Source of the DNA: Alphaproteobacteria bacterium
GTDB lineage: Bacteria; Pseudomonadota; Alphaproteobacteria; Caulobacterales; Maricaulaceae
NCBI GenBank assembly: GCA_016124675.1
Contig: WGNG01000003.1
Location: 1-64,000 of the forward strand
Direction: 5' to 3'
DNA: 64,000 nt
The notes beneath the pieces were generated by a model that made no database searches, had not been told where the DNA came from, and saw only the letters and a list, made by a program, of their open reading frames with translations. Every line of letters starts with the position of its first letter. The first letter of the stretch is position 1. Made by a program: the position numbers and the translations under genes. Below are positions 1 to 64,000 of this stretch, one piece after another.

Positions 1-125
1 AGCTTCGCAAAGCCGCCGCGCGCACCGTCCCCGATCTGCACAACGCCGTCGCCGATGCCCTCGACGCCATCACCCCCGCCGAATGCGCCAACTACTTCAC
101 AGCCTGCGGATATGAGCCGGAATAA
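1..125 (+). CDS. IS630-family transposase, C-terminal end, cut by window edge
   Basis: A frame read from base 3 is open from the window edge to a TAA at 123-125 and gives 40 residues ending PAECANYFTACGYEPE. This ending (a short helix followed by PxECANYFxxxGY) is characteristic of the last residues of IS630/Tc1-mariner-type DDE transposases in proteobacteria. The catalytic DDE region would lie to the left, outside the window, so I cannot say whether the element is intact. It borders a small accessory module (250-1003), which fits a mobile or recently rearranged segment. Assignment rests on the C-terminal pattern only. Confidence 0.7.
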   Translation, partial: LRKAAARTVPDLHNAVADALDAITPAECANYFTACGYEPE

Positions 126-141
126 AACGAAAATGCTCTAG
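126..141. mobile_element. possible right terminal repeat of the IS630-type element
   Basis: Directly after the transposase stop lies AACGAAAATGCTCTAG. IS630 elements usually end a few bases after the transposase stop and are flanked by a duplicated TA dinucleotide, and the TA at 139-140 would suit this. The left end is outside the window, so the inverted repeat cannot be confirmed. From 142 to 249 I see no gene or further structure. Confidence 0.3.
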
Positions 142-249
142 CGGCAGAGGGGGGAGGGATGAAATGGGGCGGTCAGGGAGATCGGGGTGTGATGGAGGTA
201 TTCGGGAGCAGCAGCCCCGGACGGCGCGGCCAAGCGCGGCTCGCCATCT

Positions 250-714
250 TCACCTATGTTTGAAAAGCACAAAAGCTGCAAAAGCGCGCCGGTCCTGGAT
301 GGGCGCTTTTTCAAAGTCGGCAATGGTTTGGCGCGCCTGTGCCAGGTCGAGCAACACTTCCGATTTGTATGTCCTGTAAGTGGGATCGTAATCGGCGGAG
401 TGTCGCTTTTTCTGCATGGTGACGAAGAAATTTGCAAAGTCCTGAATATCTCTCGGGAAGGCGGAAATCGCATTGTTCATGCAGTTATTTTTGCAAATGC
501 CGTGATCCAGAGCGCGATAGGTTTGTTTCCATGCGCCATCGCTTCTCGCTGCTGTTGTGGCTCCCATCAGCAGGTCCGCATTGTTCCGCGCCAGGGTATG
601 AAAGACCGCATAGTAAATCGTGCTGACGGCGCGCAGCAAATTGGCCTGGCGAGGCTTTCTGTTGCCGGACCGGATCAGATCATCCGCTGTGGCGAGTAGA
701 TCAAGCGGTTTCAC
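250..714 (-). CDS. HEPN-domain-like protein, second gene of a two-gene module
   Basis: 154 residues, starting with GTG at 714. The all-helical composition, the segment LLRAVSTIYYAVFHTLAR (about 26-43) and the late KKRHSADYDP (about 101-110) look like the HEPN superfamily, small helical proteins that often act as RNases or RNase-like toxins together with a nucleotidyltransferase-type partner. I do not see a clear R-x4-6-H catalytic motif: only RH and RxxxH occur, so RNase activity is not established. The gene overlaps the upstream gene by 14 bases, which implies translational coupling. It sits beside an IS630 remnant and is less GC-rich than the genes after 1.2 kb, suggesting acquisition. An antitoxin-like or signalling role is possible. 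Confidence 0.6.
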   Translation of the reverse strand: MKPLDLLATADDLIRSGNRKPRQANLLRAVSTIYYAVFHTLARNNADLLMGATTAARSDGAWKQTYRALDHGICKNNCMNNAISAFPRDIQDFANFFVTMQKKRHSADYDPTYRTYKSEVLLDLAQARQTIADFEKAPIQDRRAFAAFVLFKHR

Positions 715-1003
715 GTATCAGCTTGCCCGCATCGCCTTTGGACACGAATGAAAACACCGGGAAGGCGTACTCACCGATCTCCATGAGGCGGGGGCGGACA
801 TGGCGAACTGTTCCGGAGAGCTGATGCGGGTCGATGTCGCGGGCCCGGCCGTCGAAAATCACGGTAATGCGCAGAATCTCGTCGCCATCGTGATCGGTGT
901 CGCGTTCAAATCTGAAATCAACAACATTCGCACGTAGAAAGTCGCGGTTCAGCGCTTCGCTGACCACCTGCCGGATGCGCTCTATATTGCCATCTGCATT
1001 CAT
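701..1003 (-). CDS. small unknown protein, first gene of the HEPN module
   Basis: 100 residues, ATG at 1003. I do not recognise a named family. The predicted layout is an N-terminal helix, a beta-rich stretch rich in Asp (RFERDTDHDGDEILRITVIF, about 31-50), a helix around 60-75 and a final strand FPVFSFVSKGD. A strand-helix-strand plan of this size beside a HEPN gene recalls reduced MNT nucleotidyltransferase partners, but the GSxxxG signature and its aspartate pair are absent, so that link is only a guess. It is the promoter-proximal gene and its stop lies inside the start of the HEPN gene. An operator-like palindrome lies just upstream (1029-1046). Confidence 0.55.
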   Translation of the reverse strand: MNADGNIERIRQVVSEALNRDFLRANVVDFRFERDTDHDGDEILRITVIFDGRARDIDPHQLSGTVRHVRPRLMEIGEYAFPVFSFVSKGDAGKLIRETA

Positions 1004-1028
1004 GTTGGATCACTTGCGCGCAAAGCTG

Positions 1029-1046
1029 TACACGCCGTCAAGTGTA
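1029..1046 (-). promoter_or_regulatory. operator-like palindrome over a -35 box for the HEPN module
   Basis: TACAC at 1029-1033 and GTGTA at 1042-1046 form an inverted repeat with an 8-base spacer. On the minus strand the spacer contains TTGACG (1041-1036), a good match to a -35 hexamer, 33 bases upstream of the start at 1003. A palindrome over the promoter is the usual arrangement for an autoregulated toxin-antitoxin-like operon. No convincing -10 hexamer at ideal spacing is visible. Confidence 0.4.
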
Positions 1047-1207
1047 TGGATTTGGAGCGGTGATGACAAGCGGTTCTGATCGTCCAGTCTCGTTGCGGCG
1101 GGCAGCCTCAGGGCCTTTCGAGGATGAAACCACCCGCGCGCGCTGGTCGACAGGCGCGCGCCTGCGCCCTATCACGGCGGCGTTGAAACGCCGTCGGAGC
1201 ATGCCTC

Positions 1208-2500
1208 ATGAACATCCTCATCATCGGGTCGGGCGGGCGCGAGCATGCGCTGGCCTGGAAGATCGCCCAGAGCCCCCTCGTGGAAGTGGTCTGGTCAGCG
1301 CCCGGCAGCCCGGCCATGGACCGGATCGGGCCGTGCTTTGATGTGGCCGCCGATGATGTGCAGGGTCTGCACGATCTGGCGCTGCAGCTGGAGCCCGACC
1401 TCATCGTGATCGGTCCCGAGGCGCCGCTTGCGGCGGGCCTTGCCGACGGCCTGCGCGCGCGCGGATTTGATGTGTTCGGACCCGGCGCCGAGGGCGCGAA
1501 GCTGGAAGCGTCCAAGGGTTTCGCCAAGGATTTCATGGCCCGTCTCGGCGTGCCGACCGCGATGTACCGCAAAGTGACCGATCCTGTCTCCGCACGCGCG
1601 TTTTTTGACTCCCTCAGCCCGCCTTATGTCATCAAGGCGGACGGTCTGGCGGCGGGCAAGGGCGTGGTGATCGCCCCCGATATCGACACCGCTATCCACG
1701 AAGCGCAGGCGATGTTGTCCGGCAGATTCGGCGGCGCCGGCGCCGGGCTTGTCCTCGAGGAGTTCATGTCTGGCGAGGAGGCGAGCGTCTTCGTCCTCAC
1801 CGATGGCGTGAACCGCCTGACCCTGCCCGCCTGCCAGGATCACAAGCGCCTTCTGGACGGCGATCGGGGCCCGAACACGGGCGGCATGGGCGCCTACGCC
1901 CCCGCCCCGGTGATGACGCCGGAGCTCCTCAAACAGGTGGACGAGACCATCGCCGCGCCGATCATTGATGCGATGGCTGAGGCCGGTTTCCCCTATCAGG
2001 GCGTGCTTTACATTGGCCTGATGATTACGCCGGACGGCCCGAAAGTCGTTGAATTCAATGTGCGTCTTGGCGATCCCGAATGTCAGGTGCTGATGATGGG
2101 CCTGGCCGATGACATCGTCCCGGCCCTTCTGGCCTGCGCCACGGGCGGCATGCCCGCGCGCGATTTCGCCCGGCTCCTGCCGCAGCTCCACGCATCGCGC
2201 CCGGCAGCCTGCGTGGTGATGGCCGCCCAGGGCTATCCCGGTGCGTACGAAAAAGGCTCGGTGATCAAGGGGCTTAAGGCGGCCGGCGCGGTGGAGGGCG
2301 TGACGGTTTTCCACGCCGGAACCGGGGTCAATGAGGAGGGCGACTGGATCGCCGCGGGCGGGCGCGTCCTCACCGTCACCGCTGCGGGCGATACGCTGGA
2401 ACAGGCGGTGGCGCGCGCTTACGAGGCGGTCGATCTCATTGACTGGCCGCAAGGCGTTTGCCGCCGCGACATCGCCTGGCGCGCGCTGGGAAAGTCCTGA
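1208..2500 (+). CDS. purD: phosphoribosylamine--glycine ligase
   Basis: 430 residues, full length for PurD (GARS), the cytoplasmic ATP-grasp enzyme that joins glycine to phosphoribosylamine in the second step of de novo purine synthesis. The N-terminus has the family signature GSGGREHAL (7-15). The ATP-grasp region follows from about residue 105, with KADGLAAGKG, and the conserved GPNTGGMGAY lies at about 220-229. The start is the ATG just before the signature. The gene stands alone and converges on the 2514-3062 gene with a 13-base gap. The 204 bases upstream (1004-1207) carry no gene apart from the operator-like site of the divergent module. Confidence 0.97.
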   Translation: MNILIIGSGGREHALAWKIAQSPLVEVVWSAPGSPAMDRIGPCFDVAADDVQGLHDLALQLEPDLIVIGPEAPLAAGLADGLRARGFDVFGPGAEGAKLEASKGFAKDFMARLGVPTAMYRKVTDPVSARAFFDSLSPPYVIKADGLAAGKGVVIAPDIDTAIHEAQAMLSGRFGGAGAGLVLEEFMSGEEASVFVLTDGVNRLTLPACQDHKRLLDGDRGPNTGGMGAYAPAPVMTPELLKQVDETIAAPIIDAMAEAGFPYQGVLYIGLMITPDGPKVVEFNVRLGDPECQVLMMGLADDIVPALLACATGGMPARDFARLLPQLHASRPAACVVMAAQGYPGAYEKGSVIKGLKAAGAVEGVTVFHAGTGVNEEGDWIAAGGRVLTVTAAGDTLEQAVARAYEAVDLIDWPQGVCRRDIAWRALGKS

Positions 2501-2513
2501 CAAATCAGAGCGA

Positions 2514-3062
2514 TCACGCCAGGTCGTAGGCGGCTTTCATCCAGGCTTTCAGCTCGGCGTCGAGATCGGCGGCGGTTTCGACATGGACCTTGTGGGTGCA
2601 CATGGAGCCCGGCTTTTCGGCCACCAGACGGTCGGTCGGCGCCGCGCCTTTCAGGTTCAGGCCAAGATGAAGGCGCGTTTTCGAGGCGGGCGTGACCACC
2701 GCGAAATTCTTTGACCGCCGGAAGGCGGTGCTGGTCTTCTTGATTGAAATCTCAACGTCTTCGCCAAGCGTCCTGGCAAAGGCCTCCAGCGCGTCATAGG
2801 CGGGCCGCAGCGCCTCCTTGCCGGCATACTGGCCCGCCAGCATGTCGTCCTGCGGCTCGTCCAGCGTGCCCTTGGCGGTGTGGCAGATCAGGTTCGCATA
2901 GCCATGGCCGAGGCCATGGGTTCCCTTGAGCAGCGCCATCTGCTCGCCATGCTTTTCAAGCCCGCTGGCCCTGACGATCGCCGCCCACTCATCGACCGTC
3001 TTGCCGGTGCTTTTCAGCAAGTTCGCCTTCATCGAGTCCAGCGGATCAGGCTTCGCGGTCAT
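2514..3062 (-). CDS. DUF4287 and DUF5655 domain protein
   Basis: 182 residues. The N-terminal part (about 10-60: LLKSTGKTVDEW, GLEKHGE, GLGHGYANLI) matches DUF4287, and the rest (about 70-180, with KTSTAFRRSKNFAVV and LHLGLNLKG) matches DUF5655. Both are families of unknown function that commonly occur fused. There is no signal peptide or membrane segment, so it should be cytosolic. It lies 10 bases downstream of the ClpP-like gene on the same strand and is probably co-transcribed with it; whether the two act together is unknown. Confidence 0.8.
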   Translation of the reverse strand: MTAKPDPLDSMKANLLKSTGKTVDEWAAIVRASGLEKHGEQMALLKGTHGLGHGYANLICHTAKGTLDEPQDDMLAGQYAGKEALRPAYDALEAFARTLGEDVEISIKKTSTAFRRSKNFAVVTPASKTRLHLGLNLKGAAPTDRLVAEKPGSMCTHKVHVETAADLDAELKAWMKAAYDLA

Positions 3063-3072
3063 GTCCCGGTCG

Positions 3073-3708
3073 CTACCTCTTGATCTCGTCCTGGCGCGAG
3101 ACGATTTTGCTGCATAGCCCGTACTCCACCGCGCCCTTGGCGGTCAGCCAGAAATCGCGGTCGGTATCTTCCTGGATGCGCGACAAAGGCTGGCCCGTGG
3201 CGTCGGCGAAAATCTGGTTGAGACGATCGCGCATCATGCGCATCTCGCGCACCTGGATCTCGATATCGCTGGCCGGTCCGCCGGCGCCGCCCGAGGGTTG
3301 GTGCAGCAGGAAGCGCGTATTGGGCAGGCAGTAGCGGTCTTCCTTGTCTGCGCCCACGAAGATCAGCGCGCCCGCGCTCGCCACCCAGCCGGTGCCCAGC
3401 ACGATCACGCGCGGTTTCACGAACTTCATGGTGTCGTGGATCATGTCGCCCGATTCCACATGGCCGCCGGGCGAGGAGATCACCATCAGGATGGGATCAT
3501 CGCTCTTGGCCGCCAGGGCGAACAGCTGGGCGCACACGGCGCGCGCCACCTTGTCGTTGATGCCGCCGGTGATCAGGATGGTGCGGCTTTCAAACAGCGC
3601 CTTGCCGACATAATCGCCGGTCTGGGGCGCGGCCTTTTCCTCGCGCTCGTCCTCATCTTCGTCATCATTGCGCAGCAGGCGGTCATCGAACGCGTAGGCC
3701 ATGGCCAA
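3073..3708 (-). CDS. ClpP-like ATP-dependent protease proteolytic subunit
   Basis: 211 residues of the ClpP/crotonase-fold serine peptidase family S14. The catalytic triad is visible as Ser111 (in WVASAGAL), His136 (in FLLHQPSG) and Asp185 (in DTDRDFW), with the same 25- and 49-residue spacings as E. coli ClpP. An unusual acidic leader (NDDEDEDEREEK, about 14-25) precedes the core where classical ClpP has a short propeptide. No clpX or Clp ATPase gene is adjacent, which suggests a second ClpP paralogue rather than the housekeeping copy. The DUF4287 protein follows 10 bases later. Confidence 0.85.
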   Translation of the reverse strand: MAMAYAFDDRLLRNDDEDEDEREEKAAPQTGDYVGKALFESRTILITGGINDKVARAVCAQLFALAAKSDDPILMVISSPGGHVESGDMIHDTMKFVKPRVIVLGTGWVASAGALIFVGADKEDRYCLPNTRFLLHQPSGGAGGPASDIEIQVREMRMMRDRLNQIFADATGQPLSRIQEDTDRDFWLTAKGAVEYGLCSKIVSRQDEIKR

Positions 3709-3797
3709 TCCTCGTCATCTTCAGGAGGTCTCACCCGCAACCGGGCGACAGGACTATGGGGCAAAGCCTAGGCTGCACCTCAGGGCCGGGCAAGGCG

Positions 3798-4532
3798 TCA
3801 GCCCAGCGCCGCCAGCTGGCCGCGCAGGGTGTCCAGAAAGGCCTCGTCGCGGCCGCGCGCCACCAGCACCACGCCGCGGCGCAGCGTTCCGCCATTATCC
3901 TCGAACCAGGGATAGGAGCCGAAGGAGACCTCCGCGTGCGCCTGCGCCAGCGCGCCCAGGCTTTCCGCGATATCCCCCTCGCGCACATCCTCAAGCCGCA
4001 CCGACACCGTATGCGTCACCGGCCCGCCCTCGATGCGGTGGGCCACATCCTCCAGCATGCCCCGGGTGATCTTGGGGACGCCCGCCATCACGAACACATT
4101 CTCGATCTGGAAGCCCGGCGCACCGGTTACCGGATTGGCGATCAGGCTTGCGCCGTCAGGGATTCGCGCCATGCGCAGGCGCGCCTCGGTGATCTGCGTC
4201 CCCGAACGCGCGTACCAGTCTTCCAGGATCGCACGCGCATCCTCGCGCACATCTATGGTGCGCCCGAACGCGGCGGCCATGGCGTCGGCGGTGATGTCGT
4301 CATGGGTGGGACCGATCCCGCCTGTGGTGAAGACATAATCATGCGCCGCCGACAGGGCGCGCACGGCGTCCACGATCGCCTCCTGCTCGTCCGGCACGGT
4401 GCGCGCTTCCTTGACCGGCACGCCAAGTGGCTGCAGGAATTCAGCAATTTGCTTTAGATTGGCGTCCTGGGTGCGCCCTGACAGGATTTCGTCCCCGATC
4501 AGAAGCACGCCGGCGCTGATATTACCCTTCAT
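3798..4532 (-). CDS. CinA N-terminal (MoaB/MogA-like) molybdopterin-binding domain protein
   Basis: 244 residues. It starts with the CinA/MocF signature (LLIGDEILSGRTQDAN at about 10-25) and contains FTTGGIGPTHDD (about 68-79), the pterin-binding loop of the MoaB/MogA fold. Full CinA has about 400 residues with a C-terminal nicotinamide-nucleotide amidase domain. That domain is absent here, so this is the stand-alone form common in alphaproteobacteria, related to ADP-ribose pyrophosphatase or pterin-binding activities. It is divergent from sfsA across a 71-base gap that should hold both promoters. Confidence 0.85.
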   Translation of the reverse strand: MKGNISAGVLLIGDEILSGRTQDANLKQIAEFLQPLGVPVKEARTVPDEQEAIVDAVRALSAAHDYVFTTGGIGPTHDDITADAMAAAFGRTIDVREDARAILEDWYARSGTQITEARLRMARIPDGASLIANPVTGAPGFQIENVFVMAGVPKITRGMLEDVAHRIEGGPVTHTVSVRLEDVREGDIAESLGALAQAHAEVSFGSYPWFEDNGGTLRRGVVLVARGRDEAFLDTLRGQLAALG

Positions 4533-4603
4533 GACACCATCCTCACTTGCCGGGGTCGGACGGGAGATTATGGTCGCGATATCCCGCTGCGCCAGAGCTG
4601 CTC

Positions 4604-5302
4604 ATGCAATTGCCGCCCCTGACAGAAGCCCGCCTCCTGCGGCGTTATAAGCGCTTCCTGGCGGATGTGGAGATTCCAGGCGTTGGACGCACCGTGGCTC
4701 ATTGTCCCAATCCCGGCGCCATGACCGGCGTGGCGCCGCGCGGTGGCCGGTGCTGGCTGTCGCACCATGACGGGCCGTCACGCAAGCTCGCCTGGACGCT
4801 GGAGATTGTCGAGGCGGACGACACGCTCGTGGGCATCAACACCAATCTGCCCAACGCCCTGGCGGAGGAGGCCATCCGCAACGGCGTGATCGCCGAGCTG
4901 TCCGGCTATGACACGATCCGGCGCGAGGCGCCGGCCGGCGAGATGTCGCGGCTCGACTTCATGCTCACCGGAGCGGCCTGGCCGCGCACCTGGGTCGAGG
5001 TGAAGAACGTCCATCTGATGCGCCAGCCGGGCCTGGCCGAGTTTCCCGACAGCGTCACCACGCGCGGCGCCAAACACCTGACCGAGCTGGCGTCCCTGGC
5101 GCGCAAGGGCGAGCGGGCGGTGCAGCTCTTCATCATCCAGCGCGGCGATTGCGACCGGCTTGCGCTGGCGGCCGATATCGACCCGGCCTACGCCAAGGCG
5201 CTGAGCGCAGCTCACAATGAGGGTGTGGAGGTGCTCGCCTATGCCTGCGGCATCAGCCTTGACGCCATCATCGTGACGCGCGCCGTCGAGGTGATGCTGT
5301 GA
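4604..5302 (+). CDS. sfsA: SfsA, sugar fermentation stimulation protein homologue
   Basis: 232 residues from the ATG at 4604, which gives the family N-terminus MQLPPLTEARLLRRYKRF; an in-frame ATG at 4547 would add an unconserved leader. Conserved segments include HCPNPGAMTG, INTNLPNALAEEAI, EMSRLDFML, VEVKNVHL and FPDSVTTRGAKHL. The D...EVK pattern is that of a PD-(D/E)xK nuclease-like fold, although E. coli SfsA was first described as a DNA-binding regulator of maltose genes. Its stop overlaps the GTG start of the thioesterase gene by 4 bases, so the two are coupled. Confidence 0.93.
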   Translation: MQLPPLTEARLLRRYKRFLADVEIPGVGRTVAHCPNPGAMTGVAPRGGRCWLSHHDGPSRKLAWTLEIVEADDTLVGINTNLPNALAEEAIRNGVIAELSGYDTIRREAPAGEMSRLDFMLTGAAWPRTWVEVKNVHLMRQPGLAEFPDSVTTRGAKHLTELASLARKGERAVQLFIIQRGDCDRLALAADIDPAYAKALSAAHNEGVEVLAYACGISLDAIIVTRAVEVML

Positions 5303-5775
5303 GCGTGTGGGACCTGCCATCACCCTTCATCCACCGCGTCACGGCGCAAGCGGGTGACATCGACGTGTTCGGCCATGCCAACAACTCGGCCTATCTGCGC
5401 TGGGCCGACGAGACCGCCTGGGCGCACTGGGAGGCGGACGGGCTGACGCGCCGCGACTGTCTGGACGCAGATCGCGGCATGGCGATTGTGCGCACCGAGG
5501 CTGATTATCTCGGCCATATCCGGGACGGCGAGGCGCTGGATTGCGCAGTCTGGATCGCGCGCTCGGACGGGCGATTGCGCGCCGAGCGCTGGTATCAGTT
5601 CCGCCGCGCAGGCTCAGGCGAAACCGTGTTCCGGGCGGTGACGAAACTCGTCTGCTTCCAGCTGTCCACCGGACGGCCGGCGCGCATGACCGGGCCCTTC
5701 GCCGCGCATTATGCGCCCCCGGGTCCCGAACTGGCGGGTGCGGCGGACGCTTTCATGACGCATTTGACACGTTGA
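5299..5775 (+). CDS. acyl-CoA thioesterase, 4HBT hotdog-fold family
   Basis: 158 residues from GTG 5299. The sequence DIDVFGHANNSAYLRWADE (about 20-38) is the YbgC/FadM-type hotdog signature D-x-D-x-x-G-H-x-N-N, in which the first Asp is the catalytic residue in 4-hydroxybenzoyl-CoA thioesterase-like enzymes. The likely reaction is hydrolysis of a cytosolic acyl-CoA; the natural chain length cannot be read from sequence. Coupled to sfsA through a GTGA overlap. Confidence 0.88.
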   Translation: MSVWDLPSPFIHRVTAQAGDIDVFGHANNSAYLRWADETAWAHWEADGLTRRDCLDADRGMAIVRTEADYLGHIRDGEALDCAVWIARSDGRLRAERWYQFRRAGSGETVFRAVTKLVCFQLSTGRPARMTGPFAAHYAPPGPELAGAADAFMTHLTR

Positions 5776-5828
5776 AGGCCGAGCGCGCCCGCCTATAGTG
5801 CCGCGCAAATCAGCGCTCCGGGGGAGAG

Positions 5829-7424
5829 ATGTCCGTGCGTAACACATTGATCTGTGCAGCAGTTTTGGCAGTTTCAGCCTGCTCTGCCAACAGCCAGCAG
5901 CCCGCGCTGCCGAGCCTGGAGGTCGCGCCCGGCGCAATTGAAGCGCATATCCGCTTTCTCGCAGATGACATGATGGAAGGCCGCGAGGCCGGTTCACGCG
6001 GCTATCAGCTGGCGGCCAATTATGTCGAGGCGCAGTATCGCCTGATCGGGCTGGAGCCGGGCGGGCTTGAGGGCTATCGCGCCGCCGTTCCGCTTCAAAC
6101 GCTGACGCCACTGCCCGAGCATGCCGGGCTGAGCATTGACGGCGCCGCGATGGTTCCGGGCGATGATTTCGTCGTCTCGGCCCACCCGGTCCACGACCGC
6201 AGCTCGGTGGAAGGCGCGGCGGTGTTCGCCGGATACGGGCTCGTTGCGCCGGGCCTGGGCCTGAATGATTATGACGGTCTCGATCTGCAAGGCCGCGTTG
6301 CGGTGGTGCTGGCCGGGACGCCGGCTGGACTGCCATCCGATGTCGCCGCGCACCTCAACAGCGTCCTGACGAAAACGGAATTCGCCGCCCGTGCGGGCGC
6401 GGCGGGCGTCATCATCATCCCGGCCGAGGGCCTGACCCGCTGGTCTTTCCGCCGCATGGCCCCGATGGCGGGCCGCCCCTCCATGACCACGGCGGCGGCC
6501 GCTGCGCCGGACCAGATACGCGTCATCGCGTATATTTCCGACGAGACCGCCACACGCCTGTTCGCCAACGCCCCGCAGGATTTCGCGTCGGTGGTGGAGG
6601 CTGCGCGCAATGGCGAAAGGCTTTCGGGCTTCGATCTGGGCGCCGACATCGTGCTGTCGCAAGGCACCGCGCGCGTAACGATCCATGATGACAATGTGGT
6701 CGGCGTCCTGCCCGGTTCTGATCCCGCTCTGGCCGGGGAGGCGGTGATCGTCACCGCCCACCTCGACCATACCGGCGTGTGCCGCCCCATGGAGGATGAT
6801 TCCATCTGCAATGGCGCGCTGGACAATGCGTCAGGCATTTCGGTCATGCTGGAGACGGCGCGCGCGCTCGCCGCCGGTCCGCGCCCGGCGCGCCCTGTGG
6901 TGTTCATCGCACTGGCGGCTGAGGAAAAAGGGCTTCTGGGCGCGGCGCATATCGCCTCCAACCCCACCCCTGCGATGGGGCGTATGGCGGCGAACGTCAA
7001 TCTCGACATGCCGGTGATCCTCTATGAATTCAACGATGTGATCGCGTTCGGCGCCGAGCACTCCACGCTGGGCCCGGTGGCAGACGCGGCGGCGGCCGGC
7101 CGGGGCGTGCGCCTCTCGCCCGATCCGATCCCCGAACAGTCCCTGTTCGTTCGATCGGACCATTATTACTTCGTGCGCGCGGGCGTGCCCTCGCTCTTCC
7201 TGATGACCGGCTTTTCCAGCCCGGACGAAGCCAATGATGAGGGGCGGGGATTTCTTGGTTTTCTGGGCGGGAATTATCACCAGCCCGGCGATGACCTCAC
7301 CCAGCCCTTGCGCTTCGATCAGGGCGCGAAATTCGCCAATATCAACCTCGCCATCATCGAGGCCATCGCCAACGCGCGCGACGCTCCACGCTGGAACAGC
7401 GACAGCTTCTTTGCAGGTGAGTGA
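5829..7424 (+). CDS. M28-family zinc peptidase, lipoprotein, with PA domain
   Basis: 531 residues. A short lipoprotein signal ends at the lipobox AVSAC with Cys18. Residues of about 130-260 resemble a protease-associated (PA) insert (AVFAGYGLVAPGLG, RAGAAGVIII). The peptidase core has the M28 zinc ligand order His311 (AHLDH), Asp332 (GALDNASG), the glutamate pair at about 365-366 (AAEEKGLLG), an Asp in NLDM and a late His in SDHYYF. These are co-catalytic two-zinc aminopeptidases acting outside the cytoplasm, so a role in periplasmic peptide breakdown is likely. An RBS-like GGGGGAGAG precedes the ATG. Confidence 0.92.
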   Translation: MSVRNTLICAAVLAVSACSANSQQPALPSLEVAPGAIEAHIRFLADDMMEGREAGSRGYQLAANYVEAQYRLIGLEPGGLEGYRAAVPLQTLTPLPEHAGLSIDGAAMVPGDDFVVSAHPVHDRSSVEGAAVFAGYGLVAPGLGLNDYDGLDLQGRVAVVLAGTPAGLPSDVAAHLNSVLTKTEFAARAGAAGVIIIPAEGLTRWSFRRMAPMAGRPSMTTAAAAAPDQIRVIAYISDETATRLFANAPQDFASVVEAARNGERLSGFDLGADIVLSQGTARVTIHDDNVVGVLPGSDPALAGEAVIVTAHLDHTGVCRPMEDDSICNGALDNASGISVMLETARALAAGPRPARPVVFIALAAEEKGLLGAAHIASNPTPAMGRMAANVNLDMPVILYEFNDVIAFGAEHSTLGPVADAAAAGRGVRLSPDPIPEQSLFVRSDHYYFVRAGVPSLFLMTGFSSPDEANDEGRGFLGFLGGNYHQPGDDLTQPLRFDQGAKFANINLAIIEAIANARDAPRWNSDSFFAGE

Positions 7425-7492
7425 GGCCTCCCCCGGTTTCCCTCCCGTGCGCATTTGAGTATACAAGGCGCGGCGCTCATCGGAGTTGACGC

Positions 7493-8335
7493 GTGAAGGA
7501 CGGCGGACTGGATATCGATCTGGACCTTGAAACTGACATCGCGCCGCGGCGTGATGGCCAGATCAAGCGGCATGCCCCGGCTGATTTCGAAGGCATGCGC
7601 AAGGCAGGCCGGCTGGCGGCGTCGGCGCTCGACATGCTGGTCGATCATGTGCGCCCCGGCGTGACCAGCCAGGCGCTGGACGATCTGGTGCGCGAGTATT
7701 TCATCAGCCATGGCGGCAAGCCGGCGACCCTGTTCTACAAGGGCTATACCAAGTCCAGCTGCATCTCGATCAACCACGTGGTCTGCCACGGCATTCCCAA
7801 TGACAAGCCGCTGAAAGACGGGGATATCGTCAATATCGACGTGACCTGCATCCTCGATGGCTGGCATGGCGACACGAGCCGGATGTTCCCGGTGGGCGAT
7901 GTGCGCCGCAAGGCCGAGCGCCTGGTCGAAGTGACTTATGAAGCCATGATGCGCGGCATTTCCGTGATCCGGCCCGGCGCCACCTTCGGCGATATCGGCT
8001 GGGCGATCCAGGCCTATGCCGAAAGCCAGCGCTGTTCGGTCGTGCGCGACTTCTGCGGTCACGGGATCGGGCGGGTCTTCCACGACGCGCCCAACGTGCT
8101 GCACTTTGGCGAGGCCGGTTACGGCCCGGTGCTGGAAGAGGGCATGTTCTTCACCGTTGAGCCCATGCTCAACGCCGGCAAGCCGGGCGTGAAAGTGCTG
8201 GGCGACGGCTGGACGGCGGTCACCCGCGACAAATCCCTGTCCGCCCAGTTCGAGCATACGGTTGGCGTCACTGCGGACGGGGTGGAGATTTTCACCCGCT
8301 CGCCGAGCGGGCTGGACTGCCCGCCCTGGCGCTGA
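7493..8335 (+). CDS. map: methionine aminopeptidase, type I
   Basis: 280 residues from GTG 7493. It removes the initiator methionine from nascent proteins in the cytosol. Conserved segments include SINHVVCHGIPN, NIDVTCILDGWHGDTSRMF with the two Asp metal ligands, FCGHGIGRVFHDAPNVLH with the His ligand, and FFTVEPML and FEHTVGVT with the Glu ligands. About 30 acidic residues precede the core, slightly longer than E. coli Map, as in other alphaproteobacteria. It converges on the ggt gene with a 10-base gap. Confidence 0.95.
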   Translation: MKDGGLDIDLDLETDIAPRRDGQIKRHAPADFEGMRKAGRLAASALDMLVDHVRPGVTSQALDDLVREYFISHGGKPATLFYKGYTKSSCISINHVVCHGIPNDKPLKDGDIVNIDVTCILDGWHGDTSRMFPVGDVRRKAERLVEVTYEAMMRGISVIRPGATFGDIGWAIQAYAESQRCSVVRDFCGHGIGRVFHDAPNVLHFGEAGYGPVLEEGMFFTVEPMLNAGKPGVKVLGDGWTAVTRDKSLSAQFEHTVGVTADGVEIFTRSPSGLDCPPWR

Positions 8336-8345
8336 CGCCCCCGTC

Positions 8346-10112
8346 TCAATACCCTTGCGCGGCGCCGTCCGTGCGCATTTCAGTTCCGCCATGCAGCACG
8401 CCGGTGCGTGGGTTGCGCCAGATCGCCTGATAGCCCCCGAACGACCGGTCGCCGTCGCGGATCACATGGCCGCGCGCTTCGAGCTCGGCCCGCACCGCAT
8501 CGGGCACGCCGCGCTCGACGAGGACTTCTCCCAGGCCCGCCGCGTCGCCGATCCGGCCGACCTCGGAGCTGGAGCCGTCATGGCGCCAGCGCGCGGCGTC
8601 GCCGGCCTCCTGCACGTTCAGCCCGAAATCGATCATGTTGACCAGGATCTGCACATGGCCCTGGGGCTGCATGGAGCCGCCCATGACGCCAAAGCTCATG
8701 ATGCCTTCGCCGTCGCGTGTCACCATGGCGGGAATGATGGTGTGGAAGGGCAGCTTGCCCGGCGCGTAGGCGTTGGGATGCTCGGGATCGAGGCTGAACA
8801 GCTCGCCGCGGTTCTGCAGCATGAAGCCCAGCCCGTCGGGCACCAGGCCCGATCCCATGCCCCGGAAGTTCGACTGGATGAGCGACACCATCATGCCGCT
8901 GGAATCGGCCACCGTCAGATAGGTGGTGTCAGCGGTCTCCAGGATCGCCGGATCGCCGTGGGATACCGTCTCCATCGCCCGGTCCATCGAGATGAGCGCC
9001 CGGCGCTCATCGGCATAGGCGTCGGTGAGCAGGGCGCGCGGGTCGATGTCCATGAAGGCCGGGTCGGCGTAGAAGCGCGCCCGGTCCTCGAAGGCCAGCC
9101 GCTTGGCCTCGATCATCACGTGCAGCGCGTCCGCGCTCATGAAGCCCATCGATGCCAGGTCGTAATCCTCCAGAATGTTGAGCATCTGAAGCGCGGCTAT
9201 CCCCTGTCCCTGGGGCGGCAATTCCCACACATCGTATCCCCGGTAATTCACGCTCAGCGGCTCGACCCAGTCCGACCGGTGCGCGGCGAGATCGCCCGCG
9301 CTCAGCCAACCGCCTATCCGGCGCATATAGGCGTCGATCGTCTGCGCGATCTCACCCTCGTAATAGGCGTCACGTCCGCCTTCCGCGAGCAGGCGGTAGG
9401 TGCGGGCAAGGTCGCGGTTGCGGAAGATTTCGCCCTCAACAGGGGCGGCGCCGGCTTCGGTGTAATAGGTGGCGCGGGCGTTCGCCAGCTCCTCGATCTG
9501 GCCGGTCTCGTGGCGCTGTTCGAGGATGCGCATATTGCGCGCCCAGTAGAAGGCGATGGTCTTGGAGACCGGGAAGCCCTCCTCGGCATAGGCGATCGCC
9601 GGGGCCAGCACCTCGCTCATGGGCAGGCGCCCGAACCGCTCGTGCAGCGCAAACCAGCCGTCGACAGCGCCGGGAACCGAGACCGCCATCGCGCCCAGCG
9701 GGGGGATTGCGCCCGTTTCGCCCGCGCGCTCCATCACCGTCTCATAGCTCAGCGACATGGGAGAGCGCCCGGCGGCGTTGAGCCCGTGGACTTCCCCGGT
9801 TTGCGGGTCCCAGACAATGGCGAATAAATCCCCGCCTATCCCGTTGCCGGTCGGCTCCATCAGGCCCAGCGCCGCATTCGCAGCAATGGCGGCGTCCACC
9901 GCGCTGCCACCGGCTTTGAGAATATCGAGCGCCACCTGGGTGGCCAGCGGCTGGGCGGTGGCGGCCATGCCGTTGCGGCCGATGACCGGCGAGCGGCCGG
10001 CGAAATGGTCGCCCGTCACCCGCTCGCCCGGATAATGGGTCTGGGCCCCGGCCATCCCGCCGAAGATCGAAAAGCTCATGGCGGCGGCCCCTGCGGCGAT
10101 CATGCGGATCAT
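8346..10112 (-). CDS. ggt: gamma-glutamyltransferase, secreted
   Basis: 588 residues with an N-terminal signal peptide ending near GAQTHYPGE. It belongs to the Ntn-hydrolase gamma-glutamyltranspeptidase family, which cleaves glutathione and gamma-glutamyl amides in the periplasm after self-cleavage into two chains. The processing threonine is about Thr397 in ADTTYLTVADSSG, equivalent to the T-H-Y-S-V site of E. coli Ggt. Other landmarks are GGSAVDAAIAAN, GIGGDLF, the PPQGQG segment and FGVMGGSMQPQGHVQ. The next gene on this strand ends 93 bases upstream of this start, so it is probably transcribed separately. Confidence 0.94.
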   Translation of the reverse strand: MIRMIAAGAAAMSFSIFGGMAGAQTHYPGERVTGDHFAGRSPVIGRNGMAATAQPLATQVALDILKAGGSAVDAAIAANAALGLMEPTGNGIGGDLFAIVWDPQTGEVHGLNAAGRSPMSLSYETVMERAGETGAIPPLGAMAVSVPGAVDGWFALHERFGRLPMSEVLAPAIAYAEEGFPVSKTIAFYWARNMRILEQRHETGQIEELANARATYYTEAGAAPVEGEIFRNRDLARTYRLLAEGGRDAYYEGEIAQTIDAYMRRIGGWLSAGDLAAHRSDWVEPLSVNYRGYDVWELPPQGQGIAALQMLNILEDYDLASMGFMSADALHVMIEAKRLAFEDRARFYADPAFMDIDPRALLTDAYADERRALISMDRAMETVSHGDPAILETADTTYLTVADSSGMMVSLIQSNFRGMGSGLVPDGLGFMLQNRGELFSLDPEHPNAYAPGKLPFHTIIPAMVTRDGEGIMSFGVMGGSMQPQGHVQILVNMIDFGLNVQEAGDAARWRHDGSSSEVGRIGDAAGLGEVLVERGVPDAVRAELEARGHVIRDGDRSFGGYQAIWRNPRTGVLHGGTEMRTDGAAQGY

Positions 10113-10205
10113 GACGGATGTTCCTCCCCTGGCCGCCCGGGTTCAGGCTGGCGCCCATTTGCAAGCCAGTAGATAGCCTTAACCCGGACCAATCAAGACC
10201 AGGCG

Positions 10206-12314
10206 CTACCGGCCGGGCTCGGGCTCGGGCTCCGGCTCGGGAGCGGGAGCGGGACGCGGACGGCGTCCGAGCACGCCCTCAAGCAGGCGCCGGGCGGGAT
10301 CCTCGCGGGTCTCCTCCTCGCCTTCGCCGTCCTCGCGCGGGCGCCCGGTCAGCGCATCGCGCAGCGCGCCCGCCGCCGCGTCGCGCGCCACATCCTCAAG
10401 CCGGCGGCCATCGGTGAGCGCCTGACCGGCCTGTCCGCCGATCAGCGACCCGGCGCGCAGGCGGATCAGGTCGCGCGCCACCGCCTCCAGATCCACCGAC
10501 ACCGACACGTCATTGAAGCCGCCCCGGATGCGCACCGGCACCGGCAGGCCCTGCAGGTCGGCCGCGCCGCCCTGACCCGCCAGCGTCTGCACGGCCCGCG
10601 GAGTCAGGCGGTAATCAATGCTCTGGTCAGCCAGATTGAGCGTCCCGGCGCCGTCCACCCGCAGGAGCGGGCTCAGCATGGCCAGATCAATGTTCTGCGC
10701 GACGCCCTGGCGGATATTGAACGAGCCGGTCAGCGCCGAGAAATCGGTCTGTTGCGTCTCGGCGAAACCCGAGGGCAGGGACCCGGTCTCGATCGCCTGC
10801 TGCACGGTGCGGATCACCTGGGCCAGGTTGACGCCCACGATGGCGCCGTCGGCGAAACTGAAGCTGCCGGTTCCATCCAGCGACCGCATGAGAGCCGCCG
10901 GGCTTGCGCCCGCCCCGTCGAGATCAAGCTGCAGCCGGCCCAGGCCCTGAAGCCGGTCGAACCCGGCCGCCGCCGTCAGAAAGGGCAGGGCCTCAAGCGC
11001 CGAAATGTCGGCGTCCATCGCGTAGCGCGGCGTGTCCTGGCGGGCGTTCACAACCAGCGTGACCACACCCTGGCCGCCATAGAGGCGGAAGTCGGTGAGC
11101 CGCGCGGTCAGCAGCGCATTGTCCAAGCTCACCGCCAGATTGACGGTCTCGGCCTCGATGTCGCGCGCCTTGAAGCGCTGGGCGCCCACATCGAGGCGGG
11201 CGTCGAGCGTGCGCAGGGCCGCCAGATCCATGCGCTCCTCGCTCCACGGCCCGAGCCCTGCGCCTTGCGCCGCGCCGCCGGCAGTGGGCTCCTCGGCCGG
11301 AATGTAGGGCGTGATGTCGAGATTGGCGGTCTGGAGGCTGCCGGTGACCAGCGGGCGCGTGCGGTCATAATCCAGCGTCAGCCTGCCGGTGGCCTGAATC
11401 TCGTCAAAGATGATCGAGGCGTCCGTGAGCGCCAGGCGCCCGGGCTCGCCCGCCACGGCGGCCTCCGCCGCGAAGCGCCGGAAGACATCGCCATCGGGCA
11501 GTTCGGCGCCGAGGAACCGCGCCAGCGCCGGCAAGGGCAGATCGACCGATGTGCGGCCGTCAAAGCTCAGCGTCTCGCCTTCGAGAAACCGTCCGTCAAA
11601 GCTGAGATCGGCGAGCGCGCCGGTCATCTCCAGCTCGAATTGGGTCTGGGCGCCTTCGAAGAACCCGCGCAGCGAGCCCAGTTGCGCATTGAACTGCATC
11701 GGACGGCCGTCCGCGCTGAGCGAGCCGCTCAGGCTGACCGGGCCTTCGACCGAAGGCAAACTGACCGACAGGTCGAGGTTTTCGATCCGCCGGGACTGTC
11801 CGGGATCGCTATAAAAAACCGAGCCGTTCTCGATACGCACATCACCAAACGCGGCTTCAAAGGGCAAGGCGCCGGGCCGGCGCACGAAGCCTTCGCCGGT
11901 GGCGGGCGCCGGGGCGGCGCCGGCCGCCGGCGCGCCCAGCGTCCAGTTATTGCCGCCCGCGCGCGCTTCGAGCCGGATCACCGGATCCACCAGCACGAAT
12001 TCCTCGATCTCGATGCGCCGCGACACAAGCGGGATCAGCGCCACAGAGACGCGTAGCTCGCCCATTTGCGCCAGAGGCTGTTCGCCAAACCCGGGCGCAT
12101 TGGCGATGGAGGCGTCCCTTGCGCGCACCTGGACGCGGGGAAACAGGGCAAGCCGCACCTCGCCATCAAGGCTGACCACACGGTTCAGCGTCTCGCTCGC
12201 CTGCGCGCTGACGCGCTCGCGCAGCCAGTCCGACGAGATCAGCGCCGGCAGGGCCAGGACAGCGCCCGCCACGAGAGCGGCAAGGATGATGAGGATGACA
12301 AGGAGGATGCGCAT
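10206..12314 (-). CDS. AsmA-family protein
   Basis: 702 residues. The start is the ATG at 12314, giving an N-terminal membrane anchor (MRILLVILIILAALVAGAVL); GGAGACA lies at ribosome-binding distance. The frame is open far upstream but without coding character. The body is the long beta-rich repetitive sequence of AsmA/TamB-like proteins. A conserved AsmA C-terminal block lies around 510-600 (GTGSFSFADGAIVGVNL, DFSALTGSFNI, LLRVDGAGTLNLADQSIDYRL). Such proteins are inner-membrane anchored, project into the periplasm and are linked to outer-membrane lipid homeostasis. The end is an odd Pro/Glu-rich tail of alternating EP. Confidence 0.85.
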   Translation of the reverse strand: MRILLVILIILAALVAGAVLALPALISSDWLRERVSAQASETLNRVVSLDGEVRLALFPRVQVRARDASIANAPGFGEQPLAQMGELRVSVALIPLVSRRIEIEEFVLVDPVIRLEARAGGNNWTLGAPAAGAAPAPATGEGFVRRPGALPFEAAFGDVRIENGSVFYSDPGQSRRIENLDLSVSLPSVEGPVSLSGSLSADGRPMQFNAQLGSLRGFFEGAQTQFELEMTGALADLSFDGRFLEGETLSFDGRTSVDLPLPALARFLGAELPDGDVFRRFAAEAAVAGEPGRLALTDASIIFDEIQATGRLTLDYDRTRPLVTGSLQTANLDITPYIPAEEPTAGGAAQGAGLGPWSEERMDLAALRTLDARLDVGAQRFKARDIEAETVNLAVSLDNALLTARLTDFRLYGGQGVVTLVVNARQDTPRYAMDADISALEALPFLTAAAGFDRLQGLGRLQLDLDGAGASPAALMRSLDGTGSFSFADGAIVGVNLAQVIRTVQQAIETGSLPSGFAETQQTDFSALTGSFNIRQGVAQNIDLAMLSPLLRVDGAGTLNLADQSIDYRLTPRAVQTLAGQGGAADLQGLPVPVRIRGGFNDVSVSVDLEAVARDLIRLRAGSLIGGQAGQALTDGRRLEDVARDAAAGALRDALTGRPREDGEGEEETREDPARRLLEGVLGRRPRPAPAPEPEPEPEPGR

Positions 12315-12476
12315 GACAGGCTGTCTCCGGCTGCAGGCTTGCAAACGCATGGCATCCGGCTTGCGCCGGACGCGGCGTGTGAGATGATGCCCACATTCGT
12401 GCGGCGTTTCCATGGCCAAGTCTGGTATGCTGGAGCGCCGCGCCGGTTCAGGCGCCGCCGACAGGAGACCATCCTC

Positions 12477-13292
12477 ATGCTCACCCGGAATGAATTTGAC
12501 GCTCTGCCCCAGGTCCGCATGGGCCGGCGCGAGCTGCTGGCTGGATTGGCGGCTGGCACCGTGTTTCCTTTTGCCGCTTCGGGTTGCACGGTGGAAAATC
12601 CCGAGCTTGGCCGGCGCCAGCTCATGCTCGTCTCCGACGCGCAGATCGCCCAGCTGTCGGCCCAGACCTGGCAGGCCGCCCGCCAGCGCGAGCGCATCAG
12701 CAATGACCGCACCTTGCGCGCCCAGGCCGACCGGGTGGGCGGGCGCATCGCCAGCGCCTCGGGCATGACCCATCACGACTGGGAGTTCGTGGTGTTCGAT
12801 TCCGATGAAGTGAACGCCTGGGTGCTGCCCAATGGCAAGGTCGGCGTCTATCGCGGCCTGCTCGAGGTCACGCGCAACGATGACCAGCTTGCGACCGTGA
12901 TGGGCCACGAGGCCGCCCACGTCGCCGGACGCCATGCCCAGGAGCGCGCCTCGCAGCAAATGGCTGCAGGCCTGGCGACCGGGCTTGCCGCCGTGGCGCT
13001 GGACTCTGCAGACGTCCAGAACGCCGGCGCCTGGGCCGGGGTGCTGGGCGCCGGGCTGACCTTCGGGGTGCTGCTGCCCTATTCGCGCCAGCACGAGCTG
13101 GAAGCCGACCGGCTGGGCGTCGATTACATGGCGCGCGCCAATTACCGCCCCGAGGAATCGGTCACTTTCTGGCAGGGCATGATGGCCCGGCAGAGCCGCG
13201 GCGCGCCGCCCGCCCTGTTGTCCACCCACCCGTCGGACGAGGTGCGGATGAACGCGCTCAACGCCCATCTGCGCGCCCGCGGATATGCCTGA
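12477..13292 (+). CDS. M48-family metallopeptidase, putative Tat lipoprotein
   Basis: 271 residues from ATG 12477, preceded by AGGAGA; the frame is open further upstream but this start gives the signal sequence. Residues 15-37 (MGRRELLAGL, then FAASGC) combine a twin arginine at 17-18 with a lipobox ending at Cys37, so a Tat-dependent lipoprotein is likely. The zinc site HEAAH is at 144-148 and the third ligand is about Glu207 in HELEAD. The family (BepA/LoiP-like) acts in periplasmic protein quality control. The gene is divergent from the AsmA-like gene, which shares an envelope role. Confidence 0.88.
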   Translation: MLTRNEFDALPQVRMGRRELLAGLAAGTVFPFAASGCTVENPELGRRQLMLVSDAQIAQLSAQTWQAARQRERISNDRTLRAQADRVGGRIASASGMTHHDWEFVVFDSDEVNAWVLPNGKVGVYRGLLEVTRNDDQLATVMGHEAAHVAGRHAQERASQQMAAGLATGLAAVALDSADVQNAGAWAGVLGAGLTFGVLLPYSRQHELEADRLGVDYMARANYRPEESVTFWQGMMARQSRGAPPALLSTHPSDEVRMNALNAHLRARGYA

Positions 13293-13323
13293 GTCGCCCC
13301 TGTAAACCAGCCGCGCGCAGGCC

Positions 13324-13352
13324 TTGCGCGCGGCGCGCCCCGAAGCTAGTTT
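13324..13352 (+). promoter_or_regulatory. candidate promoter of tRNA-His
   Basis: TTGCGC (13324-13329) and TAGTTT (13347-13352) are separated by 17 bases and lie about 52 bases upstream of the tRNA. The spacing is ideal and the hexamers are moderate matches to sigma-70-type consensus sequences. Surrounding GC-rich repeats of GCGC make chance matches possible. Confidence 0.35.
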
Positions 13353-13403
13353 GCGCGCCCTGCGCAATGGGGGTCGCCCCCGATCGCAGGCGCGTCATGG
13401 CAT

Positions 13404-13480
13404 GCCGCCTTAGCTCAGTTGGTTAGAGCGCTAGATTGTGGATCTAGAGGTCCCCCGTTCAAGCCGGGGAGGCGGTACCA
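13404..13480 (+). tRNA. tRNA-His (GTG), without encoded G-1
   Basis: A 77-base cloverleaf including an encoded CCA (13478-13480). The acceptor stem pairs 13404-13410 with 13470-13476, the D arm begins GCTCAGTTGG, the anticodon stem CTAGA/TCTAG encloses the loop TTGTGGA with anticodon GTG at 13438-13440, and the T arm contains GTTCAAG. The first acceptor pair is G1:U72, the discriminator is A73 (13477), and the base before G1 is T (13403), not the usual G-1. This combination is the exceptional histidine identity described for Caulobacter and related alphaproteobacteria. Confidence 0.97.
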
Positions 13481-13627
13481 TGTTTGCAAGCCGCCCGCTC
13501 CGGTTTTCCACAATCGGTGACGGTAAAACCGCTGCTCCCCGCTTCGCAGCCGTTAACCATTCGGCCACACTGCACCGCCGGACCAGGCTCGCCCTTGAGT
13601 CGTCCCGGTCAGGCTGGGGAGGCCACC

Positions 13628-14278
13628 ATGGCGCGCTTGAGCGAGGACGGGGCGGCGCGGTTCGTCATCCTGGATGGCGATCAGCTCTATGAGTCCGGCG
13701 ATATCGACCGCATCTGCGGGCGCCACGCCATTGCGGCCGTACATCGCGGGGCGCTGTGGCGGCGGCTGGAAAGTGCGGGCCGCGCGCTGCTGGATCAGCG
13801 CCGCCTGCATGCCACGCCGGTGCAGCTCGCCCGCATCCGTCAGGATTTGCTGCTGGGCCTGCGCGTGACGCGCCAGCTGGCCGATCTCACGCCGCGTGCG
13901 GGCCAGTGCGCGGGCGACCAGCCCAGCGCCGCGCTCAGCCGCGCCCATCTGGCGGCGCTGCGCGAAGGCGAGCGGCGCGCCGGCGGCGGGGCCGGGGCGG
14001 GATCGCGTCTCGAAGACGCCCATGACACGCTCGCCTGGCTCGCGGACGTCTACGAATCCGCGATTGAGTCATGCGCCCGCGTCCATCGCGAGGGCCAGGA
14101 TCCCGAGGCGGCCTGGCGCATGGCGCTCACCGGTTTCTTCACCCGCATCCTTGCGCGGTCCTGGACCGATGATGGCGGCGCGGCGGGGGAGCGATTCCTG
14201 GCCGATTGCCGCGCCGTGCTCGACGCGCGAGAGGCGCCTGGGCCCGGACCGGCGCTGCGGCTGGCAAGGGATACCTGA
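13628..14278 (+). CDS. hypothetical protein, helical, cytosolic
   Basis: 216 residues from ATG 13628, chosen because GGGGAGG sits at ideal distance; the frame upstream overlaps tRNA-flanking DNA. I do not recognise the family. The protein is Ala/Arg-rich and predicted mostly helical, with no signal or membrane segment. A low-complexity GGGAGAG linker at about 119-125 separates an N-terminal half (residues 1-115) from a C-terminal half containing DTLAWLADVYESAIESC. It converges on dinB. Confidence 0.6.
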   Translation: MARLSEDGAARFVILDGDQLYESGDIDRICGRHAIAAVHRGALWRRLESAGRALLDQRRLHATPVQLARIRQDLLLGLRVTRQLADLTPRAGQCAGDQPSAALSRAHLAALREGERRAGGGAGAGSRLEDAHDTLAWLADVYESAIESCARVHREGQDPEAAWRMALTGFFTRILARSWTDDGGAAGERFLADCRAVLDAREAPGPGPALRLARDT

Positions 14279-14293
14279 ACCGGTCTTTTGCGA

Positions 14294-15562
14294 TCAGGCC
14301 CCGTCGCGGCCCAACATGCGGCCCTTGATCACGGCGGACGTGCCGAACCGCGCCCGGGCGGCGTCCATGGCCCGTTCGGCCGCCGCCCGGCGCAGCGCGC
14401 CCGGATCGGCCAGATCGCCGGCATCGCCGGCTGCCGGTTCAAGATCGCTATAGCCCGCTCCGATCAGCCGGTAGCGCTCGCCCTCGGGTTCCGCATCCAA
14501 CATGGCGCAGGCCTGGCGGAACAGGGTGTCGGCCAGCTGGGCAGGATCATGCAGCGTGCGCCGGCGGGTGATGGATTTGAACCGGCCGGTCTTGAGCTTC
14601 AGCGTCACCACGCGCCCCGCCACGCCTTGCGCTTTCATCCGGTCGGCGATCTTCAGACAGAGCGGCCAGAGCCGGTCCTTCAGGACGGCCTTGCTGGCGA
14701 TGTCGTCCTCGAATGTCGTCTCCGCTGACACCGATTTGCGCTCGCGATCAGGATTGACGGGCCGGGCGTCCTCCCCGCGCGCCAGCTTCAGAAGGCGCCA
14801 GCCTGTCTCGCCATGGCGCGCGACCAGCTCGCGCTCGGGCCGGGCCAGCACGTCGGCGAGGGTCTTCAGCCCGTCCGCCTCGAGGCGCCGGGCGGTGGCC
14901 GGGCCGACGCCGAACACGGCGGATACCTTGAGGGCTTTGAGGAAATCGGGCGCCTCGGCGCGTCCGATCGCGGCGAACCCGTTGGGCTTGTCGAGCTCGG
15001 AGGCGGTCTTGGCCAGGAATTTGTTGAAGCTCAGCCCCACCGACACCGTCACGCCCACGCTGTCGCGGATCGCGCGCTGCAGCCTGAGCAGGGTCAGGGC
15101 CGGCGGCGCGCCGTGCAGGCGGGCCGTGCCGGACAGATCGATGAACGCCTCATCGATGGACAGCGGTTCGACCAGCGGCGTCACCGCCTCCATCATCTCG
15201 CGGATACGCTTGCCCTCGGCCACATACAGGCTCATGCGCGGCCGCACCACCACCGCATCGGGGCAGGCTTTGAGCGCCTTGAACATCGGCATGGCCGAGC
15301 GCACGCCATACAGGCGCGCCACATAACAGCAGGTCGCCACCACGCCGCGCCTGCCGCCGCCGACAATCACCGGCTTGTGCTCGAGGGAGGGATCGTCGCG
15401 CTTTTCGATAGCGGCGTAAAACGCATCGCAGTCGATATGGGCGATGGACAATGTATCCAGCTCGGGGTGACGCACCGCGTGGCGCGCGCCGCAGGCCCGG
15501 CAGGCGGGGTCTTCGGCCGCCACCGGCGACAGGCATTTGCGGCACCAGCCCGGGGCGCTCAT
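14294..15562 (-). CDS. dinB: DNA polymerase IV (Y-family, translesion)
   Basis: 422 residues from the ATG at 15562, which overlaps the stop of the ROK gene as ATGA; a start three codons earlier is also possible. Before the polymerase lies a zinc-finger-like Cys motif (WCRKC, then ACRACG), typical of one alphaproteobacterial DinB subgroup. Catalytic landmarks are HIDCDAFYAAIE with the first metal Asp and SIDEAFIDLSG with the Asp-Glu pair, followed by helix-hairpin-helix segments and the little-finger domain. It performs error-prone bypass of damaged DNA. The usual C-terminal beta-clamp motif is not obvious. Confidence 0.93.
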   Translation of the reverse strand: MSAPGWCRKCLSPVAAEDPACRACGARHAVRHPELDTLSIAHIDCDAFYAAIEKRDDPSLEHKPVIVGGGRRGVVATCCYVARLYGVRSAMPMFKALKACPDAVVVRPRMSLYVAEGKRIREMMEAVTPLVEPLSIDEAFIDLSGTARLHGAPPALTLLRLQRAIRDSVGVTVSVGLSFNKFLAKTASELDKPNGFAAIGRAEAPDFLKALKVSAVFGVGPATARRLEADGLKTLADVLARPERELVARHGETGWRLLKLARGEDARPVNPDRERKSVSAETTFEDDIASKAVLKDRLWPLCLKIADRMKAQGVAGRVVTLKLKTGRFKSITRRRTLHDPAQLADTLFRQACAMLDAEPEGERYRLIGAGYSDLEPAAGDAGDLADPGALRRAAAERAMDAARARFGTSAVIKGRMLGRDGA

Positions 15563-16458
15563 GCCGGCCACAGCCAGGCGGCCCCGCGCACGCCAGACGA
15601 ATCGCCGTGGCGATTGCGGCGGATGCGTGTGACCAGCTCGTCGGTGAACGCCCAGCGGGCCAGCGCCGCCTCCAGCCGTTCGGGCAGGCCCGGCAGGTTG
15701 GACAATCCACCGCCCAGCACAATCACCTGCGGATCAACAATATTGACGACGCTCGCCAGCGCCCGGGCAAGGCGCGCCTCGTGACGCGCGAGGCTCTCGC
15801 GCGCCTGCGGCTCGCCGGCGGCCGCCGCCGCTGCGATCGCGTCTGCGGTCAGGGACTGGCCGGTCGTGCGCGCGTGGTCCCTGGCCAGCGCTGGACCGGA
15901 ACACCAGGCTTCCACGCATCCAGAAAGCCCGCAATGGCATGCCGGACCGGGTATCTCGTCGCGTGACGGCCAGGGCAGGGCGGTGTGGCCCCACTCGCCG
16001 GCATTGCCGTCCGCGCCGCTCACCAGCGCGCCCCCGATCACCAGCCCGCCGCCCACGCCGGTGCCAAGGATCACGCCGAACACGCTGGCGGCCCCTTCGC
16101 CCGCCCCGTCGCGCGCTTCGGACAGCGCAAAACAGTTGGCGTCATTGGCGCAGCGCACCTCCCTGTCCAGCGCAGCGGAGACGTCCTGACGCAGCGCGCG
16201 TCCGTTGAGGGCGGTGGAGTTGGCGTTGCGCATGAGGCCGCTGCGCGGATTATGCGAGCCGGGATGTCCCAGGCCCGTGCTGAGGGCGCCAAGCCCGCGG
16301 CGCGCCTCGACCCCATGGACCAGCTGCGCCATGGCGGCGATCTTCTCGTCATAGCCCCGGGGCGTGGCGATGCGCTCGCGCACGCTGATCGCGCCATCGT
16401 CTTCGAGGATGGCGGCCTCGATCTTTGTGCCGCCCAGATCTATGCCCAGCCGAGGCAT
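15559..16458 (-). CDS. ROK-family sugar kinase (fructokinase/N-acetylglucosamine kinase-like)
   Basis: 299 residues. The N-terminus GIDLGGTKIEAAILE is the ROK phosphate-1 motif. ANDANCFALSE holds the catalytic Asp, GVILGTGVGGGLV is phosphate-2, and CHCGLSGCVEAW is the ROK zinc-binding motif CxCGxxGCxE. It phosphorylates a hexose in the cytosol; fructose (Mak-like) or GlcNAc cannot be distinguished. No sugar transporter is adjacent, and the gene is coupled by ATGA to dinB, a pairing that probably reflects transcription rather than shared function. Confidence 0.87.
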   Translation of the reverse strand: MPRLGIDLGGTKIEAAILEDDGAISVRERIATPRGYDEKIAAMAQLVHGVEARRGLGALSTGLGHPGSHNPRSGLMRNANSTALNGRALRQDVSAALDREVRCANDANCFALSEARDGAGEGAASVFGVILGTGVGGGLVIGGALVSGADGNAGEWGHTALPWPSRDEIPGPACHCGLSGCVEAWCSGPALARDHARTTGQSLTADAIAAAAAAGEPQARESLARHEARLARALASVVNIVDPQVIVLGGGLSNLPGLPERLEAALARWAFTDELVTRIRRNRHGDSSGVRGAAWLWPA

Positions 16459-16626
16459 GGCGCTTTCCTGGCCCTGTTTTTCATGTTCATATCCTGTTCC
16501 GCCTGCCGGGGAAACGGGCCTGACTCATTCTTGATTAAGGAAAGTAGGGTTTACTGCGTGGTGGATGGTCACCGCTCACGCCAATAGGCGGGGCGATTGG
16601 GGAAGCGCGGTCTCATGCTGCAGGTC

Positions 16627-16992
16627 ATGCCCAAAAAAGTTCTGATCGTTGAAGACAACGAGCTGAACATGAAGCTGTTTCGTGATCTGCTCGAGGCGCA
16701 TGGTTTTGAAACCGTGCAGACGCGCGAGGGGCTCAAGGCGCTGGACATGGCGCGTGAGCACAAGCCGGACCTCATTCTCATGGATATCCAGCTGCCCGAA
16801 GTGTCGGGGCTGGACGTGACCAAATGGCTGAAGAATGACGAGGCGCTGGCGAGCATTCCCGTGGTGGCCGTCACCGCCTTCGCCATGAAGGGCGACGAGG
16901 AGCGGATCCGCCAGGGCGGCTGCGAGGGCTATCTGTCCAAGCCGATCACCGTGGCGAGCTTCATCGAAACCGTTCGCAAATTCCTCGGTTGA
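16627..16992 (+). CDS. divK: single-domain response regulator DivK
   Basis: 121 residues, a lone receiver domain. The ATG at 16627 was chosen because it places the phosphorylated Asp (LILMDIQLP) at residue 53 exactly as in Caulobacter DivK; an ATG at 16615 with GGGGAAG upstream is the alternative. The sequence is nearly the Caulobacter protein in [28 protein letters not shown] and [11 protein letters not shown]. DivK shuttles phosphate from DivJ and PleC and controls the CckA-CtrA cell-cycle pathway. A CcrM methylation-type site GACTC lies at 16522-16526 upstream. pleD follows after 13 bases. Confidence 0.93.
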
Positions 16993-17005
16993 GGCGGAGG
17001 CGGAG

Positions 17006-18352
<1,347 letters not shown>

Positions 18353-18406
18353 ACCACGCAGCCTCTTTCAAACTCAACTACAGGGGCGCAATCAGCAGGC
18401 AAACGC

Positions 18407-18574
18407 CTACTTGATCTTGCCTTCTTTGAAGTCGACATGCTTGCGCACGACCGGATCGTACTTCTTCAGCACGAGCTTCTCGGTCATGGTCCGGGCGTTT
18501 TTCTTCGTCACGTAGAAATAACCCGTGCCCGCCGTCGAGTTCAGGCGGATCTTGATGGTTGTCGGTTTGGCCAT
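18407..18574 (-). CDS. rpmG: 50S ribosomal protein L33
   Basis: 55 residues from ATG 18574 ([20 protein letters not shown]). The basic, short sequence with [11 protein letters not shown] and a [18 protein letters not shown] end is L33 of the large ribosomal subunit. It lacks the two CxxC zinc motifs, so it is the zinc-free type. Transcribed alone, with its own terminator at 18335-18368. Confidence 0.97.
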
Positions 18575-18686
18575 GGTCGAGCACCCGGTCGAAAATGATG
18601 GCGCGCCCGGTGCGGACCCGGGCGCATGCGAGCGGCGGAACATACGCACGCGCGCGCCGGTGTCAATCCTTGCCCCTGCGCGCCGG

Positions 18687-19853
18687 TCAGCGCTCTTTCG
18701 CGCGCGAGGCCACCGCGAGATAGAAGGCTGCGAACAGGGCGAACGCGGCCAGAAGCCCCCACGGATTGAACGCGTCCATCGCGGCGCCCGCCGTGACCGG
18801 TCCGACCAGCGATCCGAACCCGTAGGCGAAAATGAAGGCGGCGTTCGCGCTGGCCAGCTGTCCCGGGCGCACCCGCTCGCCCATCAGGGCGAGGCCGACC
18901 GTGTAGAAGGCGCTGGCGACGCCGACATAGAGAAAGATCATCGGATAGAGCGCCCACAGGCGCGCGCCGGCGATGGCGATGAGCAGGGCGAGCACCAGCG
19001 CCCCGCCGGCGATGAGCTTCAGGGTCACCAGCCGCCCGGCCCGGTCGGCGAAGCGCCCGATGGGGATTTGCATGGCGATGGCGCCCAGTGCGCCGACGGC
19101 GACCAGCAGGCCGACGACCGTTTCGGTGAAACCGAGACGTTCGGCGTAGACGGGTACAAGCGCGAAGATTCCTGTCTCCAGAGCGCCGAAAACGAACCCC
19201 GCCAGGATCGCGATTGGCGCAAGACGACCCGCATTCCACAGCGCCAGCGGTCCGGCTTCGGTGCGGTCGGGAGCGATCAGGTCGGGTCCCTTGAGAAACA
19301 GGATTGGAATGGCGCCCAGCAGGAAGATCGCGCCGCCGGCGAGCCAGGGAGCGAAACCCTGCGATCCCAGGACCGCCAGAAGCACGCCGCCTGATCCGAA
19401 ACCACCTGACAAAACAGTGGCATAAACCGCCAGCAGTCCGGCCCGGCTTTCCGGTTTGGCCAGCTGGTTGATCCAGGTTTCGCTCGCCACGAAGATCACC
19501 GTGACGGCCAGGCCGATGGTGAAGCGCAGGATGAACCATACCGTCACATCGGGCAGCAGCGGGAAGATCAGTATCCCCAGCCCTGTCAACGCGGCGCAGG
19601 CCGCAATGGTCAGGCGCGGAGGGGTGCGCGCCAGCAAGGGCGGGATGAGCGGCGTCGCCGCCAGGGTCGACATCGCCGCCGCTGCGGCATTGAGGCCGAC
19701 CACCGCGCCCGACCCGGTCATGGCTTCAAGATTGAGCGCCACCAGGGGCATAAGCAGGCCAAAGCCACATCCCGCCATGGCCGCGCAGAGGATCGCGGCG
19801 CACAGCGACCGCGTGCGGCCCAGCGCCGGGTCAGTAAGAAATCGGATGGCCAT
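18687..19853 (-). CDS. MFS transporter, YcaD-like
   Basis: 388 residues with about 12 hydrophobic segments, starting at [26 protein letters not shown]. The loop between helices 2 and 3 and the segment [35 protein letters not shown] resemble the YcaD group of the major facilitator superfamily, with a second-half GRFADRAGR motif. It sits in the inner membrane. Substrate is unknown and neighbours give no clue. Confidence 0.85.
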
Positions 19854-19864
19854 GGTGCAGGCGG

Positions 19865-20467
19865 CTATAGCGGCTGTTCCGCACGCTGTCCCGCCCGAAA
19901 TGTCACTTTCAGCGGCGGCGCGCCCGCCCCTTGCAGCGCGCGGCGCAGAAAGGGCGCAAGCGCTGGGTCTTCAAGGGTTTGCACGGCGGCGCCGGCATCC
20001 AGCCAGACCAGGCGGTCACACCGTCCGCGCCGTTTGATCGAGTTGGAGACGGAGTTCATCGGGGCGCAAAAAACGCGTATGTGGCGACGTCCGGGGGCGC
20101 CCACGGGGTCGATCGCACGCCCCAGGAAGACAAGCGCGGCCCTGTCCGGCGCAAGCTGGTGACGCGCGACCCGCCCCCACACGCCCTCGCGCGCCAGACG
20201 CGCGCCCTCAGGAGCAGGACGGGCGATCAACTGACCGAGCGCCTCAAGCGCCGCGCGCAGGGCGGCGTCCTGAAACGCGGCGCTGCGCGTTTCGGGGGCG
20301 CCCAGCCAGCGCCGGGGCAAAGCCGGCGCGGCCACCGCCGCGAAGCCGTCGCCGCGCTCGGGGCGGGCCATGGGGGCGACGAGGCTGGCGCCCTCGCGGC
20401 CAAAGGCCAGCCGGCCGGTATGGAGATCGGTCAGAAGCAGGGCGGCCATGTCCACAGGCCGGCTCAT
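19865..20467 (-). CDS. degenerate Nudix-like protein lacking the catalytic glutamates
   Basis: 200 residues, starting at 20467 with a 4-base ATGA overlap with the Nudix gene. The segment FQDAALRAALEALGQLIARP aligns with the Nudix helix AALRETAEETGLLLARP of its neighbour, but RExxEE has become RAxxEA. The next part (LVFLGRAIDPVGAPGRRHIRVFCA) aligns with LVARAITPPGRTRRFDAWFFHA. The metal-binding glutamates are therefore largely lost and hydrolase activity is unlikely. A partner or regulatory role of an inactive duplicate is an inference. Confidence 0.6.
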   Translation of the reverse strand: MSRPVDMAALLLTDLHTGRLAFGREGASLVAPMARPERGDGFAAVAAPALPRRWLGAPETRSAAFQDAALRAALEALGQLIARPAPEGARLAREGVWGRVARHQLAPDRAALVFLGRAIDPVGAPGRRHIRVFCAPMNSVSNSIKRRGRCDRLVWLDAGAAVQTLEDPALAPFLRRALQGAGAPPLKVTFRAGQRAEQPL

Positions 20468-21156
20468 ATCTCGTCCACCCTCGGACCCCTGGGTGTCACC
20501 CGCGCGCAGCGCACCGGCGCATCGCGGCGCGCGAGGCGCGCTTCCAGCTCGGACAGGACGAAGCGGGTGATGATGGGAATGTCGAGATGGCGCGCGGCGT
20601 CGAGCTCCACCCAGCGCAAATCCTCCAGCTCGCCATTGCTGACAAGCCGGCTGTCGCCATGGATCTGATCGGCTTGGGCGTGGAAGAACCAGGCGTCGAA
20701 GCGGCGCGTGCGCCCGGGCGGGGTGATGGCGCGCGCGACGAGATCGAGGGCCGCCGCGTCGGGCCGCACGCCCGCAGCGGCGAAGGCCCGCCAGGCGGCG
20801 CCCGGGCGCGCAATCGCGCCGGGCCGGGCGAGGAGAAGCCCGGTCTCTTCAGCCGTTTCGCGCAAGGCGGCGGCGGCGGCGGCGCGCGCGCGCCGTTCGC
20901 TCAGCACACGGGTCAGCACGGCGCGCACATCGTCGCGTGGTTCGCGCGCCAGCGGGGCGTAGCCGTCCGCCCGGTCCACACGCCCGCCGGGGAAGACATA
21001 TTTCTGCGGCATGAAGACATGGCCGCCCGAGCGCCGTCCCAGCAGAAGCTCGACGGCGCCGCTGGCGCGCTTGCGCGTCAGGATCAGCGAGGCGGCCAGA
21101 CGGGGGCGCTGTCTGGCAGGCAGGTTGGGGCGGGTATCAGCTTCTGCGTCGGCCAT
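20464..21156 (-). CDS. Nudix hydrolase
   Basis: 230 residues from ATG 21156; an ATG at 21192 is also in frame. FPGGRVD and the downstream helix ALRETAEETGLLL give a Nudix box with a long insertion between the glycine part and the REx2EE part, as in the NUDT19/CoA-pyrophosphatase-like group. It should hydrolyse a nucleoside-diphosphate-linked substrate, possibly acyl-CoA or an oxidised nucleotide. It overlaps the end of rnr by about 20 bases and the degenerate copy downstream by 4, forming a topA-rnr-Nudix-Nudix-like operon. Confidence 0.85.
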   Translation of the reverse strand: MADAEADTRPNLPARQRPRLAASLILTRKRASGAVELLLGRRSGGHVFMPQKYVFPGGRVDRADGYAPLAREPRDDVRAVLTRVLSERRARAAAAAALRETAEETGLLLARPGAIARPGAAWRAFAAAGVRPDAAALDLVARAITPPGRTRRFDAWFFHAQADQIHGDSRLVSNGELEDLRWVELDAARHLDIPIITRFVLSELEARLARRDAPVRCARVTPRGPRVDEI

Positions 21157-23401
21157 GGGGTTTGGTCGGGCGGCCGCCCCCGCGGCGCTCAAGGCCCTTG
21201 CGGCCTGAACGGGCGGACGTGCGGCCGCGATTCGGATCTCCAGCTTCAGGAGGCGTCAGCATGTCGAAGATCAGCCCGCCCGTCACGGGCGTGGCCTCGA
21301 CCAGACGCACCTTGACGCGCATGCCGAGCCGGAAACGCCCGCCGCTGCGCTGGCCGATCAGGGCGTGCGCGCCTTCATCATGGGTGAAATACTCATCACC
21401 CAGCTGGGAGATGGGGCACAATCCGTCAGCGCCGGTTTCATCAAGCCGCACGAACAGGCCGAACCGGGTCACGCCCGTGATGCGGCCATCGAACTCACCG
21501 CCGGTGCGCGAGGAGAGCCAGCCGGCGATATAGCGGTCCACTGCGTCGCGCTCGGCGGCCATGGCCCGGCGCTCGTTGAACGTGGTCTCCTCGGCGATCG
21601 CCTGCAGCTGGCTGCGCTCCTCGTCGCTCTGACCGTCATCGCCGAGCCTGAAGGCGCGGATCAGGGCGCGGTGGATGGTCAGATCGGCATAGCGCCGGAT
21701 CGGCGAGGTGAAGTGGGAGTAGCGCTGCAGATTGAGCCCGAAATGGCCGATATTATTGGTGTCGTAGACCGCCTGGGACTGGCTGCGCAGCACAACTTCA
21801 TTGACGGTCTCATAGTGCTCGCCGCCTTCGGCCGCCTTCAGCACCACGTTGAAGCGGGCGGGCGTGACCCGGTCGCCGCGCGCCCATTTCAGGCCGACAT
21901 GGGGCAGGAACTCCGCGAGATTCTCCAGCTTCTGCGCGCCCGGCTCGTCATGGACGCGGTAGATCTGCGCGACGCGCCTCTCCTCCAGCGCTTCGGCCGC
22001 AGCGACGTTGGCCTGGATCATCATCTCTTCGATCAGCTTGTGGGCGTCGAAACGGTCGCGCAGCTTCACGCCCAGCACCGAGCCGTCCTCGCCGATCAGG
22101 ATCTTGCGTTCGGGGGCGTCGATCTCCAGCGGTTCGCGCCGGTCACGCGCGCGCTTGAGCGCCGCGTACGCCCCCCACAGCGGCTTCAACACGCCCTCGA
22201 GCAAGGTCTCGGCCTTGCCCTTGCCGCGCCCGTCAATGGCTTCCTGAGCGTCTTCATAGGAGAGGCTGGCGGCAGAGCGCATCCAGCCGCGGATGAAGGC
22301 ATGACCGCGCTTGTTCCCGTCGCGGTCGAACACCATGCGCACGGCAAGGCAGGGCCTTTCCTCGCCCTCTTTCAGCGAACACAGATCATTGGACAAGCGC
22401 TCTGGCAGCATCGGGGCGACCCGGTCAGGCAGATAGACCGACACGCCGCGATTGCGTGCGCCCTTGTCCAGCGGCGAAGCGGCGCGCACATAGGCGGCGA
22501 CGTCCGCGATGGCGACGATCACCACCCAGCCGCCGGCATTCTTCGGGTCCTCGTCCGGCGCCGCCCAGACTGCGTCATCGTGATCGCGTGCGTCGTGCGG
22601 GTCGATGGTGATCAGGGGCGTGCCGCGCAGATCGGTGCGATCACCCATTCTGGCCGGGCGGATCGCCTCGACCTCCTTGAGCTCGGAATCGGAAAAGCCT
22701 TCGGGCACGCCATGCTCGGCCATGGCGATGACCGAGCCCGCGCGCGGACTGTCGGCGCGGCCGATCACCTCTTCGATGATGGCGGTCTTCACGCCATGGC
22801 GCCGCTCGGATTCCACGCGCACGCTGACGAGATCGCCATCTTCTGCCTTGCGCGTCTCGCCGCGGGCCGGGACGAATTCGTGGCGCGCGCGCCGATCCAC
22901 CGGCACGAGGCGCGCCTCGCCGGGACCAGACACGCGCAGCACGCACAACACGCGCTCCGTCGCCTGGCCCAGCACGCGGATGACCTGAGCGTCGTAACCG
23001 CCTTCGTCATCCGCGATGAGCTTGGCCAGCACCCGGTCCCCGACCCCGGCCGGGCGGATGCGGCCCGATTTGCGCTCGGGGGCGAGGCGGATCACGGGTC
23101 CCTGCAGCTCGCCCTTCACCGGGCGGCACAGAAACTCGCCATCAACGTCACGGTCATAGACGTCCAGCACGGTGACTGACGGCAGGCCGCCGGCGATGTC
23201 ATAGGCTTTCGCGCCGGTCTTGCGGATGACGCCTTCAGCTTCCAGCTCGCGCAGCGCGTCCTTGAGCCCGATCCTTTGATCGCCGGACAGGCCGAGCGAG
23301 CGGGCGAGCTCGCGCTTGGTGAAGCGGCCTTCGCCCAGCTTGACGGCCTCAATCAATCCCTTGCGGGTGAATCCGTGCGCTTCATAAGGGTCGCGGCTCA
23401 A
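21137..23401 (-). CDS. rnr: ribonuclease R
   Basis: 754 residues. An N-terminal winged-helix-like part (HGFTRKGLIEAVK) and cold-shock domains precede the RNB catalytic core, where IDPHDARDHDDAVW (about 265-278) carries the metal-binding aspartates. The S1 domain (GGEFDGRITGVTRFGLFV) and a basic Arg/Gly-rich tail follow. It is a processive 3'-5' exoribonuclease that degrades structured RNA. The start is a TTG at 23401 that overlaps the topA stop as TTGA, which indicates translational coupling to topA. Confidence 0.95.
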   Translation of the reverse strand: MSRDPYEAHGFTRKGLIEAVKLGEGRFTKRELARSLGLSGDQRIGLKDALRELEAEGVIRKTGAKAYDIAGGLPSVTVLDVYDRDVDGEFLCRPVKGELQGPVIRLAPERKSGRIRPAGVGDRVLAKLIADDEGGYDAQVIRVLGQATERVLCVLRVSGPGEARLVPVDRRARHEFVPARGETRKAEDGDLVSVRVESERRHGVKTAIIEEVIGRADSPRAGSVIAMAEHGVPEGFSDSELKEVEAIRPARMGDRTDLRGTPLITIDPHDARDHDDAVWAAPDEDPKNAGGWVVIVAIADVAAYVRAASPLDKGARNRGVSVYLPDRVAPMLPERLSNDLCSLKEGEERPCLAVRMVFDRDGNKRGHAFIRGWMRSAASLSYEDAQEAIDGRGKGKAETLLEGVLKPLWGAYAALKRARDRREPLEIDAPERKILIGEDGSVLGVKLRDRFDAHKLIEEMMIQANVAAAEALEERRVAQIYRVHDEPGAQKLENLAEFLPHVGLKWARGDRVTPARFNVVLKAAEGGEHYETVNEVVLRSQSQAVYDTNNIGHFGLNLQRYSHFTSPIRRYADLTIHRALIRAFRLGDDGQSDEERSQLQAIAEETTFNERRAMAAERDAVDRYIAGWLSSRTGGEFDGRITGVTRFGLFVRLDETGADGLCPISQLGDEYFTHDEGAHALIGQRSGGRFRLGMRVKVRLVEATPVTGGLIFDMLTPPEAGDPNRGRTSARSGRKGLERRGGGRPTKPHGRRRS

Positions 23402-26040
23402 TTTGCATCCTTCTTGGCGGCCGTCTTCTTCGCTGCAGGCTTTTTGGGCGCGGCCTTTTTGGCCGCAGCCTTCTTCTTCGGCGCTGGCTTGCCAGCCGCC
23501 GGCCCGGGGGCCTTGCGCGCGGCAGGCTTCTTGCCGCCGCCGTCCTTGGCGGCCTTGGCGGCGATCAACTCCACCGCCTGGTCCAGAGTCACGGCCTGCG
23601 GGTCCATGCCGCGCGGCAGGGTCGCATTGATCTTGCCGTGCTTCAAGTAAGGCCCGTACCGCCCGCTCATCACGCTGATTGCGCCGCCCTCGGACGGATG
23701 CTCGCCCAGCTCCTTGAGCGGCGCCGCCGAAGCGCCGCCGCGCGCGCCGCGTCCGGCCTTTTTCTGCGCGATGAGGTCCACGGCGCGGTTGAGGCCCACT
23801 TCAAAGACTTCCTCGCCATTGGCCAGATTGGCGTAGGTGGCGCCATGGCGCACGAACGGGCCATAGCGCCCGATCCCCGCCTCGATGGGTTCGCCATCCT
23901 CGGGGTGCAGGCCGACGAGGCGCGGCAGGTCGATCAGCTTGATCGCCTGCTCCAGCGTCAGCTCCGCCGGGCTCCATCCCTTGGGCAGCGAGCCGCGCCG
24001 GGGCTTTTCCTCGCCCTCGATGGTCATTTCCAGATAGGGGCCGAACCGGCCATCCTTGAGATAGATGGTCGCGCCGGTTTCGGGATGCTCGCCCAGAGCG
24101 CCGTCGCCGCCGGCCCCGGCGGGCGGTTCGTTGACGCCCAGGGGCCGGGTATAGCGGCAGTCGGGATAGTTGGAGCAGCCCACAAAGGCGCCGTGCTTGC
24201 CCAGGCGCAGCGACAGCGTCCCAACGCTGCAGGACGGGCAGATGCGCGGGTCCGAGCCGTCCTCGCGCGGGGGGTAGATCAGCGGTTCGAGCGCAACATT
24301 CATCGCGTCGATCACGTCGCCGATGCGCAGATCCTTGATGTCTTCCACGCTGGCCGAGAAGTCTTTCCAGAACGCGCGCAGCACGTCCTTCCAGTTCATC
24401 TCGCCAGCCGACACCTTGTCGAGCTGGTCTTCAAGCGCGGCGGTGAAATCATATTCCACATAGCGCCTGAAGAAATTCTCCAGGAAGGCGATCACCACGC
24501 GGCCCTTGTCCTCGGGCACGAAGCGCTTGTCATCCATACGCACATATTCGCGGTCGCGCAGAACTGACAGCGTCGCGGCATAGGTGGACGGACGCCCGAT
24601 GCCAAGCTCTTCCAGGCGCTTGACCAGCGAGGCTTCGGTGAAGCGCGGGGGCGGCTGGGTGAAATGCTGTTCGGTGAAGGTCTGCTCGGCGCGCGCGCGC
24701 GCGCCTTGCGTGACGGCGGGCAGACGGCTCTCGCTCTCGTCCTCCTCGTCGTCGCGGCCTTCCTGGTAAAGCACGAAATAGCCGGGGAACATCAGCACCG
24801 ATCCGGTGGCGCGCAGCGCCAGCGATCCGTCCGCGTTCTCCAGATCGATCGTCGTGCGCTCAAGCCGCGCGCTTTCCATCTGGCTCGCCACGGCGCGCTT
24901 CCAGATCAGGGCGTAGAGCCGGGCCTGATCAGCTTCCAGGCGCAGCGTGTCCGGGCTGCGCGAGAAGCTGGTGGGGCGGATCGCCTCGTGGGCTTCCTGG
25001 GCGTTGCGGGCCTTGGAGCTGTAGAAGCGCGGCTTTTCGGGAACATAGTCCGGCCCGTGCTCGTTCTGGATCACCGCGCGGGCCTCGGCCACTGCGCCGC
25101 CATCCATCGAGACGCCATCGGTCCGCATATAGGTGATCAGGCCCACCGTCTCGCCGCCGATCTCGACGCCTTCATACAGGCGCTGGGCCGTGCGCATGGT
25201 GCGCTGGGCGTCAAAGCCGAGCTTGCGCGAGGCTTCCTGCTGCAGGGTGGAGGTGGTGAAGGGCGGGGGCGGGTTGCGCTTGGCGGGCTTGGCCTCCACC
25301 GCAGCGATCGTCAGCGACGCGGCGCGGATGGCGGCCTCGGCGGCGCGCGCGCGCGCTTCTTCAGCGATGGTCAGGCGGGTGATCTTCTCGTTTTCAAAGC
25401 GCGACAGCCGGGCGCGGAACACGCTGGCGGCGCCGTCTGCACGCACATCGGCGTCCACAGACCAGTATTCCTGCGCCTTGAAGCGCTCGATCTCGCTTTC
25501 GCGCTCTGTGATCAGGCGAAGGGCCACGGACTGGACCCGTCCGGCCGAACGCGCGCCGGGCAGTTTGCGCCAGAGCACGGGAGACAGCGTGAAGCCCACC
25601 AGATAATCGAGCGCGCGGCGGGCGAGATAGGCCTCGACCAGCTCCATATCCACGTCGCGCGGCTGGGCCATCGCGTCGCTGATGGCTTTCCTGGTGATGG
25701 CGTTGAACGCCACGCGCTGGATGTGCTTGTCTTTCAGCGCCCGGCGCCTGGTCAGCGCCTCCAGCAGATGCCAGGAGATCGCTTCGCCCTCTCGGTCCGG
25801 GTCGGTGGCGAGGATCAGCGTGTCGGCATTCTTCATCGCGTCGGCGATGGCCTTGATGCGCGTCTGGGACTTGGGATCGACCTCCCAGTCCATCGCGAAA
25901 TCCTCTTCCGGGCGCACGGACCCGTCCTTGGCGGGCAGGTCGCGCACATGGCCAAAGCTCGCCAGCACGACATAGCCGCCGCCGAGATACTTGTTGATGG
26001 TCTTGGCCTTGGCGGGTGATTCAACAACGACAACATGCAT
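23398..26040 (-). CDS. topA: DNA topoisomerase I
   Basis: 880 residues from the ATG at 26040, which gives the family start MHVVVVESPAKAKTINKYLG; a GTG at 26058 would add six residues. The Toprim domain has FGHVRDLP and TDPDREGE, and the nicking Tyr is in LITYMRTDG near residue 302. A C4 zinc finger (CPSC, then CSNYPDC) and repeated topoisomerase C-terminal modules (GRYGPF/GRYGPY types) follow, then a ~50-residue Lys/Ala-rich tail with motifs like AAKKAAPKK that binds DNA non-specifically. It relaxes negative supercoils. First gene of the topA-rnr-Nudix operon. Confidence 0.96.
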   Translation of the reverse strand: MHVVVVESPAKAKTINKYLGGGYVVLASFGHVRDLPAKDGSVRPEEDFAMDWEVDPKSQTRIKAIADAMKNADTLILATDPDREGEAISWHLLEALTRRRALKDKHIQRVAFNAITRKAISDAMAQPRDVDMELVEAYLARRALDYLVGFTLSPVLWRKLPGARSAGRVQSVALRLITERESEIERFKAQEYWSVDADVRADGAASVFRARLSRFENEKITRLTIAEEARARAAEAAIRAASLTIAAVEAKPAKRNPPPPFTTSTLQQEASRKLGFDAQRTMRTAQRLYEGVEIGGETVGLITYMRTDGVSMDGGAVAEARAVIQNEHGPDYVPEKPRFYSSKARNAQEAHEAIRPTSFSRSPDTLRLEADQARLYALIWKRAVASQMESARLERTTIDLENADGSLALRATGSVLMFPGYFVLYQEGRDDEEDESESRLPAVTQGARARAEQTFTEQHFTQPPPRFTEASLVKRLEELGIGRPSTYAATLSVLRDREYVRMDDKRFVPEDKGRVVIAFLENFFRRYVEYDFTAALEDQLDKVSAGEMNWKDVLRAFWKDFSASVEDIKDLRIGDVIDAMNVALEPLIYPPREDGSDPRICPSCSVGTLSLRLGKHGAFVGCSNYPDCRYTRPLGVNEPPAGAGGDGALGEHPETGATIYLKDGRFGPYLEMTIEGEEKPRRGSLPKGWSPAELTLEQAIKLIDLPRLVGLHPEDGEPIEAGIGRYGPFVRHGATYANLANGEEVFEVGLNRAVDLIAQKKAGRGARGGASAAPLKELGEHPSEGGAISVMSGRYGPYLKHGKINATLPRGMDPQAVTLDQAVELIAAKAAKDGGGKKPAARKAPGPAAGKPAPKKKAAAKKAAPKKPAAKKTAAKKDAN

Positions 26041-26221
26041 GGGATCAGGGCGACTCACAGCGCGGCAGCGGCGCGCAGATCATCCTGCGCAGCGGCGGCG
26101 GAAAGTGGGTGAAGGGCCGCAGCGAGTCAACACGAGCGCGCTGGCGGGCCCAGCTTGCATTTAGTGGTAGCGTGTGCGAAGAATGCTCTCAGGAGTTGTT
26201 TCCTTCATCCGGCTGATCGAT

Positions 26222-26488
26222 ATGAGTGACGATTCAGACGCGTTTCCAGATAGCTACTCAATGCTCACAGAGCCTGCGCCCGCCCCTGAGGCAGCGGGGT
26301 ATCTGATCGAGATGCTCAACTCTATGGCGGCGTTTGCGCACAAGAGCAACCTCAGCAATAGTTCCGTATTCCTGAATGCGGCTGCTATTCTGGTGTGGCA
26401 GGAGTGCCGGCTGCGCACCGAAGGGCCGCCGCAATTTCGCGACGGGATCGAGATCGTCTGGCCTGACGGCTTCGCGCCGCGCGAGTAG
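26222..26488 (+). CDS. small hypothetical protein
   Basis: 88 residues from ATG 26222; in-frame GTG 26174 and ATG 26183 are alternatives and none has a strong ribosome-binding site. The N-terminus is acidic (MSDDSDAFPDSY), then a helical part with YLIEMLNSMAAF and SSVFLNAAAILVWQECRL. I do not recognise it. The local sequence is less GC-rich than the surroundings and the gene lies beside a receptor remnant, so it may be real but recently acquired, or decaying. The 26041-26221 interval upstream has no other gene. Confidence 0.4.
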   Translation: MSDDSDAFPDSYSMLTEPAPAPEAAGYLIEMLNSMAAFAHKSNLSNSSVFLNAAAILVWQECRLRTEGPPQFRDGIEIVWPDGFAPRE

Positions 26489-26494
26489 GCGCGA

Positions 26495-26880
26495 TCAGAA
26501 GGTCCAGGCCAGCCCGATGGTTACGGCGCGTCCGGGAAAGCTCAGCACGCGGGTCCGGGTGAACCCCGCCTCCGGGGCCAGGGCGCGCGGATTGCTCTGG
26601 TTGAGCACATTGGTCAGGGCGACAAAGCCGATGGGTTTGACCTCGCCAGGGACAAAGCGCGCCAGACCGACCAGATTCACATCCAGGCTGTGATAGGCGT
26701 CCAGCCGCTCGCCATTGCGCGGACCGAACACGGGCCGGTCAAAGCCGGGCGCCAGCACGAAGGTGCGCACGTCCTCGAACCGCTCGAAGCGGCGGTCGTC
26801 GTCCACCAGGCTGCGGTAATACGGGATGGTGTGGAGCCTATACCCGAAGTGTGGCGCCAGATCGAAACCAGTGAGGAATT
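26495..26880 (-). pseudogene. TonB-dependent receptor, C-terminal remnant
   Basis: The minus strand encodes about 125 residues that read like the last strands of an outer-membrane receptor barrel. GERLDAYHSLDVNLVGLARF is followed by KPIGFVALTNVLNQSNPRAL, a receptor-type NVLNQ segment, and a terminal aromatic AWTF before the stop. No start, plug or earlier barrel exists: upstream of about 26880 the sequence changes character and runs into the prepilin peptidase gene. It is best read as the broken end of a deleted receptor gene, and the intact receptor at 31.5 kb shows that the type was present here. Confidence 0.6.
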
Positions 26881-26989
26881 TCCCTACCTCGTAAAGCCGG
26901 AGGCAGCCAGGTTTGCAAGAGTGGCGCGCCCGGCCTACACGGGGGGGACGGCGCGGTTCCGGGCGCCGCGGCGGCGGGGCCGGGTGAGG

Positions 26990-27466
26990 ATGATGTGGAT
27001 TGAGACGCTGGCGAGCGGCGCCGTTTTGCTGGTCGGCCTCATTGCGTTGTCTGTCATTGATATCCGGACCTTCCGCCTGCCCGACTGGCTTACCCTGCCG
27101 ATGATCCCCGCCGGCTGGCTGAGCGCGGTGTGGCTCGGCGAGCCCGTCTCGTGGCATGTGGCGGGCGCGGCGATTGGTTACGCCAGCTTTGTCGCGATTG
27201 AACTGGCCTATCGGGCCTTGCGCGGGCGCGATGGCCTGGGCCGCGGCGATGCAAAACTTCTCGCCGTTGGCGGCGCCTGGTGCGGCGCGCTGCTGCTGCC
27301 GGTGATCATCCTTGTGGCGAGCCTGGCGGGGCTCGCCTGGGCGCTGGCCTTACACCTCATCGCGCGCCGCCGCGTGACGGCGCGATCCGCGATTGCATTC
27401 GGCCCGTTTCTGGCGGGAGGCATTGCAGCGGCATGGCTGCTGCTGAAGGCTGGCGCCGCTCCCTGA
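26990..27466 (+). CDS. minimal type IV prepilin peptidase (A24 family), GspO-like
   Basis: 158 residues, nearly all membrane helices, from ATG 26990 (or 26993) next to GGGTGAGG. The two catalytic aspartates are visible as Asp24 in SVIDIRTFRLPDW and Asp87 in GLGRGDAKLLAVGG, the GxGDxK motif of aspartic prepilin peptidases. The N-terminal cysteine-containing methyltransferase domain of PilD/GspO is absent, so this is the peptidase-only form. gspG-K pseudopilins 13-15 kb downstream carry the required G|F leader sites and the gsp operon has no peptidase of its own, so this is their probable processing enzyme. Confidence 0.85.
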   Translation: MMWIETLASGAVLLVGLIALSVIDIRTFRLPDWLTLPMIPAGWLSAVWLGEPVSWHVAGAAIGYASFVAIELAYRALRGRDGLGRGDAKLLAVGGAWCGALLLPVIILVASLAGLAWALALHLIARRRVTARSAIAFGPFLAGGIAAAWLLLKAGAAP

Positions 27467-27518
27467 ACCCGTTCGGAATCACGAGACAGCCTGCTGTGAA
27501 CGCGCTAACCATGGGTGC

Positions 27519-27902
27519 ATGAAGCGGGGCGGAATCGAGATCGAGGGCTGGAAGGCGCAGCTGCGCAAGGGCGCGGCGGAGTTCGCCGTTCTCAGCCTGC
27601 TCGGCCGCAGGGAAATGTACGGGATCGAGCTGCTGGACGCCCTGTCCGGCGCCGAGGGGCTCGGGATTTCGGACGGCACGATCTATCCCCTGTTGAAAAG
27701 ACTGCAGGCTGAAGGCCGGATCGAGGCGCGCTGGGAGCCGAGCGTCACAGGACCGCCACGCAAATATTATAGGCTGACCCCTTCAGGAAGCGCCGCGATG
27801 GCCGCCATGACCCAAGCATGGGCGGAATTTCGCGTTCAACTCGACCGGATAGTGGGACCCGCCAGTGACCCTAGCGCCTCGGATCGAAACCTATCTGAAT
27901 GA
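27519..27902 (+). CDS. PadR-family transcriptional regulator
   Basis: 127 residues with a winged helix-turn-helix: AVLSLLGRREMYGIELL, then the hallmark DGTIYPLLKRLQAEGRI and PPRKYYRLTPSG. PadR proteins usually repress nearby genes and release DNA on binding a small ligand. The HAAS-type membrane protein downstream overlaps its end by 38 bases, a pairing known from many genomes in which the regulator and a HAAS/DUF1700-like protein form a sensing module. It could control the lipoprotein-receptor genes that follow. Confidence 0.9.
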   Translation: MKRGGIEIEGWKAQLRKGAAEFAVLSLLGRREMYGIELLDALSGAEGLGISDGTIYPLLKRLQAEGRIEARWEPSVTGPPRKYYRLTPSGSAAMAAMTQAWAEFRVQLDRIVGPASDPSASDRNLSE

Positions 27903-28434
27903 GCTGGGCCGGGGCCTGGCGGCGCTGGGCGAGCGCGAGCGGGCCGACATCCTCATGGAAGCGCGCAGTCATTTGACGGAGCGCGCTGCGCGGGTCGGTG
28001 AGGCAGAGGCGCTCAGGCGTATGGGGCCGGCGAGCCTGCTGGCAGGCCGCTATATCGCCGCGACAGCCCGGCCGGGCGCGCCGCAGGACGCGGCGCCGGT
28101 CCGCCGGCTGGCCCCGCTGGTGTCCGCGATGATGCTGGTCAGCGCGGGCATCTTGTGGGTGTGCACGGTCATATCCCTGACCCTGTGCCTTGCGGAGCTG
28201 GCCGAGCCGTCGCTCGTCAGCATCTGGCTGAGCGCCGGCACCGGGAATATCTTTGTCGGCGCGGCCCATCCGGACATGGTGGCCTTGCTGACCGACCTCG
28301 CCGGACCCTGGTTCCTGCCCCTGGCGGCGCTTCTGGCGGCGCTGGCGGGCGCCAGCGCGTTCGCGATGATGCGCGCCGGGTGGCGGGACATGCGCCATGG
28401 GCGCCGCCTCAGCGCCCGCTCATCCGCGCATTGA
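27865..28434 (+). CDS. HAAS/DUF1700-like membrane protein, partner of PadR
   Basis: 189 residues from GTG 27865. The N-terminal helical region (ETYLNELGRGLAALGERERADILMEARSHLTERA) fits the HAAS domain. Hydrophobic segments follow at about 75-100 and 147-170, so it is an inner-membrane protein with a cytosolic front part. HAAS proteins are usually encoded with PadR regulators. Overlap with padR implies coupled translation. Confidence 0.7.
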   Translation: MTLAPRIETYLNELGRGLAALGERERADILMEARSHLTERAARVGEAEALRRMGPASLLAGRYIAATARPGAPQDAAPVRRLAPLVSAMMLVSAGILWVCTVISLTLCLAELAEPSLVSIWLSAGTGNIFVGAAHPDMVALLTDLAGPWFLPLAALLAALAGASAFAMMRAGWRDMRHGRRLSARSSAH

Positions 28435-28589
28435 CCACGCTATCGCAGGCCGTGCGCACGCGAGCCGATGGCCATGCCCGGGGCGGCGCCTGTGCAGTGC
28501 GTAACCCTCTGACAACACGAAACCCGTCCGCGCTGTCACTTGCATGACATGAATCTTGTTTAACAGGGTACCGCGTCAGCTGGGGTGGA

Positions 28590-28644
28590 CTGTCCGTCTC
28601 ACTGTACCAGAATTGCAATTTCCAGCTGCGGGGCGCCCGGACAG
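28590..28644 (+). promoter_or_regulatory. paired segments in the leader of the lipoprotein gene
   Basis: CTGTCCG (28590-28596) can pair with CGGACAG (28638-28644) across a 41-base loop, just before GGGGG at 28662 and the ATG at 28671. It could fold the untranslated leader. The intergenic stretch 28435-28670 is comparatively AT-rich (TTGCATGACATGAATCTTG near 28539) and is the only promoter space for the lipoprotein gene. Confidence 0.3.
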
Positions 28645-28670
28645 GCCCCCGCATCAGAGGGGGTTTCCTC

Positions 28671-31439
28671 ATGTCCTTGCGCAAATATTTTGTCAGTCTC
28701 GCACTGGGTCTGGCGGTCGCCGCCTGCACCCAGGGCTCCGACATCCAGTCTCCGGGCGCCACCAATCCGGGCACGCCTCCGGGCGGCGGTGGCGGCGGTG
28801 GTGGTGGTGGCGGCGGTGGCGGCGGCGCCGCGGCCTGCCCGAGCGGCTTCACCACAGGCACGCCCGTCGGCGGGCTGACCACCTGCGTTCTGTCTGGGGA
28901 CATCCTGACCAACCTCACCCTGCCCTTCGTGGCCGGCACGGCGTACCGCATTGATGGCCGCGTCAATATCGGCGTGGACATTGGCGCCAATGGCAGCGCG
29001 GCGGGCGGCGTCCAGGCGCGCCTGACCATCCAGCCCGGCGTGACGATTTTCGGCGCGAGCGGCGCAGACTACATCGTGGTCAACCGCGGTTCGCAGATCG
29101 AGGCGGTGGGCACCGCAGCCAATCCGATCACCTTGACCTCGGATGAGGACCTCATCCGCCGCGCGGCCAATCCCAGCGATTTCGGCGGCGACAATATCGG
29201 CGAGTGGGGCGGCATCGTCGTCCTCGGCCGCGCCCCGATCAATCGCTGCCGCGACGCGGCCACGCCGGGCACGATCGACTGCGAGAACATCGTCGAGGGC
29301 GTGTCGAACCCCGACGCGCGCTATGGCGGCGCCAACCCGGAGGACAATTCGGGCATCCTGCGCTTTGTACGCGTCCTGTTCGCCGGCTTTGAAATTGCGC
29401 CGGGCAACGAGCTCAACGGCATCACCCTGGCGGGCGTCGGCCGCGGCACCACGTTTGAAAACATCCAGGTGCACAACGGCTCTGACGACGGCATCGAATG
29501 GTTCGGCGGCACGGTGAACGGGCGCAATCTCGTTGTGACCGGCGCCGATGACGACTCGCTGGACACCGACAATGGCTGGCAGGGCAATGTCCAGTTCGCG
29601 ACGGTCATCCAGCGCACGGGCGGCGGCGACAATATCGTCGAGGCCTCGTCCTCGGGCGCGGGCATCACCCCTCTGTCCAACGCGACCTTCGCCAACTTCA
29701 CCTTGGTGGGCAACCGCACCAACGCCTTCCGCCTGAACACCGGCACGGTCGGCCGTTACGTCAACGGCGTGGTGGATTACGGCAAGCAGTGCTTCCGCTG
29801 GGAGCCGTCGGCCGGCAATGGCGCGGCGGGTTATCAGGGCGTGGGCGTCGATCCGTCGTTCAACTCGGTTCTGTTTGACTGCAATGGCGGGCTGGCGACG
29901 GGCAATTCCGACGCCGCCGCCGCCGCCGCCGCCGTGGCCGCCGACGCCAACAACGTCCAGGGGCCGAGCTCGCTGGCCTCGCGCATCTTCCCCGGACCGG
30001 AAGAGCAGGCGATGACCGCTTTCAACGCCACCACGCTGGCCCCCTATTTCCAGAACGCCGCCTATGTCGGCGCGTTCAGCCCCACCGAAACCGAGACCAG
30101 CAACTGGGCGGCCGGCTGGACCTTCGGCCTGTTCCCCGAGCCCGACTGCCCGATCGGCACCACCGACACCGGCGCTGACCGCGACGGCCAGAATATCTGC
30201 CGCCTGACGGGCGTCATCACCTCCGACATCCGTCTGACCCGCGGCAATATCTACGAGCTGAGCGGGGCTGTGCGCGTCGGCCGGGATGTCGGTGCGGACG
30301 GCACTGCCGCTGACGGCCTGGCCGCGTCGCTGACCATCGAGTCGGGCGTGACCCTCTATGGCCGCTCGGGCGCCGACTATCTGCTGGTGAACCGCGGCTC
30401 GCGTCTCTTCGCCAACGGCACCCGCCAGAACCCGGTCATCATGACGTCGGAGAACGACATCACCAACACCGGCAACCGCGACAGCGCCATCGGCGAATGG
30501 GGCGGCCTGGTGGTTCTCGGCCGCGCCCCGATCAACCGTTGCCGCGATGCGGCCACGCCGGGCTCGATCCAGTGCGAGAACATCGTGGAAGGCGTGACCA
30601 ACCCGGATGCGCGTTATGGCGGCATCCTGGCCGATGACAATTCCGGCTCCATTACCTTCCTCCAGCTCAAATATGCCGGTTTCGAGATCGCGCCGGGCAA
30701 TGAGCTGAACGGGATCACGCTGGCGGGCGTGGGCTCGGGGACCACGTTCGAGAACATCCAGGTCCACAACGGCTCTGACGATGGCATCGAGTGGTTCGGT
30801 GGCCGGGTGAACGGGCGCAACCTGGTCGTGACCGGGGCCGACGACGACTCGCTGGACACCGACAATGGCTGGCAGGGCAATGTCCAGTTCGTGATCGTTG
30901 TGCAGCGCACGGGCGGCGGCGACAATATCGTCGAGGCCTCGTCGTCGGGCGCGGGCATCACCCCGCTGTCCAACGCCACCTTCTCCAACTTCACCTTCAT
31001 CGGCAACCGCACCAACGCCTTCCGTCTGAACACCGGCACCGTTGGCCGATACGTCAACGGCGTGGTCAGCTACGGCCAGGCCTGCATGCGCTGGGAGCCT
31101 TCGGCCGGTAACGGCGTGGCGGGCTACCAGGGCGTCGGCGTCGACCCGAGCTTTGACTCGGTGCTGTTCAATTGCGCCGGCGGCCTGAACACGGGTAACT
31201 CCGACGCGGCTGCGGCTTCGTCTGCGGTGTCGACCGGTTCGAACAACACCACCGATGTGGCGGCCACGCTGAACAATACGTTCATCAACGGCGCGAACGA
31301 GAACGCCCGCACGGCGTTCGACGTCACGACGCTCAATCCGCACTTCACGCCGGTCACCCATATCGGCGCGGTGCGCGACTCCAGCGACCGTTGGTGGGCT
31401 GGCTGGACCTGTGGTCTGGAAACCGGAAGCACCTGCTAG
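28671..31439 (+). CDS. poly-glycine outer-membrane lipoprotein with two tandem beta-helix-like modules
   Basis: 922 residues. A lipoprotein signal ends at Cys19 (AVAACTQ). Residue +2 is Thr, not Asp, so sorting to the outer membrane is expected. A run of 15 glycines (residues 38-52) follows, then two copies of one module, about 70-505 and 510-922, offset by 431 residues. Each copy has xITLAGVGxGTTFENIQVHNG, DGIEWFGG, a GADDDSLDTDNGWQG acidic loop and a cysteine pair around RCRDAATPG. The module resembles a parallel-beta-helix family of cell-surface proteins often encoded next to TonB receptors, also in Bacteroidota. No enzyme site is recognised. The TonB receptor follows 86 bases later, and a T2SS operon begins 2.8 kb after this gene's stop. 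Confidence 0.75.
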   Translation: MSLRKYFVSLALGLAVAACTQGSDIQSPGATNPGTPPGGGGGGGGGGGGGGGAAACPSGFTTGTPVGGLTTCVLSGDILTNLTLPFVAGTAYRIDGRVNIGVDIGANGSAAGGVQARLTIQPGVTIFGASGADYIVVNRGSQIEAVGTAANPITLTSDEDLIRRAANPSDFGGDNIGEWGGIVVLGRAPINRCRDAATPGTIDCENIVEGVSNPDARYGGANPEDNSGILRFVRVLFAGFEIAPGNELNGITLAGVGRGTTFENIQVHNGSDDGIEWFGGTVNGRNLVVTGADDDSLDTDNGWQGNVQFATVIQRTGGGDNIVEASSSGAGITPLSNATFANFTLVGNRTNAFRLNTGTVGRYVNGVVDYGKQCFRWEPSAGNGAAGYQGVGVDPSFNSVLFDCNGGLATGNSDAAAAAAAVAADANNVQGPSSLASRIFPGPEEQAMTAFNATTLAPYFQNAAYVGAFSPTETETSNWAAGWTFGLFPEPDCPIGTTDTGADRDGQNICRLTGVITSDIRLTRGNIYELSGAVRVGRDVGADGTAADGLAASLTIESGVTLYGRSGADYLLVNRGSRLFANGTRQNPVIMTSENDITNTGNRDSAIGEWGGLVVLGRAPINRCRDAATPGSIQCENIVEGVTNPDARYGGILADDNSGSITFLQLKYAGFEIAPGNELNGITLAGVGSGTTFENIQVHNGSDDGIEWFGGRVNGRNLVVTGADDDSLDTDNGWQGNVQFVIVVQRTGGGDNIVEASSSGAGITPLSNATFSNFTFIGNRTNAFRLNTGTVGRYVNGVVSYGQACMRWEPSAGNGVAGYQGVGVDPSFDSVLFNCAGGLNTGNSDAAAASSAVSTGSNNTTDVAATLNNTFINGANENARTAFDVTTLNPHFTPVTHIGAVRDSSDRWWAGWTCGLETGSTC
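28782..28826 (+). repeat. GGN repeat encoding 15 consecutive glycines
   Basis: Fifteen GGC/GGT codons in a row inside the lipoprotein gene, between the lipid anchor and the first module. It would act as a flexible tether. Such triplet tracts can change length by slippage without shifting the frame. Confidence 0.95.
28887..31436 (+). repeat. internal tandem duplication of ~1293 bases
   Basis: The second half of the lipoprotein gene repeats the first with an offset of 1293 bases: for example the stretch starting ACGACTCGCTGGACACCGAC occurs at 29551 and 30844. Parts are almost identical in DNA (the middle of the module) while the edges have diverged, suggesting an old duplication partly kept alike by gene conversion or strong selection. 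Confidence 0.85.
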
Positions 31440-31441
31440 CG

Positions 31442-31490
31442 CGGGACAAGCGGGCGCGTCAGGGCCTTGGCCCTGGCGCGCCCTATCCCG
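31442..31490 (+). promoter_or_regulatory. strong intercistronic hairpin between lipoprotein and receptor genes
   Basis: CGGGA (31442-31446), GGGCGCG (31452-31458) and CAGGGCC (31460-31466) pair with GGCCCTG (31469-31475), CGCGCCC (31477-31483) and TCCCG (31486-31490). The core stem has 14 Watson-Crick pairs plus one T-G. No T-run follows, so it is unlikely to be a full terminator. It could stabilise the lipoprotein mRNA or cause partial termination that lowers receptor expression. Confidence 0.65.
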
Positions 31491-31525
31491 TCCAAGGACG
31501 CACTCAAGATCAAAGGTCACATCCG

Positions 31526-34111
31526 ATGAAACCCGTTTCAGTATTCAGCGGGGCCCTGCTGGCGACGAGCATGCTCGTTGCGCCAGCCGCCCTCGCCCAA
31601 CAGCCCGAGCCGGCGCCGCAGGCGCAGCCCCAGGCTGAAGACGTGGTGACGGTGCGCGGGCAGTTTATCCCTGAGCCCCAGCGCCGCACCGCCCAGGTGG
31701 CCAGCTTCGTCACCCTGGAAGACCTCGATCGCGCCGGCGACGGCGACGCCGCCCTGGCTCTGGCCCGGGTCAGCGGCCTGAGCATCGTGCGCGGCCAGTA
31801 CGCCTATGTGCGCGGTCTGGGCGACCGCTATTCGGCGGCCCTGCTCAACGGGTCTCCGCTGCCCAGCCCCGAGCCGCTGCGCCGCATCGTGCCGCTGGAC
31901 CTGTTCCCGTCCGAAATCCTCGACGGCATTGCGGTCCAGAAAACCTACTCGGCCAATTATCCGGGCGAGTTCGGCGGCGGCGTCATCGACCTGCGCACCC
32001 TGCGCCGGCCCGAAGAGTCGTTTCTGAACCTGTCGGCGGGCTCGAGCTACAATACCGTGACCACCGGGCGCCGCGGGATTTTCCACCGCGGGTCCGCTGA
32101 TGACTGGACCAGCTGGGACGGCGGCTATCGCGATCAGCCTGAACCGCTGCGCGCCGTGATCGCCAACCAGACCCCGATCAACAGCCTCACTCCGGGCGCG
32201 CTGGAAACGCTGTCGGAAAGCCTGGTCATCCCGAACCTGCTCGTCCACCAGGACGGCACGGTGGGCGCTGATTTCAACGCGGCCTTTGATGGCGGTTTCG
32301 CCTTCGAAGCCGGCGGCATTGATTTTGGCTTCATCGCAGCGGGTGGCTATGACAGCGGCTGGACCACGCAGGAATCCCAGCGTCAGCGCGTGCGCGCCGA
32401 CGTGATCGGTTCGCAGTTCGACGTGTTCACCACCGCGCTCGACACCCAGGTCAACGCGTTGGCCTCGCTGACGGGCGAAGTGGACGCCCATTCGGTCTCG
32501 CTCACCACCTTTTTCGTGCGGTCGGTGCGCAAGGATACGCAGCTGACCCGCGGCGATGACTTCAACGCACCGGGCGGGCGTCCCCTCTATGAGGAGTCGA
32601 CCGGCTGGTACGAGCGCGAGCTGGGCATGGTTCAGCTCGCCGGCGAGCACAGCTTCGGCAATCTGGAAGCCAACTGGCGCGGCTCCTTCGCCCGCGCCAC
32701 GCGTGACACGCCGTTCCTGCAGCGTCTGCGCCGTTTTGAAGACGCCACCGGCACGCCGATCTATTCGACGTCGAACCAGTACACGATCGAATTCACCGAA
32801 CTGACCGACGATCTGTCCAATTTCGGCGGCGATCTGAGCTATGCGTTCACCCTTCCGGGCGCCCGCGAGCTTCTGCTCACCGTGGGCGGTGACCGGTCGC
32901 GGACCGAGCGGAGCTTCGAGACCCTGTTCTTCCGCATGGCGGGTGGCAACTCCCTCCCGGCGGATGTGCAGCGCGCGCGTCCCGACTTCCTGTTCTCGCC
33001 GGACAATATCGGCCCCGGCCGCTTCCTCCTGGCCGAGGTGCAGAACACCCAGTCCAACTATACCGGCGATCTGGAGGTTGACGCCCTGTTTGCCCAGGCG
33101 GACGTCGATATCACCGACTTCATCCGCGGCACGTTCGGCGTGCGGTATGAAGACGCGGTGCAGTCGGTGCAGACCTTCAGCCGCTTTGGCGTGCTGGGGC
33201 GCGGCGCCGTGCTGGCGAACGACTATATCCTGCCGTCCGCCACTGTGACGTGGAACTTCGCCGAAGATCTGCAATTGCGGGTCGGTTATTCGGAAACGAT
33301 CGGCCGTCCCCAGTTCCGCGAGCTGGCCAATTCGAGCTTCTTCGATCCCGAAAGCCAGCGCAGCTTCCGCGGTTTCGACGGCCTGGTCGACACCACCATG
33401 CGCAACTATGACGCCCGCCTGGAATACTATCTGGGCCGCAACCAGTTCGTGACCGGGGCGGTCTTCTTCAAGCAGATCGAGAACCCGATCGAGGAAGTGC
33501 AGTTCGAGACGGCGTCCTTCGTGACGGAGACGACCTTCTTCAACTCGCCCGAAGCCGAGCTGACCGGGGTGGAGCTGGAATACCGCCAGACCTTCGAGTC
33601 CCCGCTCGATATTGCCTGGTTCCGGGACCGCGACTGGCGCTTCGGCGTCAACTACACCTATACCCGCTCGGAGGTGATCGCCCCGGCCGGAACCCTGGTG
33701 CTCGACCCGATCTCGGACTCGCTGCGTGATGCGGCGTTCTTCAACCTGGATGGCGCCAAGCTCCAGGGCACCCCGGAGAATGTCGTCAACGCCCAGTTCG
33801 GGTGGGAGACGGACAACGCCCAGCTCACCCTGCTTTTGAACTGGGTGGACGAGCGCATCCTGCAGCGCGGCTTTGACTCGCCGTCAGGCCGCCTGCCCGA
33901 CGTGATCGAAGAGCCGGGCGTGCAGCTTGATCTGGTCTACCGGCGTACGTTCAGTGTCATGGGGCGTGAGCTGCGCCTCGGCCTGAGCGGGCGCAACCTG
34001 CTCGACGAGCAGAGCCGGGAGTTCCAGCGCAACGACACGATCGGTGAGACCGAGTTCAACACGTATGAGCGCGGCCGCACCTTCTCCGTGAGCCTGTCGA
34101 CCGGTTTCTGA
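31526..34111 (+). CDS. TonB-dependent outer-membrane receptor
   Basis: 861 residues from ATG 31526. A signal peptide ends at APAALA|QQ, and a TonB-box-like DVVTV follows near residue 38. The plug domain carries YVRGLGDRYSAALLNGSPLPS and FGGGVIDLRTLRRPEE. A 22-strand-type barrel fills the rest and ends in the terminal aromatic motif SVSLSTGF. Receptors with this plug type (VRGLGDRY, LDLFPSEILD) are those commonly paired with beta-helix-type lipoproteins. It imports an unknown ligand using TonB energy. It follows the lipoprotein gene across a strong hairpin and is closed by a terminator at 34137. Confidence 0.93.
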   Translation: MKPVSVFSGALLATSMLVAPAALAQQPEPAPQAQPQAEDVVTVRGQFIPEPQRRTAQVASFVTLEDLDRAGDGDAALALARVSGLSIVRGQYAYVRGLGDRYSAALLNGSPLPSPEPLRRIVPLDLFPSEILDGIAVQKTYSANYPGEFGGGVIDLRTLRRPEESFLNLSAGSSYNTVTTGRRGIFHRGSADDWTSWDGGYRDQPEPLRAVIANQTPINSLTPGALETLSESLVIPNLLVHQDGTVGADFNAAFDGGFAFEAGGIDFGFIAAGGYDSGWTTQESQRQRVRADVIGSQFDVFTTALDTQVNALASLTGEVDAHSVSLTTFFVRSVRKDTQLTRGDDFNAPGGRPLYEESTGWYERELGMVQLAGEHSFGNLEANWRGSFARATRDTPFLQRLRRFEDATGTPIYSTSNQYTIEFTELTDDLSNFGGDLSYAFTLPGARELLLTVGGDRSRTERSFETLFFRMAGGNSLPADVQRARPDFLFSPDNIGPGRFLLAEVQNTQSNYTGDLEVDALFAQADVDITDFIRGTFGVRYEDAVQSVQTFSRFGVLGRGAVLANDYILPSATVTWNFAEDLQLRVGYSETIGRPQFRELANSSFFDPESQRSFRGFDGLVDTTMRNYDARLEYYLGRNQFVTGAVFFKQIENPIEEVQFETASFVTETTFFNSPEAELTGVELEYRQTFESPLDIAWFRDRDWRFGVNYTYTRSEVIAPAGTLVLDPISDSLRDAAFFNLDGAKLQGTPENVVNAQFGWETDNAQLTLLLNWVDERILQRGFDSPSGRLPDVIEEPGVQLDLVYRRTFSVMGRELRLGLSGRNLLDEQSREFQRNDTIGETEFNTYERGRTFSVSLSTGF

Positions 34112-34136
34112 CCGGCCGAAACGTCCTGTGTGGAAG

Positions 34137-34165
34137 CGCCCGGAGCCCTCGGCTCCGGGCGTTTT
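34137..34165 (+). terminator. intrinsic terminator after the TonB receptor gene
   Basis: CGCCCGGAGCC (34137-34147) and GGCTCCGGGCG (34151-34161) form a perfect 11-base-pair stem with a 3-base loop, followed by TTTT. It ends the lipoprotein-receptor transcript and separates it from the gsp operon. Confidence 0.92.
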
Positions 34166-34175
34166 CGTCCGTACC

Positions 34176-34196
34176 CATACTGTCATAATCAGTATG
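34176..34196. promoter_or_regulatory. operator-like inverted repeat upstream of gspC
   Basis: CATACTG (34176-34182) and CAGTATG (34190-34196) form a perfect 7-base inverted repeat with a 7-base spacer, 70 bases before the gspC start. The region is AT-richer than its surroundings and TATAAA occurs at 34239-34244, so the promoter of the gsp operon is probably here and this repeat a regulator-binding site. Confidence 0.5.
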
Positions 34197-34265
34197 TGGC
34201 TTTGCAAGACTGTCACGATCTTGCGCTACACGGCCTGTATAAAAGCGGGTGGAAAGCGCGAAACG

Positions 34266-35084
34266 ATGATCGTCCCGGGGCGCAGCCTGAATCGGCCCGC
34301 CGCCCGATCCGAAGGCTCTAGAGCCCAGGGCTGGCCGGCTGGCAGGCTGATCATAGCAGGCGTGGAAGTCGTGCTCGTCGCGCTGGCCGGCGTGCTGGCG
34401 GCGGCGCTTGGGTGGACCGTGATCTTCGGCAGCTACACCACGCCATTGCCGAACCTGGCGGCGTCCGCAGCGCCGGGCCTGGTGCGGCCGGACCCCATCG
34501 CCGCGACCGGTTCGGCCGCCAATCTCTTCGCCCGCGCCGGCGCTCCGGCTACCCAGATCGAGGTCCTTCCGGAGAGCCGGCTGGGCTTTGCGCTGTATGG
34601 CGTGCGCACGGCGTCTGATCCCCGGGCCGGCAGCGCCATTATCGAGGCAGGCGCAGGCGGTCAGCGCAGCATCCCGGCCGGCGCCGAGGTCCAGTCCGGC
34701 ATCACGCTGGATGAAGTGCATGCAGACCGGGTGGTGCTCAACCGGCGCGGCGTGCGCGAGGTGGTCTACCTCACCGACCGGGCCCGCCGGCAAGCTGCGT
34801 CAGCCGCCGCAGACCTCGCGCCTGTCGCCATCGCCGGAGTGGCCCTCTCGCCGCAGCCCCTCGCATCAGGCGGGCAGGGGTTAAGGGTCGACGGCGATCC
34901 CGGTCCGCTGGGCGCGCTGGGCATCCGCACCGGCGATGTCATCGCCTCCATCGACGGACAGCCGCTCACCGCCGCGCTCGCCGTCAATCTGTCAAACCGC
35001 ATGGCGCAGGGCGCGCTGCCGTCCAGCCTCACCCTTGAACGGGACGGCGAACGCGTCACCCTCCAGACAAGGCCAAACCCATGA
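34266..35084 (+). CDS. gspC: type II secretion protein C
   Basis: 272 residues from ATG 34266, preceded by GGAAAG. A single membrane anchor at about 30-52 (IIAGVEVVLVALAGVLAAALGW) is followed by a periplasmic homology region (GITLDEVHADRVVLNRRGVREVVYL, about 140-165) and a C-terminal PDZ-like domain (GALGIRTGDVIASIDGQPL). GspC links the inner-membrane platform to the GspD secretin and takes part in substrate choice. First gene of the operon; its stop overlaps gspD as ATGA. Confidence 0.88.
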   Translation: MIVPGRSLNRPAARSEGSRAQGWPAGRLIIAGVEVVLVALAGVLAAALGWTVIFGSYTTPLPNLAASAAPGLVRPDPIAATGSAANLFARAGAPATQIEVLPESRLGFALYGVRTASDPRAGSAIIEAGAGGQRSIPAGAEVQSGITLDEVHADRVVLNRRGVREVVYLTDRARRQAASAAADLAPVAIAGVALSPQPLASGGQGLRVDGDPGPLGALGIRTGDVIASIDGQPLTAALAVNLSNRMAQGALPSSLTLERDGERVTLQTRPNP

Positions 35085-37021
35085 TCGCCCGACTTGCCCG
35101 CATGACCGGCGTGCTCCTGTGCGCCTTCATCGTGATGACCGGCGCCGCGCTCGCGCAGGACGGCGAGCGCACCACGCTGAATTTCCGCAATGCCGAAATG
35201 ACCGCGTTCATCGAGGATATGGCGGCGCTCACCGGCTATACCTTTGTGGTGGACCCGCAGATCCGCGGCGTGGTCAACATCACCTCCCAGGGACCGGTGA
35301 CGCGCGAGGAAGCGTTCCAGGTATTCCTGGCGACCCTGCGCGTCCATGGCTTCAGCGCGGTCCGCACGGCGCCGGGCGTGTACCAGATCCGCGCCGAGCG
35401 CGAGGGCGCCCGATCCGGGGCGCCGCTGGGCGCGGGGGACGGCCAGTTCCGCACCTCGGTCATCCGGCTGCAGGCGGCCAGCGCCCGCGAGGCGGTGCGC
35501 ACGCTGGCCTCGATGGTCAGCGCGGTGGGCACGATCACGGCGCTCGAAAGCGGCAATTCGGTCGTGGTGGTGGACTATGCGTCCAATGTCGCCGCCATCG
35601 AGCAGGCCCTGCGCGCACTGGACCGGGACAATTCCGTTATCGAGATGGTCGAGCTTGAGAACGTGTCGGCCGACGAAATGGCGCGCATCATCGAGCGCCT
35701 GCGCCTGCCGGCCTTCCAGGGCGAGGACAATCGCCGGTTTGCATTCAACCTGGCCCCGGTGCCGGCCTCCAACACGCTGCTGATCCGCGGCGAGGCGGCG
35801 GCTGTGAGCGACATCATCGCGCTGGTGCGCCGGGTGGATGCCGTCAGCCGCTCCAATCAGAGCTTCCGGGTCATTGCGCTCAATCATGCTGACGGCGCTG
35901 CGCTGCTGCCGATCCTCGAACAGGTGTCGGTCAGCCTGGCGCCGGCGGGCGGCGAGGGCGACGCGCCGCGACAGGCCTCGATCGCCCATCACGCGCCCAC
36001 CAACACGGTCGTGGTCAATGCCGATCCCGATCAGCTGCGCGAGCTGGAGCTGGTGATCCGCCAGCTGGATGTGCGCCGCCCGCAGGTGCTGGTCGAGGCG
36101 ATCATTGTGGAGATTTCCGACCAGGCCGCGCGCGATCTGGGCGTGCAGCTTCTCCTGTCCGGTGATGGCGGCAGCGCGACGCCCTTCCTGTCGACCCGCT
36201 ATGGCGCCTCGCCTGACAGCCTGACCATCGCCGGCGGGCTGATCGCCCAGTCGGATGACGAGGCGTCAGAATCGCTGCGCGAGGCGGCGATCCAGTCCCT
36301 GCTGCGCTCCAGCGGCGCCCTGATCGGCGTCGGCGGCCAGAACGCCAATGGCGCGATTTTCGGCGCGATCCTCAATGCGCTTGAGAGCGATTCCAGCTCC
36401 AACATCCTGTCCAAGCCCTCCATCCTGACGCTCGACAACGAGGAAGCCTCCATCATTGTCGGCCAGCAAATCCCGATCACGACGGGCGAGGTCTTGGGGT
36501 CGAACAACGCCAATCCCTTCCGCACCATCGAGCGCCAGGATGTCGGCGTGCAACTGAGCGTGCGGCCGCAGATTTCCGATGGCGACACGATCCGGCTGAC
36601 CTTGCGCCAGGAAGTGTCGTCGGTGGCCGGGCCGGTCAGTCAGACCTTCGCCGAGCTGGTGACCAATAATCGCGCGATCGAAACGACGGTGCTGGCCGAT
36701 GACGGCGAGATCATCGTGCTGGGCGGGCTCATCGAACGCGATGACCAGGTCGCCGATAGCGGCGTGCCGGGGCTGCGGCGCATCCCGGTTCTGGGCCGGG
36801 CGTTCCGCAATGAGGGCCGGTCAGAGCGGCGGACCAATCTGGTCGTGTTCATCCGTCCCACCATCGTGCGCAGCGCCGCCGACATGCGCGCGCTGGCGGT
36901 GGAGGCTTACGCGAACGCGTCCGAGGAGCAGCGTCGCGCCACGAATGGCCGGAGCTCCAGCCTTGAAGAGCTGGTCCACATCATGATGGACGCGCCGCCT
37001 CCACCCGCAGGAGGTCAGTAG
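35081..37021 (+). CDS. gspD: type II secretion secretin
   Basis: 646 residues with a signal peptide ending at GAALA|Q. The N0 domain starts at LNFRNAEMTAFIEDMAALTGYTF, and N1-N3 repeats follow (VIRLQAASAREAV, VELENVSADEMARII, VIALNHADGAALLPIL). The secretin core runs from about 340 to 600, with VLVEAIIVEISD, SKPSILTLDNEEA, VGQQIPITTG and VLGGLIERDD. It forms the outer-membrane channel of the T2SS. The end is short, with no long pilotin-binding S domain. Confidence 0.96.
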   Translation: MIARLARMTGVLLCAFIVMTGAALAQDGERTTLNFRNAEMTAFIEDMAALTGYTFVVDPQIRGVVNITSQGPVTREEAFQVFLATLRVHGFSAVRTAPGVYQIRAEREGARSGAPLGAGDGQFRTSVIRLQAASAREAVRTLASMVSAVGTITALESGNSVVVVDYASNVAAIEQALRALDRDNSVIEMVELENVSADEMARIIERLRLPAFQGEDNRRFAFNLAPVPASNTLLIRGEAAAVSDIIALVRRVDAVSRSNQSFRVIALNHADGAALLPILEQVSVSLAPAGGEGDAPRQASIAHHAPTNTVVVNADPDQLRELELVIRQLDVRRPQVLVEAIIVEISDQAARDLGVQLLLSGDGGSATPFLSTRYGASPDSLTIAGGLIAQSDDEASESLREAAIQSLLRSSGALIGVGGQNANGAIFGAILNALESDSSSNILSKPSILTLDNEEASIIVGQQIPITTGEVLGSNNANPFRTIERQDVGVQLSVRPQISDGDTIRLTLRQEVSSVAGPVSQTFAELVTNNRAIETTVLADDGEIIVLGGLIERDDQVADSGVPGLRRIPVLGRAFRNEGRSERRTNLVVFIRPTIVRSAADMRALAVEAYANASEEQRRATNGRSSSLEELVHIMMDAPPPPAGGQ

Positions 37022-37029
37022 CACCAGCG

Positions 37030-38505
37030 ATGGCGACAGGCCTCCTGACATACGCGTTCGCCCGCGAAAACGGGATCGCTTTCGAGCCCGGCGACGCCCC
37101 GGCTTTCCTGATGCGCGAGGGGGCCAACAGGCTGGCGCTGGCCGAAGCCGTGCGTGCGGCGGGCGGGGCGGCGCCCGTCAGGACGCTGCCGGACGCGGCG
37201 TTCGACCGGGCGCTGTCGGAGATCTATGCGGCCAACACGCTGGCGGCGTCGCGCGACGAGGCGGGGCAGGGCGACAGCCTGTCGAGGCTGATCGAAGACA
37301 TGCCGCAGGCTGAAGACCTGCTCGCCTCGGATTCCGAGGCGCCGGTGATCCGGCTGATCAATGGCCTCGTGGCCGACGCGATCCGCGCCGGCGCGTCCGA
37401 TATCCATGTGGAGCCGTTCGAGGACCGGGTCGCGGTGCGGTTCCGCCTCGATGGCGTGCTGGACGAACGTGTCAGCCTGCCGCCCAATCTGGCGCCGGCG
37501 CTGGTCTCGCGACTGAAGGTGATGGCCCGGCTCGACATCGCCGAGCGGCGCGTCCCGCAGGATGGCCGGGTGACCCTGACGCTGGCGGGCCGCGGCGTGG
37601 ACGTGCGCGTTTCCACCTTGCCGTCGCGCCATGGCGAACGGGTGGTGATGCGCCTGCTGGAAAAGAACAGCGCGCTCATGGCGATCCACGCGCTGGGCAT
37701 GCCCGAAGCGGTGGCGTCGGGCTATCGCCGCGCGCTGGCCCAGCCCAACGGGATCGTGCTCGTCACCGGGCCGACCGGATCGGGCAAGACCACCACGCTC
37801 TATGCCGGCCTCACCGCGCTCAATGACCAGACCCGCAACATCCTCACCATCGAGGACCCGGTGGAGTATGCGGTGGACGGGATTGGCCAGACACAGGTCA
37901 ACACCCGCGTCGGCATGACCTTCGCGGCTGGCCTGCGCGCCATCCTGCGCCAGGACCCCGACATCGTCATGGTGGGCGAGATACGCGATGGTGAAACCGC
38001 GCGTATTGCGGTTCAGGCCAGCCTGACCGGCCACCTCGTCCTGTCGACGGTCCACACCAATTCAGCCGCCGCTGCGATCGCGCGGCTCAAGGACATGGGC
38101 ATTGAGAGCTATCTGCTCGCCAGCACGCTGAGCGCCGTGCTGGCCCAGCGTCTGGTGCGCCGCCTGTGCAGCCACTGCCATGAGCCATACGAGGCGAGCG
38201 AGCGGGAAAAGGCGCTCGCCGGCGTCGCCGGGCCCCTGACGCTGTACGCGCCGCGCGGATGCGAGGCCTGCCACCATACCGGCTTCGCCGGGCGTCAGGG
38301 CGTCTATGAGATCATCACGGTGGACGAGGCCTTGCGCAGCCTGATCCACGACAATGCGCGCGAAGCGGACCTTGCGCGCCACGCCTTTGCAGGCGGCGGC
38401 GGCCTGTTCGAGGCGGGGCTGGACCTTGCCCGCTCGGGCGCGACCACCCTGGCTGAAGTGCTGCGCGTCTGCCGCGAGGAGGGCGAACGCGATGCCCGCC
38501 TTTGA
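37030..38505 (+). CDS. gspE: type II secretion ATPase
   Basis: 491 residues. Walker A GPTGSGKTTTLY lies at about 247-258, and the Asp box (TIEDPVEY), Walker B (QDPDIVMVGEIRD) and His box (LTGHLVLSTVHTN) follow in order. A four-cysteine zinc site (CSHC near 380, CEAC near 411) is typical of GspE. It powers pseudopilus assembly from the cytosolic face. The 8-base gap after gspD is the widest at the start of the operon; gspF overlaps its end by 14 bases. Confidence 0.96.
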   Translation: MATGLLTYAFARENGIAFEPGDAPAFLMREGANRLALAEAVRAAGGAAPVRTLPDAAFDRALSEIYAANTLAASRDEAGQGDSLSRLIEDMPQAEDLLASDSEAPVIRLINGLVADAIRAGASDIHVEPFEDRVAVRFRLDGVLDERVSLPPNLAPALVSRLKVMARLDIAERRVPQDGRVTLTLAGRGVDVRVSTLPSRHGERVVMRLLEKNSALMAIHALGMPEAVASGYRRALAQPNGIVLVTGPTGSGKTTTLYAGLTALNDQTRNILTIEDPVEYAVDGIGQTQVNTRVGMTFAAGLRAILRQDPDIVMVGEIRDGETARIAVQASLTGHLVLSTVHTNSAAAAIARLKDMGIESYLLASTLSAVLAQRLVRRLCSHCHEPYEASEREKALAGVAGPLTLYAPRGCEACHHTGFAGRQGVYEIITVDEALRSLIHDNAREADLARHAFAGGGGLFEAGLDLARSGATTLAEVLRVCREEGERDARL

Positions 38506-39721
38506 ATACAGCGCCCTCGACACGACGGGCCGGCGCACAAGGGGCGTGATTTCCGCGCCGTCGGGCGCTGCCGCGCGCGCCGAGCTGCGCCGGCGTCAGC
38601 TGGCGCCCCTGACCATTGACCGGGCCGGTGACAAGCCGGCGGCGTCTGCGCGTTTCAATCTGCCGGGGATGGCGCGCAACCGCTCCATGCCCGCTTCGGC
38701 GCGCCTGCTTATGACACGCCAGCTCGCCACTCTGGTGGAGGCAGGGCTGCCTTTGGCGGAGGCGCTGGAGATCGTCGCGGCCCAGACCGTCAATGCGGCG
38801 TCGCGCCGGATCCTCATCACGCTGCGCGAGCGGGTGCTGGAGGGCGAGCGCCTCTCCGGGGCCATGCTCGCCTTTCCCGGCAGCTTCCCGCCCGTGTACC
38901 GGGCGATGGTGGCGGCGGGCGAAAGCTCCGGCGCTCTCGGCAGCGTGCTCGACCGTCTGGCCGCCCATCTTGAGAAATCGGCGGCGCTATCGCGCAAAGT
39001 CATGACGGCGCTGATCTATCCGTGCGCGCTGGCGGTGACGGCGATGACTGTGATCGCGGTGCTGATGACCGCCATCGTGCCGCGCCTGGCCGAACAGTTT
39101 GACTCCATGAGCATCACCCTGCCGGTGCTGACACAGGCCATCATCGCGATGTCGCAGTTTCTCCAGGCGGGGTGGATGTTCCTGCTGGCCGGGCTGGCGG
39201 CGGCGGTCATCGGCCTGCGGGTGCTATTGCGCCGGCGGGCGGTGCGTGACCGGCTGGACCGGATCAGCCTGTCCGTGCCGCTGCTGGGCGGGTTCCTGCG
39301 CCGGGTGGAGGCGGCCCGCTTTGCACGCACGCTGAGCGTCCTGCTCGCGGCGGGCACAGTGCTGCCCGATGCGTTGCGGGCGGCGCGCAAGGCTGCCACC
39401 AACGCCCATATCGGCGCCTGCCTTGAGGAGGTGGTTGCGCAGGTGGAGACCGGGCGCACGCTCTCGTCAGCGCTTGAAAGCGCCCGCTTCCTGCCTGCCC
39501 TGACGCTGCACATGATTGCGGCCGGGGAACGATCCGCCGCGCTCGATTCCATGCTGCCGCGCGCTGCCGACCAGCTTGAAGGCGAGCTTGAAAGCGCCAG
39601 CAGCACGGCGCTCAGCCTGCTGGAGCCCGCCATCATCATCGTAATGGGCGCGATCGTCGCCCTGATCGTGCTGTCGATCTTGCTGCCAATCCTACAGCTC
39701 AACACGCTGGCGCTTGGCTGA
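38492..39721 (+). CDS. gspF: type II secretion inner-membrane platform protein F
   Basis: 409 residues from ATG 38492. The start MPAFEYSALDTTGRRTRGVI is the GspF signature. Two repeated cytosolic T2SSF domains (about 70-190 and 270-390) alternate with membrane helices at about 172-196, 228-247 and 378-400. Each domain carries the LxxGxxLxxAL pattern (TLVEAGLPLAEAL; VLLAAGTVLPDAL). It anchors the ATPase to the assembly platform. Confidence 0.95.
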   Translation: MPAFEYSALDTTGRRTRGVISAPSGAAARAELRRRQLAPLTIDRAGDKPAASARFNLPGMARNRSMPASARLLMTRQLATLVEAGLPLAEALEIVAAQTVNAASRRILITLRERVLEGERLSGAMLAFPGSFPPVYRAMVAAGESSGALGSVLDRLAAHLEKSAALSRKVMTALIYPCALAVTAMTVIAVLMTAIVPRLAEQFDSMSITLPVLTQAIIAMSQFLQAGWMFLLAGLAAAVIGLRVLLRRRAVRDRLDRISLSVPLLGGFLRRVEAARFARTLSVLLAAGTVLPDALRAARKAATNAHIGACLEEVVAQVETGRTLSSALESARFLPALTLHMIAAGERSAALDSMLPRAADQLEGELESASSTALSLLEPAIIIVMGAIVALIVLSILLPILQLNTLALG

Positions 39722-39741
39722 CGCCCAGAAGGAGCCCCGCC

Positions 39742-40191
39742 ATGAAGTCCGTCCAGACACCCCGCAACCATCCGGAAGCCGGCTTCACGCTCGTCGAGAT
39801 CATGGTCGTCGTCGTGATTATCGGCCTGCTCGCGACTGTGGTCGTGCTCAATGTCCTGCCCAGTCAGGACCGGGCGCGCATCGAGAAGGCGCGCGCCGAT
39901 ATCGGCCGGATCGAGCAGGCCGTCGAGATGTTCCGCCTCGACATGGGCCGCTATCCCACCACCGATGAGGGCCTTGAGGTGCTGGTCACGGCGCCGGCCG
40001 ATGCGCGCCTGGCCGCGCGCTTTCCCGAAGGCGGCTATATCAACCGCCTGCCGGAGGATCCCTGGGGTGGCAGCTATCAGTACATGTCGCCGGGCGAGCA
40101 TGGGCGGTTTGACGTGTGGTCGCACGGCGCCGACGCCCGCCCGGGCGGCGAAGGCAATGACGCCGACATCGGAAACTGGGACGTGCAATGA
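39742..40191 (+). CDS. gspG: type II secretion major pseudopilin
   Basis: 149 residues. The leader is cleaved after Gly14 (PEAG|FTLVEIMVVVVIIG) and the mature protein has Glu at +5. The C-terminal calcium-loop region (RFDVWSHGAD, GNDADIGNWD) is that of GspG, which builds the pseudopilus. AAGGAG is well placed before the ATG. Gly/Phe cleavage requires a prepilin peptidase, probably the one at 26990. Confidence 0.96.
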   Translation: MKSVQTPRNHPEAGFTLVEIMVVVVIIGLLATVVVLNVLPSQDRARIEKARADIGRIEQAVEMFRLDMGRYPTTDEGLEVLVTAPADARLAARFPEGGYINRLPEDPWGGSYQYMSPGEHGRFDVWSHGADARPGGEGNDADIGNWDVQ

Positions 40192-40694
40192 CGTCTGCGC
40201 GGCGCCAGGGCCAGGAGGGCGGGTTCTCGCTCGTCGAGGTGATGATCGTCATCGCCATCATCGCCCTTGTCTCGGTGACAGCGGTCACCCAGATCGCCCC
40301 GCCGCGCAGCGCGCTGGACACCGAAGCGGCGCGCCTGGTGCTGCGGCTGGAGACCGCGCGCCGGCACGCGCTGATGACCGGCGCGCCCCTTGGTTTTGCT
40401 GTGGATGGCGACGGCGCCGGGTATGCCTTTCTGGACCTGCAGGCGGACGGCTGGCGCGTGCGCCACGGGGACCGGACCCTCGGCCCGGCGCGCCTCACCG
40501 AGGGCGTCGACCTGACGCTGACCGGCGCCGGCCTGCGGGGTGATCCGGACAGCGCCGGCCTGCCGGCGCCAGACCTCTGGTTTGACCCTGCCGGAGCGGA
40601 GCCGCCTGCGGGCCTCAGCCTGAGACAGGGCGGACGCGAGGTCAGCATCAGCGTGTCGAGCCATGCTCCGGTCGAGGCGCGCCATGCGGACTGA
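40188..40694 (+). CDS. gspH: type II secretion minor pseudopilin H
   Basis: 168 residues, overlapping gspG as ATGA. The leader is cleaved after Gly12 (EGG|FSLVEVMIVIAIIALV), with Glu at +5. The sequence LDTEAARLVLRLETARRHALMTGAPLGF is typical of GspH. Minor pseudopilins H-K form the tip complex that starts pseudopilus assembly. Confidence 0.9.
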   Translation: MTSARRQGQEGGFSLVEVMIVIAIIALVSVTAVTQIAPPRSALDTEAARLVLRLETARRHALMTGAPLGFAVDGDGAGYAFLDLQADGWRVRHGDRTLGPARLTEGVDLTLTGAGLRGDPDSAGLPAPDLWFDPAGAEPPAGLSLRQGGREVSISVSSHAPVEARHAD

Positions 40695-41052
40695 GGCCGG
40701 GTTCTCTCTCATTGAAATGCTGGCGGCGCTCTCGGTGCTGGCCATTGCGGGCCTGGCTCTGGTGCAGGCTCTGACCCAGTCGGCGCGCGCTGGCGTCATG
40801 TCCGAGGATCGCGCCCTGGCCGCCCTGGCCGCGGAAAATGTGATGGCGGACTGGCGGCTCGAGGCACAGGGCGCGACGCGGCCGGCGCAAGGAGACTACG
40901 AGTTTGCTGGCCGCGCCTATGAGTGGCGCATCCAGAGCGCGCCGACGCCGGAGGCAGGGCTGGTGCGGGTCACGCTGGAAATCTCGCCTCGGGGAAGCCG
41001 CGCCGGCGAGCCGTTCCATACACTCACGCGGTTCGAGCGGACGGGCCCATGA
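40684..41052 (+). CDS. gspI: type II secretion minor pseudopilin I
   Basis: 122 residues from ATG 40684, chosen because GAGG is at good distance and the leader becomes a normal MRTEAG|FSLIEML; an ATG at 40663 is in frame. AAENVMADWRL is the GspI family segment. It overlaps gspH by 11 bases and gspJ by ATGA. Confidence 0.9.
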   Translation: MRTEAGFSLIEMLAALSVLAIAGLALVQALTQSARAGVMSEDRALAALAAENVMADWRLEAQGATRPAQGDYEFAGRAYEWRIQSAPTPEAGLVRVTLEISPRGSRAGEPFHTLTRFERTGP

Positions 41053-41687
41053 CGCGCGAGGCGGGGTTCACGCTGGTTGAGGTCATGGTGGCGCTGGGCA
41101 TATTCGCCCTTGTGGGCGTGATGTGCACCGGCCTGCTGGTGACCACGATCGATGCGCGCGACCGGCAAGAGGCGGCGATGGACCGGCTGAGCGAGTTGCA
41201 GCATGTGCGCACGCTGTGGCGCGAGGACGCCGCCCAGATGGTGCTGCGCCCGCATCGCACCGCCGATGGCGGCTATTCCGGCCCGGCGCTGGCGGGACCG
41301 CAGACGGATTTTCTGGCGCCGCGCGCTGACGCCGGTCGGCTCGCCGCCTTTTCCCGGCGCGGACGGCCCAATCCGGGCGGCGCCGCAGAGCGGTCGAGCC
41401 TCATTCGCGTGGTGTGGCGGGTCGAGGACGGCGCTCTGGTGCGCGAGGTCTGGACGGCGGTCGATCCGGCGCCGGCCAGCACGCCGTCTGCCATGGTGCT
41501 CGCTCAGGGTCTTGAGGATGTATCGGTGCAGTTTCGCTATGGCCGCAACTGGCTGAATGCGCCGCCTGATGCAGGGCGTAACAGCGATGCGGCGATGCCG
41601 GAGGCGATGCGCCTTGTCTATCGCGACCCCCAGGGGCGCGAGATCGAGCACATCGCCCTGACAAGCCTTGGCGGAGGCGCGTCATGA
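41049..41687 (+). CDS. gspJ: type II secretion minor pseudopilin J
   Basis: 212 residues. The leader MTREAG|FTLVEVMVALGIFAL has Glu at +5. The body matches GspJ in DRQEAAMDRLSELQHVRTLWREDAAQ and in the late VSVQFRYG segment. It overlaps both gspI and gspK by ATGA. Confidence 0.92.
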   Translation: MTREAGFTLVEVMVALGIFALVGVMCTGLLVTTIDARDRQEAAMDRLSELQHVRTLWREDAAQMVLRPHRTADGGYSGPALAGPQTDFLAPRADAGRLAAFSRRGRPNPGGAAERSSLIRVVWRVEDGALVREVWTAVDPAPASTPSAMVLAQGLEDVSVQFRYGRNWLNAPPDAGRNSDAAMPEAMRLVYRDPQGREIEHIALTSLGGGAS

Positions 41688-42670
41688 CCTGCAAGGCGCC
41701 AGGGGGCAAGGATCGCGGCGCGGCGCTGGTGACGGCGCTGATGGTGGTGGCGTTCATGGCGGCGGTGAGCGTTTCGCTGGTGGAGATGATGCGCCACACG
41801 CTGCAGCGCACCAGCGTGTTTCAGGACCGGGTCCAGGCGGGCGCCTATCTCGATGGCGCGCAGGCCTATGGCGAGGTCCTGCTTGCCCGCTTCGCCGGCG
41901 ACGGGACGTCCGCCTTCACCCCCGAAGGTCCCTGGGACGGGCAGGTTCGCGTGTTTCCGGTGGAGGGCGGCCAGCTGGCGGCGCGCATCCGCGACCAGAA
42001 TAACTGCCTGAACATCAACGCGCTTCATGCCGGCGGCGAGGGCGAGTCGGATGACGCCGCGGCGGAACGTCTGCGCGCCCTTGCGGCGGCGCTGGATGTG
42101 CCGCAAGCCGAGACTGAAGACCTGATCGCGCAGGCTGCGGACTGGATCGACGCCGACCGCTCCGCCCGTCCCGGCGGCGCCGAGGATGACGCGTATCTCA
42201 ACCGGTCCATGGCGCACCGGGCGGCCAATCAGCCGTTTGTGGAGCTTGCCGAGCTGCGGCTGCTCCCGGTAATGACACCGGCGCTCTATCAGCGTCTGGC
42301 GCCCTATCTGTGCGTCCTGCCCGCCAGCCTGCAGCCGCCGTTGAATGTGAACACCTTGCAGCCAGACCAGAGTGTGCTGATCACCGCCCTGACCGGAGGC
42401 GCCGTCAGCCTGCAGGCGGCCGATCAGGTCCTGTTCCGGCGTCCTTCGACCGGGTTTGCGAGCGTCGAAGCCTTCTGGGCTGATCCCGCCTTTGCGGAGA
42501 TCGGCGAGGATGATCGCCCCGCCGGCGCCATCGCCTTGCGGTCGGAATGGTTCGAGCTGGAGCTGTCGGTCGAGTTGGCCGATGTGCGCCTTGTGCGCGT
42601 GCAGACCGTGCGCATGGACCGTACGGGCGGATTTGCGCGCCTGCCCCCGGTGCAAGGAGCGGTGCTGTGA
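41684..42670 (+). CDS. gspK: type II secretion minor pseudopilin K
   Basis: 328 residues, the largest pseudopilin as expected for GspK. The leader ends KDRG|AALVTALMVVAFMAA and lacks the +5 glutamate, the known feature that puts GspK at the pseudopilus tip. The helical insert domain (LRALAAALDVPQAETEDLIAQAADWIDAD) and LNVNTLQPDQSVLITAL are family segments. The end overlaps gspL. Confidence 0.93.
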   Translation: MTCKAPGGKDRGAALVTALMVVAFMAAVSVSLVEMMRHTLQRTSVFQDRVQAGAYLDGAQAYGEVLLARFAGDGTSAFTPEGPWDGQVRVFPVEGGQLAARIRDQNNCLNINALHAGGEGESDDAAAERLRALAAALDVPQAETEDLIAQAADWIDADRSARPGGAEDDAYLNRSMAHRAANQPFVELAELRLLPVMTPALYQRLAPYLCVLPASLQPPLNVNTLQPDQSVLITALTGGAVSLQAADQVLFRRPSTGFASVEAFWADPAFAEIGEDDRPAGAIALRSEWFELELSVELADVRLVRVQTVRMDRTGGFARLPPVQGAVL

Positions 42671-43887
42671 GCGCGCGGCTGATCCTTCGCCTTCCCGCCA
42701 CCCCCGGCGAGCCGTTTGACTGGGCCTTGGTCTCGCCGGCCGAAGGCGTGCTGATGGAGGGGCGCGGCGACAGCGTGGGCGGGCTGGCCGAAGGGACGGT
42801 CATCGACTGCGTCGTGGCGCTGATCCCGGCTGATCTGATGCATCTGCGGCATGTGTCGATCCCGGCGCGCAGCGAGCGCGCCGCACAGCAGGCCGCGCCC
42901 TTTGCCATCGAGGAATATCTGGCGGCGCCGCTGGACACCCAGCTCATCGCCTGCGGCCTGCCCGACGGCGCCAATCAGCGCTGGGTCGCGGCGCTTGATT
43001 CCGGGCTCGCCGGCGCCTGGCGCGCGCTGGCGGAGCGCGTGGGAATCCGCCCGGTCCATGCCGTGTCCGAGGCGATGCTCCTGTCGCCCGGCGAGGACGC
43101 GCTGGCGTGCGCCTTCATCGACGGACGCATTATCTGGCGCAGCCGTTCCGGCGCGGGTGGCCTGGCGGGCGGCGCACCGGATGCCGTGTCTGATCTGGTG
43201 CTGCCGGCGCTTGCCGGCGCTGTCAGCGCGCAGACGATCTCGCTGTCGGGCGGGCACGCCTCCCACCATGCCGCGCTGGACGGCTATCCGGTGCGCCATG
43301 GCCCGGCGCTGGATGTCTATCAGGCCGCGGCCGCGCTTGATCTCGCCACGCTCAAGGCGGCCCCGGCGGTGCTCGGCCCCCGCCTGGCGGCGTCTGCAGA
43401 CTGGGCGGCGGTCCTGCAGCCGTGGGCGCGCGCGGCGGCGCTGGCGCTGACGGCGGGCGCGCTGGCGCTGGCGACCGTGGCGGCCGAGGGCGTGTGGCTG
43501 TCGCGGGAGGCGCAGCGGTTTGAGGCCGCCAGCCTCGCCGCCTTCACCGCCGCCTTCCCGGATGTGCGCCGTGTGGTGAACCCGCGCGTGCAGCTGGAGC
43601 AGCGCCTGCGCGAGATGGATGTGGCGTCAGGCGGCGGGGACAGCTTCCTGGCGCTCACCTCCGCGCTGGCGGGCGTCGTCAGCGATGCCCCGCATATCGA
43701 CATCACCGCCGTCCGGTTTCAGGCGGACCGCGCCGAGCTTTCGGTGGCGGCGCGCTACCGGGACTTTGCCGATTTCGAAGCGCTCCGTTCGGCGGGGGAG
43801 GCGGCCGGGCTTCAGCTTGAGGACGCCGGCGCCCGGCAAGGTGCGGATGGCGTCGACGGGGAGTTCATCGTGAGGTGGCGCGAATGA
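42667..43887 (+). CDS. gspL: type II secretion protein L
   Basis: 406 residues from GTG 42667, a GTGA overlap with gspK. The cytosolic actin-like domain fills the first ~250 residues (VIDCVVALIPADLMHLRHVSIP, QQAAPFAIEEYLA). One membrane helix at about 257-279 is followed by a periplasmic ferredoxin-like domain. GspL recruits GspE to the membrane and pairs with GspM. Confidence 0.9.
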   Translation: MSARLILRLPATPGEPFDWALVSPAEGVLMEGRGDSVGGLAEGTVIDCVVALIPADLMHLRHVSIPARSERAAQQAAPFAIEEYLAAPLDTQLIACGLPDGANQRWVAALDSGLAGAWRALAERVGIRPVHAVSEAMLLSPGEDALACAFIDGRIIWRSRSGAGGLAGGAPDAVSDLVLPALAGAVSAQTISLSGGHASHHAALDGYPVRHGPALDVYQAAAALDLATLKAAPAVLGPRLAASADWAAVLQPWARAAALALTAGALALATVAAEGVWLSREAQRFEAASLAAFTAAFPDVRRVVNPRVQLEQRLREMDVASGGGDSFLALTSALAGVVSDAPHIDITAVRFQADRAELSVAARYRDFADFEALRSAGEAAGLQLEDAGARQGADGVDGEFIVRWRE

Positions 43888-44375
43888 CCGGCGTCCTGAT
43901 CGCCTATTGGCGGGGCTTGAGCGTGCGCGAGCAGGGGCTGGTCCTCGCCGTGTCGCTGCTGATCAGCGCCTTGCTGGTCTGGCTTGTGATCGTGCAGCCG
44001 CTGGTGTCATGGCGCGACAGCGCGCGCGACGTCTATATAGACAATGCCATGACTTATTTCGCGGTGGCCAACGGGATCGCGCGCCTGGACGCCCTGCAGC
44101 GCGCCGGCACAGCCTCACCGGCGGGTGAGCGCGAGCCGGTGCGCAGCGCGGTCGCGGGCGCGGCCAGCCAGGCCGGGATTGTCCTGTCGCGCGTGCTGCC
44201 CGATGAGGCGGGGCGGCTGAATATCTGGATTGATGCGGCGGAGCCGGTGACCCTGATGCGCTGGCTTGAGGCGCTGTCCCGCGACCATGGCGTCGTCGTG
44301 GTCCGGGCCAATCTCGAGCAGACCGGCGCCGGCCCGCTGCGCGCCCAGCTGCTGTTGGCGAGGGGCGGAGCATGA
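43884..44375 (+). CDS. gspM: type II secretion protein M
   Basis: 163 residues from ATG 43884, which overlaps the gspL stop as ATGA. LSVREQGLVLAVSLLISALLVWLVIV is the short cytosolic start plus single membrane helix typical of GspM. A periplasmic domain follows (VMRWLEALSRDHG-like segment near residue 130). Sequence conservation of GspM is always low; position in the operon supports the call. Confidence 0.85.
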   Translation: MTGVLIAYWRGLSVREQGLVLAVSLLISALLVWLVIVQPLVSWRDSARDVYIDNAMTYFAVANGIARLDALQRAGTASPAGEREPVRSAVAGAASQAGIVLSRVLPDEAGRLNIWIDAAEPVTLMRWLEALSRDHGVVVVRANLEQTGAGPLRAQLLLARGGA

Positions 44376-45130
44376 CGCGGATCCTGGTGCTGGCGCTGAT
44401 CGGCTTGCTCGCCTTTGTCGCGGCGGCCATCGCGTTCGCCCCGGCGCGCGTCCTGCACGACCTGGTGCTCCTGCCGCGCGGCGTCTATGCCGCCCATGTC
44501 AGCGGTCCGATCTGGAACGGCCAATGGCGCGATGTGCGCCAGGGCAGGGTGCGCCTGGCGCAGGTGGACGCCGCCTTGCAGGCCGCCTCGCTGCTGCGCG
44601 GCCGGCCGGCCTTGCGCGTGCGCATGAGCGACCCCCGGGGACGCGGCGAGGCGATTGTGGTGCTCAACGGCGAGGCCCTTGAGCTGCGCGAGGCGTCTGG
44701 CCGCATCGCGCCCGCCGGACTGGTCGCTCTGGCGGGGCCGGCCCGGGCGGCGCTGGCCGAGCCGGTGATTCTGTCGAACGTCGAGGGCCGGTTCGGACCG
44801 CGCGGCTGCGAAACCTTGTCCGGCGCCGTCGTTTTCGGCGGACTTGCCGCCGTCGACACCCGGGGTGCGGGGAGCCTGCCGGTTCTGGAGGGCGCGCTGG
44901 AGTGCGCCGGCAGCCAGCCGGCAGTCCGGTTCGCCGGCGAGACGCCGGATGTGAGCCTCGACGGTCATGCGCGCCTCAGCCCGGCGGGCGCGGACTGGTC
45001 GCTGAACGCGCAGCCGCGCACCGGCGCAGCGGCTCTGGCTCTGCGGGCGATCGGGTTCACCGGCGATGGCGACGCGCTGAGCGCCCAGGGGCAGACATCA
45101 TGGGCCGAGGCGGGGCGCGGCGGCGGCTAG
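44372..45130 (+). CDS. gspN: type II secretion protein N
   Basis: 252 residues, ATGA overlap with gspM. An N-terminal membrane helix (ILVLALIGLLAFVAAAIAF) is followed by a beta-rich periplasmic part with VSGPIWNGQWRDV, the GspN family signature, and cysteines at about 149 and 176. GspN is an optional T2SS component. It ends the operon; 45131-45242 contains no gene. Confidence 0.85.
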   Translation: MTRILVLALIGLLAFVAAAIAFAPARVLHDLVLLPRGVYAAHVSGPIWNGQWRDVRQGRVRLAQVDAALQAASLLRGRPALRVRMSDPRGRGEAIVVLNGEALELREASGRIAPAGLVALAGPARAALAEPVILSNVEGRFGPRGCETLSGAVVFGGLAAVDTRGAGSLPVLEGALECAGSQPAVRFAGETPDVSLDGHARLSPAGADWSLNAQPRTGAAALALRAIGFTGDGDALSAQGQTSWAEAGRGGG

Positions 45131-45242
45131 CAGGCGCACCGCGCGCATCACAGGGACACAGGCACGGCCATGGGCGGTGGTCGGGTCAAGCCCGGCGGCC
45201 GGACGGTTTGCCCTTTTTCCGGCGCTGGCCTACATGGCGCCC

Positions 45243-46235
45243 ATGAGCACGCTGTCACTTTCCCGGCGCTTCTGCGTTGCACCCATGATGGACTGGACCG
45301 ACCGGCATTGCCGGGCGTTTCACCGTGTCCTGACGCGCCGGGCGCTGCTCTATACCGAGATGGCGGTGGATCAGGCTGTGCTGCATGGCGATGCGCCGCG
45401 CCTGATCGGGTTTGATCCGGCCGAGCAGCCTGTGGCGATCCAGCTAGGCGGGTCGGACCCGGAGCTGCTGGCGCGGGCGGCGCGGATTGCGCAAGGGTTT
45501 GGCTATATCGAGATCAATCTCAATGTTGGCTGCCCATCGGACCGGGTGCAGTCGGGCCGGTTCGGCGCCTGCCTGATGCGCGAGCCGGAACTGGTGCGCG
45601 AGTGCCTGCAGGCGATGCGCGAGGCGGTGTCGGTTCCGGTGACGGTCAAGCACCGCCTCGGCGTCGATGAGCAGGACGCGCGCGACACGTTGTTCGGCTT
45701 TGTGGAGACAGTCGCACAGTCTGGCGTGACAACATTCATCGTCCATGCCCGCAAGGCCTGGCTCGACGGGCTCAGCCCGAAGGAAAACCGGGACATCCCG
45801 CCGCTCGATTATGATCTGGTGCGCGAACTCAAGGCGGCGCGGCCGGAGCTTGAGATCATCCTCAATGGGGGGCTCGCCGATCTCGATCACGCTCTGGAGG
45901 CAGGGGCGGGACTGGACGGGGTGATGCTGGGGCGCGCGGCCTATCACACGCCCTGGATCTTGAGCGAGGTCGATGCGCGCTTTTATGGCGAGCCTGCGCC
46001 TGACCGCGACCCGGCAAGCGCGCTGCAGGCCTACCGTCCGTATGTGGAGGCGCGCCTGGCCGAGGGCGTGCGATTGAACGCCATGACGCGCCATATGCTG
46101 GGCCTGTTTGCCGGGCTCCCGGGCGCGCGCCAGTGGCGCCGCGTCCTGTCGGAGAACGCCCACCGGCCCGGCGCGGACTGGTCGGTGGTGGCGGCGGCAA
46201 TGCACGCCGTGGCGGAGGCGCGCGCGGCGGCATGA
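45243..46235 (+). CDS. dusA: tRNA-dihydrouridine(20/20a) synthase
   Basis: 330 residues from ATG 45243. FMN-dependent TIM-barrel enzyme reducing uridine in the tRNA D loop. Landmarks are RFCVAPMMDWTDRHCR at the start, INLNVGCPSDRVQSGRFGACLM with the catalytic Cys, VTVKHRLGVD, IVHARKAWLDGLSPKENRDIPPL and GVMLGRAAYHTPW. The LSPKENR segment is specific to DusA among Dus enzymes. It overlaps the TSUP gene by ATGA. Confidence 0.95.
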   Translation: MSTLSLSRRFCVAPMMDWTDRHCRAFHRVLTRRALLYTEMAVDQAVLHGDAPRLIGFDPAEQPVAIQLGGSDPELLARAARIAQGFGYIEINLNVGCPSDRVQSGRFGACLMREPELVRECLQAMREAVSVPVTVKHRLGVDEQDARDTLFGFVETVAQSGVTTFIVHARKAWLDGLSPKENRDIPPLDYDLVRELKAARPELEIILNGGLADLDHALEAGAGLDGVMLGRAAYHTPWILSEVDARFYGEPAPDRDPASALQAYRPYVEARLAEGVRLNAMTRHMLGLFAGLPGARQWRRVLSENAHRPGADWSVVAAAMHAVAEARAAA

Positions 46236-47047
46236 TCGAGACCTATGGGCTGTTCATCCTGGCGCTGGTTTTCGTGGGGGCCTTCGCCGGGCTGATCGCG
46301 GGGCTGTTCGGGATCGGCGGCGGAGTCGTGATGGTCCCGGCCATGTATTACACGCTGAAACTCCTGGGCTATCCCGACCATGCCATGCATGCGGCGGTAG
46401 GCACCTCGCTGGCGGTGATCGTGGTCACCTCGATGCGTTCGGTGGCCGCTCACGCGGGCCGGGGGGCGGTTGATTTCAAGATTCTGCGCCAGTGGGCGCC
46501 CTGGATCGTGCTGGGCGCGCTGGGTGGATCGGCGCTGGCGGGCGCGATCCCGACGCGCGGCCTGGTGATCGTGTTTGCGGTCACGGCCTTTGTATTGAGC
46601 GCGCAATTCTTCTTCGGGCGCGCCGACTGGCGCCTGGGCGATGAATTGCCCGGCCAGCCCTGGCGGGCGGGCCTGGCGGGGTTCATCGGCGTGCTGTCGG
46701 CGCTGATGGGCATTGGCGGCGGGGTGTTCGGCGTGACGCTGCTGACGGTGTTCGGGCGCCCGATCCACACCGCCGTGGCCACGGCGGCAGGCTTCGGCGT
46801 GGCCATCGGCGCGCCGGCGGCGCTGGGCTTTGTCATCACCGGCTGGGCGGTGGAGGGGCGCGCGCCCCTGTCGCTGGGCTTTGTCAGCCTGCCCGGCTTT
46901 GTCATTCTCGCTGCCGCAGCGGTATTCGTGGCGCCGATGGGCGCGGCTCTGGCCCACCGTCTCAATGCCGCGCGCCTGCGTCAGGCGTTTGCGATCGGGC
47001 TGGCGCTGGTGGCCGCCAATATGATCCGCTCGGCGATCTGGGGATAG
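46232..47047 (+). CDS. TSUP-family sulfite/sulfonate exporter (TauE/SafE)
   Basis: 271 residues, about eight membrane helices. The two halves each carry the family motif: GLFGIGGGVVMVPAMY near residue 27 and SALMGIGGGVFGVTLL near 155. HAAVGTSLAVI is also typical. It is an inner-membrane transporter for sulfur-containing or other small organic anions. Its last ten codons are repeated 629 bases downstream, beyond the toxin-antitoxin genes (see repeats). Confidence 0.9.
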   Translation: MIETYGLFILALVFVGAFAGLIAGLFGIGGGVVMVPAMYYTLKLLGYPDHAMHAAVGTSLAVIVVTSMRSVAAHAGRGAVDFKILRQWAPWIVLGALGGSALAGAIPTRGLVIVFAVTAFVLSAQFFFGRADWRLGDELPGQPWRAGLAGFIGVLSALMGIGGGVFGVTLLTVFGRPIHTAVATAAGFGVAIGAPAALGFVITGWAVEGRAPLSLGFVSLPGFVILAAAAVFVAPMGAALAHRLNAARLRQAFAIGLALVAANMIRSAIWG

Positions 47048-47057
47048 GTCAGACCTT
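47016..47057 (+). repeat. direct repeat, left copy, flanking the BrnT module
   Basis: This 42-base segment, running from the last codons of the TSUP gene through its stop to GTCAGACCTT, recurs at 47645-47688 with two substitutions and a 2-base insertion. It includes the palindromic GGTCAGACC (47047-47055). Confidence 0.9.
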
Positions 47058-47089
47058 GTGGCCGGTGAAGGGTTGAAAGGGGTGCGGCA

Positions 47090-47383
47090 TTGCCGTATAT
47101 TCAGCTCAAGCTGGAATACGATCCTGAAAAGGATGACGCGAACCGCGACAAGCATGGCGTGTCGCTTGGCTTTGCATTGGAGGTGCTGGCTGACCGTAAC
47201 CGGGTCGATGTTCTGGACACCCGGTTTGACTATGGCGAAGAGCGCTTCGTGACTTACGGGTTCGCTCAAGGACGGGTCTGGGTTTGTGTTTATGCTCCGA
47301 GACAGGACGCTGTCCGCATAATCTCTGTGAGGAAAGCCAATGAGCGCGAAATCCACCGATATGACACTGCGCGGCGCTCCTGA
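47090..47383 (+). CDS. brnT: BrnT-family ribonuclease toxin
   Basis: 97 residues from TTG 47090, which has AAAGGGG at good distance. The family pattern is clear: EYDPEKDDANRDKHGVSLGFALEVL, then DTRFDYGEERFVTYG and VRIISVRKANEREIHRY. BrnT is a RelE-like ribonuclease that stops growth when free of its antitoxin. The partner gene overlaps its end by 44 bases. Lower GC and flanking direct repeats indicate insertion between TSUP and DUF1289 genes. Confidence 0.88.
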   Translation: MPYIQLKLEYDPEKDDANRDKHGVSLGFALEVLADRNRVDVLDTRFDYGEERFVTYGFAQGRVWVCVYAPRQDAVRIISVRKANEREIHRYDTARRS

Positions 47384-47627
47384 TCCGGATGCGCCATTGT
47401 CGGATGAGGAGTTCGAGCGGGGTGTCGCCGCAGTTTTGGCCCGCACCGCGCGAGCGGCTACGGGTTTAAGCCAGCCGGAATTCGCAAGGCGCTATGGCGT
47501 GCCGGTGGCGAGCCTGCGTGACTGGGAGCAGGGTCGGCGCAAGCCCGATTCGGCGACACGCAATTATCTGCGCGTGATCGCCTCCATGCCTGATGCCGTG
47601 GCCCGCGCTCTGGATGGCGCCGCCTGA
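47340..47627 (+). CDS. HTH (Xre-type) antitoxin partner of BrnT
   Basis: 95 residues. The C-terminal half is a helix-turn-helix: GLSQPEFARRYGVPVASLRDWEQGRRKPD at about 43-71. The classical BrnA antitoxin has a ribbon-helix-helix fold; this one is of the HigA/Xre-type instead, so the pair is a variant module. It should bind its own promoter and neutralise the toxin. Toxin-first order with overlapping genes supports the pairing. Confidence 0.82.
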   Translation: MSAKSTDMTLRGAPDPDAPLSDEEFERGVAAVLARTARAATGLSQPEFARRYGVPVASLRDWEQGRRKPDSATRNYLRVIASMPDAVARALDGAA

Positions 47628-47644
47628 GCCAAGGTTAACCCCGG

Positions 47645-47688
47645 CCAACATGATCCGCCCGGCGATCTGGGGATAGGGGTCAGACCTT
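47645..47688 (+). repeat. direct repeat, right copy, flanking the BrnT module
   Basis: A near-copy of 47016-47057, still encoding the TSUP ending NMIRPAIWG plus stop out of context, and merging into the 3' end of the convergent DUF1289 gene. It carries GGTCAGACC at 47678-47686. Confidence 0.9.
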
Positions 47689-47871
47689 CTGCCCCGCCTC
47701 ATACGCGGCGCGGCGGGCGCCGAGTACGGGCCTCACCGCCTCGCGCTCCTCAGGGCTCATGCGCGTCCAGCGGCCGAGCTCCTCGAGCGTGCGGAAACAG
47801 CCCACACAGATATTCTGCGCCGGATCGACAAGGCAGACCTTGATGCAGGGCGTCCAGATCGGGGCGGTCAT
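47680..47871 (-). CDS. DUF1289-family small protein
   Basis: 63 residues from ATG 47871. The pattern TPCIKVCLVDPAQNICVGCFRTLEELGRW has the four-cysteine DUF1289 signature, probably binding zinc or an iron-sulfur cluster, and MSPEEREAV follows. The function is unknown; such proteins are common in proteobacteria. Its last codons lie in the right-hand direct repeat. Confidence 0.88.
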   Translation of the reverse strand: MTAPIWTPCIKVCLVDPAQNICVGCFRTLEELGRWTRMSPEEREAVRPVLGARRAAYEAGQKV

Positions 47872-47998
47872 GGGCGCTAGATGGCCTGCCTGCGCAGCGC
47901 GCGCAAGCATATCTGGCCAAGCGCGCATGTTTCGGTATGTTGCGGTCTCATGACGGGGGAGCGCGCTTGGCGCGCCGTGATCGGGGATGTGTCCGGGC

Positions 47999-49279
47999 AT
48001 GATCGAAGATTTCGGCCTGCAGCTGCGCAGTTTTCTGGGCGTGTTCGCCTTTCTCATCCTCGCCTGGGCGATGGGGCCGCGCAAATCCATTCCCTGGGCC
48101 CTGATTGCGGGCGCGGTGGCGGTGCAGTACGTCATCGCCGTGGCGCTGTTCAGCTTTGCGCCCACCCGCGCCTTCCTCGCCTCGCTGACCGGCGTGGTGG
48201 AGGTGCTGCAGGCGGCCACCACGCAGGGCACCAGCTTCGTATTCGGCTATCTGGGTGGCGGCGAGAGCCCGTTCGTGGTGCGCGAGGGCGGGGAGCGATT
48301 CCTGTTCTCCTTCGCCTTCCAGGCCCTGCCCATGGTGATCGTGCTGTCGGCGCTGTCGGCGCTGCTCTGGCGCTGGCGGGTGCTGGAATTTGCGGTGCGC
48401 GCATTTGCGCTGATGTTCCGGCGTCTGCTCAATCTGTCAGGCGCCGCGTCGATGGGCGCTGCGGCGAACATATTCCTCGGCATGACCGAAAGCCCTGTGC
48501 TGATCCGGCCGCGCCTGCCGACCATGTCGAAATCGGACCTGTTCCTGATCATGACGGTGGGCTTCTCCACCGTCGCGGGCTCGGTCATGGCGATCTATGT
48601 CAGCCAGCTGACCGGCGTCCTGCCCGATGCGGCGGGGCACATCCTCACCGCCTCGCTGATTTCGGTCCCGGCGGCGGTGGTGCTGTCGCGCCTCATGCAT
48701 CCCCAGGACGAGGAAGCCGGCGCCGCAGGGACCGAGAAAATCCCGGTCAATCTCTATCATTCCTCCATGGACGCGCTGACCACGGGCGTGTCGGACGGCG
48801 TGCGCCTGTTCATCAATATCATCGCGATGCTGCTGGTGTTCACAGCGCTCATCGCGCTGATCAATTTTGCGCTGGGCGGATTGCCCGGCGTGTTCGGCGC
48901 GCCGCTGACGGTGGAGCGGGCGCTGGGCTGGGTGTTTGCGCCGCTGGTGTGGCTGGCGGGCGTGCCGTGGTCGGAATCCCAGACGGCGGGATCGATCATG
49001 GGGTTCAAGACGGCGCTGAACGAGATCTTCGCCTATGACGCGCTGGCGCGCTTCGCCGAGGAGCTCAGCCCGCGCACCCGGCTGATCATGACCTATGCCG
49101 TGTGCGGCTTCGCCAACTTCTCTTCGGTGGGCATTCTGATCGGCGGGCTGATCGCGGTGGCGCCCAGCCGGCGCGAGGACATCCTCAAGCTCGCCCCGCG
49201 CGCGCTCGTGTCAGGCACGCTCGCGACGCTGATGACGGGCGCGGTGATCGGCGCGCTGCCGATGGCGCTGTTCTCCTAG
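47999..49279 (+). CDS. concentrative nucleoside transporter (CNT/NupC family)
   Basis: 426 residues from ATG 47999; an ATG at 47987 is also in frame. Many membrane helices are present. Family motifs are NIFLGMTESPVLIRP (substrate-site G-x-T-E-x-P), FSTVAGSVMAIYVS and YAVCGFANFSSVGILIGG. It is a cation-coupled nucleoside importer of the inner membrane. Confidence 0.92.
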   Translation: MIEDFGLQLRSFLGVFAFLILAWAMGPRKSIPWALIAGAVAVQYVIAVALFSFAPTRAFLASLTGVVEVLQAATTQGTSFVFGYLGGGESPFVVREGGERFLFSFAFQALPMVIVLSALSALLWRWRVLEFAVRAFALMFRRLLNLSGAASMGAAANIFLGMTESPVLIRPRLPTMSKSDLFLIMTVGFSTVAGSVMAIYVSQLTGVLPDAAGHILTASLISVPAAVVLSRLMHPQDEEAGAAGTEKIPVNLYHSSMDALTTGVSDGVRLFINIIAMLLVFTALIALINFALGGLPGVFGAPLTVERALGWVFAPLVWLAGVPWSESQTAGSIMGFKTALNEIFAYDALARFAEELSPRTRLIMTYAVCGFANFSSVGILIGGLIAVAPSRREDILKLAPRALVSGTLATLMTGAVIGALPMALFS

Positions 49280-49396
49280 GTCAGGCTCCCCGGGCTCCCG
49301 GCGTCACGCGCTGCGGCAATTTGGCCAAATGGCGGGCCTTGCGCTTTGGCTGAATTCTCCCAGAGTGTATAGGGTTGTTGGCTGCGAGGGCCTGTC

Positions 49397-50758
49397 ATGT
49401 CTGAACCCTTCAAGAATATGTCGGCCCCATGCGTGGCGGGAGGATGTCCCGACAGCGCATCCCGGCGGCGATTTCTGTCGCTTGGCGCGGGCGGTCTGGC
49501 GGCTGCAGCGGCGCTGTCGGCCTGCTCGCCACGCTTCGACCGGGTGCAGACGCGCGCCCATATCGTGATTGCGGGCGCGGGCGCGGCGGGGCTGACGGTG
49601 GCCAACCAGCTGGCGCGGCGCCTCAATGGCGCGCGCATCACCCTGATCGATTCACGCGCACGTCATCTCTACCAGCCCGGCTATACCCTGGTTGCGGCAG
49701 GCCTTGAATCGCCGCGCTATCCGGTGAGCCGCACGGGCGAATATATCCCGCGCGGCGCTGACTGGATCCAGGAAGGGGTGGCCGCATTCGATCCAGACTC
49801 CAATGCGGTGGTCACGACGTCCGGGCGCCGCGTCGACTATGACTATCTGGTCGCTGCGGTGGGGATTGATCTCGATTACGACGCGATCGAAGGCATGGAT
49901 GTCGCCCGCATCGGCCAGAACGGGCTGGGCAGCGTCTATCACAGCCCCGAGGCGGCGCAGGCGACCTGGCAGGCGATGTCGACCTTCGCAGACACGGGCG
50001 GGGACGCCTTGTTCATGCGTCCGGCGACCGAGATGAAATGCGCCGGCGCGCCGCTGAAATACACCTTCATCACCGATGACGTCCTGCGCCGGCGCGGCAA
50101 TCGCGGCCGTTCCCGGCTGACCTATGCCGCGCACAACAATGCGCTGTTCAGCGTGCCGATCGTGTCGGAGAAAGTGCGCATGCTGTATCACGATCGCGGC
50201 GTGGACACGGTTTACAACCATGTGCTCAGGGCCATCGATCCCGGCGCGCGCCGGGCGGTGTTTGACACGCCCGATGGTTCGGTCGAGCTGCCATATGACT
50301 TCATCAATGTGATCCCGCCCATGCGCGCGGCGGCGGCGCTGCGCACCAGCCCGCTGGCCTGGCGCACCGGTCCGCTGGCGGCGGATGGCTGGGCCGAAGT
50401 GGATCGCCATACGATGCGCCACGCGCGCTACGCCAACGTGTTCGTGGTCGGCGACGCCGCCGGCGTGCCCAAGGGCAAGACGGCGGCCAGCGTGAAATGG
50501 CAGGCGCCCGTCGCCGCCGATCACATCGCGGCGGATCTGGCCGGCCAGACCAGCACCAGCCAGTTCAACGGCTACACCTCCTGCCCGCTGATCACCCGGC
50601 TGGGCCGGGCGATGCTGGTGGAGTTCGACTACCAGGACAATCTGACCCCGTCCTTCCCCGGCGTGATTGCGCCGCTCGAAGAACTCTGGATTTCCTGGGT
50701 CATGAAAACCATCGCGCTCAAGCCGACCTATGTGTCGATGCTGCGCGGCGAGGCATAG
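49397..50758 (+). CDS. sulfide:quinone reductase-like flavoprotein, Tat lipoprotein signal
   Basis: 453 residues. SRRRFLSLGAGGL (22-34) is a twin-arginine signal, and LSAC at 40-43 is a lipobox, so export folded with FAD and lipid anchoring are likely. The FAD motif IVIAGAGAAGLTVAN is at about 56-70, and VFVVGDAAGVPKGKTAASVKWQ is the second FAD region of the SQR family. Cys215 (MKCAGAP) and Cys396 (CPLIT) sit where SQR redox cysteines are found; the first of the usual three is unclear. It would oxidise sulfide at the membrane. The small membrane protein follows 14 bases later. Confidence 0.82.
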   Translation: MSEPFKNMSAPCVAGGCPDSASRRRFLSLGAGGLAAAAALSACSPRFDRVQTRAHIVIAGAGAAGLTVANQLARRLNGARITLIDSRARHLYQPGYTLVAAGLESPRYPVSRTGEYIPRGADWIQEGVAAFDPDSNAVVTTSGRRVDYDYLVAAVGIDLDYDAIEGMDVARIGQNGLGSVYHSPEAAQATWQAMSTFADTGGDALFMRPATEMKCAGAPLKYTFITDDVLRRRGNRGRSRLTYAAHNNALFSVPIVSEKVRMLYHDRGVDTVYNHVLRAIDPGARRAVFDTPDGSVELPYDFINVIPPMRAAAALRTSPLAWRTGPLAADGWAEVDRHTMRHARYANVFVVGDAAGVPKGKTAASVKWQAPVAADHIAADLAGQTSTSQFNGYTSCPLITRLGRAMLVEFDYQDNLTPSFPGVIAPLEELWISWVMKTIALKPTYVSMLRGEA

Positions 50759-50772
50759 GGAGCACCCGGCCG

Positions 50773-51165
50773 ATGCAGGAACTCGATCCGGGCGTGTTGC
50801 TGGCTGTCCTTCTGGAAATGATGGGCGTGTGGTTCTGGCTCCTCCTTCTGCTCGCGCTGGCGGGCCTGGGCGGCTTTGCATGGGTGGTGCGCACAGAGCG
50901 CAACCTGTCCAGCAGCCGGCTGGTGCGCGCCCAGGCCTTTGCGCTGCTGGCCGGTGCAGGCGCGCTGGTGCTGATGGCGCATGTGACGCGCTCGGGCTTC
51001 ACCGATGCCGGCGGACCGGTCGACTGGCTGCTGATCGGGTTGATTTTCGCCGCCGGGTGGATCGGAGGCACGATCCTGCTATACGCGGCGATCGGTCTCT
51101 GGCCGGTGCTTCCTGTGCGGTCCTGGCTGGCGGCGATGGCGGTCGGCAAACAGTCTGCGCGCTAG
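50773..51165 (+). CDS. small inner-membrane protein, DUF5368-like
   Basis: 130 residues with three to four hydrophobic segments (MMGVWFWLLLLLALAGLGGFAW; FALLAGAGALVLMAHV; LLIGLIFAAGWIGGTILLYAAIGLW). The start MQELDPGVLLAVLLEMMGVWFW fits DUF5368, a family often next to SQR-like genes in alphaproteobacteria; that assignment is from memory of the pattern. Probably co-transcribed with the flavoprotein gene and possibly its membrane partner. Confidence 0.65.
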   Translation: MQELDPGVLLAVLLEMMGVWFWLLLLLALAGLGGFAWVVRTERNLSSSRLVRAQAFALLAGAGALVLMAHVTRSGFTDAGGPVDWLLIGLIFAAGWIGGTILLYAAIGLWPVLPVRSWLAAMAVGKQSAR

Positions 51166-51193
51166 GGGCATGCCGATGCCGTCCTTCCAGGAT

Positions 51194-51221
51194 ACAGGCG
51201 GCGGCCGGCGCCGCCGCCTGT
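51194..51221. terminator. hairpin between convergent genes
   Basis: ACAGGCGGCGGC (51194-51205) and GCCGCCGCCTGT (51210-51221) form a perfect 12-base-pair stem with a CGGC loop. No T-run follows on either strand, so it may block or stabilise 3' ends rather than act as a classical terminator. Confidence 0.55.
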
Positions 51222-51234
51222 CTGGCCTGCAAAG

Positions 51235-51693
51235 CTAGAGCAGCGGCTTGTTCGACAGCACGCAGTTGAACGGCGCGCCGAAGGTGAGCAGCAGGTCGAC
51301 TTCGGGATCCTCAAACTCAGTGTTGAGCACGAAAGTGATCCGGTCCACGTTCCGGTCCGTGAGGGCGGGGGGCAGTTGACCGGAGATGAAGGCGTAAGTC
51401 CCGTAAATCCCCATCGGCGTGAGCGAGGCGGTGACGTCGAATACCGTCGTGTCAGCCCACATGATCAATGTCTGGGGGTCGATGTGCCACTGGGTTGACG
51501 TTTGCGTGCCCACGTAGCGCTGGAACCTTGCCTGGCAATAAGGATCATATTGCGGCGCGGGCGAGGCGTTTTGCATGACCGCGTACAGGCGGTCGAGCCG
51601 GACTTCGGTTGTCCCGGTTTCCGCCAAGGCGGCCGGGGCTGCCGCCAGGGCGGCGGCAGCGGACAGGCAAGCGAACAAGGTTTTCATAAGCAT
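51235..51693 (-). CDS. secreted hypothetical protein
   Basis: 152 residues with a clear signal peptide ending ALAAAPAALA|ETG. The mature part has two cysteines (YCQARF and FNCVLS) that could form a disulfide, plus FVLNTEFEDPEVDLLLTFGAPF near the end. I do not recognise the family. Periplasmic or secreted; it stands alone between convergent and divergent neighbours. Confidence 0.7.
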   Translation of the reverse strand: MLMKTLFACLSAAAALAAAPAALAETGTTEVRLDRLYAVMQNASPAPQYDPYCQARFQRYVGTQTSTQWHIDPQTLIMWADTTVFDVTASLTPMGIYGTYAFISGQLPPALTDRNVDRITFVLNTEFEDPEVDLLLTFGAPFNCVLSNKPLL

Positions 51694-51765
51694 CTCCCAG
51701 GTTGTTTACGCGTCAAGCGCAACCTGAGAATATTTAACAACCGGAGCTATGTCGAGTCTGCGGCT

Positions 51766-52488
51766 TCAATCGCCCTTTCGGGGAAACAGCTTCATGCGTA
51801 GCCAGCCCAGCGTGGAATTGCCCCGGAGCGCGGTTTTGTAGGCGTTTTCCATGAAGGCGTTCAGGCCCTCTGGATCGCCCAGCATGTCCATGCGGGTCTT
51901 GAACGGACCGTCGGGGTCGAGTGATTTGACCGGCGCGGCGGGGATGCCGGCGGCGACCGTGTTGGCGGGGATGTCCCGGGTGACGACAGCGCGCGCGGCG
52001 ATGACGGCATTGTCGCCAATCGTCACGCCCTTGCCGATATAGGCGCCGTCGCCGATCCAGACATTGCGGCCGATGATGATGGGCGCGCTGGCCGGTCGTG
52101 GATCGATGCGGTCATAGACATCATGCCAGTCGCTGTCGGACAGGGTGACATTGCGCGCGATCAGGGCGCCGTCGCCAATCGTGATCGCCTGCGCCGCCAG
52201 CAGGCGCACTCCGCCGGCAAAGAAACAGCAATCGCCGATATCGATCCGCCCGGGCGCATCCTGCGGCGACCAGACGGTGAAGCTGACCGGCTGGTCGCGC
52301 CGGCTGATAATGTGGATGGCGCGCCCGGCGCGCACATTGGGGCCGAACACCTCCACATTCCACGGGCGCACGATTTTGGGATGGGGGCCCAGCGCCTCGA
52401 AATGCGGGGCGAGGAAGCGCCTCGCCCAGGCGTTCTCAGCTGCTTCCCACAGGGTGTGCATCCAGTACGGGCGGTGGTCACGGCGCAT
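51766..52488 (-). CDS. hexapeptide-repeat acyltransferase (LbH/CatB-like)
   Basis: 240 residues. The middle and C-terminal parts are left-handed beta-helix hexapeptide repeats (ITIGDGALIARNVTL, IIIGRNVWIGDGAYIGKGVTIGDNAVIAARAVVTRDIP) ending in the usual TVAAGIPAAPVK. DSDWHDV supplies a probable catalytic His. It transfers an acetyl or similar group to a sugar or antibiotic-like acceptor, but the substrate is not visible and no polysaccharide genes are adjacent. Confidence 0.85.
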   Translation of the reverse strand: MRRDHRPYWMHTLWEAAENAWARRFLAPHFEALGPHPKIVRPWNVEVFGPNVRAGRAIHIISRRDQPVSFTVWSPQDAPGRIDIGDCCFFAGGVRLLAAQAITIGDGALIARNVTLSDSDWHDVYDRIDPRPASAPIIIGRNVWIGDGAYIGKGVTIGDNAVIAARAVVTRDIPANTVAAGIPAAPVKSLDPDGPFKTRMDMLGDPEGLNAFMENAYKTALRGNSTLGWLRMKLFPRKGD

Positions 52489-52511
52489 GGGGCGGGCTAT
52501 CCGTTTCGGGC

Positions 52512-52775
52512 ATGAGCGACGATCTGATTGAAAACGCGATCCTCACCCTCGCCGAGCAGCGCGGCGCTGGCAAATCCATTTGCCCGTCGGAAGCCGCGCG
52601 CGAGGCCTTTCCCGAGGACTGGCAGGGGCGCATGCGCCATGTTCGCGCGGCGGCGGTGCATCTTGCGCGCAAGGGACAGGTGGTGATCCTGCGCAAGGGC
52701 AAGCCGGCCGATCCGGAAACTTTCAAGGGCGTCTACCGAATCGCGATCGCGCCGGCGCCGGACGATGCGCCCTGA
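52512..52775 (+). CDS. DUF3253 protein
   Basis: 87 residues. IENAILTLAEQRGAGKSICPSEAAREAFPEDWQGRM followed by VRAAAVHLARKGQVVILRKGKP is the DUF3253 pattern, a small winged-helix-like fold of unknown function. It overlaps the UDG-like gene by 11 bases, so the two are translated together. A DNA-binding aid to the glycosylase is conceivable but unproven. Confidence 0.85.
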   Translation: MSDDLIENAILTLAEQRGAGKSICPSEAAREAFPEDWQGRMRHVRAAAVHLARKGQVVILRKGKPADPETFKGVYRIAIAPAPDDAP

Positions 52776-53385
52776 CAGACCGAATCCGCCCGAAGAGAGT
52801 ATAGAGGCGGTGCTGGCGGCGGCCCGCGCCTGCCGGGTGTGCCAGGGCGTGCTGCCCCATCCGTGCCGGCCTGCCGCGCAGGCGCAACCGGGCGCGCTCA
52901 TTCGAATCATCGGCCAGGCGCCGGGCGTGCGGGTTCAGGCCAGCGGGCGGCCCTTCACCGATCCGTCCGGTGTGCGTCTTCGCGCCTGGATGGGGGTGGA
53001 TGAGCGCGAGTTCTATGACGCCTCGCTTGTCGCCGTCACGCCAATGGGCCTGTGCTTTCCGGGCCTCGACGCCAAGGGCGCCGACAAGCCGCCGCGCCGC
53101 GAATGCGCGCCGCTCTGGCAGGACCGCTTCACCGGCGCGCTGCCCAATGTGCGCCTGACCCTGCTGGTGGGCGCCCATGCCCAGCGATGGCATCTGGGAT
53201 CGGCGGCGGGGCGCACGCTCACGCAAACGGTTTTGCACTGGCGAACGCACATCCCGGCCTATGTTGCGCTGCCACATCCCAGCTGGCGCAATAATGCCTG
53301 GCTGGCGCGTAACCCGTGGTTCGGCCACGAGCTTTTGCCCTGGCTGCGCGCGCGCGTGCGCAACATTCTCGAACACCGCGCATGA
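52765..53385 (+). CDS. uracil-DNA glycosylase family protein, iron-sulfur type
   Basis: 206 residues. IIGQAPG at 48-54 is the family 4/5-like active loop (GQAPG in place of GEAPG) and LPHPSWRNN is the second DNA-contact loop. Four cysteines suit a 4Fe-4S cluster: Cys23 and Cys26 (CRVC), then Cys97 and Cys114 spaced C-x16-C. It removes uracil or another damaged base from DNA. It is short for the family and coupled to the DUF3253 gene. Confidence 0.82.
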   Translation: MRPDRPNPPEESIEAVLAAARACRVCQGVLPHPCRPAAQAQPGALIRIIGQAPGVRVQASGRPFTDPSGVRLRAWMGVDEREFYDASLVAVTPMGLCFPGLDAKGADKPPRRECAPLWQDRFTGALPNVRLTLLVGAHAQRWHLGSAAGRTLTQTVLHWRTHIPAYVALPHPSWRNNAWLARNPWFGHELLPWLRARVRNILEHRA

Positions 53386-53544
53386 CCGGACAAATCACAA
53401 GCGGTTTCCAAGGCTTGCGCGCACTGGTCCCGCCCTGTATCCCGCCCGCGCAGCTTTCCTGATGCGCATAGTCATCCGGCCGGACAAGACCGGTGATGCG
53501 CGTCCGGCGCCCATTCCTGATGCCGCTTGAAGGACTCCCCCCAA

Positions 53545-54609
53545 ATGAGCGTGTTCGAGCATTCAGCTTTTGACGACCATGAAAAGGTCCTGTTCGCCAC
53601 CGATCCTGCGACCGGGCTGAAGGCCATTCTGGCCGTGCACTCCACCGCCCGCGGTCCGGCTGTCGGCGGTTGCCGCATGTGGACCTATCCGAGCTCTGTC
53701 GAGGCGCTGACCGACGTGCTGCGCCTGTCCCAGGGCATGAGCTACAAGAACATCATGGCCGACCTGCCCATTGGCGGCGGCAAGAGCGTGATCATCCGCC
53801 CGCAAGGCGAGTTCGACCGCGAGGCGCTGTTTGAAGCCTTCGGGCGGGCGCTGGAATCGCTCAACGGCCAATACATTTCGGCCGAAGATGTGGGCGTTTC
53901 GCCGGCGGACATGGTCGCCGCGCGCCGCACCACGCGCCATGTGGTGGGTCTGCCGGACGGCACGGGCGATCCCTCGCCGGTGACGGCGAAGGGCGTGTTC
54001 CTTGGCATCCAGGCCTGCGTCGAGCGCGCGCTGGGCAAGGCGGACCTCAACGGGGTGCGCATCGCCGTTCAGGGCGCCACGGGTCATGTCGGCGGCTATC
54101 TGTGCCGTCACCTGGCCGAGGCGGGCGCCGAACTGTTCCTGTCCGACATCAAGGCCGAGCCGCTGGCGGAGCTGGCGCGCGAGCTGGGCGCGACGGTCGT
54201 TTCCGACCCGGACGCCATCTATGACGTGGACGCCGACGTGTTCGCGCCGTGCGCCCTGGGCGCCGTCATCAATCCGTCCACGATCGGGCGGCTGAAGGTG
54301 AAGATCGTCGCAGGCGCGGCGAACAATCAGCTTGAGACCCGCGACATGGGCCAGGCCCTGATGGACCGCGGCATCCTGTACGCGCCCGATTACGTCATCA
54401 ATGCCGGCGGCATCATCAATGTGATGGGTGAGCTGGACGCGCGGTTCGACGCCAGATGGGTCGAAGGCAAGCTGATCACGCTCAAGCGCACGCTGGGCGA
54501 GATCATCGACGCGGCCGCGAGCGAAGGCCGGCCCGCCAACATGGCCGCTGACCAGCTGGCGCGCGAGCGCCTGGCCGAAGCCGCCCAGACGCGCAAGCAG
54601 GCCGCCTGA
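53545..54609 (+). CDS. leucine/valine-type amino-acid dehydrogenase
   Basis: 354 residues from ATG 53545, with GAAGGA upstream; a TTG at 53527 is also in frame. GPAVGGCRMW, LSQGMSYKNIMADLPIGGGKSVI (catalytic Lys region) and the Rossmann motif VAVQGATGHVGG-like IAVQGATGHVGGYLC mark the Glu/Leu/Phe/Val dehydrogenase family. DYVINAGGIINVMGEL is typical of leucine dehydrogenases. It interconverts branched-chain amino acids and 2-oxo acids with NAD. The 160-base leader contains no other gene. Confidence 0.93.
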   Translation: MSVFEHSAFDDHEKVLFATDPATGLKAILAVHSTARGPAVGGCRMWTYPSSVEALTDVLRLSQGMSYKNIMADLPIGGGKSVIIRPQGEFDREALFEAFGRALESLNGQYISAEDVGVSPADMVAARRTTRHVVGLPDGTGDPSPVTAKGVFLGIQACVERALGKADLNGVRIAVQGATGHVGGYLCRHLAEAGAELFLSDIKAEPLAELARELGATVVSDPDAIYDVDADVFAPCALGAVINPSTIGRLKVKIVAGAANNQLETRDMGQALMDRGILYAPDYVINAGGIINVMGELDARFDARWVEGKLITLKRTLGEIIDAAASEGRPANMAADQLARERLAEAAQTRKQAA

Positions 54610-54653
54610 CACCAGGCAATACATTGGCAATATGTCGGGGGCAGGATGACGCC

Positions 54654-55079
54654 ATGATGGCGCTCATCCTGCCCCTTTTGCTGTTGATCGGCGTCCCGGC
54701 CATGCCGCCGGGCGCCGTCCTGAGCGATCATGAGCGGCGCGGGGCAGTGATCGAACGCCTTGACGGGGTTGAAGCGGCCAGCGCGAGCACGTGCGCGGCC
54801 GCCTGCGGTCTGAACGGGGGATGCATGGCGTGGAGCTGGCGGCCCTGGCTCGGCGAGCGCCCGGGCGCATGCGCGCTGCTGGGCGCCGTGCGTCCCGCTG
54901 TCGCGGCGCCAGGCTCCGTCACCGGACTTTCCCCTCAGCTGGCGGCGCGGATCGAGGCGGCCGGCGACCGCGCGCCCGATGCGCGCGAGCGCGCCGCCCT
55001 GCAAGCGCTGGAGGCGTCTGATGCGCCACGCCGGCCGGCCCGCACGAGCGATCGCGAACCCGGTCTCGCCGGCGGTTAA
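54654..55079 (+). CDS. small secreted PAN/apple-like protein
   Basis: 141 residues from ATG 54654 (or 54657), with AGGA upstream. A signal peptide (MMALILPLLLLIGVPAM) is followed by a cysteine pattern STCAAACGLNGGCMAWSWRPW then GACALLG, as in short PAN-4 domains that bind proteins or glycans. The C-terminal tail is charged and disordered. It is probably periplasmic, function unknown. Confidence 0.65.
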   Translation: MMALILPLLLLIGVPAMPPGAVLSDHERRGAVIERLDGVEAASASTCAAACGLNGGCMAWSWRPWLGERPGACALLGAVRPAVAAPGSVTGLSPQLAARIEAAGDRAPDARERAALQALEASDAPRRPARTSDREPGLAGG

Positions 55080-55195
55080 CGATCCTGCAAGCGTGCCGCC
55101 AAAATCTGCTGGCAGGCGCCCCAGCGCCACGGATTCTTTACCAGGCCGTGCCAAGTTGGACGGGTTGTTCCCTCGGCGCAGGAGCCCGTCTGCAC

Positions 55196-56281
55196 ATGTC
55201 CGCCTCGTCCCAATTGCACAAGCTGGCCGAGCTGGCGCGCGAAAAGTCATCTGATCGGCGCCGCCAGTTGCTGCGCGAGGTGACCGACCTGTTCTTCGAA
55301 GCACCGCCTGCAGCGGCGAGCCGCACCCAGGCCGAGTTTGACTCGGTGCTGCAGACGCTCGCCGCCCAGACGGCTCTCAGCGCCCGCGCCGAGCTCGCCG
55401 AACGCTTCGCCGACAGCGCGCTGGCGCCACGCGGCCTGATCCTGCAGCTGGCGATGGACGCGGTTGAAGTCGCGGCCCCGATCCTGTCGCGTTCAACGGT
55501 GCTGAAGGATGAGGACCTGGTGACGATCGTGCATGAGCGCGGTCAGGGTCATATCCACACCATCGCCGGGCGCTCGCGCCTGGGCGAGCGCCTGTCGAGC
55601 GCGATCGTGGAGCGGGGCGATGACAGGGCCGTCGCCCGCCTCGTGAGCAATCCTGGCTCGCGCCTGGACCGGCAGACATTCGAAGTGGTGGCCCAGCGGG
55701 CCGAAACGAGCCCCGCCCTCCAGGCGCCGCTCGTGCAGCGCAAGGACACGCCGGCTGACCTTCTGAGCGATCTCATGACCGTGGTCGAGACCCATCTGCG
55801 CGAGCAGATTACCGCGCGGTTTGAATCCCTTGAACCGGGCGTTCTGGAGGCGGCGCTGGCCGCCTCGCACCAGCGGCTGGCTGCGCGCATGGCCGAGGAC
55901 AGCGAACTGGCCGAAGCGCGCCGGTTCATCGCCGCCAAGCGCATGCGCAAGGAGCTGGATGGCGCGCTGCTGGTGCGCCTGCTTCGCGAGAAGAAGCGCG
56001 TGCACTTCTGCGCAGGCTTCGCCGAAATGACAGGCGTTGACTATGTCGCCGCCCGGCGTGCGCTGGACCATGAATGCGCCGACGGGCTGGCGATGATCTG
56101 CAAGGCGGCGGGGCTCGAAAAGGCGCTGTTCGTCACCGTCGCAGTTCTGCGCGCCGGCGCCGGGGATCACGCGTTCGCCGAGGCGCGCGATCTGGGCAAG
56201 ATTTACGACGCGCTTGACCCTGAAAGCGCCCGGCGCGCCCTTCGCTTCATGAAGCTGCGCAAGGACGCGCAGGCGGCGTAG
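55196..56281 (+). CDS. DUF2336 domain protein
   Basis: 361 residues from ATG 55196, with AGGAG upstream. It is alpha-helical throughout, with repeats such as VLKDEDLVTIVHERGQGHIHTIAGRSRL and RGDDRAVARLVSNPGSRL, which are the DUF2336 pattern. This family is nearly restricted to alphaproteobacteria and has HEAT-like repeats, with some members linked to motility or c-di-GMP-type signalling. No signal or membrane segment. A GATTC methylation-type site lies upstream near 55132. Confidence 0.88.
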   Translation: MSASSQLHKLAELAREKSSDRRRQLLREVTDLFFEAPPAAASRTQAEFDSVLQTLAAQTALSARAELAERFADSALAPRGLILQLAMDAVEVAAPILSRSTVLKDEDLVTIVHERGQGHIHTIAGRSRLGERLSSAIVERGDDRAVARLVSNPGSRLDRQTFEVVAQRAETSPALQAPLVQRKDTPADLLSDLMTVVETHLREQITARFESLEPGVLEAALAASHQRLAARMAEDSELAEARRFIAAKRMRKELDGALLVRLLREKKRVHFCAGFAEMTGVDYVAARRALDHECADGLAMICKAAGLEKALFVTVAVLRAGAGDHAFAEARDLGKIYDALDPESARRALRFMKLRKDAQAA

Positions 56282-56364
56282 CGGCGCACATCTGACGCCC
56301 CTCAACCTTGCCAGCGGGCTTGTGCTCGGCTACCTCGCGTCGGCTGAAGCACTAAGGATCCGCC

Positions 56365-57963
56365 ATGACCGCCGAACCAGCTGGGCCCGAATGGGCGCGC
56401 CGGCGCACATACGCCATCATCTCCCACCCTGACGCCGGCAAAACCACGCTGACCGAAACCCTGCTGCTGGAAGCGGGCGCGATCCGGCTTGCCGGTCAGG
56501 TGAAGGCGCGCGGTCAGAACCGGCGCACCCAGTCGGACTGGATGAAGATCGAGCGTGAGCGCGGCATCTCGGTGTCGGCCTCGGTGATGACGTATGAATA
56601 CAGGGGGTTGATGTTCAACCTGCTCGATACGCCGGGCCACGAAGACTTCTCCGAGGACACCTACCGCACGCTGACGGCGGCCGATTGCGCGATCATGGTG
56701 CTCGACGCCGCCAAGGGCGTGGAGCCGCGCACGCTCAAGCTTGTGGAGGTCTGCCGCCTGCGCGATATCCCGATCATCACCTTTATCAACAAGATGGACC
56801 GTGAAGCAATGGAGGTCACCGACCTCCTTGATGATATCCAGGACAAGCTGGCGCTCGATGCGACGCCGATGCAATGGCCCTGCGGGTCGGGCCAGCGGTT
56901 TCGCGGCGTGGCGGACATGGCCAGCGACACCTTTATCCTGTACCGGCGCCCCTCCGCGGATGATCCGGAGCCGGCGCCGTCCGAGCGATTCTCGCTGTCG
57001 GGCAATTCCATCGCGTCGGAACTGGCCGAAGACGAGCTGGCCGAGGTGCGCGAGGGGGTGGAGATGGCCCGCGAGCTGTGCCCGCCCTTCATCGATCAGA
57101 GCTTTCGCGAAGGCCATCTGACGCCGGTCTATTTCGGCTCTGCGCTGCGCCGCTTCGGCGTGCGTGAGCTGCTTGATGCGGTCGCCGAGATCGCTCCGGG
57201 ACCCCAGCCGCAGCCGGCCAGCGGCCCGGCGCAGACGCTGGAGCCCGGCGGCAAGGAGGTTGCGGGGTTTGTCTTCAAGGTCCAGGCGAACATGGACCCG
57301 AACCATCGCGACCGCGTGGCGTTTGTGCGTCTGGTGTCGGGCTCCTTCCGGCGCGGCATGAAGCTGAAGACCGATCACGGCAAGCAGCTGACCGTGTCCA
57401 ACCCCATCCTGTTCTTCGCCTCCGACCGCGAGATTGCCGATGAAGCCTTTGCCGGCGACGTGATGGGCGTGCCCAATCACGGCGTGCTGCGCGTCGGCGA
57501 CACCTTGTCGGAAAGCGGCAAATGGCGCGTGGCCGGCATTCCGAACTTTGCGCCCGAAATGCTGCGCCGGGCGCGCCTGAAAGACCCGCTCAAGGCCAAG
57601 CACCTCAAAAAGGCGCTTGAGTCGCTGGCCGAAGAGGGCGTGACGCAATTATTCCGTCTGCAAGTGGGCGGCGAGTTCGTGATCGGCGCTGTCGGCGCGC
57701 TGCAGATTGATGTGATGGCCCAGCGTGTTGCGGACGAATACGGCATCGAAGTGGTGTTCGAGACCTGCCCCTTCGAGACCGCGCGATGGCTGCAGGGGGC
57801 TCCGGACAAGATCGAGGCCTTCATTGACCGCCACAAGACGGCGATCGCACAGGATATTGACGGGGCTCTGGTGTTCCTCGCCAAATCGGCCTGGGAGGTC
57901 AGCTACTCCAAGGAAAAATGGCCTGACGTCATTTTCGCCAACACGCGCGAGCGCGCGGCATGA
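56365..57963 (+). CDS. prfC: peptide chain release factor 3
   Basis: 532 residues. GTPase motifs are G1 SHPDAGKTTLTE, G3 DTPGHEDFSEDTYR and G4 NKMDRE; the RF3-specific RTQSDWMKIERERGISVSASV follows G1. Domains II and III come after about 280, including AFAGDVMGVPNHGVL. RF3 releases RF1/RF2 from the ribosome after termination. The stop overlaps the mechanosensitive channel gene as ATGA. Confidence 0.97.
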   Translation: MTAEPAGPEWARRRTYAIISHPDAGKTTLTETLLLEAGAIRLAGQVKARGQNRRTQSDWMKIERERGISVSASVMTYEYRGLMFNLLDTPGHEDFSEDTYRTLTAADCAIMVLDAAKGVEPRTLKLVEVCRLRDIPIITFINKMDREAMEVTDLLDDIQDKLALDATPMQWPCGSGQRFRGVADMASDTFILYRRPSADDPEPAPSERFSLSGNSIASELAEDELAEVREGVEMARELCPPFIDQSFREGHLTPVYFGSALRRFGVRELLDAVAEIAPGPQPQPASGPAQTLEPGGKEVAGFVFKVQANMDPNHRDRVAFVRLVSGSFRRGMKLKTDHGKQLTVSNPILFFASDREIADEAFAGDVMGVPNHGVLRVGDTLSESGKWRVAGIPNFAPEMLRRARLKDPLKAKHLKKALESLAEEGVTQLFRLQVGGEFVIGAVGALQIDVMAQRVADEYGIEVVFETCPFETARWLQGAPDKIEAFIDRHKTAIAQDIDGALVFLAKSAWEVSYSKEKWPDVIFANTRERAA

Positions 57964-59252
57964 CCGCCGCCGCGCAGGCCAACGCGGCGGACACTGATCT
58001 GATCGCCCGGGCCGAGCCGCTGTGGGAGATTGTGGTCCGGGTCTGGGAGACCAGTTTCGCCGGGTACAATGTCGGCGACGGGCTGGTGGCGATGCTCGTG
58101 CTGGCGCTCGCCTTTCTGGTGCGCGGGCTGTTCTATCATCTGGTGCTGCGCCGCCTGATCACGTTCGCCGAGCGGACGGACAACAATCTCGACAGCAAGG
58201 TGATCAATGCGCTGAAAGGCCCGGTCAAGCTGATTCCGGTGATTATCGGCGTCTATCTCGCCTTCACCATTCTCGATTTTCACGCCGCAACCGCACCCAT
58301 CAACGGCACGCAGGTGGTGGAGACGCTCGTGGTGATCGCCCTGTTCTGGGCGCTGCACAATGTGGTCATTCCGCTTGCCCATCTGATGACGCCGCTGCGC
58401 AAGGCGCTGACGCCGGTGATGGTCGACTGGCTGGCCAAATTCCTGCGCATTCTGTTCGTCGTGATCGGCGCGGCGGCGGTGCTGCAGATCTGGGGCATAC
58501 CGGTCGCGCCGGTGATCGGGGGGCTGGGCCTGCTGGGCGTGGCCATTGGCCTGGGGGCGCAGGATCTGTTCCGCAACCTGATCGCGGGCATCCTGATCCT
58601 GACGGAAAAGCGCTTTGTGCCGGGCGAATGGATCCTGGTGGACGGCGTGGTGGAAGGCACGGTCATCGAGATCAATTTCCGCTCCACCCTGGTGCGCCGC
58701 TTTGACCGCAGCCCGGTCTATGTCCCTAACTCCAAGCTTGCCGACAACGCCGTGACCAATTTCACCCGCATGACCCACCGGCGCATCCGCTGGGTCATCG
58801 GGGTGGAGTACAAGACGACCACCTCGCAGCTGGAATACATCCGCGACAAGGTGCTGGATTACATCCTGACCAACCCCGAGTTCGCCAAGCCGCCCGAGGT
58901 CCCGACCTTCATGCGCGTGGACAGCTTCGGTCCGTCGTCCATCGATTACCTGCTCTACTGCTTCACTCTCACGACCAATTGGGGCGAGTGGCTGCGCGTC
59001 AAGGAAGAGTTGGCGTTTGCGGTCAAGCGCATCGTGGAAGAGGCCGGGACCGGCTTCGCCTTCCCCTCCACGAGCGTCTACATGGATGACGGCGCGGAGG
59101 TCTTCGTGCCGCCGGCCGTGCGCCGCCATGCCGGCGAGCCGGAAGACGCGCCCTTGCCGGACTCGGTCGCCCGTGGCGGTGCGGACGCCAACGAAGCCGG
59201 CACGAGCAAGACGGTGACGGGTGACGCCGAAAGCGGGCAAAGCGAGCGGTAG
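57960..59252 (+). CDS. MscS-family mechanosensitive channel
   Basis: 430 residues. Several membrane helices are followed by the pore helix and MscS beta domain: GLGLLGVAIGLGAQDLFRNLIAGILILTEKRFVPGEWILV near 180-220, and PVYVPNSKLADNAVTNFTR. A C-terminal cytosolic region and a disordered acidic tail (from about 385) end the protein. It opens on membrane tension during osmotic downshift. Coupled to prfC by ATGA, but functionally unrelated. Confidence 0.93.
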   Translation: MTAAAQANAADTDLIARAEPLWEIVVRVWETSFAGYNVGDGLVAMLVLALAFLVRGLFYHLVLRRLITFAERTDNNLDSKVINALKGPVKLIPVIIGVYLAFTILDFHAATAPINGTQVVETLVVIALFWALHNVVIPLAHLMTPLRKALTPVMVDWLAKFLRILFVVIGAAAVLQIWGIPVAPVIGGLGLLGVAIGLGAQDLFRNLIAGILILTEKRFVPGEWILVDGVVEGTVIEINFRSTLVRRFDRSPVYVPNSKLADNAVTNFTRMTHRRIRWVIGVEYKTTTSQLEYIRDKVLDYILTNPEFAKPPEVPTFMRVDSFGPSSIDYLLYCFTLTTNWGEWLRVKEELAFAVKRIVEEAGTGFAFPSTSVYMDDGAEVFVPPAVRRHAGEPEDAPLPDSVARGGADANEAGTSKTVTGDAESGQSER

Positions 59253-59287
59253 GGCCTTCCGGTGCGATGCCACGCCGCCAGGGCGCC

Positions 59288-60088
59288 TCAGGCCTCGTCT
59301 TCGAGCGGCTTGGGCTCCACCAGCTTCACCGCCAGAATAGACAGGCCGTAGAGCCCGAACATCGCGGCGCCCAGAAAAATCTGGCTGATCGGATCGGGCG
59401 GGGTGATGAAGGCGGCGAAGATCGCGATGCCCACGAGGGCGTATTTCCACGACCTGATGAGGGTGTCGCTGGTCAGAAGCCCGGCCTTTCCCAAAAGCGA
59501 CAGCAGGACCGGCAGCTGGAAGCTGACGCCGAAGGCGAGGATCAGCGTGGTGACGAGGTTGAGATATTCCGACACCCGCGTCAGCAGCTGAATGCTGGCG
59601 CGTCCCTCGACCGGCGCCTGCTCCTGGCCCAGCGCAAAGCCCATGACGAAGGGCAGGATGAGGTAATAAACAAACGCCATGCCGGCGGTGAAGAGGATCG
59701 GGGCAGCGACCAGGAAGGGCGCAAAGGCGAGGCGCTCATTCTTGTACAGGCCGGGGCGCACGAAGGCCCAGACCTGATAGGCCAGCACCGGGAAGGCCAG
59801 CACGATGGCGCCGAACAGGGCGAGCTTCAGCTTGACGAAGAAGAACTCCAGCGGCGCGGTGAAGATGAGCTGGAGGGCGAGGTCGTCGCCGCGCACCTGC
59901 CGGGCTGCGGTCTCGAACGGGACCAGCAGAAAGTTGTAGATCGCCTCCGCGGCGAAGAAGCAGATCGCAAAGCCGGCAGCCAGGGCGGCGAGCGTGACGA
60001 TCAGGCGCGAGCGCAGCTCTTCGAGATGCGCCATCAGGGGCGCGCGCGAGGCTTCAACCTCGTCTTCCGGATCGGTCGGCGCGCCCAT
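59288..60088 (-). CDS. tatC: Sec-independent translocase protein TatC
   Basis: 266 residues from ATG 60088, which gives the normal start MGAPTDPEDEVEASRAPLMAHLEELRSRL. Six membrane helices are visible, with the conserved FVRPGLYKNER loop and ITPPDPISQI. TatC is the receptor for twin-arginine signals. It lies 4 bases after tatB. Confidence 0.96.
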   Translation of the reverse strand: MGAPTDPEDEVEASRAPLMAHLEELRSRLIVTLAALAAGFAICFFAAEAIYNFLLVPFETAARQVRGDDLALQLIFTAPLEFFFVKLKLALFGAIVLAFPVLAYQVWAFVRPGLYKNERLAFAPFLVAAPILFTAGMAFVYYLILPFVMGFALGQEQAPVEGRASIQLLTRVSEYLNLVTTLILAFGVSFQLPVLLSLLGKAGLLTSDTLIRSWKYALVGIAIFAAFITPPDPISQIFLGAAMFGLYGLSILAVKLVEPKPLEDEA

Positions 60089-60092
60089 GATG

Positions 60093-60479
60093 CTAGTCCG
60101 TCTGCCCGGGTTCACGCGATGGCGCCGGGGGCGTTGACCGGCCGGCCAGGCGCGGATGGTCACGGATATCCGCCGGGCGCGGCGCGGCAGGCGCGGTGTC
60201 TTCGGCCATGGCTTCGGCCTCGGCCTTCTTCAGCTCGGCTCGGATTTCGTTCATCGGGTTGGCGGCCTTGATCGCCTCGATTTCCTTACGCAATTCAGAC
60301 AGTTCGGCCTCCCGGCCAAGGTCATCGAAGCTGCGCTGGAAATCGCGCGCCATCGCGCGCATCTTGCCCATGAAGCGGCCGGCCTTGCGCACCATCAGCG
60401 GCAGGTCCTTGGGGCCCACCACGACAAGGGCAAGGATGACGATGATCAGAATCTCCGGCGCGCCAATGCCCGGGTTCAT
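60093..60479 (-). CDS. tatB: Sec-independent translocase protein TatB
   Basis: 128 residues. The short membrane helix GAPEILIIVILALVVVGPKDLP contains the TatB-type Glu-Pro-hinge (VGPKDLP), followed by an amphipathic helix (MVRKAGRFMGKMRAMARDFQRSFDDL) and a disordered tail. It works with TatC in binding substrates. Three bases separate it from tatA. Confidence 0.95.
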   Translation of the reverse strand: MNPGIGAPEILIIVILALVVVGPKDLPLMVRKAGRFMGKMRAMARDFQRSFDDLGREAELSELRKEIEAIKAANPMNEIRAELKKAEAEAMAEDTAPAAPRPADIRDHPRLAGRSTPPAPSREPGQTD

Positions 60480-60482
60480 CGC

Positions 60483-60728
60483 CTAGCTCCCGGTGCGTTC
60501 GTCCTCGCGGCGCGGCTCGCCCGTGCGCCCCGCGTCCGAGCCGAGGGCTCCGTTGGGTGCATTCGTCTTGTCGGCAGCGGCATCCTCGCCGCCATCCTTG
60601 AGACCCTTGCGGAAGGCAGTGATGCCTTTGGCCATGTCGCCCATCAGGGACGAGATCTTGCCGCGCCCGCCAAACAGCACGAGCAGCAAGAGCGCTATGA
60701 CCAGAAGCCCTGTCCAGTGCGCACCCAT
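60483..60728 (-). CDS. tatA: Sec-independent translocase protein TatA
   Basis: 81 residues. The helix [31 protein letters not shown] and the hydrophilic tail are TatA. It forms the protein-conducting assembly. First gene of tatABC; 60729-60965 upstream contains no gene and should hold its promoter and that of the divergent crotonase. Confidence 0.95.
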
Positions 60729-60965
60729 GACGACGCCTCCCTGAGAACGGTGCGCGCGCCTCAGCGCGCTCAGCCTGTTTCCTAGAGGATAATCGTCTTT
60801 CGGTCCAATGGCGCGGGCGCCCGGCAGCCCGGCTGCATCCGATTGGCGCCGTCAGGGCATGGTGTTGGCGGATCCGCCTGACCGTCCTCGGCGGCTGAAG
60901 GCCTTGAACCGGCGCGGGGAGCAGGGGATGGTGGGCGCTGTTTCGCACAAGGGGGAAGAGCGCCT

Positions 60966-61817
60966 ATGGCCTGGACCAGCTTCAACGTGTCGCAAGAGGG
61001 CGCCATCGCCCGCCTGACGCTCAATCGCCCGGACAAGCGCAACACCATGACGCCGGCCTTCTGGCGCGAATTGCCAGAAGCGGTGATGGCGCTGTCGGAC
61101 GCCGGGCGCACGCGGGTGCTGATCCTTGACGCCGAGGGGCCGGTGTTCAGCGCCGGGATGGATATTTCGGTGTTCACCGATCCTGGCGCCCTGTCGACGG
61201 ACAGCGCGGCGGCGCGCGAAGCCTTCCTGACCGCTGCGACGGCCTTGCAGGACGCCTTCACGGCGTTCGAGCGGGCGCGCTTTCCCGTCATCGCGGCCGT
61301 GCAGGGGCCGTGCGTGGGCGGGGCGGTGGACATGATCACGGCCTGTGATCTGCGCTATGGCACGACCGAAGCGTGGCTGCGCATCGAAGAGACCAATATC
61401 GCCATGTTCGCCGATGTCGGCACGCTGCAGCGCCTGCCCCGGCTGATCCCCGAAGGCGTGGCGCGCGAGCTGGCCTACACGGGCGCGCGCCTGGATGCGC
61501 AGCGGGCTGAACGGCTGGGGCTCTATAACGGCGTTGTCGATACGCCCGAGGCCCTGCGCGCCCATGTCGACGCGGTGGCCCGCGAGATCGCCGCCAAGGC
61601 GCCGCTGGCGATCAGCGGGGTGAAGCGGTCTTTCCTGTATGCGCGCGACCACACGGTCGCTGACGCGCTGGAGCAGGCGATGGTGCTGCAGGCGAGCCTG
61701 TGGAGCCCGGCCGACATCATGGAGGCGATCACGGCGCGCGCTGAACGGCGCGACGGCGCATTTCAGGCGCTGGCCCCCGTGCGGCGAATGGGGCGCAGCG
61801 AGGCCGGCGAGGCTTGA
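60966..61817 (+). CDS. enoyl-CoA hydratase/isomerase-family protein
   Basis: 283 residues from ATG 60966, with GGGGGAAGAG upstream. The crotonase signatures are LNRPDKRNTMTPAFW at the start, FSAGMDISVF with the oxyanion loop, and VQGPCVGGAVDMITACDLRY. The acidic IEETNIAMFADVGTLQRLP and Asp in VDMITA fit dienoyl-CoA isomerase-like members better than classical hydratase. It acts on acyl-CoA in fatty-acid breakdown; the precise reaction is unsure. Confidence 0.88.
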   Translation: MAWTSFNVSQEGAIARLTLNRPDKRNTMTPAFWRELPEAVMALSDAGRTRVLILDAEGPVFSAGMDISVFTDPGALSTDSAAAREAFLTAATALQDAFTAFERARFPVIAAVQGPCVGGAVDMITACDLRYGTTEAWLRIEETNIAMFADVGTLQRLPRLIPEGVARELAYTGARLDAQRAERLGLYNGVVDTPEALRAHVDAVAREIAAKAPLAISGVKRSFLYARDHTVADALEQAMVLQASLWSPADIMEAITARAERRDGAFQALAPVRRMGRSEAGEA

Positions 61818-61828
61818 TCAACGGCCCG

Positions 61829-62272
61829 TCAGAGCACGCGCCCGGTGATGTAGTCTTCCTGGTCGTCTTCATCGACCAGCGCTTCGCTGATCAGCTCTCC
61901 CTTCACGCTGATTCCCGCCGCGATCACGCTGCCCGTGTCCCCGGTGCGCAAGGGATGCCACTGAGGCAGGGGCTTGCCTTCGGCGATCAGGCGGTAGGCG
62001 CAGGTGTCCGGCATCCAGCCCAGCTGGCCGACCGTATCGGGCGTCAGCTTTACGCAGCCTGGAACCCTTGCATGCCGGTTGGCGTAGTCGCCGCACCGCA
62101 CGGTCTTGAGATCCAGAAGGCGGCAGGCCAGCGAGGTGCGCCAGACCGCGCCGTCCTCATCCTCCAGAAGCAGCGTGCAGCAGCGCCCGCAGCCATCGCA
62201 CAGGGATTCCCATTCGCTGCGCGTCATTTGCGCCAGCGTCTTTGTTTCGTAGAAGGGGGCTGTCGCGGTCAT
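61829..62272 (-). CDS. YcgN/UPF0260 cysteine-cluster protein
   Basis: 147 residues. W-E-S-L-C-D-G-C-G-R-C-C at 21-32 starts an eight-cysteine pattern that continues with ACRLLDLKTVRCGDYANRH and GCVKLTP, the YcgN/YkgJ-type zinc or iron-sulfur protein family of unknown function. It is conserved in gamma- and alphaproteobacteria and predicted cytosolic. It is divergent from the penicillin-binding protein gene across a 47-base gap. Confidence 0.88.
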   Translation of the reverse strand: MTATAPFYETKTLAQMTRSEWESLCDGCGRCCTLLLEDEDGAVWRTSLACRLLDLKTVRCGDYANRHARVPGCVKLTPDTVGQLGWMPDTCAYRLIAEGKPLPQWHPLRTGDTGSVIAAGISVKGELISEALVDEDDQEDYITGRVL

Positions 62273-62293
62273 CGCCCGAATTTAGCCGCGAAA

Positions 62294-62313
62294 GCGCGCT
62301 GTTAACAGCGCGC
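62294..62313. promoter_or_regulatory. perfect 20-base palindrome in the divergent promoter region
   Basis: GCGCGCTGTT (62294-62303) and AACAGCGCGC (62304-62313) form a palindrome with GTTAAC at its centre, lying between the YcgN-like gene and the penicillin-binding protein gene and ending 6 bases before the ATG at 62320. It may be a regulator site for both genes or a hairpin that hides the ribosome-binding site. Confidence 0.5.
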
Positions 62314-62319
62314 TGCAGC

Positions 62320-64000
62320 ATGACCATAAAGGAGCGCGCCATAACCTTCCGGGCTGACGAGAGCGAGCCGTGGCGCGCACGGGTGCTGCGCGGCCTGCCC
62401 CTGATCCTGGCGGGCGTGCTCCTGGTGCTGGTCGCGGCGGGCGCGGTGGGCGGAACGATCGCCTGGCGCTGGGCGTTTCACGATCTGCCAGACCTGCCTG
62501 AAGACATCGACGCGCTGTGGGATGTGCGCATGGAGCCGTCGGTCACGGTGCTGGCCGATGACGGGACGGTGATGGCCGTGCGCGGGCCGCTCTATGGCCG
62601 GCGCGTGCCACTGGAAGAGATGCCCGCCCACCTGCCCCAGGCCTTCATCGCCATCGAGGACCGGCGCTTCTTTGAGCACAGTGGCGTGGATCTGCACGGG
62701 CTGGCGCGGTCCTTCTGGGTCAATCTGCGCGCCGGGCGCACGGTGCAGGGCGGCTCCACCCTGACCATGCAGCTGGTGAAGAACCTGGTGCTGACGCCCG
62801 AACGCAGCCTGCGCCGCAAGCTGCAGGAGATACGGCTGGCGCGCCAGCTGGAGCGGCGCATCAGCAAGCAGGAGATTCTCGAGCTTTATCTCAACCGGGT
62901 TTATCTCGGCGAGCAGGCCTATGGCGTGGAGGCGGCCGCGCGGCGCTATTTCCAGACCACCACATCCGAACTCACCTTGCAGGAGGCAGCGCTGCTGGCG
63001 GCCCTGCCCAAGGCGCCCACACGGCTGGCGCCGACCGAAAACATGGAGGCGGCCCTGGCGCGGGCGCGCCTGGTCTTGTCTGCCATGCTGGAGGAAGAGT
63101 TCATTGATCCTATCGCCTATATGACCGCCGCCACGATCCCGGCTGAGCTGGCCCAGGCGCTGCTGGCCCCGGAGGATGCGCAAATCTGGGGGCATGTCTT
63201 TGACGCCGCCGTCGCCGAAGCGCTGGCGATACTGGGGGCTGACCGCGCCATTCCCGATCTGGTGATCACGACGACGATCGATCCCGCGCTCCAGCGCGCC
63301 GCGCATGGCGCGGTCAATGCGGTGCTGGACGCGCAAGGCGAAGCCCGCCAGGCGGGCGAGGGCGCGTTGGCGGCGCTCGCGCCGGACGGGCGGGTGCGGG
63401 CGCTGGTGGGCGGGCGCGATTACCGGCAGAGCCAGTTCAATCGGGCGACGCAGGCGTTGCGCCAGCCGGGCTCGGCCTTCAAGCCGGTCGTGTACGCCGC
63501 CGCCTTCGAGGCGGGCATGGACCCGGCCACGACCTTCAACGATGAGCCCATCGACATAGACGGCTGGAGCCCGGTCAATTTCGGCGGACGCTTCCTGGGG
63601 CGCATCACCATCGCCGACGCGCTCAAGCGCTCGGTCAATACGGTTGCGGCGCAGGCTGGCGTGCGCGCCGGCATGGATAACGTGACCGCGCTTGCTGCGC
63701 GCCTGGGCCTGTCGAGGCCCATGCTGCCGGTTCCGGCCATGACGCTTGGCGCAGGTGAGGTCACCCTGCTTGAACTCACAGGGGTTTATTCGGTTTTCGC
63801 CCGGGATGGGCTGCGGCGCGATCCCTATCTGGTGCGCGAGATCCGCAGCGCCCGCGGCGAGCTGATCTGGGAGGCCGGCCGCGCAGCGCCAGGCGAAGAG
63901 GTGCTCAGCGTCGAGCATGCCCGCTGGGTCAGCACCATGATGCAAAGCGTGATTCTCGACGGCACCGGCACGCGCGCCCGGATCCCCGGCCACACCGCTG
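62320..64000 (+). CDS. class A penicillin-binding protein (PBP1A/1C-like), cut by window edge
   Basis: The frame is open from ATG 62320 to the window end (560 codons). A membrane anchor lies at about 29-47. The glycosyltransferase domain has the catalytic Glu113 in AIEDRRFFEHSG, QGGSTLTMQLVKNL and RKLQEIRLARQLE. The transpeptidase domain shows the SxxK nucleophile at Ser385 (GSAFK), with SVNTVAAQ further on. It builds cell-wall peptidoglycan. AAAGGAG at 62327-62333 lies inside the reading frame, so the real start may be later, although no ATG/GTG/TTG follows at the right distance. Confidence 0.93.
   Translation, partial: MTIKERAITFRADESEPWRARVLRGLPLILAGVLLVLVAAGAVGGTIAWRWAFHDLPDLPEDIDALWDVRMEPSVTVLADDGTVMAVRGPLYGRRVPLEEMPAHLPQAFIAIEDRRFFEHSGVDLHGLARSFWVNLRAGRTVQGGSTLTMQLVKNLVLTPERSLRRKLQEIRLARQLERRISKQEILELYLNRVYLGEQAYGVEAAARRYFQTTTSELTLQEAALLAALPKAPTRLAPTENMEAALARARLVLSAMLEEEFIDPIAYMTAATIPAELAQALLAPEDAQIWGHVFDAAVAEALAILGADRAIPDLVITTTIDPALQRAAHGAVNAVLDAQGEARQAGEGALAALAPDGRVRALVGGRDYRQSQFNRATQALRQPGSAFKPVVYAAAFEAGMDPATTFNDEPIDIDGWSPVNFGGRFLGRITIADALKRSVNTVAAQAGVRAGMDNVTALAARLGLSRPMLPVPAMTLGAGEVTLLELTGVYSVFARDGLRRDPYLVREIRSARGELIWEAGRAAPGEEVLSVEHARWVSTMMQSVILDGTGTRARIPGHTA

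Follow-up and report, generated by a model that had tools for sequence, protein, structure and literature searches.

An ElpS-type lipoprotein and TonB receptor pair with a conserved Pho box beside a type II secretion operon in an alphaproteobacterium

In Caulobacter crescentus, the lipoprotein ElpS (cc0170), the TonB receptor CC0171 and the type II secretion system (T2SS) genes gspC-N are encoded in this order (PMC2996285). ElpS was induced by phosphate starvation, and proteinase K stripped it from whole cells whether or not gspC-N was present, which demonstrated that the T2SS is not required for its surface location, although release of the protein does need the T2SS (PMC2996285). Lipoprotein genes paired with TonB receptor genes are also found in the SusCD and BtuBG systems, according to the accessible part of PMC10404256, and the pullulanase PulA of Klebsiella is a T2SS-exported lipoprotein encoded near its T2SS, according to that of PMC7857515. 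Moreover, three low-phosphate lipoproteins of Flavobacterium johnsoniae (FI, FII and FIII) were reported to be related to the Caulobacter lipoprotein, and the accessible text of that paper reports no association of them with a T2SS (PMC8115612).

The window analysed in this study, a stretch of 64,000 nucleotides from a member of the Maricaulaceae, contains a locus whose layout is not new, as it matches the elpS-cc0171-gspC-N locus of Caulobacter (PMC2996285). All of its features lie on the forward strand, and the gene content given in the original prediction was confirmed throughout. A GspO-like prepilin peptidase gene (26993..27466; 157 aa as searched; Peptidase_A24, PF01478, E 1.1e-21) is the only one in the window, with a second A24 peptidase encoded elsewhere in the genome, and it lies upstream, whereas the Caulobacter gspO is downstream and convergent. 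It is followed by a gene for a PadR-family regulator (27519..27902; PF03551) and an overlapping gene for a HAAS-domain protein (27865..28434; PF22564), a pair that distinguishes this locus from that of ElpS. A candidate Pho box, CTGTCACTTGCATGACAT (28533..28550; 12 of 14 consensus positions), lies 120 nt upstream of the start of the ElpS-type surface lipoprotein gene (28671..31439; 922 aa). The lipobox of this protein is VAAC, in which Cys19 is followed by Thr and not by the Asp of the inner-membrane retention signal, and a poly-Gly linker is present together with two modules of about 430 residues (28824..30146 and 30147..31436, ends approximate). These modules share 66% protein identity at a repeat distance of 1293 nt, with one 300-nt stretch 89% identical, and are evolving in concert. 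The TonB-dependent receptor gene downstream (31526..34111; 861 aa), the partner of the lipoprotein, encodes Plug and beta-barrel domains (PF00593, PF07715) and the motif VRGLGDRY, and its TIGR01782 score of 220 bits is below the cut-off of 310.

Between the receptor gene and gspC, a hairpin (34132..34166) is likely to be a Rho-independent terminator; a simple terminator scan did not list it, and it is supported by the fold of positions 34125-34175 (-32.2 kcal/mol, z -5.7 against 200 shuffles). The T2SS operon that follows is complete for the core components C to N, and GspF is present as one copy in the source genome. Its first gene, gspC (34266..35084, from the likely ATG start; longest open frame from 34128), passed the Pfam cut-off (PF11356) and missed those of NCBIfam. 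The NCBIfam cut-offs were passed by the secretin GspD (35081..37021; TIGR02517, 503 bits), the ATPase GspE (37030..38505; TIGR02533), GspF (38495..39721; TIGR02120) and the major pseudopilin GspG (39742..40191; TIGR01710), and GspH alone (40188..40694; TIGR01708, E 2.5e-15) was found only below its own cut-off. Pfam cut-offs were passed by GspI (40663..41052; PF02501), GspJ (41049..41687; PF11612), GspK (41684..42670; also NF037980, 246 bits), GspL (42547..43887; PF05134, PF12693), GspM (43875..44375; PF04612) and GspN (44372..45130; PF01203). The likely start of gspJ is residue 43 of its longest frame (from 40923), in which the Pfam N_methyl profile covers residues 43-67, and the coordinates of gspL are those of the longest frame, the true start being probably later.

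The lipoprotein and the receptor behaved as one unit, as had been proposed, since the receptor gene adjoined the lipoprotein gene in each of the 77 named loci that could be tested (80 in total), which span Proteobacteria and Bacteroidota. In a sample of 20 regions, picked partly for exceptions and hence not random, the receptor was adjacent in 20 and at least two gsp genes in 9. A class-wide search found the lipoprotein in 10 of 289 genomes, a figure that understates distant relatives because the single window protein served as query. Two Caulobacter-like loci (L043 and L044) match the window in the order of their receptor and gsp genes, and their lipoproteins share 35-37% identity with the window protein (E down to 7e-70). 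Counted from a GTG start, these lipoproteins have LAGC at residues 17-20 and Asn38, the positions published for ElpS (PMC2996285). By way of these two loci, sequence comparison indicates that the window lipoprotein is homologous to ElpS, and phosphate-linked control is likely in both systems. The L043 and L044 lipoproteins have about 520 codons and one module, against two modules in the window, and relatives carry one to three modules, varying by lineage.

The linkage to the T2SS was much looser. Among testable loci, T2SS genes adjoined the pair in 27 of 38 from alphaproteobacteria, in 1 of 24 from gammaproteobacteria and in none of 5 from Bacteroidota. The original prediction had proposed that the adjacent, complete T2SS exports the lipoprotein through the outer membrane in the manner of pullulanase, after which the pair imports a ligand. 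That proposal agrees with the alphaproteobacterial neighbourhoods and with strong co-occurrence in the same order, in which 177 of 299 genomes had both lipoprotein and T2SS, 27 the lipoprotein only, 22 the T2SS only and 73 neither (odds ratio 21.8, kinship among genomes uncorrected; about 199-200 genomes over the cut-off). Furthermore, overexpressed elpS is toxic without the T2SS (PMC2996285), which hints at a direct interaction. However, the exposure of ElpS in cells lacking gspC-N (PMC2996285) argues against it, and the lipoprotein is not confined to genomes with a T2SS: all 14 near-complete genomes of the order with the lipoprotein and no GspK match also lacked GspD above the cut-off and kept a close relative of the receptor. 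The pair also occurs in Bacteroidota, and the window lipoprotein differs from PulA, as the latter is described in the accessible part of PMC7857515, in having no Asp after the lipobox Cys, a homologue that surfaces without the T2SS, and no tie to T2SS genomes. The T2SS was consequently rejected as flippase on the Caulobacter surface experiment and the pairs in genomes without a T2SS, and this explanation is regarded as improbable. For Slam as a surface route, PF04575 gave no match in the source genome, but none in the control genomes either, and the result is therefore uninformative. An easy misreading is hereby corrected, namely that a T2SS neighbourhood makes a lipoprotein a T2SS substrate; the locus is a known type of outer-membrane gene pair beside a secretion operon that is dispensable for the occurrence of the pair.

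It might then be argued that the T2SS is a chance or historical neighbour, the pair and the T2SS having unrelated jobs. The terminator between receptor and gspC fits this view, as do the pairs without nearby gsp genes (L050-L052), the two genomes with a T2SS far from the pair (G345 and G460) and the mostly unlinked pairs outside the alphaproteobacteria. Against it stand the co-occurrence in the order, which is far above chance (not corrected for kinship), the same layout shared by Xanthomonas and sphingomonads, the requirement of the T2SS for ElpS release (PMC2996285) and, in the accessible part of PMC11208175, the assignment of the T2SS, together with several TonB receptors, to the PhoB regulon of Caulobacter. 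A merely chance or historical neighbourhood is considered unlikely.

Phosphate control was examined through the Pho box. The window site is the sole one in the window with at most 2 mismatches; at up to 3 mismatches, 10 sites were found against 9.5 expected, so that this single site is not significant and the argument depends on related loci, which are not independent. From 142 loci minus L009-L013, 137 had a lipoprotein match, 127 had usable starts (lipobox rule and 300 upstream bases) and 93 upstream regions remained after near-duplicate removal. At least 12 of 14 matches were present in 35 of these 93 regions, against 0.7% of 4798 control windows; seven wrong spacers gave 1 to 6 of 93, and three scrambled half-sites gave none. 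The gap between lipoprotein and receptor genes contained no Pho box in any of 70 cases. Fewer than 11 matches were present in 29 of the 93 regions, and the Caulobacter-like L043 and L044 had only 11 and 9. No Pho box was found in 3 loci of Bacteroidota, and among 4 receptor-first gammaproteobacterial loci, 1 reached at least 11 matches and none at least 12. A conserved Pho box thus lies upstream of the lipoprotein gene, and PhoB is present in the source genome; induction of the window locus itself by phosphate starvation is predicted as likely. In Caulobacter, cc0171 was expressed in both rich and poor medium (data not shown in that paper), internal phosphate was unchanged in the ElpS study and poor medium raised the expression of T2SS genes by a factor of only 1.7 (PMC2996285), all of which argue against simple joint induction and import. 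Searches of the literature for VRGLGDRY and, narrowly, for marine low-phosphate systems returned no papers, and the accessible part of PMC1790865 gave no information on the regulation of Xanthomonas receptors by phosphate.

The original prediction had instead placed the system under PadR control, and it could be supposed that PadR acts through its HAAS partner gene. Both genes do lie just upstream of the lipoprotein gene, in the window as well as in L060 and L063, two close relatives; however, PadR was detected in only 1 of 69 testable named loci, in a search that may miss divergent PadR proteins, and the Pho box is conserved instead. On this count PadR control was rejected as a general feature and is highly improbable as the control of the system; PadR is probably a feature of close relatives that lies outside the conserved system.

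Phosphorus is a growth-limiting nutrient in many waters. Taken together, the reading we prefer, to which we assign a probability of roughly two in three, is that the window encodes a PhoB-controlled, phosphorus-scavenging lipoprotein-receptor pair of the ElpS-CC0171-gspC-N type, beside which the T2SS exports enzymes. Under phosphate shortage, PhoB would switch on the lipoprotein and receptor unit, and the lipoprotein would be brought to the surface independently of the T2SS. Lying over the receptor, it would bind, or first process, a phosphorus-containing molecule and hand it over for TonB-driven import, much as sugars are delivered by SusD and vitamin B12 by BtuG; capture followed by import is a reasonable mechanism. 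The T2SS, as a separate transcription unit, would more likely export soluble enzymes such as phosphatases, nucleases or a protease that trims the lipoprotein off the cell. If the pair is such a PhoB-controlled uptake complex, one uncharacterised family would explain the uptake of a phosphorus source in many aquatic bacteria, and Caulobacter offers a ready test system for it.

Structure prediction bears on how the lipoprotein might act. Module 2 gave a confident beta-helix-like AlphaFold2 model (pLDDT 91.5, pTM 0.93), from which the fold class is likely to be beta-helix-like, with no close solved match. The lipoprotein matched no Pfam or NCBIfam family above cut-off, and 2 of 41 module sequences touched Pfam, both at Beta_helix. 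Two solved candidates found by sequence, each at E 0.42 and over the linker, were not credible. With the full model, Foldseek returned 2 matches at E <= 0.001, both with TM-scores of at most 0.23, and owing to these low scores one module was also modelled and searched by itself; it gave no match at E <= 0.001 and a best TM-score of 0.37 by target length among the best 50 matches listed. By their names, most of the listed matches are beta-helix enzymes or tailspikes, which raises the alternative that the lipoprotein is not a lid but a beta-helix hydrolase or lyase that frees phosphorus-containing fragments at the cell surface, the receptor importing the product. An acidic cluster (D272, D273, E276, D294, D295 and D298), invariant in a 39-row alignment, would suit an enzyme, and so would the raised secreted phosphatase activity that accompanied overproduced ElpS (PMC2996285) and the modelling of the Flavobacterium relatives on polygalacturonase in the accessible part of PMC8115612. 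On the other hand, acid clusters also bind calcium, no solved structure is a close match and no enzyme family passed its cut-off; an enzymatic role is possible but doubtful.

We tentatively suggest, at somewhat less than even odds, that a beta-helix lipoprotein family without a close solved relative adds to SusD and BtuG a further kind of TonB-receptor lid, specialised for phosphorus compounds, spread across Proteobacteria and Bacteroidota and joined in alphaproteobacteria to a T2SS that exports ligand-releasing enzymes. The tandem modules would be kept alike by gene conversion because both bind the same ligand or receptor. Compared with SusCD and BtuBG as described in the accessible part of PMC10404256, the window pair lacks the SusD domain and the SusC N-terminal CarboxypepD_reg domain (Pfam), its lipoprotein is predicted to be beta-helix-like, and its lid-on-barrel complex is a putative one. 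In Flavobacterium johnsoniae, by the accessible account, FI and FII adjoin low-phosphate TonB transporters, a likeness to the window pair by description only, and FIII, unlike the window lipoprotein, is an orphan (PMC8115612).

Elsewhere in the source genome, Pho sites precede a phosphodiesterase/nucleotide pyrophosphatase gene and a TonB receptor gene. These neighbours were used since the PstS gene, sought as a positive control, gave only matches below the cut-off. Seven open frames near five groups of sites comprised one type I phosphodiesterase, two TonB receptors, one glycerophosphodiesterase, one HTH protein, one HNH protein and one without a family. The glycerophosphodiesterase gene, near L146, has its 3' end and not its promoter at the site, and the zero-mismatch site, at the divergence of a receptor frame and the HTH gene, points at the HTH gene. 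Leptospira LipL48 is presumably kin to the window lipoprotein family, which serves as a lead only. In the accessible part of PMC7567364, LipL48 is likewise a lipoprotein whose gene shares an operon with that of a TonB receptor.

The locus in the window has the anatomy given in the original prediction, with the lipoprotein, receptor, terminator hairpin and gspC-N all confirmed. The lipoprotein gene (28671-31439) encodes a protein whose signal peptide ends with VAAC and which contains a poly-Gly linker and two modules; the modules repeat at 1293 nt with 66% protein identity, and searches of Pfam and NCBIfam assigned the protein to no family over the cut-off. The receptor gene (31526-34111) starts 86 bases after it and is followed by a hairpin and T run (-32.2 kcal/mol, z -5.7), downstream of which profile searches identified gspC-N. 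Two perfect Pho half-sites, CTGTCAT (34180-34186) and CTGTCAC (34210-34216), lie 30 bases apart before gspC, a non-canonical spacing. The genome encodes a second prepilin peptidase (A24; G000:C2:88612-88926), possibly for pili.

This locus type is already known. In Caulobacter, cc0170 (ElpS), cc0171 (TonB receptor) and gspC-N occur in this order, and similar layouts were reported in Xanthomonas, Sphingomonas alaskensis and Hyphomonas neptunium (Le Blastier et al. 2010, PMC2996285). Two genomes of the same taxonomic order, represented by loci L043 and L044, have the Caulobacter gene order and a convergent prepilin peptidase at the far end, which is the arrangement published for Caulobacter gspO (PMC2996285). 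When translation is taken to begin at a GTG codon, their lipoprotein contains LAGC at 17-20 and Asn38, which are ElpS features as judged from the published description (PMC2996285). The window lipoprotein is 35-37% identical to these proteins, and its best named match among those listed, where nearer records are possibly absent, was from Oceanicaulis sp. HLUCCA04 (81%).

The observation behind the original prediction was sound, but its central inference, that the T2SS carries the lipoprotein to the surface, is contradicted both by Caulobacter, where ElpS was reported to be still accessible to proteinase K without gspC-N, the sole loss being ElpS release (PMC2996285), and by genomes that keep the pair without GspD over the cut-off. 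Among 299 genomes of the order, scored by lipoprotein and GspK matches over the cut-off, 177 contained both, 27 the lipoprotein only, 22 GspK only and 73 neither (odds ratio 21.8, kinship ignored). No GspK match whatever was found in 20 of the 27. The 14 of these 20 with a completeness of 99% or more went through a further search for GspD together with two positive-control genomes; GspD over the cut-off was detected in both controls and in none of the 14, with partial secretin matches below the cut-off in ten and none in four. A receptor relative was present in all 14 (39-49% identity), nearly full length in 13 and split across two contigs in G347, and it was adjacent to the lipoprotein in all seven genomes with a listed lipoprotein position. 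The T2SS is dispensable for the presence of the lipoprotein-receptor pair.

A scan of named genomes returned at least 555 relatives, 80 of which were kept for neighbourhood analysis. In 77 loci the lipoprotein had a same-strand TonB receptor as its direct neighbour, and in the remaining three the contig ended less than 250 bases from the lipoprotein. Two or more gsp genes were nearby in 27 of 38 testable alphaproteobacterial loci, 1 of 24 gammaproteobacterial loci (a Xanthomonas), none of five Bacteroidota loci and the single locus with an odd taxonomic label; groups were assigned from record titles, and the counts describe linkage only, as an unlinked T2SS may exist elsewhere in a genome. PadR, the regulator originally proposed, was detected near the lipoprotein in 1 of 69 testable named loci. 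Gene order was reversed, with the receptor ahead of the lipoprotein, in some gammaproteobacterial and Bacteroidota loci (L119, L120, L127, L130; L125, L128, L140), where the Pho box was weak or absent. The lipoprotein frame of Xanthomonas arboricola (L112) comprised only 309 codons and lacked the central motif, yet similarity continued beyond it, so the gene appears interrupted or the record in error. Lipoprotein-receptor loci were also carried by metagenome bins labelled Hydrogenophilaceae (L064) and Sulfopaludibacter (L118); the T2SS layout of L118 is the alphaproteobacterial one, and therefore these labels may be wrong.

The Pho box consensus consists of CTGTCAY, four bases and CTGTCAY. A candidate box 120 nt upstream of the lipoprotein start matched 12 of 14 positions and was the sole site in the window with two or fewer mismatches; with three allowed, the count equalled chance, and therefore this box proves nothing by itself. 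Among relatives, 51 of 127 upstream regions had at least 12 matches, versus 0.4% of shuffles. After removal of near-duplicates, the proportions were 35/93 at 12 or more (0.7% of 4798 control windows drawn from these loci) and 64/93 at 11 or more (5.2%). Altering the spacer left just 1 to 6 of the 93 regions, scrambling a half-site left none, and 32 of the 35 sites were oriented towards the lipoprotein gene. Sites with 12 or more matches preceded the gene in 10/23 gammaproteobacteria, 14/36 named alphaproteobacteria, 10/29 of the group formed by the window and the other genomes, and 0/3 Bacteroidota. The 70 gaps between lipoprotein and receptor contained none at 12 or more and two at 11, and 3 of 27 gaps before gsp genes, about twice the test-window length, contained sites. 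The window's genome encodes PhoB and has 36 sites with two or fewer mismatches, versus 14 for the reversed pattern. In this genome, Pho-box-like sites also preceded a lipoprotein-type phosphodiesterase/nucleotide pyrophosphatase gene (L145, G000:C9:52391) and, in tandem with an 11-base step, another TonB receptor (L155/L156, G000:C8:110737-110765). The conserved box agrees with the induction of ElpS by phosphate shortage (PMC2996285), a Caulobacter PhoB regulon that includes the T2SS and several TonB receptors (PMC11208175), and Flavobacterium low-phosphate lipoproteins beside TonB transporters, reported as kin of the Caulobacter lipoprotein (PMC8115612).

PhoB-controlled phosphorus uptake by the lipoprotein and receptor is the most likely function; we infer the ligand, lid action and exported enzymes. 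PhoB would switch on both genes, and the lipoprotein would reach the surface by a non-T2SS route, bind or process a phosphorus compound and hand it to the receptor. The T2SS would probably export enzymes serving the same task, and also a protease able to free the lipoprotein, as proposed for Caulobacter (PMC2996285). Against this working count the weak Pho match before the Caulobacter-like genes and, in Caulobacter itself, the reported constitutive expression of cc0171 and the reported lack of an effect on internal phosphate (PMC2996285).

The present study adds four findings: how often lipoprotein and receptor are paired, that the T2SS is dispensable, that the Pho box is conserved and that the modules evolve in concert. 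Searches of openly licensed papers found no earlier account of them. Modules were counted by a conserved DDGxExFGG-type motif, truncated frames being excluded: sphingomonads and Caulobacteraceae have a single module, Maricaulis- and Colwellia-type proteins have two, and Alteromonas and Pseudoalteromonas have three. The confident AlphaFold2 model of a single module (pLDDT 91.5, pTM 0.93) gave no Foldseek match with E of 0.001 or less, the best TM-score among the 50 matches listed being 0.37. The partners listed were, judged by name, mostly beta-helix proteins; therefore, a beta-helix-like class is likely, with no close solved relative found. In 31 two-module proteins, some of them close relatives, the two modules of one protein shared 51% identity in their first segments, similar to the 54% between orthologues, but 82% and 81% in their central segments, where orthologous modules shared 60% and 44%. 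Core comparisons placed module 1 nearer to module 2 of the same protein than to module 1 of any other species in 21 of 31 proteins, compared with 1 of 31 for the first segment. This pattern fits an old duplication with repeatedly homogenised centres, probably by gene conversion. The concertedly evolving parts lie at 29196-29681 and 30489-30974 in the window.
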